Assembly (NCBI RefSeq): GCF_019649055.1
Contig: NW_026570260.1
Location: forward strand, 372,001 to 436,000
Source of the DNA: Paramacrobiotus metropolitanus
Lineage: Eukaryota > Tardigrada > Eutardigrada > Parachela > Macrobiotidae
DNA: 64,000 bases
Direction: 5' to 3'
How positions within the stretch are numbered: position 1 is the stretch's first letter; each line of letters opens with the position of its first letter. Below the pieces are notes generated by a model. It worked only from the letters and a program-made list of their open reading frames with translations. It did not search any database and was not told the origin of the DNA. A program made the translations under genes and the position numbers. Shown in pieces: positions 1 through 64,000 of the stretch.

Positions 1-55
1 AGTTATGTCATTTGTTAAAGCACAAAAGCGTAACTGCTCTTAAATTTTAGATGCA

Positions 56-3000
56 ATGGGTGGCCGACGGTGTGTTGCTTCTGGTTGCTTGAATTTCCGG
101 CCAGCAAGCCAGCCAGCTTCTGAATGCTCGCAAACATACCACAAATTTCCCGATGGGGGCACTGACAGTTCGCGGTATGCACTTTGGATAGCTTTTGCTC
201 GGCAAGGTCCATCTTGGAAGCCTACTGCTCACTCCTATTTGTGCTCCGCCCATTTCCACCGCGACTGTTACGAAGCTTTGAAAGGAGGAGGTTTTCGTCT
301 CAGGCCAACCGCCGTACCCTCCATCCTTCTCGGGAATGTCTCCGTTGAAGAAAATCAAAGTACTGCAATGGGTCCTCACCAGAAATTAGACAAATTACCA
401 AAAGTCGATGCTCTCGAACCGTTGCTTATTGGTCGCGGAAAGCGGCAAATGAACTCCTCTGGTGATTTACCACGTAAGGATAAAAAGAAAAGCCTTAACG
501 ATAGCATCAGTGAACTGAACGCTAGCTTCGGAGGATTGTCCACCTGCGACCCCATTGAAATTGACCTGGAAAATGTCGTATTCAGTTTTGGAATGCTGGA
601 AAACAACTTGGATTTGCTGCGTCTTCCTCCGTTCTGGGCTGCGTTCGTGGTGGAAACAGAAAAGGCAGTTGTGGTTTTTCGTGTAGATCCGCTGACATTT
701 GAAAACATTTTCACCATTGGAATCCAAGGAACGCTAGAAACTACGGTGCGCATTCGAAATAGGCTGTATACCGGAACCGAAATTAGTGTGTGCCAGGTCT
801 CAAGTTTCCAAACTATTGTAGACCTTGCCACAGCTCTGGAATCCAGCACATTGTGTCCATCTTATGAAGCAAACGCAGCATGCGAACTGGCTTATCTGGG
901 AAAAAAGTCCAGTTGCTCTTCATGCAAAGATTATCGGAAGCGATACCTTTCCACTGCAAATTACGTTAAAAGTCTCCGAAGTCGCTCTGAATCGGCTTCT
1001 AACTGTAAAGGCGCCATGAGAGCGCGTATAAGTCGCCGTGAAACGAAGATTCGCAAAAAGGACGAAGAACTAGAACGATTACGGACACTGGTGAAAGAGT
1101 TAGAAGAATTCGAACCCGTGCCTAAAGAGTCGCAGAATCTATTGACGGAATTTATTGAAATATCTCGCAAAAAAAGTCATGACACTACCAAGTACAATTC
1201 AGATTTCATGGATTTTGCTGTGCGCTTGCACTTTTATAGCCCAAGAGCCTACACGTTTTTGCGTGATCGTGGAGTTCCATTGCCGCATTCGGACACTGTA
1301 AGGAGACGCGTATCTCGCTTCTCTAAAGATACGGGTTATGACAAACTTGTGCTCCATTGCTTTGGAGAGTATGCAAAAAGACAACCTGAAAGTGAGCGAG
1401 ACTACAATTTGACCTGCGACGAAATACAACTTAGCCGGCGAAATAAGCGGTATGTGCAATCGGAAGACCGCGTTCTGGGCCTGGTGGATTTCGGGAAACA
1501 TAATGCTGAACTTTCGGAAGAAGAGCTCATGAAGCCTGCCGACCACGCCCTGGTGGTTTGTGTGCGAAGCATAAAGCGTAAATTGTTTCAGCCAATAGCG
1601 ATTTTTTTTCCAACTCCCAAACCCCTGGTCGTATTCTTAAAAAAATAATTGAGGAAGGCGTTGAGCTTTTGGATCAAACTGGAATACGGCTACGCGGTTT
1701 CATCTTGGATGCCGGGACAGGCAACATTCAAGCGCTTACGAAGTTCGGATTTGATTTTGAAGATTATGACACACCCACTGTCACGGTGAACGGAAAGCCG
1801 AGGTACATCATCGTGGACCCACCGCATGACTGGAAAAACGTGCGAAACGGAATGTTTAAGCGCGACCGAAAAACTGGCGAAATTACAAGCCGACTGCTGA
1901 AGGTAAAAACGAAAGTTTCATATTTCATCTTCTTAGATGTTTGAAAACTCTTAAGAAACTGCATTGTAGTTCGTGGATGAAAGCGGAAACTTATATACGG
2001 ACGAAGACGGGAGTGTTCTACATGTCGATTTCGGCCATTTTCGGCAAATGTACGACATCGACACTCATCCGGATCGCAAAGGAATCAAACTGCATCCCAA
2101 GCTAAAAGGTCCTATGGTTAACCCTGATGGATTCAACCAACAGCGAGTTAGTTACGCGGCTGTACTGCTGTCAGCGACAACCGCAAGGGTTTTGAAAATG
2201 CTTGAAGAAGCTGGCCTTATGAAAAAAACCTTGTGCACTCAGCGGTACTGCGAATTTTTTAACAATATTATCGATTACACGAATTCATGTGCGGGCGATC
2301 GTAATATTGCGCGCACTCCCATTCGTTTCGAGAACGATGTGCTGGACAAAATTCAAGCGGCTATCAATCGACTGCTGTGCTGGAAAAAGACTGTTGACAA
2401 GAAGGACAGGCTATGCAACCGCACCATTAACCACCTCGTTGTGACCCTGGATAGCATAAAGAGACTTTCAACCGAACTCCTCGCCGAAGGGATGCTTTAC
2501 GTACAAACGAAAAATCTCAACAACGATATGCAGGAGGTAATACTTAACCGTGCTAATTAAAAGCTTTTAAGCTTTTACACGAGTCTTGGTTTTTAGAGAT
2601 ACTTCGCACAGTGTCGACAACTGGGTGGATCTTGTAATAATCCAACTGTTGAGAACATGCTGGCAATTTTCCGAATTCTGTCGTGCCACAATATGCAGAA
2701 AGTGTGCGAGCGTTCGAAGACGAACATCGAGCCAAGTGACGATGAACTTGTTATTGGTTCAATGAATATGCTGGATTTGTCCGAAGAGTTTTCAAAAAAA
2801 CTCGAAGCTGCTAAAATCTTGGCACTGATTTCCCAATCTGATCCAGTTACCCCAGAACTGGAGCCTTTACCGGAAGGTGCTCAACTTGATAGCATTGTGA
2901 AAAATGTGGTTTACTACCTAAGCGGATTCACAAATAAAAGAAAAGAGCTGGAGGCCGATGTTTGTGACTCTTGTCGTTCGGAGCTATTTTGGTTAGGTTC

Positions 3001-3394
3001 CTCGAACCAAGCTCCTGATTTTGCTCAGCTTACCGAAATGAAAGACGATGGAGGTTTGAACTTCGTTGGAGTTGTTTTTTATGAAATGATATGCAGTCTG
3101 GAGCAGATATTTCAAAAACACATTGACGAAGTCCTCTACTTTTCTCCGCGTCAGTCACTTCTCGCATTTGCTGAAAGATATGTCATGGAGGATTTCGTTG
3201 CCAGAAAAAGTAATCTGCGGTCTCCATGCCTTGCAGATTGTTCGTGGACTGAAATTTTTCGTAAAAGTGCATTTTATTATTTCCAAATAAGGATTCATTT
3301 CTATGTCAAGTTGTTGAATGATAAAGTTGGCAAAAAATGGTCGAAAAGTGCCGAATCTAAGAAGCGAAAACTGAAAATTCACACGGGTTCATAA
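56..3394 (+). mobile_element. P-element/THAP9-like DNA transposase, one frameshift
   Basis: Transposase of the P superfamily, which cuts and pastes DNA in the nucleus. The N-terminus is a C2CH THAP DNA-binding domain: Cys6, Cys11, Trp44, Cys63, His66 and a closing AVPSI near residue 87. A charged coiled-coil stretch follows, then a helix-turn-helix region and the RNase H-like core. The first catalytic Asp is in CDEIQL (about residue 455), the second in ILDAGTGN (about 551), and the P-family signature DPPHDWKNVRN comes next. The third acidic residue is the Glu at the exon 2/3 joint, before RYFAQCRQLGG. Exons are 56-1902, 1970-2536 and 2597-3394. Within exon 1 the frame changes at an 8-T run (1603-1609); one T appears to be missing, and both sides align to the family. 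With it the protein would be about 1070 aa. An acceptor-like tttag just before the ATG suggests an upstream exon. No terminal inverted repeats could be found, so element ends are unknown and a domesticated gene is not excluded. Confidence 0.85.
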
Positions 3395-4540
3395 TTTTAT
3401 TTTAGCTGCAATGAATGTTTTGGGATTTTTTTTCATTCCCTATAAATAGTTATTAAAATCGGCAGACGTGATACGTAAAGTTGCGTGCGTGAAGTACACT
3501 CCGTAGAGTTTACGTAGCGTAGCGTATCGATCAGCGTATCGATTCCCCGGCCGCTGCGCGAAGTGCCCGTTACGCTCGATTATCCGTAAATTCTATTCAG
3601 AGCTGTCACTGTATATACCCACCTTGGATGCGGGAAATCAAGTACAATGCGAGCAAGAAAGGAAGCTACGGGTTTAGGGTATGCGTTGTAGCGAAGACAG
3701 CGAAAACCGGTTTGTACAGCTAGTACGCGCACAGACAGCCACACTCATACGTGTGTAAGTGAATGCGAGCGGATTTACCCACTCACACACACATGTGCGC
3801 GATCGATCGATACAGCAAGGCAGCACTCCGCTTGCGCTTTTTGGCAGCACCGGAATGCGCTGTCTTCAGTCTATTTATAGTCACAACAGAGAGGCTGCAT
3901 TGATCAACCAGCCTCAGCGGGCAAAAAAGGCTGTTCGCTGGCTTTTTAACATAGACCGTAGCCTCCTCATTTAGTCAGATTGTACGTAGTACACGCACTG
4001 ACTGTGAAATGGTGATAAAAACAGATTTATTGCCAGATTATCTCAACGATTTCATGCGGAGGCACGACGCTAACCGGGCATCCTGTTTCTCTTCCAGACC
4101 GCAGCCAGGGGAAGAGGAACAGGAAGCGAGGTCACAACAACCAAGACACCGGATCGTTGGCTGAATACACTATACACAGGGGAATTTTCCCTCTCATTAA
4201 CGGTGATTAACCAGTGAAATGACTGCCGCTGTGCAAATTTTGCACCTGCTAGCCGAAGTCTTTGACAAAAATGCAACATCATAAGCCCCGAAAGACTGAC
4301 ATGAAAATAAAAACGCTACACAATTCGTAAATATAAAAATTTAATATCAATGAAATCAACGACGCGAATAACTAGAAAACAGACCGTCTGGTACGGTTTG
4401 TTACCGTTCGTACACTGAAAAGCCCCCGCAGTACGGTACAGAAAACTGGAACCCCCTTATCGACCTTATGATTCACAGAGTAGAAGTAATAAAATGCAGT
4501 AAAACCGTGAACGCGAAAGTCGTGTTATCTCTATCTGAAC
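3395..4540. other. Intergenic, no gene seen
   Basis: Region between the transposase and the RING exon. It is AT-rich, with a short duplicated motif (gcgtatcgat, about 3520-3544). Small open frames occur but resemble nothing known. No terminal repeat of the P element is apparent. Confidence 0.5.
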
Positions 4541-4657
4541 AGTGTACATGTTGTCACAGACCTGCACAGGATTATCGAAGACTCCTGAGCAAATGGAGCA
4601 GATGAGTTCGGCGTCGACTTGTGATGGATTCTCGAAGCGATCACAGTCGAAGCCCAT
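4541..4657 (-). CDS. First exon of RNF41/NRDP1-like RING E3 ligase (orphan)
   Basis: Reading from the ATG at 4657, the 39 or so residues match the start of NRDP1/RNF41: MGFDCDRF, an acidic stretch, then LICSICSGVFDNPVQ. This carries the first Cys-x2-Cys pair of the RING finger. In the known family the exon ends right after the PVQ codon, and here CAG is followed by GTCTGT, a usable but weak donor; the homology stops at that point. NRDP1 is a ubiquitin ligase acting on ErbB3, BRUCE and parkin in other animals. The rest of the RING, the B-box-like zinc finger and the C-terminal substrate-binding domain are not in the 4.5 kb downstream on this strand. That interval is filled instead by the P-type transposase. 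Either the first intron is longer than 4.5 kb and hosts the transposon, or this is a detached exon. Confidence 0.65.
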
Positions 4658-5091
4658 GGCGTGCTGGCCACACGGTCCGTCACTTGTGGCTTTCCTCCGT
4701 CAAGGAATAAATCAGCAATCTGCAGTATTTCGTGCACTGCCCCGTCCTCAAACCATCCCCGACCAAAATGAGAGTACCATTGGCGCTGCACAGCTGTTGA
4801 GTTCGCTCTGACTCACGCTAAGTTGCCAAGGCTTTAAGCCTTTAAGTCTTTAACACTTGATTTTCGCACAACTCACTGAACTCAGGGTTCTAACAGCACG
4901 CCGAAGGGGTCCCCCTCAAAGTCTTTACAAATAATTATATTCAATCAATTCACTCCTGATAAGTCTGAGAAAAGTTAGAGAGAAGAAAACAAGAATTCCA
5001 AAATATCCAAAACTGAAGCAACGGACATTACGACTGTGCGCTCCGTGTGTTCCGCTGCGCTCAGTGCGCTGCCTAGCCTGCCTACAGCAAA
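4658..5091. other. Intergenic, no gene seen
   Basis: Short region between the RING first exon and the foldback element. It would hold the promoter of the RING gene if that gene is live. No TATA box or other feature was recognised. Confidence 0.4.
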
Positions 5092-5626
5092 ATACAATGT
5101 ACGACAAAAAGAGGTTGAACCGATCAGTCGGTCCGCGGTTCAAAATAACCTCGCAACGACACGCCACCACTAAAACTTGGACGCTTCCTCTACTTTCAGA
5201 CGCTCGCTCCGTGAATATCAAAGTGCAGCTATACTAGTTGCATATTAAAGGTGTAGAAAAAGTTTTAAACTTTTTGATACTAAACCTGTGGCTGTTTATG
5301 GCGAACAGCACAAATTCTAGCCATTTTGCTTTCCCATAGACTTAAGCATTGATTGCAAGCCAAACGGTTATGCGCACAGATCCTATGATGTGCCTACGAG
5401 AAAGCAAAATGGCTAGAATTTGTGCTGTTCGTCATAAACAGCCACAGGTTTAGTATCAAAAAGTTTAAAACTTTTTTCTACACTTTTAATATGCAACTAG
5501 TATAGCTGCACTTTGATATTCACGGAGCGCGAGCGTCTGAAAGTAGAGAAGCTGTTTTAGTGGTGGCGTCGTTGCAGGTTTGAACGCGGAATGATCGGTT
5601 CAACCTCTTTTTGTCGTACATTGTAT
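5092..5626. repeat. Foldback (long inverted repeat) element
   Basis: Left arm about 5092-5333 and right arm about 5400-5626 are reverse complements, separated by a loop of about 66 bp. The inner ~105 bp of the arms differ at only about three positions. The outer part carries a few indels and substitutions. Both ends read atacaatgtacgac or its complement. No coding region is present in it. This has the form of a foldback MITE or a recently duplicated inverted segment; a transcript across it would form a very long hairpin. No clear target-site duplication could be seen. Confidence 0.85.
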
Positions 5627-5978
5627 GTAAATGGAAATTTAATCGATCGACAGTTTCGAAAGGTGCAATTGTGATTCCAACGCCGCTAAGATAGACGTTT
5701 CCAATTCCAAATCCAACCATCGTTGTGGTTTCCATTACGTCTTCAGCGTCCAAAGATCTTTGTATTGGAATCGATAGCTCCTAGGCTCCCAGCGCGCTTT
5801 GGTCTTCCAACGTTTCTTCGATTTGAGCTTGGCGATCTACTCGTAGTTTTCATGTTTATTTCATTTTTTGAGTCGAATTTGACCGTTTACAGTTTATGTT
5901 ATTATCAGACAAATTTTCACTTGACTGTTGACTGCTAACTTGAGAATCTGTTAGGCAGGTGATTTGGCCATTAGAAGA
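5627..5978. other. Upstream region of survivin-like gene
   Basis: About 350 bp between the foldback element and the BIR-protein start codon. No motif stands out, and the promoter presumably lies here. Confidence 0.4.
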
Positions 5979-7093
5979 ATGAGCGACAATGAGAACTGGA
6001 CGCCCGACAATGGTCCGGAGGAGCGCAACAGGCAGAACTCTGGCAGCGTTAACAATAACAACGCCAGAAGAGCACCAGCGGCCATCAACGCAACTTCCTT
6101 GGACCACCCGCAGCAGGAGCCCGCACAGTTCGCCTACGCACCGGAATTAGCACAAGACAACGCAGAGCGCCGTGGGCCCATGGACGATTACGGTGCACGA
6201 CTGCGCTCCTTCGAGACGATGAAGTGGAAAGCCACGCTGACCAAATCGCGATTGACGAATCCCAAAAAGATGGCTGCGGCGGGATTCTACTGCACCGGAA
6301 CTGAATCTGCCAAGTGCTATGCTTGCCTCAAGGTGCGTCGTGCTTGCTTGATTCCGCTTAATGTTAATAGAAAGTAGAAATTAAGGATGAAGCACCACAC
6401 TTGCTTTTGGACGTTGAGCCTTGGCCCTTATCATTAATGGACACAGTCACACAATAATCGAAATAACAAAATTATGGAGAATTTAAAGTGCCTGTGCGAC
6501 CGAAATTTGAAGAAAAACCTCAAATACCTAAGCAAAGAAATAAGCTACGCAGCGGCGAGCGAAAATTTACCTTTCTGCTTAAGTAATTTCTTTTAACAAA
6601 CTTCCTCAGATTGATTATAAAAGAAAGTGACGAACGTCACTAGAAAATTTTCGAAAAAATCAAATGGTTTCCCATAACCATGTTTGATTTGACGATGAAT
6701 CTGTTATTTATTCATTTTTATTACTGTAGATGTTACTGACATTTGAAAGGATTGGTTTTATTTGATTAGGAATATTGACAATAGAAGTGGGAATAACGGA
6801 GTTGATATTGGTTTTAGGATCTGGAGGGATGGGACCCGTCGGATGAGCCGGTGGCAGAGCACACCAAACACTGTCCGCTATGCTCGCTGTCACGGGAAGA
6901 GCTGGCCGCCTTCCGGAAGCGCAGTTGGCGCGAGGAAATTCGGTTGCGTGTGGCCGCCGAATACCAGCAGCGGCGTTTGCTGCAGATGCGTTACCACGAT
7001 CATTCAAAACAGGCATTCAACGCTATCGCCAAGCAGCTGACCGAAAAGATCACTTTGCTGCAGAATGGCCGCGAGCTGGAGGAGGAGCTCTAG
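5979..7093 (+). CDS. Survivin-like single-BIR protein (BIRC5/deterin family)
   Basis: Two exons, 5979-6332 and 6818-7093, give 209 aa. The first ATG at 5979 is used. Residues 1-70 are a low-complexity Asn/Ala/Pro-rich tail. One BIR domain follows, starting near RLRSFETMKWK (from about residue 74). Its zinc ligands are Cys113, Cys116, His133 and Cys140; spacing C-x2-C-x16-H-x6-C is exactly that of survivin. The signature LEGWDPSDEP spans the splice joint region. The C-terminus (about 142-209) is a long charged helix, as in survivin, where it binds borealin and INCENP in the chromosomal passenger complex. No RING or CARD is present, so this is a mitotic survivin-type protein rather than a caspase-inhibiting IAP. 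The long N-terminal extension is unusual, since survivin normally begins almost at the BIR. Confidence 0.85.
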
Positions 7094-7791
7094 GCTGTCC
7101 CTTGGACGCGGGCGGTGGTTCACTTGTGGACGGAAGCAGTTAGTCAGTCGAATGGTTTGTTGTGTGAGCGGATGTAACGCAATGTAATGTCACCAGCTCT
7201 CTTTTGCCCGTTCTGTTTCCGTTATTTCATAAACCAATCTGACTGTAGAGTTTGCTTGCGGAATTAAAGAGTTTGTTACTGACGAAATGTTACAGCAGGC
7301 TGTCAGCAGCATCAAAAATGCCGGATGACACGGCACTTTTCTTTCTTTCGGCTAATATTTATTTACCGCTAATAATGTTGCCGACATGGCCTTGTCCGTT
7401 GCTGTTGGCGTGTCTTATCGGCATGACGCTGGCCGTATCGCGCGCTGATAATCAGTTATCGCCATCAGTGACAGTGCACTTGTTACTTGCTGTGCGGTGT
7501 TTATTATTACCCGGAAACAAATTCGGGCAAACTAGTACGCAATCAGCGCATCAGGCGTACTTAATTAAACGCGAAACAATAGCGCTTATCTTGCAGTAAT
7601 AACGGCGGTTGTCTGGATATGATTTGTGGACTTCGTAGGATTGGCTGGCTGGTTTTCTTGGTTTACGCTCCATGTGCATGTCGGTGGCAGCGGCTTGTTA
7701 ACCAGCGCTTCAGTTACTGAATTCAGTTAAACTCTTCGAATTTCCCTGGCGATCGTGTCTCGGTCGATTGTTTCTGCACCCAGAAAGGAGA
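7094..7791. other. Intergenic, no gene seen
   Basis: Gap between two same-strand genes. A 115-codon open frame here has no recognisable similarity and is probably chance. It should contain the survivin 3' UTR and the GST promoter. Confidence 0.4.
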
Positions 7792-9125
7792 ATGTCGCAT
7801 TCCCAGTACAAGCTGACGTACTTCGATGCCCGCGGTGTGGCGGAGACGACCCGTTTCATTTTCGCCTACGCCGGCGTCCCTTTCGAAGATGTCCGGATTG
7901 CCAGAGAAGGTACAAATGATTTAACCTTGTTTAACATGTATTTGGGCCAAACGTTTTGCTGTTTTCACAAAATTGATTATGACAGCAAAAACATTATTAA
8001 TTAAAACAAGAACACAAGCTTTAGTTTAACCTATTTTACTCGGCATTAATTTATGGCTGTTCTCCGTGACCACTTCGGTTTGCTTTACAAATTGTGAATT
8101 TATGTCCGTATACCGGTAGATGCAAAACTGCATTTATGAAGTTGGTGATTTTTTGCTTACTGACATGTTTGGCGCACCTACACCACTCAGGCTATTACAA
8201 GTTATTCGGCAATTTGGCTGCTATCGTATATTAGTTTTGGCCTTGGGGATGTTGCAGATTGGCCGGCCATGAAAGCCAGTACTCCCTTCGGCCAGTTGCC
8301 CCTCTTGGAAATCGACGGCAAGATGTTCGGCCAAAGTGCCGGTAAGAACACAGACTGGAAACTCATCGTTTACCGCTGTAATAACACTTGTCTCCGCCAA
8401 CGGGCGCCAAGACACAACGCTGCAGTATAATTTAATTTAATTTACACCATTTGGTGCTTTTGGTAATTATTGAAAAAACTGGAAACTCTTTTTCCTGTAA
8501 TTTACTGGGCAGTGGCATACGTTGGTAAATTCAATTGCAAATAGACCGTAGTGTTGACCTGATCGCATCAAAGTTTATCAAACTGTGTTGACTTGATTTT
8601 CGAGCATTTTGCCGAGTGGCGTGATTGTTGTTATTGCATAGCGTTTGCTCGTCTGCTGGCCAAGCGGTACGGTCTCGCCGGGAAGGATGAGTTCGAGCAG
8701 GCCCAGGTGGATGCTATCATCGACTACCAGAAAGGTACAGAATTCCTCGTAAGTTATTGGTGCGAGCGCACTCCGTAATGCGATTTCTTCTCTCAGACAT
8801 CCAGGCCGCAATGGCCATCTGGTGGCGCGAGGAAGACAAGGAGAAGCAGGCGCGTCTGCGGGAGAAGTTTTTCGCCGAGGATCTGCAGCAGCACCTGGTC
8901 AATCTGCAGCGCCAACTGGCCGCCAGCCACAGCGAGGGCCACTTTTTCGCCGCCTCCGGACCCAGCTTCGCCGACTTTAGCATCGCGTCATTCTTCTTCA
9001 CCATCCAGAAGTTCTACCCCACTGTGTTAGACAACTTCCCGCAGTTGAAGGCGCACGGCGAGCGCGTCCATAATCTGCCCGGCATCAAGGAGTGGGTGGA
9101 CAAACGACCCAAGACCGAAATGTAA
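7792..9125 (+). CDS. Sigma-class glutathione S-transferase / prostaglandin D synthase-like
   Basis: Cytosolic GST that conjugates glutathione to electrophiles; sigma members can also isomerise prostaglandin H2. Exons are 7792-7909, 8258-8341, 8642-8734 and 8797-9125 (207 aa). The ATG at 7792 gives the correct N-terminus. The thioredoxin-like domain shows [15 protein letters not shown], whose Tyr (residue 10) is the catalytic tyrosine, then [20 protein letters not shown] with the cis-Pro G-site loop, then GQSA. The helical C-terminal domain has AQVDAIIDY and [12 protein letters not shown], the N-capping box. All introns break the codon after base 1, and junctions rejoin cleanly. It lies tail to tail with the DUF1295 gene. 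Confidence 0.93.
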
Positions 9126-9436
9126 ACTGCTGTCTTTCAATAATTTCACCACATTGTTTATTTACACCCGACTGCCGCTGCATAGTTTTTATCATTAGCG
9201 TCACAGTGGATTTTATCAGCCATCAGAAAATACATTGCATTGCTGGTTATTAATACAAAGTTTTCCCCATTTATTGCGAAGTATTATAATACTGGGTTCT
9301 GAGTTGATGGAGATTGTCCGTTATTTCGGCTTCAGTAGGGCATCTCCAAGCGTCGCGCCGGTTTGGCCGGCTGGCTATCAGTTTCTGCAACGACACTTAG
9401 CGGTGTTATTCAAAACACTCGGTGTGCACAAATGTT
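9126..9436. other. Shared 3' region of convergent GST and DUF1295 genes
   Basis: Only 311 bp separate the two stop codons. It contains AATAAA signals on the minus strand (TTTATT on plus at 9270-9275 and 9158-9163), so the DUF1295 transcript probably runs into the GST 3' UTR. Confidence 0.55.
9270..9275 (-). terminator. Polyadenylation signal of DUF1295 gene
   Basis: AATAAA on the minus strand, 162 nt past the DUF1295 stop codon. A second copy lies at 9158-9163. Confidence 0.5.
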
Positions 9437-12246
9437 TTACTGCTTACTGGGCTTTTTGGCCAAGAAGTCGTAGAGAGGCAGTTCAAACAGGCAGCACATT
9501 TGCACAAAACGCGGGAATTTGACATACAGCTCGGGCGGCATGGGAACCAGTGGACTGGTCGAGTATTTGTAGTCCTGGTAGTCTTCATCACTAAACGGTA
9601 TACATACAAACATTAGGTTGCAGCCAGCGGAATGCGCCTAAAAACGTTTGAGCTTACTGGCCGTAACGGAGGTGGGCGCTCTGCTCCTGCGGTGGCATCC
9701 CGCTGAGGAAGAGAATGGCACCGCTGACGGCCAACGGACTGCACAAGCCCAACCACATCCAGCGCCGGCGCTCGCTGATCAGCTGACTGTACATCACGAA
9801 GATGCCCCACCACTGTAGCAGCTCCCCGAAGTAATTCGGATGTCGCGACCATGTCCACAGACCTGCTTGTGCACAACATATTAGGTGCATTCTCAGCACG
9901 TATCTGGGCCAAAACGTAATAAAGTAAATGTCGATTGTTATTCGGGGTGTCGACCTTTCGGAGGAGACAATCATTTCCCACGGCGTGGGCGACTGCAACA
10001 ATGTACAGTACACATAACTTTTAATGTCGCATACCGTCATCACAGAATTTGTCCTCGTTGCTGGGCTTCCGGCGGAAGCGGAACTTCTGACAATCGGCGC
10101 AGAACTCGATGAGGAAGCCGACCGCCCACATGACGATGCCCATAATGTCCAGATCGGTGACGTACAGCGGCTGGTCCGCCGGCATCCCCGCCACATGAAG
10201 GTGATCCATCACCGGGGAATTGCTCTGCGGTGCAATATGCACTTACAGGTTGTACTAAATCACTGGCACACTGCAAGCCTCAACGGTCTTTGTGATTGCA
10301 CGCAAACGTCCCGGAATAAAATACACATTGGCCTTATTAAATATGGATGAGCGCCCACCAACACGCACCGGCAGCGGTACCCAAGCACATGCCGCTGATA
10401 CTCATTCCTCATTTAACGCGACCGGTGTGACCCGACTGAATATTCGCGTTAATGGTGAGTCAACGGATGCGCTAAGTGGATGCCAATTGGAGCAACGTCG
10501 CTAATTGTTCCAGAGGTTACTTACTGCGCTCTTTCGAAATATCGTATATGTATTGTGTACATTACAAGTATTCATGTCATACCGACCGCACAACGCAACG
10601 GACATGCAAGAAACACTTCAGCGCTGTCAGTGCTGTCGCACGGTGCTGATGCGATTCGTCTTGCTTTCTGTTTTAAGCAGCTAACTTACCAAAACTAAGG
10701 GAATGCTAACGATGAAAGCCCAAAACGCCTGGAATGTCCAGAATACCAGAAGCCGCGCCCACTTCCGCTGCGCTGAAAATGAAGGCGGCTGGTCGTCTTC
10801 CTTGCCGATCACCGTCGTCGCTTGCAACTGGACCAGCATATCACGCTGCTCTTCTTCCAACACCGTTTGCCTGCAATTACCCCAATCATCATTAACCGTC
10901 GCTTCACTGCTGATATAATAAAAGTGGCAGTTGATTGCAGTACACTGGAGTACAGCGTCTCACCGGTAGCACAGATAAGCGGCCAGCCGGATGGCCCACA
11001 GACAGACGAAGCTCGTCAGGAGGATTTGCCGCAGATAATAATGCTGCAATTAACACGTCGTCTCATCTATGTTCACACATCCCCCGTAATAAGTAATAAT
11101 TGTGACACATATTATCGTACGTGATTAAATCGGTATATCTAATTAAATTAGAATTCAAGTAAAATTATTTTCCCGCACTGGATTGTTTATTGAAGGATGG
11201 ATTTATTGATTATCGCCGCAGTACCCTGTGTTTATTCAGCATCACCCACAGCTATTTCTGTAATGCTCTCCACAAATCGTTTGTTTAGAGTAGCTATGAT
11301 AAACAGTTCATCCACACTGCAGCGTACATTACCGCTCACTCTCCCTGAACCGGTACCGGAAATGATAAGCGACATTACTGGCAGCTTTCTCCAGATGCTG
11401 GTTAAAGCAGCCATGTTCACGGCGCTCTCCATTCGCCTTGGCTCAATTTTTCTCCCGCTACATACAGCAGCAGCGATCGATTTCACTCCCACATACAATA
11501 CCGATTATCTATGCCCAAAAAATCGTCTCGCTGTTGACATTGCGTCTCCTACACGCTACGCATTAGCAACAAAACAACCGGAAAAGTTTATGTACGGTAT
11601 ACTATATAAGTATGCGCGCAACAATCACCATAGAATACTATGGATTACTCCTACCCGTACCGAAACTTATGTAATTTGTGCTCTTTTTATGTAATTATTT
11701 TATCTTACCAATATTTTAAAAGTTTCAATAAATAATAATTAAATATAACGTTGTTCTGTGTTTGTGATGCACATAATTATATAATTCCATAAGTAAAACC
11801 TTATATAATTATGTATTGCACTTATGTACATACGGTATGTGTAACGTAAAACTACTACCTGGTTCAGAGTACGTATGTGTATACGCTGATGTTTTTTACA
11901 ATACGATTATATTATTTCTTCATTTCTTACTCCTACGCAAAGTATTTAGGTACAAATTTAAGCTAAAATGTGCTAATATAGTAAAATACTTGTATATCTG
12001 CTTAACTGCATAACACAGTTTTACCTGAGAGAAAGCGAATGTGGTGCCGGCGACCGCGCAGAAGGTGATCCCACCGGCTACTTCCTTAAAACGCCGCAGC
12101 CGACAACCGACCACGGCCAGGCACATCACCGTCTGCAGCGCCACGATGAGTAGTCCGGTGAAAGCCAGGTGGAAAGGGTCGAAGAAGTACCAGTAGCCGG
12201 CGGTGTCCCATTCTTCCGCATCCACACAACTGTCGTTGCAGTTCAT
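9437..12246 (-). CDS. DUF1295 / steroid 5-alpha-reductase-like membrane protein
   Basis: Six exons (descending): 12246-12025, 11043-10964, 10870-10690, 10224-10035, 9862-9658 and 9590-9437, total 343 aa. Phases agree throughout. The protein has several hydrophobic segments: near the start (about 17-50), in exon 1's second half, LRQILLTSFVCLWAIRLAAY in exon 2, and further ones in exons 3-5. The C-terminal half has the family hallmarks DLDIMG, a membrane helix, ADCQKFRFRRKPSN and then LWTWSRHPNYFGE. This is the NADPH-binding signature shared with steroid 5-alpha reductases and sterol C14 reductases. It is probably an ER membrane reductase acting on a lipid, but the substrate is unknown. The ATG was chosen because it opens a complete first transmembrane region; an upstream noncoding exon is possible. 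Intron 1 is almost 1 kb and holds open frames on both strands without known homology. Confidence 0.88.
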
Positions 12247-14981
12247 GCTCAAACGTCAAATCATCGCGCAACCGGCAGTGTGTTGCCAGCCGGCAGATTA
12301 TGTTGTCATAACAATCCCGTGCAGCGCATGTTTCACCACACACTCCAACGTCGCCGCCGATGGAAGGAACGACGGCAGCTGGACAAACTTACATCTGTTC
12401 TCCAGCGACAAAAAAAGAGACACTTGCCGCTTAACGCTTGTATGTACTGCGGCGTGACAAGTGAATTGGCCGGGATTTAGCGTCAGCGAGTGCAACTGCA
12501 TTTTCAGTGAATAGTCAATGCCATCGATGCTTTTCCTCATTGGCACAGTGCATACAGGGGCGGGTCCAGTGTACAGCTGATCCTTATAGCGAAAAAGCAT
12601 TCCGTAATCGGGGATTGGCGTTAATGGTATCCTAAGCCGCAGCTAGCGTTGCTTCTACCATTTGCGTGTTTTGCCTGGCTTGCATCGCTGCCTGATGGCT
12701 TTGGCTTCCGCAATCTGCTCCGTTTCCGCATCTTAGCCCGGCGCTGTGATTTCCGCAGCAGATGAGATGCTAATGCGCAGTCGGACCGGGATATATGCGA
12801 TGGGTGCGTGTTAGGCGGAGAGCGCAGGGAAGACGGGCGCCGCTCAGCTGTGTAATACGCATCCGGTTGATTGGCTGCCCGACTCCTTAGCTATACTTGA
12901 CATTCGCTCCCACATCCCTTTCAACAATCGTATTCTTATGCAATAATATTATACCGCACTGTCGCTGGCTGTCGCACCAGCGCCAGTCCGGAATTATTAT
13001 ATGTAATTTCTCACTAGTTTCCGCCGGCTCCCGTTACCCAGAACTGGACATAAAAAACTCAACGCAAACCAGTAATCTTTTGTACAGCGCTATATTGCAT
13101 CGGCAGTGCTGTACGATTGCTGTCATGCAGTTTTGAAAATACAAATTAAAAGTGTAAAAAATGTAACTGGCTCAAAATGTAACAGGTCTGCACTCTGTAG
13201 TAACTTTTGCAAAATACATAGACATACGTGCTTAAGTTTTGAAAAACTCGCACACATACGCAACCCGCAAGGGAAAAAACAAATACAATGCGAGATGTTC
13301 CTGTGCTGGTTGTGTAGTGGTTATTAGTTATGTCATCTTCACGGCGTCAACGACCCGGCACGTTCCTCTTGACACTCGTCCTGACAGCTCCATTCCGGCG
13401 TTGTCCAGTAGTGCATACTTGTTGAGTTGTGCCGAATGGGGTGCAAAGATGTGCAACATTAAGCACTCTGCATTAGCGCCGGAAATAAATGAGAATATAA
13501 TATATTTAGACGGGTGTAATTAAGCAGTGAGTTTGGCAGCATGAATGTGGCGCAGCGGAAAAATTTGCTGAAAATTATAACAAGTGCATCCATCATCTAC
13601 TGGATCGTGGATACATACAGATGTACAAGTGACGACGAAATGCTGGACCATTGATATTAACAACAGCTCCGACGTCCCATATATGTATGTATTACGGTGT
13701 GACATAATGCGCACGTAAGCTAAAATACCAGATTTTGAACACAATCCGCCCGTTAGGGGCCGGAATATGGAATATGATATATCAAGCACGTGAATTTATC
13801 CTATACAGTACGTGAACAAATGCAATATCCGGCCAGCATGTACCATGCACAAGAACATGGCTCGAGGGAGGATACCGGCAACACGATCCCGTGATCGACA
13901 CCTAATCATAATGAGTGGATGACCATTGTGCGTCAAATCCGCGAGCTATGAATATGATGCAGGCCATTTGTGGAAGCCAAGAAAATCTAAGATTTAGAAA
14001 AAAGGTCAAACTTTCGTACCGGTCAGGCGGTCAGTGTATGCACGTGTGGCACCAGAGCTGGCAGTGCATGATGAGAATACACGAGTAGTTTGCCAACATC
14101 TCGCTGTTGCCGGGCAACAGGTTAAGCCAGCAGCCGCACTCGGCTCGACAATCCTCTCCAAGACTCCGATCGCCCCGTAAGGAGATGTACTTTGTCTTTC
14201 AGGTTACGGCCTGTCTATACGGTGCTGCGTATTGCACACACTACACAGTCTGTTTCTACCTAGGCCTGGTACATGGACGGTTGAGTATGTACTGTATAAA
14301 TGTACATAATATCTATATTTTATTAAATTAAATATTATTATTAAATTAAAATTTTTTTATTATTATTAATTTATCATTAAATTTTGTCGGTACGTAATAA
14401 CAAGCGCTTTCGATCATGGTTGTCGTCAAATCATGGCTGTATACACCGAACGTATTGGTCATGCTAAGTAATTCTACCGGAAGCTCCAAGTTAGCCCACG
14501 TAACAAGATCTCGGTCACAGCATTCTGGTGCTCGTAGTACTCATATTCTACGGTATGTACTTCGAATTTTCAAACGGGTTTTGTGGTTCTTTACCTAAAC
14601 AAAATTTTGCTTGTCTTTTAGACTTTTAAAAACTTACTACTAATAACTGTCGCCATCGTTTCCCAATGGTTTAGCAATGTCGTCAAAACGCCTCCTCAAT
14701 TGCAACCCCAATTTGCTTGTTTCAGCAATTACATACACGGTACTGGACTGCCGAACCTTGAGTTCTGAAAAAATCGGATGTCAGACTCAGACTTCTAAAT
14801 GAAATTGTGAAAACGTTGCTAGCGCTGCTTAGGCAGCGACCACGATTCAGTATGTCTGAGCGCAAAAGGTCATGAAATGGGTCCATTACTGAATCCAGAA
14901 CGATTCCAGAAAGACGCAGAGTATCAGCAAGTTAGGAGCACTTTCATTTAGGAACCTCTTCCAAAAACCCCAGCCTACACC
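12247..14981. other. Large intergenic region between divergent genes
   Basis: About 2.7 kb between the DUF1295 and urea-transporter starts. It is AT-rich toward 14300-14390 (a TTATTA-rich stretch). No exon with recognisable similarity, tRNA or repeat was found. It must contain both promoters. Confidence 0.45.
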
Positions 14982-16988
14982 ATGTCTGGCGTGGAGACCC
15001 CGAAACTGAGCCCCAGCGCCGCCTCCCGCTCACACGCCCCTTCCTATTACCTGGCCATCAGTCCGGCCGATCTCCGCAGCTATTCCATTCAGGAGGCCGG
15101 CTCCCTTTCCTCTGCTGGTCCACGTAGTCTCTCTTTCAATGCTCCGGCGGACATGGCCGAGGCTGACCTCCCGGACACCCCTAGCGCCGCTCCAAGTCTT
15201 GATGATCCCCCGGGCGCCTTCGTGCGCTGGCTGTTCCGGGTGCAAGAGGACGGGACGTCCGTTTTGGATCACTGGTGGTGGCAGTACGTCATGGGGGATT
15301 GCGCCGCCTTAACAAAGTATGTACGTACCCTTGGAGGCGGGTCTGTTGTTCTCCCGTAGGCAGCTTAGCAATGATAACTTTTTAGGTACGTCTCTCAGCA
15401 GCGCAGTCTGGACGCCAAGCACCGTCGGATGATCCTATGCGTTCCCATATGGTACCTGGTGTGGCTAATTGATGTGATGCGGGGTTTCGGACCACCGGCG
15501 TTCGTGAACAATCCCTGGAGCGGCATTCTCTTCGTGGTTGCCGTTGGTGTGCAGAACATCTACATCCTCTTGTTCGGCATCCTGGGGCTCCTGTGTGCCG
15601 CCGTCACCACCTACTGCCTGAACGTGGGTCGCACCCGCCTGCACAACGGCGTGGCCTACTTTAACGGCTTCTTGGTGGGAATGTTTGTGGGCTCCACATC
15701 CGCGCAGCGGGAAACCAAGGCTTTCTGGTTCATTTTTCCGGTGGCCTTCTATGGCTGTCTGAGCGGTTTCCTGAAGGTGGCGCTGGATGCCATTTGCCAC
15801 GTTTTCCACATCCACACTATGAACCTGCCCTTTTCGGTGCTGGCGCTCATCCATCTGGGCAGCCAGCTGGCGATGCCTTTCGCCTACTTTGCCGGCACCG
15901 GAATTTCTACACAGCGACTGGAATCACCACTGGAAGATTTCAACAACACTCTCCCGATTCCGGTGACCGCCCGCACCGTTACTATCGCTGTGCAATCCAT
16001 CTTCGACCACTCTCCGCAAACGGTAGACATCTGCGCCCTTGCTATTTGGCATATTTTTACAGCTGAGCTGACTAATGCTTCTAATCAGGCTTTCCATGGG
16101 ATCTTCCACGCCCTGGGCAAAGTATACTTCTGCGACGACCGGGCACCGGTTATTCTGTGCTGGGCGGCCTTGCTTGTAGCCTCCCCGCTCCTCTGCCTGA
16201 TGGCGTTCGTGGGCGCCGCAGTGGGAGCGGGCGTGGCCATGGTACTGGGCGTGGCGCACGATCCCCTCTTCAGCGGCGAATACAGTCTCAATGCGTTGCT
16301 AGTGGGCATGTCGCTCGGTGGTTTCTTCTATGTACTCAATGGCTATTCGTTTGTGGTCGCTCTCCTGGGAGGTTGGTATTCGGTTTTCTTTCGTTCAAAC
16401 TCAACAGTCGAAATACAACTTGTATACGTACATTTACATTGAGTTGTATAACACCCTGCAACAAGTTTACTCCGGCAATGCTAATATCAGTAACTTTAAA
16501 CCGATCGATTACAATGCTGAAAACCTATTCGTGCCGCTGTACATAACATATGCTACATATATAATTATGTAATTCTGTATGTACGAGTATATCTGTATTT
16601 TGTGTATGTAGCGGCCTTGTCGACGTGCATATCGGGCTTCCTGAATCATATCCTGGAGACGATGAAGCTGCCGTTTTTCGGGCTGCCGCTGTTTATGACC
16701 AACAGCTTTTTCCTGTTGGCCAGCGCAGCCAACGATACCTCGGAGCGATTGCACCGCGTCCGCCAGCCCAGCACACACGAGCGCAACCTGGTACAGTACT
16801 ACGGCGCCATGCCGCTGCGGCGCCACCAACTCATGCCGACCATTCAGCTGCCGGAAGCGGAAGCGCACGTGGAACAACAAATACCTATCACCGGCAGCGC
16901 ACAGTTGATGCCGTCCAAACCGAGCGAGTCGGGGCCGACCACGACGCCGCCAGCTTCGAAACCGCACTTCTGGTCGTTACGCTCGTGA
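14982..16988 (+). CDS. Urea transporter (SLC14 family)
   Basis: Channel-type facilitated urea transporter of the plasma membrane. Exons are 14982-15316, 15386-16022, 16089-16371 and 16612-16988 (543 aa). Residues 1-85 or so are a Ser/Pro/Ala-rich cytosolic N-terminus. The urea transporter fold begins near WWQYVMGDCAAL. Family features are FVNNPWSGILF followed by GVQNIYILLFG, then HNGVAYFNGFLVGMFVG, the second-half equivalent ALGKVYFCDD, and ALLVGMSLGGFFYVLNGYS. The C-terminal pore motif KLPFFGLPLFMTNSFF matches the LPxxTxPF type. The last 90 residues are a hydrophilic tail. Two homologous halves can be seen, as in the family. Intron 2 (16023-16088) is 66 nt, in frame and stop-free, so its retention would add 22 residues. 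The stop lies 125 bp from that of the convergent carboxypeptidase gene. Confidence 0.9.
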
Positions 16989-16995
16989 ACTGATT

Positions 16996-17001
16996 TTATT
17001 G
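16996..17001 (-). terminator. Polyadenylation signal of carboxypeptidase A gene
   Basis: AATAAA on the minus strand, 113 nt past the carboxypeptidase stop and only 8 bp from the urea-transporter stop on the other strand. The two mRNAs therefore probably overlap. Confidence 0.5.
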
Positions 17002-17113
17002 TTGATGTCCGTATAAGTGTGTTTTTATATAAATGTTCATAAAAGCGCAACGCAGTTTATATAAATCTTTATGTAGATCTCCCGTTGTAAACACAAACAT
17101 AAGATGACATAGG

Positions 17114-19417
17114 TCAACTGGTGGCTGTAGTGGGTGGATATTCGTCGTAGACGATCTTAGCCACCTCGTTAATGGAGTCGATGGTCTCTAGTGCAGTGGG
17201 AATGATCTGGTTGGCGGGAAGAATGAAGCCGAACTGGCCTTTATCGCGCAGCTCCAGACTCTGCGAGTACTTGATACCGGCCTTGGCGTATGTCCAATCC
17301 ATGGTACCGCCGGCGCCCGGTGAGCCGAGGGTGGCCTGGGGATTTCCAAAAGTGTACTGCGTGTTGTAGCGCTTCTTTAGGCTGGCAATAGCTTGTTCGC
17401 CCATGCGGCGCTGCAAGTGCAACACGAATTGTTTAAATGTTTTTTAAATCGAGTAAGAAAGCGCCACTTAATGCACTGACCATGTCGGCAATGTCCTTTG
17501 GATAGCTGTTATTGTGGCCCCATGGCACTAGCCACACCTGGGAGAAGGAGTGGACGCCAATGAAGGCTTTGACCTTTTGGCGGTGCTCTAGTATTGCCTC
17601 AGTGACGTGCAGGTTTTCCACTTCCGAATACGGGAAAGCACCGGCATACGTATCCTGACAGGGATTCTGCGTCGCTCCCGCAACTGCAAATTAATAAATT
17701 GACCCACACTGGTCCGACCACGGAACTGTTAACCCAAACTGAAAACTAAAAGACGGACCCATCCAGTACTGGTCCATGTTGCGGTTGGGGTCAGCGCCCA
17801 GACATTGGCTGAAGGGATTTACGCGGCGCGTTCGCCTCCACATCCGGTTCTAAATGAGAGATAATAATCAGTGCAGTTTAACTTCGTTAAGGATCCGGAA
17901 TCAAAAGCATCCGTGTGGGAACAGTTAATTACGTTAGCGCTCGTGTGAGTGAAGTCGAATCCATCGGGATTGACTACCGGCACGAAGTACCAATCGATCT
18001 CTTCCATCATCCGCCGGGCCATACTGTTAGTGTCGTATTCGCTCACCAGAAAGTTCACGCTATACATGAAAGCACAAATTTCACTTTCTGCATAATATTA
18101 ATAATTAAGACTTTGCACCCGTCGTTTCTCTACAGCATAAATTGCATAACATATATTCTGTGCAATCGTTATGTACACCAGTATGTCTTCATCATGGTCT
18201 TCCTGCGTAAGTATACCCATTGCCGCTCTATAAATAGTGCAGACAGATAGAGTTCGTTTGACTCTGTCTATCTGCACTAAAGTAGAGCGGCAATGGGGGA
18301 TACCACTGTGCGATACATGTGTAAAATTTTTCCCATCAAACGTACAAGTAAGTCAGCACGGCGCTAGTCACCCATTCTCGAGCATGGATCTCTAAAACAG
18401 ACAAAAATAGTACGAATAATGTCACCTGCCTTAGCGTGGGCACATATATTAAACTCACGGGAGTCGATCCAGATGACCGGCTTCACTTTGCCGTCGGCGC
18501 GCGGCTTCCCCACCTTCAGAAGATACATGGTGCGGCCCTCATAGCTGCGGCCGATGGTGGAAATCTGGGCAAAGTTGGGATAAAGACGGGCAATTTCCTG
18601 CGCGAATCGCTCGATCTATAATGCCACGCTTCACCCGTTAAACCTTTTTTACCATCGGCAACGACAGTGCTGGCGTCTCACCGTAGCATAGGGATGATAA
18701 GCTGTCCAGGTCATGGATGTCTGCTTGAAACTGTCATCCCGGCTGACTGACTCCGCCAGCACCGGCAGCTCCATCCGCATGGCTCTATATATATTTTATT
18801 TTGAACAACTTCCGGTTGCTTCATATATCTTAAATAACTCACTATAGCAGTAAATGCACATACTCTGCCACATCCTGAATGGTCACTTCAAAGGGTATTT
18901 CCGCGTTTGTAAAGAGATTGCGAATATGCTGATCTTGAGCGGGCGATACCATCAAAAGCAACGGAGCACTGCGTAGCCAGAAACCTTCTTCGCCGGGTTC
19001 TCCCCAGAACTGAACCTGAATGTGCAGATAACCGTCATGGCTCCGGCATCTTTAATACGCTACAATCCCTTCCGTAACTGTTAGGGACTGCAGCGTCGAT
19101 GTGTTCGCTTACCTCTTCGCTGTCCAGGTAGGTGTTGTAGAGCAGCGTCAGGATATCATTATGCACTTTGGAGATGGCTCGCACTGCATACACTTTATAC
19201 CTGCCACATATTTATATAAGTAAGTAATGGTCGTACTACGATATAATTATATGGACTATAGCAGAAAATATATTCTGCTCTTTAGCATGGTAGAACGTTC
19301 TGTTGTTGATGCGTCTACCTACCCGGCAAACCCATTGCGGTCGCTGTTCCTCGTTTCCGTTGCCACTACACTGAATAACGGTAACAACAGGATTAATGAT
19401 ACACATCGCATCTTCAT
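17114..19417 (-). CDS. Secreted M14 carboxypeptidase A-type zymogen
   Basis: Ten exons (descending): 19417-19323, 19200-19113, 19015-18864, 18784-18682, 18615-18459, 18391-18346, 18059-17933, 17849-17759, 17683-17481, 17410-17114; 452 aa with consistent phases. Exon 1 encodes a signal peptide (MKMRCVSLILLLPLFSVVA). The propeptide follows (YKVYAV to about residue 115), then the zinc peptidase. Zinc ligands are His201 and Glu204 in HAREW and His331 in GVHSFSQ. The substrate-binding Asn-Arg is in ADPNRN, and the catalytic Glu is Glu407 in ELRDKGQFGF. The residue before the DW motif, equivalent to position 255 that sets specificity, is Met391, so it should prefer aliphatic or aromatic C-terminal residues (A-type). 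It is a probable extracellular digestive enzyme activated by propeptide removal. It is the paralog of the gene at 36.1-38.7 kb. Intron 6 contains a 93-nt hairpin. Confidence 0.92.
18211..18303. repeat. 93-nt hairpin inside carboxypeptidase A intron 6
   Basis: Arms 18211-18253 and 18261-18303 are inverted copies with about 36 of 43 positions pairing, around a 7-nt loop (tcgtttg). It could be a short MITE or an intronic small-RNA precursor. It lies 43 nt from the donor of exon 6. Confidence 0.75.
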
Positions 19418-21019
19418 TGTGTTGACGGGAACTCAGCACCTGCAGGAATTTCTGACTGCTTGTTGTAGACGACACTAGGCCGGGCCAGGCTCCATGCATG
19501 CATATGCATGCGCATGCAGCTGCACGCTATCGCTGCAAGTGTATATGCTGCGTAACAAAACCAAGTCAAAGGTCACTGGTGTATAGGGCATTGTTTTAAT
19601 GTTAAATGGCTGTCAACTCTCACACGCTGCGCGCATTCCCGGAAGCCAGCTCCTATTTGTTGTGGTATACAATTCCATCTGTATTAATTCATTGCATTTG
19701 ATCTCATAATATAATCGGCCAAAATGTATGATATGTTTCGTGCTAGTTGCAGACGTAATCTTATCCATATTATGAGTTATCAGCGTTTTTGCTATCGCGG
19801 GTTTTGCTTTCGAGCCATGTACAGACAGGTACACAGACGGTAGCTGATGACCCCAGTACCGCATCTCTGCAATCTGCATACTTCCACTGTCCACACATGA
19901 CACCGCTTGTATAATTGTGCACGTTATCGGTAATTAGTCCATCTAAATAACCCCGCAGCGTTTGCATAGACTTTGTGTTAACTGTTCACAAAAAACCAAA
20001 CTCTAACTACTCTAGATCTAACATTAACTGCGGTACAGTTGCTACATAAGAAATCAAAACTGCTTTTATAAACTACCACTTGAGAAGGAGCGTTATACTT
20101 TTCCTCCGCATTTGGACATTTCTTGCTGATTAAAAAAAATGTGACAAAAAAATGTGCAAAGACCAAAATTTTCTGACCATTTAGCTGGTTACTGTTTCAG
20201 TGAACACGTTCGGAGGCATTCATTGGCAGATTACTGACGACGGTTCCCGATGACGGAAATGATTCCGTACCGGTATAAGAGATTTGCGCTATAATTCTAT
20301 TCATTTTAAGTTGAAAGCAATTCTCATAATAGCGGGATTTGTGAAAAACAGCAACAAAAAGCAACAAAAGAGATCTGCAGAAAATTTCATAACACGTTTT
20401 AATTCATAATGACGCAAAAATGATCATTTGGGCAAATTCGCAAAATTCAGCAAAATTTTACCATTGGTAATTAATAATTAAGTAAATAGCATGCAACTGT
20501 ACAGATAGTTCACTAAAAACTAAAACTGCTAAACTTAACAAACTCGTAAATGTGTTTTTCAGCAAAATGCCGGTTAACTAACATCTTTTGCTTTGCTTTA
20601 CCAAAATATGTCAAATGCAAGCGCGGCAGTATTTGATTGCTGCAAGAGATTGTGTTCATAGTCTACAATGATATTTCATCAATACTTTCTCTTTTTATCC
20701 ATTATATAAAATAATAAAACTCCGAAACCCCTCTTTTAGGCCACAATTTACTGAACTTAAAACTTGTGTGGGTTCTCGGCTTGAAGATTCGGGATCGTAC
20801 ACACAGGAAAACTCGTTCTTCCGCTTTTCTTTTAAGCCAACTTAATAAAGTGTTTACGTTTGCCAGCTCTTAAGTAAGTTTAAGCGAGTAGTTTTTTTCG
20901 TATTTAAGTACTGTGCCGCGGCTGCTTGAATGATTGGAAACGACTGGAATTAGCTTCTACCCGGGTAGCAATTTCCGTTTTACATTAATAAAACGTAAAT
21001 AGTCAGAAGCAACTTAAAG
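19418..21019. other. Intergenic, AT-rich, no gene seen
   Basis: Upstream region of the carboxypeptidase A gene. A 26-nt run of strict purine-pyrimidine alternation (19493-19518) lies about 80-100 bp upstream of the ATG. Otherwise no exon or RNA gene is recognised. Confidence 0.45.
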
Positions 21020-21102
21020 CAAGTAATACTCGTAAAATATCGAGCCGCTGAGATACTTCCTAATATTATTAGACAGCGGCTCGATGTTTTACTACTTGAT
21101 GC
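21020..21102 (+). ncRNA. Candidate pre-miRNA hairpin
   Basis: An 83-nt stem-loop. The 5' arm (21020-21050) ends tcgagccgctg. A 23-nt AU-rich loop follows. The 3' arm (21074-21102) starts cagcggctcga and continues with near-complete pairing to about 28 bp, with small bulges. Size, loop and stem length fit an animal pre-miRNA. Strand is unproven, since the complement folds as well. I do not recognise a known mature miRNA, and a MITE remnant is the alternative. Confidence 0.4.
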
Positions 21103-21540
21103 ACTTGTAGGATACTGTCTAATGCAAAATACTCACGTAAAAAAGGTAAAAAATTCGTATAATTAGTATTGCAGCAGTGTCTGGGTTATAATGACAAAAG
21201 GTTTGACCATCCCGGATTCTGAACAATAAAATTAGTAACAATGGTGGGCCGAGTTGTCCCTGCTACTGTTTAAATTAAGCAACTGCATAGAATAGTTTTT
21301 GTCATGTTGTAGTGTATCCGGCTGGTTGGTGTGCGACTCCCCTGTTGTATGCGTAAACGATTTTAAAAAGAATGAAAGGAAAATACTGTTGCATGCGGAA
21401 TTGGCCAAATACAGTATAATGCATACAGAAAATACTGACGTCCAACAAAGCGGTACTCTCCAGCCCTCCGGGCAAGGAATACAGTAATAGCCATAACGGA
21501 ATTGGGTCTGAACTAAGAACACGTATTATTCTTTGCATAT

Positions 21541-21586
21541 ACCTACTTTAAGTAGGTATATAAAGACGCACGAACGAAATTCAGTC
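21541..21586 (+). promoter_or_regulatory. TATA-type core promoter with palindrome
   Basis: A TATA box (tatataaag, 21557-21565) is followed 26 bp later by an initiator-like tcagtc with A at 21583. Immediately upstream is a near-palindrome, acctactttaagtaggt (21541-21557), which could be a factor-binding site. The spacing to the ATG at 21695 gives a 5' UTR of about 112 nt. Confidence 0.6.
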
Positions 21587-21694
21587 GTTCGAATATCGTA
21601 ACAGTGGACTTCTCTAATTTTGCCAATAAGTGTTTGCTGGTGTGAGTGCTGTTAGTTGTTTTATTGGACCAGAAACCATTGCTAGCCATCAACC

Positions 21695-22176
21695 ATGAAG
21701 CTGCACATCGTCATGCTGGCCGTTCTGCTGAGTCTGCTGTACTTGGCGTCCGTGGATGCCTCGTGTCGGCGCACGAAATGCCGGCCTTACTTCAAGAACG
21801 GAGTCCCCGACAAGACTGAGTGCACCAAATCAGGTACGACAACGCCCGCACGTCGTTGCAACCGCGATGCAATTTTACGAAATACATATGCCTCTTGCAA
21901 TAACGTTTATTATAAAATAGATAGGACTAAAGCTTCTTTTTGTTTTTATTTTGCTTTTTGCAAATGAAATAAATGATTTGCGAAGGAGTGTCCACGACGC
22001 AAGTCCAGCAGTAACACGTGCATGTGGTTGACCTTTATCTGTTGTTCTTCTTGTCAGAAACAAAATGCGGCACCAAGTCCTGTGATGCGCCGGGCAGACC
22101 CAAGTCGGATATTGGCTTCATTGAAAGATGTTGTGTGCTGAAGAAAGGAGAAAAATGCCCAACGGACGCCGTCTAA
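21695..22176 (+). CDS. Small secreted cysteine-rich peptide
   Basis: Two exons, 21695-21833 and 22058-22176, give 85 aa. Residues 1-22 are a clear signal peptide (MKLHIVMLAVLLSLLYLASVDA) ending in Ala. The mature part of about 63 residues has eight cysteines, arranged C-x4-C-x13-C-x6-C-x4-C, then after a longer loop CC-x7-C, and is basic. Eight Cys implies four disulfides. I do not recognise the family; the pattern does not match defensin, WAP or Vago-type domains well. Roles such as antimicrobial peptide, protease inhibitor or signalling peptide are possible but not shown. It has its own TATA promoter and an AATAAA at 22424, so it looks like a complete, separately transcribed gene. A decayed copy of exon 2 lies about 700 bp downstream. 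Confidence 0.75.
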
Positions 22177-22423
22177 CTGTGTCAAAGGTCCGGCTGTCGT
22201 GGATATTTGCTTTACACTGACGCATAGTTAATTATTGTTCTCAGAATGTTGGTTAAAACTTAAACACCATCTCCTACAGTTATTGTAAGCGAGATTATGA
22301 CATCTGATCATGCATGAATGTTATCCGTGAAAAAAGTAGTTTTAAGCATCTTTATAAATAGTTTTTGGCGTATTACGCTATATCCTACTGGTTGATCCTT
22401 GAGGTTCATGAAGAATGAAAGGA

Positions 22424-22429
22424 AATAAA
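22424..22429 (+). terminator. Polyadenylation signal of cysteine-rich peptide gene
   Basis: AATAAA about 250 nt beyond the stop codon at 22176. Confidence 0.5.
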
Positions 22430-22749
22430 ATATTAATTTTATACAGTCACTGTAATTACAATTTACTAAACGTTGCATGCGGCGCTGATTAAAATATGTT
22501 TCGAAAATGCTAAAAATACCGGCGGCAAATAAGCGGTGTTTATCCAGGCAAAGATCGAGAACTAACTATCGCTGAAATTAGTCTGTAAACCACAGCTTCT
22601 TGCGTATGTAAAGACCAGCAACCCAGAAAAATTCAGTACTTTAGCGGTACTGAAGGGACGTGCGCAATTTCAGCATACTTACGATTAATTGAATTTACCT
22701 ACTTAATCTTAAGCACTGGCCAGTAAGTACTCGAATTATGCAGGCAGTT

Positions 22750-22921
22750 AAACCTTGTTCTGTCGTTCTTCTTGCCAGAAACAAAATGCGGGGCCAAGCG
22801 ATCTTGCAATCTGAAAAACCGACCAGCGAGCGTTGTTGTTGCCGTCATACGAGTACATGTTGACGTGTGTCACATTGTCAACTAAACAAGGGCGAGAAAT
22901 GCACAATCGATCCAGTCTAAC
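22750..22921 (+). pseudogene. Relic of second exon of the cysteine-rich peptide gene
   Basis: This segment repeats the intron tail (ttcttcttg-cag) and the start of exon 2 (aaacaaaatgcgg) of the gene at 21695, and its end (gaaatgcacaatcgatccagt then taa) matches that exon's end. The middle has diverged heavily, and no matching first exon is visible. It is a decayed tandem duplicate, evidence that the family has expanded locally. The rest of 22177-23212 shows no gene. Confidence 0.65.
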
Positions 22922-22990
22922 TGCTCAAAATCGTCCCATCGTGTCCGCGCTTCCGGTAGCCTAGGATATTTGTTTTTCTTGCGGAATTAA

Positions 22991-22996
22991 TTTATT
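22991..22996 (-). terminator. Polyadenylation signal of four-repeat protein A
   Basis: AATAAA on the minus strand, 217 nt past the stop of the gene ending at 23213. Confidence 0.4.
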
Positions 22997-23212
22997 GCTG
23001 TACAGTACATGTTTTACAAACATTTCACATAGTTCCAAAAATCTGTTTCTTAACATTAGGATCGTAAACTTTAGAAAAAGAAAGGGCCGATACCGGAAAA
23101 TATTCATAAAACTCAATCCGAGTGAGTCATTCCTGTAGTACTATAACTTAATTCCAGGAGTAAGACTCCGAGTTAAATCAAAACAGACGATAGGTCACAA
23201 TCAGCGAAGAAT

Positions 23213-24821
23213 TCAGGATATTACGCATTTATCCTGATTCTCCAGTCGGTAGTCATCCAGGCTGCGGGCGGGCGTCGTTCCCGTGACTTCTCTGACTTCA
23301 CCCTGGAAGTACACCCGGAAGCCGACGACGTACTGCTCCACTTGCGGCCGGTGGCTCTTACTAGACGAATCGTAGTGGTACTCGTTCCACGTGTGCATCG
23401 AATCGAAGCCGGCCGCCCTCTCGTTGCCCGTGAAGGTCTTGTAGGTCACCGTCTCCACGAATAACACACGGCAGCCGCTGCCCCGCACCCACCTGTCCAG
23501 CCGTTCCCTGACCACACTCAGCCGCTCCAGTTCAGCCCGGCGATACCATTTGGGATCGCGAGTCAAGCCGGCCACGAAGAGCCGGCTACAGATGGTCGGC
23601 AGGGCGTAGACCGGCGGTGCCGAGGGCTCCAGGCGCGGAGCGGCGAAGGCTAACCGCAAGAAGCGCCAATGGAACTCGTGGAATTCCGCGTCGGTGTAGC
23701 AGGCCGTGTATATGTTTAGCGGGTCCCCATGGCGGGTGGCGCGCGTCAGCAGGGTCTGGATGTTCAGCAAGCGGACGTTCCCGGGCACCGAGGTCACCCA
23801 CTGGTTGAGGGCCCGCAGCACGTCAGTGAACTGCTCCCCGCGGGGGAAGCTGAACATCCCGCCGGACTCCACCATACGCGGAAGAAAGTCCACGAAGCCA
23901 ATGTCTTCGTGGGCGGGATGAGGCGTTGTGTGATAGAAAATACGGAAGGACTGGATGAAGGTCTGTTTGGTGAGGGCGGCCAGCGACGTCTTCTGCTTCC
24001 AAGCGCTGGCGTCGGGGTTGATTTCTCCGTGAACGCCGCGGATCAGCAGTGTCTCCACACTGAGGATGCGCCCCGGGAGGGGATTGGCGTGCAGCCAGTC
24101 GTTGGCTTGCTTGGTCAGGTCGGCCAGTGTCTGACTAACGTTCGGCAATACGCTGGGAATGAAGCTGACGTAACCGATCTGTTGTGCCTAAGATTTTGCA
24201 AAAATTTTGCATTTTACATTACTAATTTACACATTTAAAAACTAATGCCGGTTAAAGACCTCATAATCTGTACGAGTATTAAATCTGAAGGAAATGAAGC
24301 AAAATAGGTAAAAGGAAGTGATTTTGTTAAGTAAACAAAATGGTGATCTTTGGAGTAATGTATTGAAAAAAGACTTCAGTAAAACAAATAAAAAAATTAA
24401 ATCTTAATTATTATTTAAAGTGCAATGAGTGTTACATGACTATATCTTGATGGTTGAATATACGCAGGCATTATCATCGCACCTCATGGGATTCGTTCTT
24501 GTCGCGAGGTTGTAGCCAGATGCGCAGCGCCTTGACGAAAGGCTTGGCGGTCTCGCCGAACAGGTCAAACTCGCTTTGGTCGGGATTGCGGATGTGATCC
24601 TTTTCCACCTGCAGATGGATGGTCTCACAGCCGCTGATCGTCAGGTGGGGGTGTTCGCGCAGGTAGGCGTTGGCTGGACCGATCAGCGTAGAGAAGGGCT
24701 CGAATTCCGGCCAGTGCAACAGGGAATCGGGACGCAGACATTTTGGGACGAAGTCCACGTAGGTTAGACCACCCGCCCCGCTGGCGGATGCTTCAGCTTC
24801 TTTGGCTTTTTGCGACTCCAT
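23213..24821 (-). CDS. Four-repeat protein A, unrecognised family
   Basis: Two exons, 24821-24483 and 24187-23213, give 437 aa with a phase-0 joint. No signal peptide or membrane segment is visible, so it is probably intracellular. The protein is four degenerate copies of a domain of about 80-100 residues (about 20-104, 118-199, 209-295, 309-408). Three copies open with YVDFVP-type sequence (YVDFVP, YVSFIP, FVDFLP). All have a helix of the form x-AN-x-WL (ANAYLREHP, ANDWLHANP, LNQWVTSVP, LDRWVRGSG). A strand ending in an ET or similar pair follows (ISGCETIHL, ILSVETLLI, LLNIQTLLT, VLFVETVTY). Each closes with an F-x3-hydrophobic-R strand (VKALRIWL, IQSFRIFY, HWRFLRLAF, VVGFRVYF). The same plan occurs in the gene at 44.3-46.3 kb. 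I know no named family with this pattern and assign no function. Confidence 0.8.
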
Positions 24822-25948
24822 CCAAAGGATTAAATTAGTGGTAATAAAAAAGACAACCGGAAGTCGATCTTATAATATTAATGCAGATTGCCTCTACAGT
24901 TTACGGTAATACTACAATTATACCGTATACAATATTAATATGCCTAACTGTAAATGGAACCAAACTTTGCAAATAACTAAGAAAAACCTTTCCGGAAGGT
25001 TTTATTCTTTTTTTGAAGCGCAGCGCGATGAAAATTATTAGGATCATTTTGACGACAGCGATTACTCATTTTCAGGGCTCGTCACACGCTGCGGGCCGTT
25101 GAGCAAACAGGCAACGTCAGTACGAGTACTCAGTACTGTATGTACGAGCGATCAGTTTGTCGGTGCACGTTGAGCAAACAAAAGCTGTTGCTGTCACGGC
25201 TTTGCTGACGCTTATGAGTTTATCATCAAATTACTGCGTCACAATATTAATGCCAGAACGAAGAAAGCGTTGCCGATTACTTATCGTACCGCTTTATTGT
25301 TGTCACGCTTTTAGAGAATGACATCGCGCAACCGTGCACCTTGTGGTCATGATTTCACGTATTGTCGATAAAATGACGAACAAATCTGATCATCACAATT
25401 TAAACACTTCGCTTATTGTCTTGCTGAATGGATGGATAGCCATCAAAAAATTAACAAATCCCACGGAACTCGTTTTGGCGGAGCTCATCTTACAAAGAGC
25501 GATCGATGAAAGCCGGCAACCGTCGCGCCGGTCGTGGCTGGATACTGCAGTCACCAAAGGGGGAGGCAATGGAGTTCATAGTAGCATTTCGTGCCACCCA
25601 ATGTAGCAGTCTCGTGGTCCGATAAGGCAAGCGCAGCCAGCAAATTAGCAAAAGCGGCAGTAGCCAGCACTTCGATTTCTCATTTACCTATTTGTTTAAG
25701 TGCTGCTAAATTTTGAAATAACTAATTTAAATTACGTTTTCGAAAGGAGTAGTTCAATTATAAATGTAATCAAGAGCACTTTCAATAAGCCCTGCGCTCC
25801 TTGCTCCTGTTAGATCGTACGATTCTCACCGCTCTGGAGCCATGGCAGAAGCGAAGAGTAGAAGTGTAAATGTTTTTGGCTTTCTGTTATCTGTCGCTCC
25901 TCTTTCGAGGTTTTGACTGAATCGGCAGCGAAGGATGAGTGAGTGACA
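24822..25948. other. Intergenic between divergent genes, no gene seen
   Basis: Holds the promoters of four-repeat protein A and RBM48. A small inverted repeat centred on tccgga (about 24987-25004) is the only structure noted. A 90-codon open frame at 25334 resembles nothing known. Confidence 0.45.
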
Positions 25949-27098
25949 ATGAACCCTTTCCCAGCAGCCGACGACGAGACGGTGTCCATCGCCCCCGCAG
26001 CACATCACCAACGAGCCAACATCTGCAGCACGCGCCTGCCTTACCGCGACGGACACCGAAGCACAGCCGTCAAAGTGCGTACTGCATTGCCAAATACTGG
26101 AATAGTGACAATAGTCTTCACTATTTCGAGTAGTTAGGCTGACACGATTGTTGTATAAAACTGCGTAGGTGTTCAGCGTGTGCGATGAGTCTGTCTACCT
26201 GCTGATCCACCACGTACCCGCGCTGCAGCTGCAGGAGGAGTTGCGGGCGCTGTGTCTCCAGTACGGCCAACTCCTCCAGCATCGCGTCCTGACTGATTAT
26301 CCGCACCAGCAGTTCATGGAAGTCCATTTGGTTCAGTTTGCCAGTTTTTCTAGCGCCAGGTACGCGGGTTGTCCTTTAGCATCCCATTATCGAACTCGGT
26401 GTCCTGCATTTTTCTCCTTTTTTATATGAGTTACGGTTTGCGCTACTTTTCCGCAACAAATTGCTGTTCAGTTTTACTGGCTTTTACATTTAAGAATTCT
26501 TAGTCGGTAGTGGAATTTGGTGAAGGCGAAATAAAAAAGCCTCCATTTACTGGTTTTATTTACAATAATAAAAAAATGAATAAAATGGTATATTGTAGCA
26601 CTGTATGGCTTATGCATGTAAACGATGTGACGGAAATACCGTAGAAGTACAATATATATGTATGTCCAACTCCGATTGATGATTTGATCGTATATACGTC
26701 CGTAATTAAAGTTCGATACGCGTAAAATTTTTCATTTGCTCAAAATTAATAGTATTAAATTATTAATGGCAAATGTAATAGCGGAATTCATGCGAATTTA
26801 ATGTAGTTGTATCGGTAGATTGGCCAAGCGGAAGCTAGATGACTACAATTTCCATGGCTCGATCTTGCACGTTCACTACGCGCCGGAACTGGAGAGTCCG
26901 GAGGAGACGGTCACCAAACTGGAGGCGCGCCGGAAGGAAGTGGCCTACCGACTGTGGCGCAATCAGAAGGATCTGCGGGAAATGACCAACCGGAAGAAGC
27001 GCAAATGGGACGCTTTTCAGGCCGAAACCGAGTCTCCCGGTGAGGCCAGTGCACCGGCTTCGAAACCGCAGTACGGACCCCGACTTAATCCCTTCTGA
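25949..27098 (+). CDS. RBM48: RBM48-like RNA-binding protein (minor spliceosome factor)
   Basis: Exons are 25949-26074, 26169-26359 and 26819-27098 (198 aa). The N-terminus contains TRLPYRDGHRSTAVKVF, matching the conserved RBM48 leader before the RRM. The RRM (about 43-125) has SVYLLIHHVPAL as the first strand, LTDYPHQQFMEVHLVQF as the second RNP region, and LAKRKLDDYNFHGSILHV at the end. The family signature HYAPELESPEET follows. In plants and mammals RBM48 pairs with ARMC7 and is needed for splicing of U12-type introns. The C-terminus is short: the human protein is about 367 aa, while here a charged helix runs straight to a Pro-rich end (GPRLNPF). No intron in this window looked clearly U12-type. 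Confidence 0.9.
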
Positions 27099-28266
27099 TA
27101 GTCTGATTGCAGTTGTATGCTTACTGGCCCGCTAGTCGCAGAAGTATTTCCTGTAATGAGCACTGGTCTTTGGAAATTTGCAACTTTGAGTCGTTAATGC
27201 CGGTTTGCCGTGTTAAACATTTTTCGTTTTTCTACCGGCTGCACGTTCCTTTGCTTCGTCATGCCGTGATGCGATGGTTAAAGCCAAAATCGCTGGCTGA
27301 GGAAAATTTGCAAGTCCAATTCTGTGTTCACGGATGTTCAGTAATTCGATTCACACTTGATGCTTCTTCAGGAATACTACGTACAACACCGTAGCTTTCC
27401 TTTCATCAGCCACTTGTCCCACTACTACGGATAACAAAGCTGTGCTGCCACTATGCTAGCCATAACATCGCCGGAAGGCAGCAGTTTTAATGCATCTACT
27501 AACCACTAACCAGTAAGCTACAGTACTTCTCTAGTTTTCCATACCTGGAGATCGTACATAGGCAGAACTGGAAACGGGGAATGGAAGAAATTGAAACCAC
27601 TGTCGGTTTTGAAAATCGGCAAACACTTCGTGTAGAATTTTAGTAATTTCCTTGTTTGAACATTCCGCAACAGGAAATGAAATTGTTGTCTCGGTCACAT
27701 AGCTCAGCTTATGCGCAAGCGCACACGATTGCGTTAGCCCTTCACGATAAATGCGTGAAGCAAACAAGGACATTTGCAAAGTGCGCCTGCTTTAACATGT
27801 TCACAGCTTTACTCACACAAGTTCCCTGTTTGAATTATGCATTCATGCCTGACTGTGCTGGCACGCACAAACGTGAGAAGCTTCAGCTTCATCTGCGCAG
27901 ATTTCTGCCACTCTTGTAAGTCACATCTTTCGCGATTTTACCAGTTTTTATGTTTTTATCAGTTTATCTGTTTATGTTTTGCGTTATCAGTTCTAAACCT
28001 GGATTTGTTCTGCACTAGTAATTCATCTGTTAGAAATTCTTTGGAATTTGTTTGCTGTCTGTTGTTTCCTATTTCCGCCAGCGCAAAATAGAAGCTGTTT
28101 TGTTGATGTTTGCTGCAGCTTGCATGCTGCGTGTGATGCTGGCACGGTTGACTGTACGGATGCTGAATGATGCATTCCTCCACTGACCTGATTACCCTCA
28201 TCACTAACTGATGGGCCGTTTCCGTTCCTCCGGAGTGCCCTCTGTCCCGCTGTCTTCCTCACCCCC
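27099..28266. other. Intergenic, no gene seen
   Basis: Region between RBM48 and attractin on the same strand. Short open frames on both strands show no similarity. It presumably includes the attractin promoter, and a far-upstream noncoding exon cannot be ruled out. Confidence 0.4.
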
Positions 28267-31200
28267 ATGTTAGAATGGAAGATGGCGCGGCCTGGGCGCC
28301 CCTACCCCTGCCCCTGGCTGTGCCCCTTGCCCTGCGCTGTGATACTGCTCCTGGCCTTGCTGGCTCCCTTGGCCATTCCCCTGACACCCCCCTCCACGCG
28401 CCTCCTCCCCGGCTCCGCCTGCCGTGAGGGACGCTGCTCAACGGACAACTGTGATAAGGAGACACGATGGTATTTGAACGGGACGCGTGGCCTGCTGACG
28501 GACGGTCCGGGCAATTACTCGGTCAGCATGCACTGCACCTGGTTGATTGATGGCCGCAGTACCGCGGGGACGGGAGAAGGAGCGCGGGTACATCTGCGCG
28601 TAGAGAGTCTGCAGACGGAGTGCGGCTGGGATAATGTATACGTGTGGGACGGGGACAGCACGCGGGAGCCGTTGTTGGCCACGCTGTCGGGCAACATCCA
28701 GGACGAGGGAAACAGCCCCTTCGAGCTGACGGCCTACTCGGGCATGGCCTACGTCCACTTCTTCAGTGATGTCGCCCTCACCATGCCCGGATTCAACATT
28801 TCCTATGAAGTCAATCGGTAGGTCAGAGAAAATTTTGAAACGCAAAGTAAAAGCCGGATGCTCATGCTACTATAATATTTTGCTGTGCTATTAGTTTGTG
28901 GATTCTTCATGTCTTGTATTTTTACTTTTTTCTAGGCTCTTAATTTTGTAAGATTTTTTGCTCACTGTAGACTGTTAAACGCGCTTGCGGTTTTTCGAAA
29001 ATATTTCCCGTATTGTAATGTTAGATACGTATTTACGAGAATTGATTCTGGCTTCCCAAACAGCAGTAAAATTTGAAGCAGAATATTATACACAAAGAGT
29101 GTTTTAACAGGAGCAACATACAGAGTACATAATTCAGTCGGACTATGTAATATTTTTTTGAAATCTTTTTCGATATCAATTTTCCTTGAGTTGCAGTGGA
29201 TTTACAGTCACAGCATAATTTGCCGGTGTTAAGAATTAATTGTGTGGGTTTTATGGGTAGGTAAATTTAATCAGATCTGTTTTCCCGTATAATAAGCCAC
29301 CCTTTATTGCGACAATCGATATTTTTTGCCGGGACACGGATATCACATTCCGACAGATGAATTCCGCAATAATTTAATCGGAATGGGATGCGTAGCGGAT
29401 ATGCGCGTAAAATTTCAAGGTAACCTTCGACCGGCCAATCGATGGCGAATGCCTGGAAAATGGCTATTTATGACTGTTTGTCTTTGCCTTTCGCCGTGTT
29501 GGCCTTCGCCGGCCTATGTTCCATTTGAGCAGGGGAATCCAAGCGAATCGCAGTTGTAATTGTCCGCTATTTTGGCATCGATTTGCCATGGCCTGTCGCA
29601 CCTTGCTGCCACTTGTGCCCCCCACTAGCTATTCCCTCTTCGCTGATTACTAACGCCCGACCGATTACTTTTCTTGTTAGATCGAGCTTATTGATTTATT
29701 GACCAGCGCATTCTTCGCGTTCCGTTCTTCTCGCATTGCTGTCATCTTGACAATTACATAATCCACCTTTACTAGTCGAGCGGGAAGTTCATAGCATTTT
29801 TCCCTAACCAGCTGGCATAGCAGTAGCTAGTGGATGATTTTAGTTTTGTTATTCGAGTGATGATACGTATTACTTACTATACCAGGAAAACAACAAGAGC
29901 AAACCCAGCTTTTACGATAAAAAAGTTTTGTTTAGGAATTTTTGCCCTTCTCGGTAATTTCAGTTTCGATGGAATCTTTGTGCGATGGGCACTGAGTTAC
30001 TATCGTGGCAATCACTAATCAGCTTGCTAATTTTTTATTGTTTTGATTATAATTTGAAATAAAAAATGTAATGTGAACACAATGAACACAATTGGCGAAG
30101 AGGTATCTAACTGTTAATTCACTCGGAATTGATTGCAGTTGCAACTGTTCGTCTATGCACGGACAATGCGTAGAGCGCCCTTCAGACGGCCCGTTATGCC
30201 TTTGTGAAAAGGGTTGGACCGGTCCCTCGTGTGACGAGCCGAAAGGATGCCCGGACAGTTACTCCTGCCAAAACGGCGGCCGCTGCGCAGATTCGGGTGC
30301 GTGCCAATGCCCACCGGCCTTTCGTGGCGTCGACTGCAGCGTGCCCACCTGGGAGGGTCTGTGGGAGCGGGTGCCTTTCCCCGGCGACCAACCAGTGCCG
30401 GCGCCGTCGGCCTCTCACTCGGCGGTGCTAGCCGATCGGCAGGATGTATACTGGGTGGGCGGGGAAAGTTTCGGGGCGGAGAAGGACATGAAACGTGTCC
30501 ATCGACTGGATCTGGCCAGCATGGAGTGGCAGTTACTCTCCAGCACCAGCGGTGCCAATCCTCAGAAGCGATACGCCCACACCACCGTGGCGTAAGTGCC
30601 ATCTTATTTCTTGCAGTTTCTTACGGATGTTGTTGTAAAATTTTGTTGTAAAAGTATTATTTTTTGCAAAAATTGTTGATAAATAATAAGTATTTTTAAA
30701 ATCATATATATGTCCTTTTGATTATGATCTGCGTAGTTACGCAATAAGCGTCCAACTGCACGAGATGCGTGGGTTGTTGAATTGTTCATTATCTGGTGAA
30801 TTAGTTGGACGTCTTCGGCGGTGTTGCGGCGCACTTGTAATTGTTGTTTCGTCGCGCATCGCTGCCCCGTCAATGCGGATTATGGATTAAGTTGAGCGGA
30901 ACAGTTGGGGCCAGTGCGAACGCCGCTGAGCTGCGACGTTTTTTCTCGCTCCCCAACCGACTCCGCCGCTGTTGACGTCGCGGCGCGCACTCATTTGCGT
31001 GTTCTTTCATCCTTCTATTGACACGAATGTCAGCCAGCAATGATTGGATTGCTGGATGATTTACGCCAACTAATCACCCCAGCAAATTAATCTTCTTATA
31101 AAAACTCGTTCAAAAATTGCAAGGGTGTTTGCGGAAAAATAAAATGGAAAAAATTACGCAAATAAAATCGTGATTAATTCTTGCAGGTATAACGACAGTA

Positions 31201-34200
31201 TTTACATGTACGGCGGCTTCGTCAACAGCACCATCGTCAGCAATGAACTGTGGCAGTGGGAGCCGAAGCACGAAGTACGTTATCCAGTTATTGGCGTTCT
31301 TTGGGCCGTTTGTATTAAAAATATGCATGTGGTCTAGGTGTGGGTTCTGCGACAGTTTAATAAGGAGTGCCGGGTAGGCTGCCTGCCCATTCCGACAGCC
31401 GGCCACACTGCGCATGTGGTTGACCACAAGATGCTCATCTTCTTCGGCTACGGGGGTCCGGAATACGGTTTTCTCAATATTGTCCAGGAGATTAATCTGC
31501 GTTCGCCTCCACACAATAAACGCTGGTCCATCGTTCCCACCAGCGGCACCTACGTCTACGGTACCTACGGCCATTCCTCTGTCTACGATGCCAAATCAAA
31601 GTATGCTACCTTTTAGTAAATAAAAGTTGAAATTGAAATTCTTCCTGTAGTTGATAAGTTTGTAAAACTTGCAGTCTGCACTATGGGGCGAATAATTTAA
31701 CAAATTATTCGTTATTATCTTGAGCGCTGAATTCCGCACACGCCCCATTAAAAGATTTCAGAAGTTTAGTAGAGAAACCGTTATTATTAATTTAGTAGGT
31801 GCTTATTTTGGCACTCTCTGCGAGCTTTTTGTTTAGTGCAATGATGCAGTCTAATGTGAAGTATTCTGTTGATAGTGAAAAGACTCTCGGTGTTAAAATT
31901 GAACAATATAACCACTTAATGGTATTTCTTTGTAGTATGGTGTACATTTACGGTGGCTTCCTGCCTAATCAAGGCCGCGATCCGTTGAATGCCGATTCGC
32001 CGAAGCGGCTTTTCCTGGACAATCTGTGGGTGCGATTGTTAGCCTACGATCCGCAGAAAGCCTACTTCAAGCGAATGCGCGATTCGCCCATGCCGCGTTT
32101 CCTGCACACGGGCGTCCTCTTCAGCGCCGACGCGGGCATGGATGACGGCATCTTGTGGTTTTTTGGCGGCAACCCGCGCAACGAGACCTTCGTTAGCCGC
32201 AGTGCGCCGTGCTACACCGGTGACATGGTGGCGTACGATATTCGTTGTGATCAGTGGCACGTGATGAAGACACCCAAGATGAATTTCGACAGCATTCGTC
32301 TTGCAAGGTGACCGCATGATCTATTTTGCACTGTCAGTTTGTCGATTTTTAATGCTCGTACCGTACTGATAGTTACATTGATTTCTTTGGGTTGTTAATG
32401 TGTTTTCTTTAAAATACGCTGACTTACTGAGAATTCACGATTTTTTACGTAATCCATGTGGCCTTACCATTGTGTAACTTTTTCTGTAAATAACTGTAAC
32501 TAGTGGAGACGATTTTTTTTCTTCTTTTAGATATGGACACGCAGCATTTATGTTCAAGGATCAAATGTACGTGTTAGGCGGCTTCCAAGGCAAACTGTTG
32601 AATGAAGTCCTGCGCTTCAGTCCTGGCCAGTGCCGCTTCGCCCCCAGCCGGGAGACGTGTCTGTCCATCGCGATGGTCGGTCGCAAGTGCGCGTGGAACG
32701 AGCGCTCTAAACAGTGCACGGACGGCAGCACCCTCCTTCCGGGCTACGAGCACGTTAAGTGCGCTTCGGCCAACAAAGACGCCGACGAGTTTAAGTGTTC
32801 CCGTGAAGTGGGCATGGGCTGCAACATGTGCCTTGGCACCTCGCTGGATTGCCACTGGTGCAAAGGAAGCGGACTATATGGCTGCACTATGCAGCCGTGC
32901 CGCGATGAGGGCAGTCTGCTGACGGCCATCTCCTCATGTCCCCGCGAGCCGGACGTGTTCTGCAGTACGTTCTTCAACTGTCAGGGCTGCGTGACGCTGT
33001 CCAACAACACGTGCATGTGGCAGCGAGAGGGTGTCGGGCGCGGCGGAGACTGTGTGCCGCGAGTGGTGCCCGGACCGCCGCAGGATCTGGCGGAAACGGT
33101 CAGCTCCAGCTGTGATATTCCCTGCACGCAGCGCAGCACCTGTGAAACGTGCACCAATTCCAACGGATTGTGTATGTGGTGCGCCAACGAGGAGCGCTGC
33201 GTGGATCCCATGGCGTACAATGTGGTCTTCTCCTACGGACAATGTCGGGACTGGACGAGTACGAGCCGGAAATGCCCAACGCTGGGCAAGTGCCACGGGT
33301 ACAAATCGTGCCGGTCGTGTTTGGAGAATCCGGATTGCGGCTGGTGTGATGACGGAAGCGGAACAGGACGCGGTCAGTGTGGAATGGGATCGCAACGCGG
33401 TCCTTGGGAGACGGAAACATGTCCGTCCAAATTGTGGTATTTTAGCAGTTGTCCGGCGTGTAATTGTAACGGCCACGCGCAGTGCGTCAACAACAGTCAC
33501 ACCTGCCAACCCTGTCAGGATTTCACCGAGGGAAATAACTGCGAGAAGTGCGTCTCAGATTTCTACGGAGATCCGCGCAACGGCGGCAACTGCACGGAGT
33601 GCAATTGTCCCGATAATGCTTACGGATGTGACTCGGAGACGGGCAACTGCAAGTGCAGCACGAAGGGGACAACGGGCAGGATGTGTGATAAGTGCGATGA
33701 GCTGAATCACTACAGCAGCCACAATGGAGCATGCTTTTACGAACTGCCCATCGGATACCAGTAAGTTGGGGCAGACAAACGCCGGAAATCGAATCGTGTC
33801 GTTCGTTAATCTGCTTATGGGCAGCTGAAGCATGTTTGTATATATAATTTAAGTTATAAAGACCGTTGTGATAATCATGGCTGATTAATAAATTGTTCAA
33901 ATGGATAAGGCTAAATTTACTTCAAATAATCCGCTACCTCAGAGAAATTGTCATTGTGCGGTAGTAATTTGTATAGGGATTTACCATGTGACTGAAACTG
34001 AACTTGGTGGCCGCTAAAAAATTTTGCTTTGAACAGATTCACGTTTAACTTGACGAAAGTGGAGGATAGCCACTTCACCAGCATCAACTTCAAATCATCA
34101 CCGCCGGAACGCGACTTTGACGTCAAGTTTACTCTGGTCTGCACGTAAGTGTACATTTGATTTACTGCTTTTGCTTTGGTTAAACGCTGACGATTGGCAG

Positions 34201-35270
34201 GAATTCCTCGCTGGTAAATGTGTCGTACAAGACGGCGGTAATGGCCCGCGAGGAGCTGTTGATCGGATCTGCGGTGTGCAGTTTGGAGCACAAGCTGGAT
34301 CGAGTATTTTCGCACGATCAGCTGCCATTCGGCCAGGAGGGCCTCAACACCACCGTCTTCGTCTACGTCCATGACTTTGCCACGCCCTCCGTCATCGTCA
34401 TCTCCTTTGCGCAGCACGCCAGTCTCGATCTGTTGCACTTCTTCGTCGTCTTCGCCTGCTGCTTCCTGTCGCTGCTGCTACTGGCTGCGGTGGGATGGAA
34501 GGTGAAACAGCGTTACGATCTCTACCGCCGGCGCCAGCGCATGTTCGTTGAGATGGAGCAGATGGCCAAGCGGCCCTTTGCTTGCATCAATCTCGATTTG
34601 ACCAGAGGTAGGCAGCGGTGGTCTACTGAAAAATCTCTGTTTGAAATTAGTTAATGGTTTCTTAAATTACTTTATAGTTTTACTGTCCAACCTGTTGATT
34701 ACCGAACTTGCTTGTTGGGTAATTAGTGGTATTTATTGTTGTGTAATCTGTTTAGGATCATTTATGTATCAGCGCGATCTATGAAAATTAATTTGTAGAT
34801 TTAATCTGTACTACTGAATTTAATTAACGACTGTGTAAACTTTAATGCGCGATTTTAAGCTTTTGTGACATTGACGAAGAAGTTTGAAATTACTGAAATC
34901 ATTAGTTCATTTATTTGACATATAGATAGCTAACATGTGTTGTTTAGGAGCGAGTTCGGAAGTGGATCGCGCAACCGGAACAGTCCGTCCTCTGAAGCGT
35001 CCTTTGAAGAATCTGCTGCGGCCGGCCCTTGTGTCCAGTGAGGCCCTGGCGGATGGTCGGCACGGCGTGGTGTCGGCACTGATCGCTCTGCCCAACGGCG
35101 GCGGCCCCGGTTACGCGCCCTGGGGGCAGACTGGCCTGTGCGTCGGCTCGGCACTTGTAACTCTGCAGCCGGGCAGTCACACGCGTAAGCCCTCGTTGGA
35201 GTCCAACCCCAAAGATAAACTGAAGAAGCAGACCCATACGGCGCATTCGCCAGAGCCGGATCCCACCTGA
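28267..35270 (+). CDS. Attractin-family transmembrane protein
   Basis: Nine exons: 28267-28817, 30139-30591, 31187-31274, 31338-31600, 31936-32307, 32531-33760, 34037-34144, 34201-34607, 34948-35270; 1264 aa. A Leu-rich signal segment (about 22-42) is followed by a CUB domain (about 70-182, with CGWDNVYVWDGDS) and two EGF-like modules (CNCSSMHGQC and after). A Kelch propeller comes next, with YMYGGF, IFFGYGG, YIYGGFLPN, WFFGGNP and YVLGGFQGK blades. Several Cys-rich PSI repeats follow (CNMCLGTSLDCHWC, CRSCLENPDCGWC), then laminin-EGF modules (CNCNGHAQC) and a beta-rich juxtamembrane part. One transmembrane helix lies at about 1102-1121. The cytosolic tail keeps the attractin motifs MEQMAKRPFA and GYAPWGQTGL. 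Attractins act at the cell surface in melanocortin and Mahogunin-dependent pathways. The C-type lectin domain of the vertebrate proteins seems to be missing. Confidence 0.93.
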
Positions 35271-36095
35271 ACGACGCAAGAACCGATTAACTAATGAACA
35301 AACAGACACGCTCAACAACGTGGCAGCTAAGAGAAGTTTAGTTTCGTTTTTTGTATCCTCATTCTCTCCTTCCTCTTTCTCTCTTCGGATTGAACGGTTT
35401 TAGTATTTTGATTTGTGTCTCAGGCAACTGACGAATAATACTCCAATGATGTTAATAAATCCCATTATAGCAAGATTCCAAACTGTCAAAACCTAACCAA
35501 TAATGGAGAAAATTGTGACTAATTATACATCTAGTTATTACAAAAGAAAGAATGAATTAAGGTTAAGTGATTGCATAATAATAGCAATTTTTTATAACTA
35601 GAAGTAATGAGATAAACAGATATTAACCTGTAAATAAAGAATATCTGCGAACTGCGATTATCGATAAATACAGATAGGTTTAACGATTAAATGCAATAAA
35701 ACTATCTACGCCGTTATCATAAGCAGGACGTGTTGGGAAAAGAAGGCCGTGACCTTGCAATGATTATCGCGTGCCGGTGATAGCCAGAAGTTGCCGTAAT
35801 CTCTCGCACCATTCACCGGCGCATTCCCACATGGTCAGACACCTGAATTAACGATAAACACCCATTTATGTGATAAGGCTTATCGCGGCACAACAATAGT
35901 CAGCTGCTGATAAGTGACGCTTCAATGAATCAGGAAAGCACGACAATGTGGTTACTGTTGGCTGTTTTCAGTCAGCAGGACGGTTTTTACGTAACGGGTT
36001 TCTTCGGCGGTAATTTTTCTAGGCAGTGGTAGTGTTTGTTTGTGATTAGTGTTTTGGTTGTGATTTTTAACTGAAATTACCATTCAACGGAGAAG
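35271..36095. other. Intergenic between attractin and carboxypeptidase B
   Basis: AT-rich. It contains the attractin 3' UTR with AATAAA at 35454, and the promoter of the carboxypeptidase gene. No gene seen. Confidence 0.45.
35454..35459 (+). terminator. Polyadenylation signal of attractin gene
   Basis: AATAAA 184 nt after the attractin stop codon. Confidence 0.5.
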
Positions 36096-38737
36096 ATGGA
36101 GATTCGTGCGGTCGTTCTTTTGGTCGCGATGACCGTCACGCTGTGTAGTTCGGCAGCGGTGAAAAACCATTGGCTCGGGTAAGGTTGCCATCTAATAATC
36201 TGCTCTAGAGTAAGAAGGGGCGCACATGCGTCATCAGAAGTATCCATCAACGTAATAATTGTAACTTCCATTTTTTAAGAACGACAAGTTTAAGTTTAAT
36301 AAATAAACTATATTTTAAAAATAACGGATGCTAAAAGTTAAGTAATAAATTAATCATACATTATTGCAATAACAGTAGCAGCATAAGAATACCCAACTCA
36401 GCTGCTTAATTAAGGGAAAATTAGTGCCGTACATACAAATTGTGCGCAATCAGGCGGCATTCATTTGTACTTTGTATCAATTATTATATCACATGCCGTG
36501 GCGATGTAGGTACAAATTATACCGGCTGCAAGTGTCCACCCAGGAGCAGCTGGAATTTTTACGAGCTTTGGACCAGGAAATTGAATACAAAGACCTTCAA
36601 GACAAGGTTTGCTGTTTGCCGGCTCTTAATAATTACCTATTTATGTATGATGGTGTGTCCACATTGCAAATTGGTTGTGGGCTAGGTGGACATCTGGACT
36701 CACCTGAGCCAGGCCGTGCTGGACCTGAAGATGCCCATCAACGTCATTATCTCACCCGAGAAGCAGCCGGAAGTGCTGGCCCTGTTAGAAGAGCAGGGGA
36801 TTGCGTACAAGGTTTCCATCGACGATGTGGCCGCGTAAGTGCCGTACTCTTCGTGCGTTAAAGGAATCACACCTCTTTCGCAAGATTGCCGTACGTTATT
36901 ACCTTTCTTATCAGCAACGCTAACGGAAACGAAAGAGAATGTATTTCTGACACACACACACCGACTACTGTTTAGCCATCTTCCTGAGATTAGATAATGC
37001 TGCATGCATTGCATTTAATATGGGAATGCTACTATAAAGCTGACGCGTGTATTAATGGAGGTCACGTGCTTGTTATTGACAGTGGTAATATTTTGCAGCG
37101 CTGTGGAAGCGGAGTCGTTTATGTCGCCGGCTGACCAGAAGGCCGCCGACGCCGGCAAGATGAGCTGGACGGCGTACCATAGATACGCCACGGTAAGTGT
37201 TTCCGCGTACTGTAACCGCTTTATTTACGGGTTTTCAAAACCCGTAAATAAAGTAGTGCGCTTGCTGTGCACTTGCGTTGACCACTGCGTTTTCAAATCA
37301 TATGACTAAAAAAATGTGTGCTTTATAAAAAAAATTCCACTACTCCAATGTCTCACGATTGCAATAGTGCACGAAATGCCTACTTTGCATAGATGGAGGC
37401 ATTCGTGCAAAGTCTAGCGCAGGATTATTCTGACATTGTGGAGCTGAAGATGATTGGAAAGAGCTACGAAGGCCGCAGCATGTACCGGCTGAAGGTGGGG
37501 AAGCCGCGCGCCGACGGCAAGAAGAAGCCGGCCATTTGGATGGACTCCCGTACGTCCCCACACACTCAACGCTTTCTAAAAACGCACTCATCTCAACTAT
37601 ACTATGCGCAAATATGCAAACATACGCTAATTACAGATATTCACGCCCGTGAGTGGATCGCCAGCGCCACATTGCTGTACATGTAAGCACAACAATGGAT
37701 ACGCAGTTAATTCCCAGTAGAGCTACAAATACATTTGCTGTTGGGCAGGACGAATAAGCTGGTGACGGAATACTCGCGCAACAGCACCGTCAGACGCATG
37801 GTGGACGACCTGGACTGGTACATCCTGCCAGTGGTCAATCCCGACGGTCTGGAGCACACCCACTCCGACTCTTCCTACTCGGTAGGTGCTTCTCGCATTA
37901 CCTTGCTCATTACCGGTGACCTTTACACAGTGTAATTTCAGACACGCATGTGGCGCCGCACCCGCCGCATCAGCCCCTTCGCCGAATGCTTGGGCGCTGA
38001 TCCCAACCGCAACTACGATTTCAAGTGGATGTGTACGTCCCGCTTGTATCTGACTAGGTACCGCGTAGCCAAACCAGTAAATTTAACGACGTTTTTTGTA
38101 TCAGTGTCTGGCGCGGTGCAATCGCCGCCGTGCAGTGACATCAACGCCGGCGCCTTTCCCTTCTCGGAGGTCGAGAACCTCCATCTAACCGACACGGCGC
38201 TGGAGGTCAAGGATCAGCTCAAAGTATTCCTTACCATTCACTCCGCCGCCCAGATGATCCTCACACCCTGGGGCTACGCGCTGGAATATCCCAGCGATAT
38301 TGCTGATCTGGTCAGTATTTTACGGTTCTTGCTGTGTGATCCGACAGTGACCTTTAACGTCGTGCTTTACAATTTACTAGGAAGCTCTGGGCCGGCGCAT
38401 GGCCAACGCCATTACGGCGCAGTATGGTGTCCGCTACCAAGTGGGCAGCTCCACGTATCTCTTAGGTCAGTATCGATCAACTTAGCGTTATTAATAATGC
38501 AATATATCGTGTTGTATATCGTGTTGTTAATGAGTAGGCGCGGCAGCCGGTGCTACGGACGATTGGGGCAAAGCCAAGGCCGGCGTCAAATATTCGTACA
38601 CGGTGGAGTTGCGTGACCTGGGCTACGGCTTCATCCTACCGCCCAGCCATATTGTGCCCAGCGGCATCGAGACCTTCGAGGCCATTATCGAGGCCCACCG
38701 CACCGTCGTCGCCGAGTTCGGCACCACCCTCAACTGA
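36096..38737 (+). CDS. Secreted M14 carboxypeptidase B-type zymogen
   Basis: Eleven exons: 36096-36178, 36510-36606, 36686-36834, 37099-37192, 37393-37549, 37637-37682, 37749-37881, 37942-38032, 38105-38310, 38381-38465, 38538-38737; 446 aa. Signal peptide MEIRAVVLLVAMTVTLCSSA, then a propeptide starting YKLYRL, then the catalytic domain. Zinc ligands are His196 and Glu199 (HAREW) and His329 (LTIHSAAQ). The Asn-Arg pair is in ADPNRN, and the catalytic Glu is Glu404 in ELRDLGYGF. The residue before DW, equivalent to position 255, is Asp388 (TDDW), the hallmark of B-type enzymes that remove C-terminal Lys or Arg. Exon lengths 157, 46 and 91 are identical to those of the A-type gene at 17.1-19.4 kb; only the last exon is split further here. 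Intron 4 contains a perfect 17-bp-arm palindrome. Confidence 0.93.
37219..37253. repeat. Perfect palindrome in carboxypeptidase B intron 4
   Basis: Arms of 17 bp (37219-37235 and 37237-37253) around a single C; the left arm is ctttatttacgggtttt. It lies 27 nt after the donor of exon 4 (37192). Confidence 0.9.
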
Positions 38738-39375
38738 CCAACCAAGAACGAATTAACGCAATAACTTTGAATAACTCAGTAACTTTATCAGTTCGTATGT
38801 CTTTCTCACAACAACCAACAAATTAAGTGATCACCACAGTCAGTGGGACCAGTTTCTTGTACAGATTTACCGGTAACTATTCTCGGATGACCTTCCCATA
38901 TACGGCATAAGACACGTATTTAATTACCATTATACCATTGAAAAGTTAACGTCAACAGCTGCTGAAAATCTCCACCAGTCAACTCAGCACGAAATTATGT
39001 TTTAATGAGCACAAAATTAATGATTATTACAATGCAAAGAGTAATCAATAACATGGCCAACCATAAGTGATGCAATCATACTGCAAGCCTGCTATCAAAC
39101 GCAGAGAATATCGAGTGTAGTGTCGACAAATGAAACTGCTGCATATAACGGCATCCTATTGTATAACATGGAAAATAAACAGTAAATCGTTTCATTGCAT
39201 GCTTTTGTCCGAGCGTGGCGGTGTGCGTACCGAAAGTGTATTAAGTGATTGTCTTCATCGGTGGGAACGAGCGTCACCTAAGGTGACTGTCTTCTGGACT
39301 AGGTTGCCACCGGAATGTAAGTGGTGGAAAAGGTGGCAGCGTTAGGGCGGGGCAGTGGTTGCGCCGAAGCGCCGG
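38738..39375. other. Shared 3' region of two convergent genes
   Basis: About 640 bp between the stops of the B-type carboxypeptidase (+) and the 4-Cys secreted protein (-). An AATAAA on plus lies at 39174-39179, so the carboxypeptidase 3' UTR could be about 450 nt. No gene seen. Confidence 0.4.
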
Positions 39376-41283
39376 TCACTGGGAATGTGCAGTTATCCGC
39401 TGGGAGCGATGGGCGCGTTTGTGTTTCTTGGCCGCCATACTGGGTATCCCGGGGCGGACGTGCTTGACGCAGAGGACAGAGAAGCCGATGTAGGTGCGGT
39501 CATAAGTCTGGCAGATGCCGGCTAGGCCCTCCACGCCGAAAGTGTACAGGCACCGACCCGGCTCCCGCGTTTTCTGCTGCAGAAGGAATATTAAATTTAT
39601 TATTACTATGCTAGTCTCAACTCAACAGCGTAATCCGCTTCCGGTTAAACGCGATCGTAATGGTAGGCCCCTGTGAGCGTTGCCTGCGTTGGGAACACAT
39701 ATTACCAGATAAGACATCTAACGAATTAAGAACAACGCCACGGCGACGTTTTAATGACGTCTTTGAGAAAATATTTGAAACGGATAAAGGGCATGCGATT
39801 GTTTTCACTACTCCTGATTCCTCTTACTAGAAATGTAATAATTTAATGTCAAAACTTCAGGCTCTGACCTCATAATTCTGTAATATTTGTTTACACAAGT
39901 TACAGTTATGCCGACCTGGATTCCCGCTTCCTCAGCAGGAGTTCTAACCGTTATGCGAGTGTTTGACAGTCGAGTCTTTGCATTATTTACTGCGATGCAG
40001 CACGACGCCGTTTGAGAAGTCATGCATCTACTTCCGGCAAACGCCTCGATTTCACTGCTTAGAAAGGTTGTGGCTGTTCAGCGGCAGGAATGCGTAATTA
40101 ATATGATCATGCCGTCATGGACATAATTAAACATAACTTAATAGTTAACAATGACATGGGTTTGGGGTAATGCATAATAAGCATGCGACTGAGAGTCGAG
40201 ACCTAATCAATAGCCACGTAGTCAACGACGCGCGGTTTCTGTGATACTTATATGTAATAATTGCATCCAATCGGGCTAGATATCGTCAAACTGTTAAATA
40301 AAATTGTTGACATATCTTATGGATATTTCCCTCGTAAAGGTCAGCTTCCTCAACTGACTTAACTGAATCCAACCGGCCACAATACGACCTGATCTTCGTC
40401 AATATATGCACAGGCAAATTAAATTAAGCGATTGCGACAAGGGAAAGACTAATGCGACCTTCGTGTGTCGGTATAATATAAAGCAAATGCCAGGGACGAT
40501 GGTACCATAGCGTTGTGGGATTATTTTGCTGGCCGGCAGCAAACCTACGCAAGTTATGGATGCGCGCGTGATCCCGACATTTCTTATTACGCTCTTCACG
40601 AGTACGTAATTAATTAATATTGCTGCATTGTAAGGTTTCTGCACCATAGGGAAGGTATGGTATGAATGTGCAGAATAATATAGTACAGTAATGCTGCCTA
40701 CCAACGTCGATATGGTGAGCGGAGACTGTTTTTTGTCTTGAATTCCTAATCGGCAGGTACTTACGTTGTCAACGTGCACTTCGCACTCCGGTCGCTCCTG
40801 TAACGCTTTCTGCTTGGCCAGACTGCGGCTTGTCCGTGTCCGCTCCGATGGTGATCCCCACGAAGTTGGTGGAGAAAACAAGAATGCCTTGCGGATACTG
40901 GATCCTGATATCTGTAAATTATAACGATATATCCATCAGCGACAACTTCCGTAGTGTGCATGGAATTCGTATTTTATCCTAATACACACATAGTACTGAA
41001 CGTAGGTACATCCTGTCACCATTAGTCTTAGTGTCATTAGGAGTTGCGGGCTTTGAAACCAAACAAAGTAGATTCTAATGGTTTGGTACACAACCTGCAT
41101 AATTTTTGAGCAAGGAGACCTTGGTCCGAGCATGTTGGCCAGTGGCCATAGGTCAACATATTGTACTCTTACCGGAGCGACGGCTGGACTGGCCACGACG
41201 ACGGGTGCATCGAGTGCCGCCTGCAGAAGGACAGCACAGACGGCACACTGCACCACTGCCGACCTCCACGAGTAAGCAGCCAT
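39376..41283 (-). CDS. Secreted basic protein with four cysteines, unrecognised
   Basis: Three phase-0 exons (descending): 41283-41173, 40911-40765, 39576-39376; 152 aa. Exon 1 is almost exactly a signal peptide (MAAYSWRSAVVQCAVCAVLL and on to about residue 30). The mature part is basic. Its core has four cysteines, C-x14-C-x12-C-x13-C, running from ERPECEVHVDNQ through EPGRCLYTFGVEGLAGICQ to FSVLCVKHV. The tail is Lys/Arg/His-rich (AAKKHKRAHRSQR), with possible dibasic processing sites. I do not recognise the domain. A secreted growth-factor-like or matrix protein is possible but not shown. The exon 3 acceptor is a tandem cagcag, so one Gln may be alternatively included. Introns are long for this window (about 260 and 1190 nt) and carry nothing recognisable. 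Confidence 0.6.
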
Positions 41284-44200
41284 GTTGCTGGCTGTATATA
41301 AATGCAACACAAACGTTAACGACAAACGATGGCCAGAATACCGTGGCAGACTGGCTGCCACCGGCGGAATACGCCTGAACGAACCCGATGCAACTATTCT
41401 AGAAAAGCCGGCAACTGACTGTGAGGGTCGTACTTTATTGCTAGATTATGTAGCCGGTTCCGGACAGATACAAATATGGCCGACTCGTATGCAATTCTGT
41501 CAAAACAGTCAGTCCAACCGAAGTAGTTCACACAGTATAAAGGACACGCCACAAGAGCCACTTGGGCAGTGACATAAATCACACCGCGCAAACACAGCGG
41601 TTCGGAGCCAAGATATATGCGAAGGTCGTGCAACTGGTGACGGTGAATAGTGGTATCAGCGGTAGTGTACCACTAACAGAGACCGATACGCACCGGAAAT
41701 CTACAAGAAGCGTGACTTATGCAAAAAGATGTAACGTAACATGAACCGCTTTTGATTGATTAAAGACCCCGTTTTTGTCTCCAACCAGAACTTAGCTCCA
41801 GACTCCAGTTACCACGTACAAGGCAGCTAAGTCGTGTTGTGAACGGTATTTATAGGAAAGGCCAAACGGCGGCTGCAGCAGAAACTCACCTGGGCGGCTA
41901 ATTGTTAACTGTCAACACGCTGTCCAGGGTGACAGGCGCGTAATCAATCTGGCCCACATATGCAAGACGATCAGACTCTCGCTGATGACATTTGCACTGC
42001 TTAAAGGTCACCGGCTGCATGTACACATTCACACCGGAACTGGCGTTGGATGTGGCTCGCGGATGTTTACATGCCGAGCAATCCCACTGGTCAACGCATT
42101 ACCATCACGCGGCTTTCGCCCGGGAAATGGCGGGCTCGATGCTCCGGTGCTGCGTCTTACCAGTGACTTAGTGGGTTGTTTCTAAACAAGAATGCTCTTT
42201 GCGTGCCGACACCTAACGGAAAACTAACAGGAAGCCGTGTACGGGCGGCTGTCGTGTCTTATTAAGCGGACTTCGCTTTGACCGCGCTCGGGGAGAATAA
42301 CCTTGACCTTTCGCCGACTGCGCCACGGAGGCCAACGACATTTAACGCACAACAAAAGGCGACCATCCGCTGACATAAATGCGCGCGCGTCAACAGGTTA
42401 GCGTGAGGTAAGGCGGTGATAATGAGATCAATTAATTCTGACTGCAAACGCAATCGTCGATCACGGCCCAGCAAGTAGTCTGAATGCCGGCAATAACTGG
42501 GAAGCGGACGCCAGTGAGCGCTAATTTAGATCGCTTCCGGGTCAAATCGACAGCAACTAATGCAGGATGTTCCAGTTCGAGGTATTTAAGGCTTGACGGT
42601 AGCTAGCGCGGCGTACGCAGGCATCAGCCTATTATATCGAATGATGTCAGAGATAACTGCGAGGATGACCAACGACAAGCGCACACATGTATAATGTCAT
42701 AGCAGGAATGAAGGCGCATATTAAGGCGCATAATAATATAACAGACCTTCATTTGTGCTATGATAATGTGCAAAGCTGCGATGAGCCAGCAAGGTGAGTA
42801 ATCCCACTCCAGTGCGATTTCTTCCCGGATGCTCACGTTGCAGTTGGCAGCCCAGTTGCAACACTGCAGAATTCCAGTGCCATGCCATGTTTGTACTCCG
42901 CTAGACAAGCCCACAGTCTGGAGAAATGAGTAATTTTTTGTCCGGGCGATCGATTTCCTTTGCGAACAATCACAGTTGTCTTTGTACGTTGTACTGCTTG
43001 ATTGCTCGATTTTCTCACCCACCATCTTATATTAATTGCCTTTCTTTCTTTACGTTTGCAATGCCCACGTAGCGACAGCATTACTTAGATGCACCAAGTT
43101 ATCAGCACTAGAAGTACTGTACTTACTGTCAATGTAATTACACAAAGGTCACTTTCCTGCAGTTAGCTCATCCAGTTGCCTGCAGGCTTATAAGAGCGTT
43201 TACTGTTCTGTTGTACAATACAACGTGTCAGTTTAAGCGGAAGTCAGTAAAGAGGACTAATAATTATGGACTTCCTTCCGGTTTGCGAATGCGGCTAGCC
43301 CATTAGCTAACTTGGCTGGAGATTTCTTACAGCCGGCGTACTGCAAAGTTACTAATAATGTATATCGGGGCGCACTTACCGTTGACGAACTGTCTGTCTG
43401 CGTGCGTGCGTCAGTGGGCTGCATTAAAAATACATACTAATTCGGCTACACTATTAGTATCTTCCAGGAAAGCCGTCATATTTCTAGGAAGATAAGTGAG
43501 CCAAACGGAAACGGCCAACACCCGTCCTCACCTCTTGTGGCCACTCCTGGCTGGCCACACGCACGTCCGCATTAGTAGCTCCATTAAACTCAGTGCCATA
43601 CGTTATTTAGGTGTGCTTGGTGAAATCCACGCTGCTGTGCCCATCTGGTTGACACCTGAAGTATGCGGTGATCACGTGCTGAGGAAACAGCCGGGCGTCT
43701 AAACCAGAGACGACGGAAGAAATGCAAATTAAAGGGACGGCCAAGCGCCAACTGAATTGCACGGCAGGAAGTCGAATATGCGTCAGTAATTTGTTTCCTA
43801 ATATAGCTGTCATCGGTCGAGAATGGAGATTATGTTACAGTAAATGATCGACGATTATCAGTGTGTTACTGGGCCACGCGGCCCGGTAGATGCAGTTCGC
43901 GTTGAAATAACGGCAACAATCAACACCCAAATACCCACACCGGAAACGGCACCGGGGGCTTCTGCGCACCGACATTTCTCTCGGCATGTAAACGGCCCTG
44001 TCGGTCAAGGATGTTGAGCCCATCTGCGCAGCATCGGAAAAATATTACTCATGTCAAAACACTGAGTCGATCAAGCCAAACGAAACTCCAGCAAACTGCC
44101 ATACTTATTACTAGCGTCATGAAAATTACAGTAACCAATCCTTGACAAATTAAAGTATATACGAACAAGAATAGTAATTGTGTTTCAGATTGTACACATA

Positions 44201-44325
44201 TTTCCGTCGGATAGGCATATCACATAAGGCATGTCAGTAGTGTTCGCGCTGTACAATTACAAAAAGAATCAGGGTAACAGCTGGGCAGCAATGCAGGACA
44301 CAATAGCATCCAAGAGACCCATGCA
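41284..44325. other. Large intergenic region, no gene supported
   Basis: About 3 kb with open frames up to 133 codons on the minus strand (near 42624-43025) but no recognisable domain, splice-consistent model, RNA gene or repeat. Base composition is mixed, not clearly repetitive. Confidence 0.45.
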
Positions 44326-46258
44326 TCACTGAAAGAACACCCGATAAGTCGGCACCACCACCACCTTCCCCTCCCCCTGGTCGCCACCCCGCCGGATCCC
44401 CATTTGGTACATGCTCTCCAGACCACCCAAAAAATCCACCCCCATCAGCACCCGCTTGCGCATTCCGGTCACCGCCAGCACCCGCCCCTTTCCCTCGTCG
44501 CGCAGCCAATCGCCCATGCGCAGTCGCACTGTCTCGTCGGCCTCTAACTGCTCACTCTTCAAGACCATGGGCGCAAACGTCTGGCACTGCAGCGGGACGA
44601 CGGTGTGGGCGCGTTTGATGAGGGTCTCCTCGGGATTCTTCAGGCACACCACGAGACGCAGACCCTCCAGGAAACTGCGGAATTGCGACGGCCAGGTGGC
44701 CGCTGACGAGGCTGGCAGACGGTGCCGGTTGTTCACCGAGCGGCAGATGTCCCGGATGCTCACAACGCGGCAGCCGATCGGAAGAGCAGCTAGGCAGTTC
44801 TGCAACAATCAATTAGCTGCCTGCTAAAATCGTGCCTTTGATAGTACTTAACTATGGATTACATTTCATTTAATTAGCTGCCTGCTAAAATCGTGCCTTT
44901 GATAGTACTTAACTATGGATTACATTTCATTTAATTAGCTGCCTGCTAAAATCGTGCCTTTGATAGTACTTAACTATGGATTACATTTCATTTAATTAGC
45001 TGCCTGCTAAAATCGTGCCTTTGATAGTACTTAACTATGGATTACATTTCATTTACTTATCTCTGCTAATAATATTTGCGATAAATTGCAGTCAGACTGA
45101 ATTCAGTGACAGTTTGAAACGATTAATTTATTACTGCACTTGTGTTTTAACTGTTGTGGTTGATAATCACTTAGGTTAATCAGTTAATGTTACACTCACT
45201 GTATGCGTACAGTCACAGATGGTGCAATAAACGAATTTTTTTAAAAAGTTACCTAACGGGCTAGCAATAATAAAATTAGTAATCCCGTTCCCTATCTGCA
45301 CTAATTTTAAAACTTATTACTTACTACTCGTAGGTATCTATGTACTAAGCGATTTCTGTAACGAATTACCTGATTTTAATTTTAAGTTTTAGCCTTGAAA
45401 AAAGGGCAAAGAAATGTCATTCAGAATGTTTCCAAAGCCTAGTGCAGCCGAGTCGCAATCAACATGTGCTATTAATCTACCGTACCTGCACGCGGGCGAA
45501 CACTTCGCTGAAATTCTCATACAGTCCAGATCGTTTTCTGGATTCTTTGCGAACGACAGCCGGCCAAAAATCTTGTATCGCCAGCAGCTCCAAATGCTGT
45601 TTACCGCGGACAATAAATACCCGTACGTACTCCGTGAAGCGCATACTATCCCCCTCCACCCAGTGCGATCGGTGGGAATCGGTGAAACGGCCTTCATATG
45701 GCACCAGCAGTGACTCCACGCTAAGAATCTGCCCGGTCAGCAGACTGTCCGACAACGCATGGTTCACCGCCGCTACCAGCTGATCCAGGTGGCGCTGTTT
45801 GGGCCCCGAGGGCGGCCGGATATGCACATCCAGGAAAACCACTTCGTCCGAGAGGAACGGGAAAACGACCGATTTGTCGGTCAAGTGGGAGCTGCAATTA
45901 TTAAAAAATTTTGTAGAAAAATTAACTACATAGTGGTAGATTGCACTCACCGCATAACGGGTTTATTCTGCAGCCACAAGCGCAGTCCCCGGATACAGCC
46001 GAAACTGCGACGACTCGCGATCCTCTCCTTGCGGGTGCCCGCTACCACCTGCGCCTCGTGCACGCAGTGACCGCGCAGTTCCCGATGGCTGACCAAAATC
46101 GACTCACAACTGCGCAGCTGCAGATCGGGATTGGCTTGGAGATACTGATTGGCTCGCTGAAGCAACAGCGGGAAACACTCAAAACGCGCCCGACATGTCC
46201 CCACATTTTGGGGATAGAATTCAACAGACTGCAGACCCGCGTCTATCTCACTCGCCAT
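44326..46258 (-). CDS. Four-repeat protein B, paralog of protein A
   Basis: Three exons (descending): 46258-45951, 45891-45486, 44799-44326; 395 aa. The first ATG in the conserved frame is at 46258. No signal peptide or membrane span. The four-repeat plan of protein A is recognisable. Repeat 1 (about 11-97) has VEFYP, RANQYLQANP, LRSCESILV and IRGLRLWLQ. Repeat 2 (about 118-199) has VFLDVHIRP, VNHALSD, ILSVESLLV and FTEYVRVFIV. Repeat 3 (about 208-290) is weaker at its start, with CRVVSIRDI and FLEGLRLVV. Repeat 4 (about 305-395) has MGDWLRDEG, RVLAVTGMR and VVVPTYRVFF. It is on the same strand as protein A but about 20 kb away, so this is not a fresh tandem duplication. Intron 2 contains four perfect 61-bp repeats. 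Function unknown. Confidence 0.75.
44811..45054. repeat. Tandem repeat, 61 bp x 4, identical copies
   Basis: The unit begins aattagctgcctgctaaaat and ends cattacatttcattt-like; copies start at 44811, 44872, 44933 and 44994. The copies are identical. The array sits 12 bp from the acceptor side of exon 3 of protein B, inside its intron 2 (44800-45485). Confidence 0.95.
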
Positions 46259-46502
46259 TCTACTGTCATAAATCACCACAGATTACAGAATATTAAAACT
46301 TTAATCGGCTTCATTCGATGCGCAAAGCGACCACAGTCAGATGCCTGAGTCAATTCTACAAACTGCTCAGTCAGCATTTTCCGCGCACCGGCTTTCTTGG
46401 ATGCCGCTGCCAACACATACACGCTTGACAGCTGACACACACGAACATTTAGTCAACGGTGGAAACAATGCATTTGTTTGATTTTGTTCAGAACATATTA
46501 TT

Positions 46503-49049
46503 CTACGTCTTCAACTCCTCCAGTTTGCGACCTTCGATCTGGTAGGATTTCAGTTTGTATTTGCGTTTAATCCTGCAAACATGCCAACACATTTACACTG
46601 GCTGATTATTCTCCCACACAGTACGTTCATTCTCTTACTTTTGGCGTCGACGCGGCTCCACGATGTTCCTCCGCTGTAGACTTTTGTAACGGTCCAACAG
46701 CAAATTGCCCTCCGGCTAAAAAAAGCATACCTATTTAATTTTATGTTTTATTTAAATAAGTGCAACAGCAACAAATCCAGTACAAAATTTCGCTATGATA
46801 TTCATAACAGCGAAAATTAGGTATACATAACTAACTGTGTATTACGCTAATACAGATACGCATACCCGCAGCGTGCGTAGATTATCGGCCATATCCTCTG
46901 GTAACTGCACATCAGGATTTGCTTCTTCGAATCTGTAACCGACGGCAGTAAGTAAATAATGTTGCAGAATACGAGACTCGTTCAGAATGACCAAGGAAAC
47001 GTACTTGTATTTGCTCAGTTTCCTAAGTCGCAGGGGATCGTCTCGCTTGGCCTTACGGACCAGTGCCTGTGCCGCGTCCTCTTTGGCCTTAACATCCAGC
47101 CGTTTCAGAATTTTTTTAACGCTAAGAAAGACAGCGTGTCAGGTTACTGCAACAAGAACACGACGTGAGACGGACGGACGACAGGCAGCTACCTGAACAC
47201 TTCATGCTCCAGAATCTTTTTTTCCTTTAACTTTAAGCGCTGGGATTTCTAAAACATCAGCAACTCAGGTAACCACCACTTCCCATCGTTGAAAAACCTG
47301 CTTTTGTGCTTTATCTTTTCCCTACCTGTTCTTCTAGGAGCTTCTGCTTTCTGCGCTCCTTTTTGGTCTTTCTGGCATCGCCGGCCGTCTTCCGGTTGAT
47401 CTCGAATTCTTCCACATCTTCACCTGCGGGAGCATCATCGACAGTGCTCTCTACCTCTGCCCCCGGAAGTCCTTGCCGCATCTCATCCATCCAGGAATCA
47501 GATGCACACTTATCGGCCACGGTGCGCTTCTTGCTGAAGTCGCGCAGTTTTTCTTCCTCGCGTTGCTGTGCTTGGGCTTTCTCGGTGGCAGACGACAAGA
47601 GACTCTGAGCAAGAAAGAAAAACTATCAGAACACCCATTACACCAGCGGCCCACTATTGAGCCTAAAAATAAATATATCTGCACAATGCAATACATGGCT
47701 ATGATCATGACAACTTTCTAAATAATTTTTCCTCGCAAAAAAGACTGCACAGCTTTAAAGCCTTACATATTACATAATCTATAGCGTCAACGGTTTGGAA
47801 TAATACAACTGCCGCATTAAACAATCATATTCGCGTCAGTTTATAGTTTATAACTACAGCAAATATCAAAAATAAAAATCATTGTGACAAACCGGGAAAC
47901 ACGCGATGGAATGTACCTGGTGATCGGCGGGCGCGGGATTGTAGGACGTCCCGGGATGCGGGAGTTCGACGGCGGCCAGCGTGGACTTGACGCGCGACTG
48001 CAGCGTCATCGGCGCTCGCTGCGGTCGGGAAATGGCCGGCTTCCGCTCCTCCGGCACCTCGCTCCCAGTCCCTGAGGAAATGCAGTCTCAAGCACTTCGT
48101 GTCACAGCAGCAGTACACCGCAAGAAACCTACCGGAAGCACCGTCTCCCGCCCACAGATCGCGATTGAAGAGGGGATCCTTGTGAGATTTCGTCACGCCT
48201 CTCGGCTGCGCTGCCCTGACCGCCTTCCTGGCCTTTCGCAGAGCGACGGCATCGTGGTAGCGCTGCAGTTTGCAGGCTTTGATCTCCGTGGTCTTGCGAG
48301 CGTGAGGCTTGCTAATCACACGCACCACATTTTTACGATTATGAGGGCAAACTGACACATACAGTCGTCAAGCATTAAATTAAAGCGGCTTTGTTCAATT
48401 AACATCAAATGATTAATGATTAAGTAACACAGAAATTTGTTGCTTACATCTTTTCGGACGATCGCCCTCCGGATAATGATTTAAAGCATTGTAAATCTTT
48501 CCACAGGGATTCTTCTAAAAAAGATTAACGATAGAAAAGTAAACATTTCATATTAATGCTGTACATGAAAACGGGAAAATGAAAAAAAAATAAATATTTT
48601 GCAGTTTCATGAGAAATTTAGTGTAATACATTACAAACTAACCAAAATTAGCAGAAATAGTTCATTACTTGGTAATATTGGTTTGAAAGAGCTCTTAGAC
48701 AGCGGGAAGAGAGGAAAGGACGGCGAGCCGAGGGGAATATCGGGAGTTTCCTCTTTGACGGCGACCCGACTGGTTTCAGGCTGTGGCAGCGAATCCTCAA
48801 CAATGAACAATTCCGCATCTTTCTTTTCGTGTAAGCCACCACTACAAATGCAGTTATGCGATAAGGAGCGCAGGTTCAACTGCGGATAGCTGCAAATATG
48901 ACGTACCCAAGACCCAATCGATCGTTTTCGCGCTGCTCCTCGATGAAGTCCTCCACATCTGCCACATTACTGCTTTTGCGCCATACAGCACGATGACGAT
49001 TCTTGTTGCCCTTAACACGTCGTTTTTTCGTCGGAATAAGATCGTCCAT
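46503..49049 (-). CDS. NOP53: NOP53 (GLTSCR2) ribosome biogenesis protein
   Basis: Eleven exons (descending): 49049-48907, 48841-48643, 48514-48448, 48351-48133, 48071-47917, 47604-47326, 47248-47193, 47121-47005, 46932-46866, 46715-46639, 46572-46503; 482 aa, close to the human 478. It is a nucleolar protein that recruits the exosome helicase MTR4 for ITS2 processing of pre-60S particles and helps 5S RNP assembly. Conserved blocks in order: a basic N-terminus (KKRRVKGNKNRHRAVWRK), GLHEKKDAELFIVED, KDPLFNRDLWAG, HPGTSYNPAPADHQ, a long Lys/Glu/Arg coiled region, PDVQLPEDMADNLRTLR, and the C-terminal EGNLLLDRYKSLQRRNIVEP then KRKYKLKSY. The gene is highly split, with introns of about 60-300 nt, and all phases close. 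It ends 244 bp upstream of the protein B start on the same strand. Its own start is divergent from the MFS gene. Confidence 0.92.
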
Positions 49050-49762
49050 CTTTAATGATGCCACTTTCCAATCCAACGATCAATGTTAAAGTATTAATTT
49101 TGTTCAGGAAATGAGAAATCCAAGCAAACTGCAGTTTGCAGACACTTGATAATATGCATTCCAAACCGGAAATCAGGAAATGATGTGAACTGTGTAGGTA
49201 GCGAGCGCAGAGCATGGTCTGATTCAGTTACGCTGCGCAGAGTATGTTCAGGCGAACGGAAGCATTTTCTCCATGGCGTTAGCCGCCTTGATAGCTCTAT
49301 AACTTGCTTTCCGCCCGTGGTACCGGGAACAGCAAAAGTGAGAAAAGTTAAACTTTCACGGTTTCACCCGAACTTTTCTTTTCTGTAAGATTTAACTTTT
49401 GTATTTTCCTTGCTAACAGTTGATTATAGAGTTGTTGTCAGTTGTCACGTTGTGTATGAAATATTTGGTTCAGAAATTGCTAAAACTTAAGAACAGGCCT
49501 CTATAAGCGGACTCAAAAATTGGTTGTTGACTGTTGAGTGACTTATTATTACCATCCAGTCGGTTGCTTAAGTAAGTACTTAATTAAGCAACTCCATACC
49601 TTAAGTTAATTGTCCTCTGACTGGCTGACTCCTTGTTATTTGCACTACCCAACAATTTAAATTTTGAATTTTTCGCTGTTCGGTTTTGTTGTACTAACAG
49701 ACTACGATTCCGTCCTTGCGCGATATGAGTGAACTGCATATTACACCGTTGTTGTCAATGTG
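49050..49762. other. Divergent promoter region of NOP53 and MFS genes
   Basis: About 710 bp shared by two head-to-head genes. AT-rich, no TATA box in an obvious position, no other feature seen. Confidence 0.45.
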
Positions 49763-52003
49763 ATGGAGGCACACCGGTCGGAAAGCCTGGGAAATGGGGT
49801 CGATGGGGGAACTGCGAATCCCACGGGTGACTCTATCATGGCTGAGGGAAGCGCGGATTTGGAAGGCGTTGGCGCCGATGCGAATTCCCTAGTGACTGCG
49901 GAGCATGGCACCCTAATCCCCCACGAGGGGGAGGCCGAAGCGAACAGTATCAGCCGCACACCGGCGACAACGCACTGGTTGCGCGCACTATCTTGGAGAG
50001 GCCGCACTGTCCTCCTCATCGTCTGCTTGGTGCGTTCGATAATGTGCCATTGTCAATGGGAAATGCTAGACTGGCAAGAGCACAGTTTTTCGGTGTGTGA
50101 TGGTATTTTAAGTGCCAGCTTTTACAGGCGGGGTACTGCGAAAGTGCAGTGTATTCGTGTCTGGCGCCGTTCTTTCCGCTTGAGGTGCGTAGACGCTCAT
50201 CCACTGCTGAACGCGTGAATTAACCAGTCAGGTGTTTCGTGTCAGGCCACGAAGCGAGGCGCTACGGACACACAGATCGCGCTGATCATCGGCATCTTCC
50301 AGTTGGTGGTGTTTCTCGTTTCTCCCGTGTTCGGCAAGTATGTAAGTCTGCGTTGGGTGCATGGTGTTAGTCACTGTTAGAACGTTGGCAGTTGTGGTGA
50401 AACCGTGAAAGTATTGATATATCGATATCGGGGCTGCGTGGTGTTCTTTAGGTAACACATTTTGGTGCCAAATTCCTCTTCGTGTGCGGATTAATTGTGT
50501 GCGGCTACTCCATGTGCGTCTTCGGTATCCTCCAGTACTGCCCACCGGGATCGTCCTACGTTGCTTCAGCCTTCGCCATTCGGATTGTCGAAGCCGTCGG
50601 AGGCGCCGCTTATTTGACAGGTCAATGGGTCATCCCTGCAGTTTACATAATCAAATTCTGCGTTAGCGTAACCGGTCATTTGCAGTCACAACTATGCTTT
50701 CTTTTAATGTTTCCCAAGTTATTCACAATATCATAGAAATATTGTACTTAAGTAATTTTCTTCATTGTACGCCCCAGATGTTGAACGCATGTCTTTCGTA
50801 GCGGCCTTCGCAATCATCGCCAGGGAATTCCCGGAGCAGGTGTCAACGGTGTTTGGCCTGGGCGAAATGATGTCTGGGCTAGGCTACCTATCTGGACCGT
50901 TGGTGGGCAGTCTCCTATACCAGCTGGCGGGCTTCAAGATGCCTTTCCTCGTCCTGGGCGCCCTGGAGATCCTCTGTGGCTTCCTGGCATGGTATCTGTT
51001 GCCTTCCCAAACTGACATTCTTTCCAGCGAATATGCCGGCACTTGGAAACTGCTGCGGATGCCCAGGATGATTATTTCTCTCGTGTCGATATTTTCTGCG
51101 CTGGGCGCGCTTGGGTTTTTAACGGCTACGTTCGCTGATCAACTGGATAAAGTACGACATTTATCCTGCGTTGCTGACTGTTGTTTTGACTGCATTGTAC
51201 GTTTTTGCAGCAACACTTAGCCACGTACGCAATCGCCCTGATCTTCATCCTGCCCAGCTTGGCGTACATTGTATCGGCGCCGTTGGCGGGATATTTGAGC
51301 GATAAGAAGAACATGGGCGTTTCTTTGATGGCCGTGGGATCGTTGATAATTACCGGTGCTTTTATTGTCGTGGGACCTTCTCCTTTCGTCGCCAGCCAAC
51401 CGTACGTCTGCTCTGGTCTGAGAAAAAATACCTGTGCTTGTATTGGAATGATTATAGCACGGTGTGGACGTATTCGGTTGGTGGTGGTCTTTTGGGCGTT
51501 GGCGTGGCGCTGGGGGCTATCCCCTGTTTTGATATCGGCCTCAAGACGGCCATGTAAGAATAAACTTACCTTCGCACTGCTTACCGTTACGCATTTTCAT
51601 TGCAATTGATTGCTTTTTTAGAGGGCGCGGGTTTTCTGATGACTATCACACGTACGGATTAGTTTCGGGCGTTATCGGATCGGCTATAGCGCTGGCGTAA
51701 GCGGCACTGGTTTTCAGGTTTCACAATATGTTGACTGCGATTGCCAGTTCTGTGTTGCAGAACATTTGTCGGGGCAGCTTTAGGAGGTTTGTTTGTGGAA
51801 AACTATGGCTTCGCCTTGGCCACGACGGGCGCGTCCGGCGTGTCGCTCGTCCTGGTGAGTGTCCCATTCCCAGTTACAATGCTAATTGTTAATTACAAAT
51901 TTACAATGCTAATTGCGATATGTTTGTTTAGGCAGTAATCATTGTTGGCTTTCTTCTGTACGAAAGGATTTTGGCTGCACGTTTAAGCCATACTGCAAAT
52001 TAA
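49763..52003 (+). CDS. MFS transporter, SLC18B1-like (vesicular polyamine type)
   Basis: Ten exons: 49763-50029, 50128-50184, 50246-50341, 50452-50620, 50778-51151, 51211-51401, 51458-51553, 51622-51696, 51761-51854, 51932-52003; 496 aa. The acidic N-terminal tail (about 70 residues) is cytosolic. The twelve-helix MFS core starts at RTVLLIVCL. Family landmarks are CLAPFFPLEATKRGAT after helix 1, LVSPVFGKYVTHFGAKF (the loop 2-3 motif), FGLGEMMSGLGYLSGPLVG in helix 5 with the proline-glycine pattern of drug/H+ antiporters, and SAPLAGYLSDKK in the second half. SLC18B1 exchanges protons for polyamines in secretory vesicles; the substrate here is inferred from similarity only. The second exon is only 57 nt. 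An AATAAA lies 208 nt after the stop. Confidence 0.9.
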
Positions 52004-52872
52004 ATCGTAAAGTATTTTTATCTTTTGATGTTTGACGCTTTAGCGGATCGTGGGCTTATGGATCAGTTAGAACTCAGTATACTGTATTTTGTGCAACAGT
52101 TCATTCGCTTCGTAAAGCTGTGAGAATGGTTTTGTGATTTTTTTATAAAATACTCCTGTGATTTAATCAAATCTGTGATTTAAACCTTGCTACCTTGGAT
52201 ATGTATTAAAAATAAATTGTTATTGCAATATAATGTTGATCTTTTCCGCAAAACTACAAAAGCATCGCCGGTCTTCTTGCAAGGAAAAGATTTGCGCAAT
52301 CCGAAAGGCACGCCCATTATTTGATGAACAACGCAAGAATATTGAGGTTGTTAATCACTGTTAATGTGTGCCCTGTATGTAGGACGATGAGACATCGAAA
52401 ATGACATAAAGAAAAGGCAAATGAATTCAAGCGGTGACGACCGTTTCTCTGTTGCGATGATTCAGTTAACGTCCGCTATTTGCCATTTTGCCTACAAAGG
52501 CCTGTCTACCTGTGCCAGCATTGCACCAGTCGTTGCAAATGTTCTTCAACACCAGTTTGCAATTATTTTGGTTTTTGTTTTAAGGGTTCAGTTCCAGAAA
52601 CTGTATATTCTAGCTGGGTCATTTTTATGTGCTAAAGGATGTTGTTTTATTAGACGCATCGCGCACGTGGCTGACAGGTTCTATTTTTAAACTTGTTAGA
52701 TTGTGCGCGCTCTGGCTGTAGTCATCAGCATACATACCATATCCATATGCGAAGAATTTGTCAGAAAGCCCTTTCTCGAGGATCGTTGATTTGTTTGAAT
52801 TCATTTCACGGTTTTCCAACGTAGGATAATCTGTTGTTTTGTTGCGTTTCGTATCCTGTTGGCGTTTGAAAC
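52004..52872. other. Intergenic, no gene seen
   Basis: MFS 3' UTR (AATAAA at 52211) and the promoter of the CM1 gene. Open frames on both strands without similarity. Confidence 0.4.
52211..52216 (+). terminator. Polyadenylation signal of MFS gene
   Basis: AATAAA 208 nt after the stop codon at 52003. Confidence 0.5.
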
Positions 52873-55800
52873 ATGGATGATCGGTCGTGGCACAGCGATC
52901 CCATGTTTTCATCGTACAACGCTCCGTCCTTTTCGGACTATGAGGACAGGTCGGTGGAGAGAATATATGGTCGCAGTGCAGACAGTCCCTGTAGCCGAAT
53001 AGACGGTTATTATTACGAGTACGAGTTATTAGAGGGGTCCAGTTCAGTGTTTTCTTTTTCAAATTTTATATTTTTTAGAATTTTTGGTTGCAATTACAGT
53101 CTGATCGTGTGCAATCTCGGTCATTAAATACAGTTTATGATTTGTTGCAGCGAAGGGATCCTGAATTTTAATGATATAATTTCCCCCGAGGAACTGGACA
53201 AAGAGAACGTGAGCGGTGCGGTGGACGTGAAGAAGAGCAAGGCCGAGCGCGAAAAACTGCAGCGACGCACCGTGACGGGCGTCTTCAACGCCACTCCGAC
53301 TTCACCACGCTTGTCGCCGCCGCCACGACCGGCTACTTGGACCAAGAACATTTCTTCCTGGTCCCTGTCAAACTCGGGACGGAAAGGTGAGTTTTGCCTC
53401 CTTCCAGTCCGTTCTCCACGCTGATATTGCATTTTATGGGAATTTTAAATGTTTTTCTTCAAGTTTTGCTTTGTAAGGTTTGTTTACATGTCAGTTGTCA
53501 CAGGGGTTGTGCTTCAGAGTTGGTTTTTTGTTAGAGATTTTTATTTTAATAAAAATTAATATCCAGTAGTATAAAAATGGATAGCTCGCAGGAAATGTTA
53601 CTCACGTACTTGATATATAAAATTTTTTGATTAGCCGTTAGCGAGTTGAATTCCCTGATTGTAAGTTTCTTATTCCGATATCGGTTGCTTAAGAATTTTT
53701 GTTTGTTTCAGAATCGTTATCCGCAAAAAAGAAATTCATGTCGACCAAGGAGTATAACGAGGTAGGTACTCGGTTTTTATTAAAGTAAATTCCAGTTAAG
53801 TCACATTTGTACAATTATGAAATCCTTTAGGAACAGTAAATACTAAATTGCGTTTTGCGCGAAAACAAATTTGATATACATTGTCTGGCGATCGTTAACT
53901 TCCTGTTTTTTAAAACAGAATCTTGCGAAATATCAGAAGGAGAACTTGGAATTAAAAATCAAATGCCATCTGTTGCAACAACAAGCTGGATTTTGTGAGG
54001 ATTCCGATTCACCGTGCTCAGCAGTAAGTGCAGACCAGTTTTTTCGTGTTCTTTTTCGTTTGGTTGTGGACTTTTGCTGCGCCGTTAGACGGTCACAGAT
54101 CACAGCTACCTATTTGCAGCTGCAAATCAGCTATGTGTCACTATTGGATGTGATTACTTAATTAACTATATATTTTGTTTTTATCTGGGCTTTATGGCTA
54201 AGGATGGTTTGCGCAGTTTTTAGCTGATGTCTGTTTTCTAGTGCATCGATATGCAAGTGCAGAAAAAGATCCTGGAAAAGAAAGTGCAATCACTAACGGA
54301 AAAACTTCGAGAGAAATGTGATGCTTTGCGAAAAGAGGAGTAAGTTCTGTCAGTACTTTACTCACTGGCATCTGGCAAGCGTATGCGTCGTTAAATTGTT
54401 TTTTCCTTGAACAATATGAAGCTGTTATCTCTTATCTTATGCCAGTATATCTGACACAGTATGTTTGCGTTTTCTTCGTAGCGGCTTGTAATAATGTCGC
54501 ATGTATTATTTTTTTAGTGAAGAGTTGTCGGGTCAGAAAGAAAGATGCGTTCGGGTATGCACTTAACATCCATAATTTGCTAGCTGATGAAAATTCTTCA
54601 GGCAGTTGAATTGATATCGTTCACTTTGAGCAGCCCAGCTTTATGAAACATCTTCAAGAGGATGAACTGGAACAAGCGCGCATGCAAGGGTACACGCAGG
54701 CCAGGGAAGAACTGGCAGCATCAAATGTGACACTGCGAGATTCCTCCGTTCAAACCAGCATGCTGCAAACAGCCGAAGATATACCGCTGCCTATTCCTGG
54801 TAAGTGATTGCTTCTCTACCGTGAGGCTGTTTCAGGCCAGTGTCAGAGTCGTTAATAATTGCGTACGTACCTTTAAAATGTGACTCAGTTGACAAGCTCA
54901 CCGCGGTTCAGGCGGTGTTGTTGCATGGTGCGGATTTAACTGAACAAATGCGGTTATGGGAGAATTTTTTAACTAAAATCATTGTCGTATTTCGTTGAAT
55001 ATTTTGTTTCTTGATTTACGCAGATGCTGAGCAGAGTATGGATGCTAATACGACCGAGTACAGGGATTTTCCAGCGGTTTTGTCTGCGCGCCCGTCCTTG
55101 CTGTCCGACCAAAAAGCGGTGGCTTTGATCCGTTCGCCGGCTTCACCGTCGCCGGCCAAAGCGAGAATCGGCACGGCCGAGCGCGGCACGTTTCAGATGT
55201 TGATCAAGCATCTGCAGGAAGTCGTCGCTTTCTTGCAAAACGGTCTCAACGGGCAGTTTGATGTGAGCAATACGTCTCTGAACGTCTCACAGATTCTGTG
55301 CGAAACGACTTCCCTTGACATCAGCCTCATGGGTAAGCAGCACATAAGCACGATTCACAGAAGTGCCTTCGTAACCAAATAGAAGCTTGTTTGTAAAAAT
55401 CGCGCTGTTGTCCAATCTGATTAGCCGATGTGACATTGCATCAATTTTCATCTTCTAATCGAGTAAGCAGCTCCATGTGTATTGCAGCAGACATGGGAAG
55501 TGGTGAGGGAAGTCGGGTGTCGTTCTCTTTGGCTGATAAGCTGCAGGAAGTTTTGGAGCTCAGCCGTGAATTGTCCATGAGTCTAGAAGCGGATGACGAT
55601 GGTGCAGAGGCGAACTGGAGCGCCCTCAAAGCGGAAAAAGACAATTTGGCTGGTCAGGTGGAAACGCTGAGCGCTCAGCTAAATGATGCCTTGGCAAAAC
55701 TAGACGACGCGGCTGCCGAAAAAGCTCGTCAGCAGACAGAATCGGCGCAGACGGAAACCGATCTGGCGGTGAAAATTGAAGAATTACGAATGGAAAACGA

Positions 55801-57678
55801 CGAGTAAGGGGCTGGGACTGGCTCTTGTCGTTAGCATTACTCTAATCATTTGCTTCATCTACAGTTTGGCCCATAAACTGGCCGCTCTGGATGCAGAGAA
55901 GGCCGATTTGGAAAGCGAAATGCGCGACTTGCTCAAAGACATTTCAGCGTATGTATCTCGACTCCAGATCGCTTTTCGTCCAAATGAAATTAATTTCTTT
56001 TCGCCCGAGATTAAAAATTGAAAATTAATGACCAGTCGAATTTTTTTCAGATTTGAAGATGAAATGCAGAACACTAAAGCGCAGCAGCAGATCCTGCTAG
56101 AGCGCTTACAGTCTCGGCCGGAAGTGGATATAATGACCCAGACGGACTTCTCCTCGGCTGATATAGAAGCACTCCGAGCCGCCGTTAATGAGAAGGACGG
56201 GGCAATCCAGCGGATGAGCGCCCAGCTGGACAGCGAAAAACAGTCTCGTGAGCCATTGGAATCTTTGCTACAGTCCACACAGCACAAGCTGGACGTTAAA
56301 GAAACCGAGCATGCCGCGGTGACCGCCCAACTGGCCGCTGTGCAGCAGGACGCTGAGGAATTGTCATTGCGGGTGGAACAGTGCGAACGTGAGAAGAAGG
56401 ACCTTGACCGCGACCTGAAGCTGCTCACCGTGGATCGAGATTCCACCGTCAAACATTATGGCCAATTTCAAGAAGCCGTGAGAGCGGAGTTGCTAGAGAA
56501 GGACGGGACGATCGAGCGGTGGGTGGCAATAAATCAGCTTTGTTTGTTGTTTTTACTATCGACCTGTTTGTGGTTTGATGCAGCCTAACGGAAGAGGTGG
56601 AGTCGAAGACGAACATCCAAAACGCTCTGCAGGAAAACCTTAACACGGCCACGCAGGAAGTTGCTGCGTATGCTGCTGATTGCTGAATAATTGCTTAACA
56701 ATAAATAACTGAATTTCGGTTGGTTTTAAATCGTAGACTGAAGTTGAGAGTGAACGATTTGGGCGTGGAGTTGCAGAAAGCCCAGGAAGCCCACGCCGTC
56801 GTCGAGCAGATGCTGTTGGACAAGAGCCCGCCAGCTTTCTCGGCGGCGCAGCAGACCGATCTCTCGTGGGAGAGTTTGAAGGCGGAAAAGGCTAATTTGT
56901 TGGACACTATAGAGAAGCTGGTCACTGAGGTGGAGAACCTGGAAGCCCATCTAGAGACGCTGAAACAGTCCTCAGCACTGGCGCTGGACAAAAAGACACG
57001 CGAGTTGCACGCCGTTACTGACAAACTGGACCTGTACGTTGGTGGAGAATAACTAACGTCTCTGTCTTGCTTAACGTGAATGCATGGTGTGATTGTAGAG
57101 TGTCGACCGAACTGGAGACGGTCTTCGAGACCAAAAACGAGCTGGAGAAACGAGTGATCGCTTTGACGGAAGCGCTGGCTGAGTGAGTTTATCTTGATCA
57201 CAAATTAATAAACGTAACCTTAGAACCGATGTTTACGAAGAAGTACGTAAAATTTCGAAATGAACTGCGAAAGCTGAAACTAGTTATTCACATATAATAA
57301 GTGTTTATTTGGATTTCGGGTTATTAAAAGTTTTGTATGTTTTAGATTGGAAGATAAATTACACGCGGCGGAAGAAGAGCGCAACGCATTAGCCGCCGAT
57401 CAGGAAAATCTGCGCGCCAAGGCCGACCGTGTTGACAAGTGGGAGAAAGCGGCACGCAAGCAAGGTACGCTCTCCGCTCACTGGACCTTGTTTTGCACTT
57501 TGATGCATTCGATCAGCATGGTCTTTTTGTCGTAGTGGGCAAATCTCTAAAGATGATCAAGGAGGCCAACAAGAATCTGGCGGAGAGCAGTCGCGCGCCG
57601 GTGCGCACGGCGGCCTATCCGAATCCCTTGGCGGAGAAGCACAGTATGCCGCCGCAGCCGGGCAGCAGTCGGCGCTGA
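52873..57678 (+). CDS. CM1-domain coiled-coil protein (centrosomin/CDK5RAP2-like)
   Basis: About 915 aa. Exons: 52873 to about 53025 (donor uncertain), then 53151-53386, 53712-53761, 53919-54023, 54242-54339, 54518-54554, 54634-54799, 55024-55332, 55488-55803, 55865-55948, 56051-56518, 56584-56667, 56737-57033, 57099-57182, 57346-57464, 57536-57678. A Ser/Pro-rich N-terminus leads into a CM1 motif split over exons 3-4: MSTKEYNENLAKYQKEN then LELKIKCHLLQQQ, matching the KEYE-x-QL-x2-L-x-KENF-x-LKLRI consensus. CM1 binds and activates gamma-tubulin ring complexes at centrosomes. The rest is long coiled coil rich in Glu, Lys, Leu and Ala, ending in a Pro-rich basic tail. Exons 10, 12 and 14 are all exactly 84 nt and alternate with long exons having a shared W-x2-LKAEK-x-NL or TQTD motif, indicating internal duplication. 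No CM2 domain was recognised. The exon 9 acceptor is a tandem cagcag. Confidence 0.82.
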
Positions 57679-58181
57679 TCTACGAGTCTCTTCCTTTCTG
57701 TATTGTTCCTAACGTGCCTTTGCACAGATTGTATTCATGGTTTGCAATAACGTGCCTTTGTTCTTTTTGCTCATGGCAGACGGACGGAATGGTATTTTCT
57801 AAGTGTGAGTGATTCTTTCTTACGTGTCAGCGGGTGTGGCGGATGTGGTTTTTGTCGGTTTAAAGAAATGTCTTGTGGTTTATTGATGTATGATGTATCC
57901 CAAAAATAAGACATTCCTTTGCATTGATTACGCTCTATGTCCATGGGTGACGGTGTGAATATGATTAGTGGTGAAAACAGCGATGGAGAAAGGTTTTGCC
58001 GGCTGATGAATCGCTAACGATTCATCTTTCCGAGACGCAGTTTTTATTCAGACTGCCAAGGTTGGGAAAGTCCTTCAGCATAAACATTCGGTAGGTCGGC
58101 GAGGGAATAAATCAATTTTATCACGAAATGTATGGCTATCACAGATGTGTTGGTAGGAAAAAGGATTGGCAAAACTGCGCC
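57679..58181. other. Shared 3' region of convergent CM1 and cyclase genes
   Basis: About 500 bp. Minus-strand AATAAA signals at 58043-58048 and 57879-57884 and a plus-strand one at 58107-58112 mean the two 3' UTRs probably overlap. No gene seen. Confidence 0.5.
58043..58048 (-). terminator. Polyadenylation signal of guanylyl cyclase gene
   Basis: AATAAA on the minus strand, 134 nt past the cyclase stop codon; another at 57879-57884. Confidence 0.5.
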
Positions 58182-63224
<5,043 letters not shown>

Positions 63225-64000
63225 TCTTACTTTCTTGCCGCTTCTTACCGATGATAACGGTGAATTAATAATAATCGCATGCGTCAGCTCGGCGGAATTG
63301 TTTTGTCATCCCGCGGGAAAATTACAGCACACTCCACGGAGCGCCGGGTTTATTAATCCAGCGTTCATCCAACGGTAATGACACCTTCAATCAGCCGCTG
63401 TCAAGGGCGCTTCAATTACATATGTTAGGAGGAAAAAAGTGGAAGGCGGTTACTGCGGCGGATATATTGATGACAGCGCCAAGTTTATACTGGCAGCCGG
63501 CTCGCGGCGTTCACTCAATGGCTGACGCTATTGATTCCGCGGCTTGATCAACTCTGTTAACAATGCACAGAAGTATACATCGGGCGGCAGTCAATGCCGG
63601 CAACACGGCCGTTGCAGTCCCCGGTGGACTGGGAAAAGCTGCTGGTCTGGCGGTTAATTGTTGATCAATTAAACATCCAGCGCGTGCCCACAATACACCA
63701 ATGTGTATAGTATAATACACCAATGTGTATAGTATATACTGTATTGTGTGGCACCCAATATCCGCTCTCAATGGAAAACCATTCGCCGTATACACCACTT
63801 CGTGGAGTGGCAATAGAGCTGCGTGTTGATGCCGCAGTTGTTTTCCAGGGACTGCGCAGTGGGGCCATTTTTTCCACCTGCAGCATAAGTACCTGCCGTG
63901 GTTGGTGTAATTTACTTGCTAGCCGCTCTTCTGACTTCCGCAGCGGATGCACGCGACGTGGATTGCGCCTCTTCCCAATGGGTTACGCCGTCATTGTGTA
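63225..64000. other. Upstream of cyclase gene, no gene seen
   Basis: Presumed promoter region of the cyclase. Contains a perfect 22-bp direct duplication (aatacaccaatgtgtatagt + at) at 63692-63713 and 63714-63735. No exon recognised up to the window end. Confidence 0.45.

Follow-up and report, generated by a model that had tools for sequence, protein, structure and literature searches.

Two related genes lie on the minus strand of the 64,000-nucleotide stretch of Paramacrobiotus metropolitanus DNA analysed here ('the window'). Models of 437 and 395 aa were recovered at 23213–24821 (gene 1) and 44326–46258 (gene 2), where the original prediction had placed them; their features are listed in Table 1. 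Alternative open splicing of gene 1 would yield 434 aa, via an acceptor 9 nt further in, or 418 aa, and gene 2, which also has GT-AG introns, offers five other open splice choices, all shorter.

Table 1. Features of the two genes (window positions, 5′ to 3′ on the forward strand).
Feature	Position	Strand	Basis
Gene 1 exon 1, aa 1–113, holds unit U1	24483..24821	-	splice search and translation
Gene 1 intron, GT-AG	24188..24482	-	splice search
Gene 1 exon 2, aa 114–437 and stop, units U2–U4	23213..24187	-	splice search, unit profiles
Gene 1 unit U1, aa 18–105	24507..24770	-	U1 profile, 114.6 bits
Gene 1 unit U2, aa 116–200; predicted fold beta-alpha-beta-beta	23927..24181	-	unit profile, structure model
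Gene 1 unit U3, aa 208–296	23639..23905	-	unit profile
Gene 1 unit U4, aa 311–409, bears GFDxMHTWN motif	23300..23596	-	unit profile
Gene 1 C-terminal CVIS, predicted CaaX-type prenylation signal	23216..23227	-	sequence
Gene 2 exon 1, unit U1 (aa 8–98, 45965–46237)	45951..46258	-	splice search, unit profile
Gene 2 exon 2, unit U2 (aa 111–198, 45606–45869) and start of U3	45486..45891	-	splice search, unit profile
Gene 2 exon 3, rest of U3 and U4 (aa 308–395, 44329–44592)	44326..44799	-	splice search, unit profile

Each protein had been predicted to consist of four degenerate units, and profiles trained on 19 family members, gene 1 and gene 2 among them, found units of ~90 residues in the order U1-U2-U3-U4 in both. 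An untrained comparison, in which the units of gene 1 were scored locally against those of gene 2 with BLOSUM62 and every pair was shuffled 400 times, confirmed that equivalent units are alike beyond chance: U1 to U4 scored 76, 48, 44 and 60 (p 0.000, 0.000, 0.005 and 0.000), and the equivalent pair gave the top score in its row for all four gene-1 units, the margin for U2 being just 48 vs 47. Non-equivalent gene-1/gene-2 pairs were significant at 0.05 in 4/12 cases and not in the other 8/12. Within gene 1, four of six unit pairs were significant; within gene 2 none of six was (p 0.11–0.79), so its repeat is visible only via the family. When profiles of the four unit positions, built over 19 members (17 rows for U1), were compared with one another, all six pairs reached 95.7–98.5% probability; the maximum among column shuffles (60 per pair) was 27.1% in four of them. 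For U2-U4 and U3-U4, one shuffle in 60 gave an anomalous 99.7%, as also happened among 40 other shuffles. With the rows of L022 and L023, which carry long inserts in U4, removed, the anomaly was absent from 60 shuffles of each pair (maximum 3.0%), and the real values were 95.9–96.3%. We read the four units as anciently diverged copies of one ~90-residue module, in fixed order. The suggestion that they form a 'tetrameric-like array', whether a ring or another closed assembly, gains no support from the three-unit AlphaFold model, which is poor (pLDDT 44.7).

The original prediction spoke of two paralogs: the genes are indeed related, but the number was understated, 26 further loci being found in the genome outside the window. 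In all, 28 loci of the family were found, some of them partial, and U1–U4 occur in order in 23/27 loci scanned, a few weakly. The fourfold layout is present even in the highly divergent L037 and L038, with some units weak there. In the family tree gene 1 groups with L017 and not with gene 2, whose end branch of 3.4 makes it one of the most diverged sequences in the family.

A new feature of the family is the CaaX-type tetrapeptide or hydrophobic segment found at its C-termini. Cysteine stands at position -4 in 18/24 resolved 3′ ends, including gene 1 (CVIS) and excluding gene 2, and all 18 have I, V or F at -2, with F at a2 in one; given the common ancestry of the proteins, these are not independent counts. 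The same pattern (Cys at -4, I/V/F at -2) occurred in 29/1298 (2.2%) stop-ended ORFs of at least 60 aa; this set came from the window plus the family loci, and the family's own ORFs were counted in it. Judged by the last residue, some tails are of farnesyl type and others of geranylgeranyl type. In one array, three members (L033p1, L033p2 and L032p2) have in place of the CaaX a strongly hydrophobic, transmembrane-like C-terminal segment (Kyte-Doolittle 2.75–3.03). The remaining 3/24 ends, gene 2 included, have neither; gene 2 terminates in RVFFQ, and ORF lists inspected by eye held no convincing downstream CaaX exon for it. No N-terminal hydrophobic segment (19-residue Kyte-Doolittle window >1.6 in the first 45 residues) was seen in any of the 19 models, out of 24, that start with Met; the other five lack a start. 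Membrane anchoring is thus strongly inferred for most members; those with a CaaX box would be prenylated, and the anchored proteins would lie on the cytosolic face of membranes. A CaaX or hydrophobic tail, moreover, offers a cheap and direct handle on the site of action.

Within the units, the most conserved residues are a Glu/Gln in strand 2 (17/18, 18/19, 18/19 and 17/18 for U1 to U4) and an Arg in the last strand (18/18, 19/19, 19/19 and 19/19). By eye, L037 and L038 retain this pair, which looks structural, and gene 2 retains it in part. U4 additionally bears GFDxMHTWN, in which, among 19 members, D is conserved in 15, H in 14, T in 15, W in 14 and N in 16, enough that in the main clade the motif could bind a ligand or serve in catalysis. 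The four units might accordingly build a single pocket for a small molecule or an enzymatic reaction, in which GFDxMHTWN would be where catalysis or ligand binding takes place, the lipid anchor merely positioning the protein; the His-rich U4 insertions of L022 and L027, which could bind metal, would suit such a role. We regard this as unlikely: by eye the motif is not retained in gene 2, L037 or L038, unlike the Glu/Gln-Arg pattern, and the domain searches showed no significant likeness to any known family.

Ten of the loci sit in two tight arrays (C23 and C40), with looser groups on C126 and C211. The proteins might be intracellular defence effectors, an arrayed, diversifying, prenylated family resembling guanylate-binding proteins in mode of action; the arrays, the large divergence and the presence of both farnesyl- and geranylgeranyl-type tails would speak for this. 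However, whole-gene diversifying selection was absent in 6/7 measurable pairs, which had dN/dS of 0.11–0.38 (gene 1 vs L017, 0.14), and no effector domain was found by Pfam in ten members, so that a defence role appears rather improbable. Close pairs are under purifying selection; the seventh pair, L017/L018, had dN/dS of 0.80, and L018 is disrupted. Gene 2 has no close copy, and the pairs comprise other members.

The units had been described as belonging to no recognised domain, and this held: in ten members Pfam gave no significant match, only three single chance-level hits at E≤5 (best 0.098). The best E across Pfam, NCBIfam and PHROGs, each searched with 10/28 loci, was 0.059; when the window's five exon ORFs were run on Pfam it was 0.15, and PDB sequences yielded no significant match. 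Scans of prokaryotes and viruses with gene 1 exon 2 and a three-member alignment gave pattern matches, none confirmed by tblastn, although these scans were built on short peptide patterns, which remote relatives could escape. Among the freely readable papers listed, judged by title and abstract opening, none concerned such a family, and a search for family peptide words had no match. With some 28 loci in one tardigrade and no Pfam match, this is a sizeable unannotated and apparently unnamed family.

Only gene 1 U2 was modelled with fair confidence (beta-alpha-beta-beta, pLDDT 73.6), and the three-unit model was kept out of the fold search. Dodecin, GyrI-like and SOUL/HEBP proteins are grouped as SHS2 (strand-helix-strand-strand) proteins, and the unit order, together with weak Foldseek matches to dodecin (TM 0.39–0.45, E 1.4) and to an RNA polymerase I chain (E 0.36) that we take to be A43, could mark the family as a highly diverged tandem branch of them, binding heme or a related ligand. 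That seems a distant prospect: no Foldseek match of the unit model reached significance (lowest E 0.18, for ribosomal protein S6, and 0.07 in the viral set), and SOUL/HEBP (PF04832) was absent from the Pfam results of the ten members, while its profile finds nothing in the genome and therefore does not detect the family. That the loci are chance ORFs, pseudogenes or transposon remnants, as a few broken or partial copies (L018, L034, L039) might suggest, is scarcely credible given the ordered units, the three intact copies that lack introns, the many spliced ones, the purifying selection, and the absence of transposase or reverse transcriptase matches in ten members (Pfam).

For a family with this four-unit architecture and these C-terminal motifs, the reading we favour, and hold to be about evenly balanced between right and wrong, is that its members are cytosolic, membrane-anchored four-module scaffolds. 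Most would be anchored at the C-terminus, usually by a farnesylated or geranylgeranylated CaaX box and, in three members of one array, by the transmembrane-like tail instead. On the cytosolic membrane face they may act as multivalent binding scaffolds, with the units as the source of binding surfaces; tandem duplication would have diversified specificity, and gene 2, having no anchor, would be a soluble, diverged relative. In some members, PPxY stretches at the N-terminus or between units may recruit WW-domain partners. PPxY occurs 23 times across 16/24 models. It lies at the N-terminus in L024p, L024m, L028 and exon 1 of L039–L041, and in linkers in gene 1, L017, L018 and L021. Twelve of the 23, however, are either PPNY within U3 or PPQY where U2 joins U3, and are probably fold-related. 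A claim of PPxY enrichment was rejected as weak despite the shuffle result (23 vs a mean of 1.1 and a maximum of 6 in 1000): the proteins are relatives of one another, and more than half of the matches lie in or beside folded units. More tentatively, and with somewhat less confidence than an even chance, the family may represent an undescribed animal domain: a fixed four-unit beta-alpha-beta-beta array with one Glu/Gln-Arg pair per unit and an interchangeable CaaX or transmembrane anchor, multiplied in arrays in this tardigrade to give a novel class of multivalent receptors or scaffolds bound to membranes. The most divergent copies, too, share the unit order, so that a structural study is well defined.

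Among known systems, SHS2-type proteins (dodecin, GyrI-like, SOUL) have the same secondary structure order as that predicted for one family unit, but they carry one or two units rather than four and show no significant sequence or fold match. CaaX-prenylated cytosolic proteins with Ras-type tails likewise have a C-terminal Cys, an aliphatic a2 and no N-terminal hydrophobic segment, whereas Pfam showed neither a GTPase nor a lamin domain here, nor any other known one, and the four-unit body has no sequence relation to a Pfam family; a paper on tardigrade intermediate filaments contains the word CAAX (PMC4829535). The family differs from a third group in that PPxY lies outside the folded units in some members only. 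That group is the PPxY-bearing membrane adaptors of NEDD4-type ligases, with which some family members share an N-terminal PPxY combined with a putative C-terminal membrane anchor.

The four-repeat family to which gene 1 and gene 2 belong comprises at least 28 loci (gene 1, gene 2, and genomic loci L017-L023, L024 (two), L025 (three), L026-L031, L032 (two), L033 (two), L034, L037, L038 and L039), a lower bound set by searches of 169.8 Mb in 533 contigs (the window being C40:372001-436000), in which exon 2 of gene 1, exon 2 of gene 2 and two relatives served as queries and the loci were then read; the broken or partial L018, L034 and L039 are counted. For the published Paramacrobiotus sp. TYO assembly, Hara et al. 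2021 (PMC8277472) give 684 scaffolds, the longest of 4,484,941 bp, with a total of 170,483,395 bp and a GC content of 43.46%, slightly lower than that of most of the window. Contigs C23 (~1.09-1.12 Mb) and C40 (597-610 kb) each carry a tight array of five family genes, whereas the three loci on C126 and the two on C211 are scattered. Among the four-unit members, L019, L020 and L021 have no introns. Phylogenetically, gene 1 pairs with L017 (support 100/99); gene 2 and L037 lie on very long branches, their placement unsure, and 9/18 inner branches are open. Purifying selection acts on close family pairs (dN/dS 0.14, 0.23, 0.11, 0.38, 0.16 and 0.26); L017/L018 gave 0.80 at dS 0.05, and gene 1 versus L019 was saturated. 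On the other side of the locus count, L017 and L018 are near-identical in sequence and may be alleles. The near copy of L017 on C94 (542 kb and 554 kb; L018 and L042) has in-frame stops and an exon 1 ~11 kb from exon 2, and is possibly an allele or a recent broken duplicate.

Splice models of gene 1 (two exons) and gene 2 (three exons), with GT-AG introns, reproduce exactly the predicted 437 and 395 residues; shorter open splice choices exist in both genes, including an acceptor 9 nt off in gene 1 (434 aa), and the longest models were retained. The 61-bp repeat in the second intron of gene 2 has near-identical inner copies and reaches the splice acceptor. Among the neighbouring features, the ORF at 56-1648 is, by its domains, a THAP/P-element transposase-like gene, and the urea transporter, BIR, GST and MFS matches mark ordinary animal genes or exons. 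ORFs from ~28267, upstream of the attractin-like exon, appear by eye to be part of the same gene.

Features of the window and of other family loci (coordinates within the named sequence)
Feature	Location	Strand	Basis or remark
ORF: THAP domain, P-element-like HTH, TNP-like RNase H domain	window 56-1648	+	domain search
BIR domain	window 5964-6377		Pfam
GST C-terminal domain	window 8757-9125		Pfam
Urea transporter	window 15429-16442		Pfam
Gene 1	window 23213-24821	-	
Attractin-like exon: laminin/attractin EGF and plexin repeats	window 32550-33764	+	between gene 1 and gene 2
Gene 2	window 44326-46258	-	
61-bp tandem repeat in the second intron of gene 2	window 44745-45110		~4 copies
MFS transporter	window 50765-51220		Pfam
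Heme-NO-binding-associated and guanylate cyclase domains	window 59649-59960	-	part of guanylate cyclase gene
Hydrophobic, transmembrane-like C-terminal segment	within L033 2574-3197		
Hydrophobic, transmembrane-like C-terminal segment	within L033 6197-6817		
Hydrophobic, transmembrane-like C-terminal segment	within L032 4527-5102		
Long His-rich insertion within U4	L022 1457-1933		
Long His-rich insertion within U4	L027 2898-3374		

Equivalent units (U1-U4, in order) of gene 1 and gene 2 scored 76, 48, 44 and 60 against one another (p ≤0.005 in all four pairs, 400 shuffles), and every gene 1 unit found its top match in its gene 2 equivalent, by a margin of just 48 to 47 for U2, bearing out the prediction that equivalent units of the two proteins resemble each other beyond chance. 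Four of 12 non-equivalent pairs also reached p <0.05, as expected for repeats; within single proteins, 4/6 pairs were significant in gene 1 and none in gene 2 (shuffle test). Profile-profile alignment of the four positions across 19 members gave 95.7 to 98.5% in 6/6 comparisons over almost the full unit length, which, with the equivalent-unit scores, upholds the four-unit make-up of both genes. Column-shuffled controls gave at most 27.1%, apart from two comparisons with U4 in which 1/60 shuffles jumped to an anomalous 99.7%; this anomaly turned up in a second shuffle run too, and was gone when two rows with long U4 inserts were removed (shuffles ≤3.0%, real values 95.9-96.3%). The long His-rich U4 insertions of L022 and L027 were seen in no other model read. 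Unit profiles (lenient threshold, 3 bits) recovered U1-U4 in order in 23 of 27 scanned loci (all except L039), 19 of the 27 being the training set, so that the untrained four-unit cases are only L025p, L026, L037 and L038. The 23 include models with just a piece of U1 (L029, L030), a weak U3 (L037, 4.5 bits) and a weak U4 (L038, 4.7 bits); the other four of the 27 (L018, L027, L032p2, L034) are models with missing exons, contig ends or fragments.

Across the 19 members a last-strand Arg is invariant in U1-U4 (18/18, 19/19, 19/19 and 19/19), and strand 2 carries Glu, Glu or Gln, Gln, and Glu, respectively (17/18, 18/19, 18/19 and 17/18); U3 and U4 of gene 2 deviate from this signature, which is also visible by eye in L037 and L038. 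AlphaFold, run on gene 1 U2 with an alignment of all eight units of the window (U3 of gene 2 being incomplete), predicted a strand (2-6), a helix (18-31) and three strands (36-47, 61-64, 71-84), with pLDDT 73.6 and pTM 0.58. A three-unit exon model was of too poor quality and was discarded.

Most members end in a putative CaaX-type prenylation signal: Cys occupies position -4 in 18/24 loci with a resolved 3′ end (L026, L034, L037 and L039 being omitted), with I, V or F at -2 in 18/18 (CVIS in gene 1, CIVA (two), CKFC, CVIV, CVII, CTIL (four), CNIL, CAIA, CPIV, CTIS, CTIA, CVIA, CVVM, CSVM), compared with 29 (2.2%) of 1298 ORFs from this DNA that end in a stop codon, a set that contains the family ORFs. 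By the preferences of the enzymes, a last residue of S, A, C or M points to farnesyltransferase, and L to geranylgeranyltransferase. In three loci of the C23 array a hydrophobic segment replaces the CaaX, an apparent swap of membrane anchor; gene 2, L025p and L031 have neither. Since no hydrophobic segment occurs in the first 45 residues of the 19 models that start with Met, these putative C-terminal anchors suggest cytosolic, membrane-anchored proteins. They may act as multivalent scaffolds at the cytosolic membrane face, a role consistent with the anchor types, with the divergence among the four units, with best-conserved residues that look structural, and with the PPxY-bearing tails of certain members. 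The main rival reading takes the GFDxMHTWN motif of U4 for a ligand-binding or catalytic site.

The family's unrecognised status, as originally predicted, stood: ten members gave only chance-level matches in Pfam, NCBIfam and PHROGs, the SOUL profile (PF04832) matched nowhere in the genome, and, at pattern-limited sensitivity, no relative was confirmed among 84,980 prokaryote species or in viral collections. PDB sequences gave no match to the family profile and two to the unit profile (E 0.48-0.76). Foldseek with the gene 1 U2 model found nothing significant among viral models (best E 0.07) or in the PDB, where the best match was ribosomal S6 (E 0.18), others including an RNA polymerase I chain and dodecin. 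Other tardigrades, or other animals, may well have the family as an orthogroup without a name.
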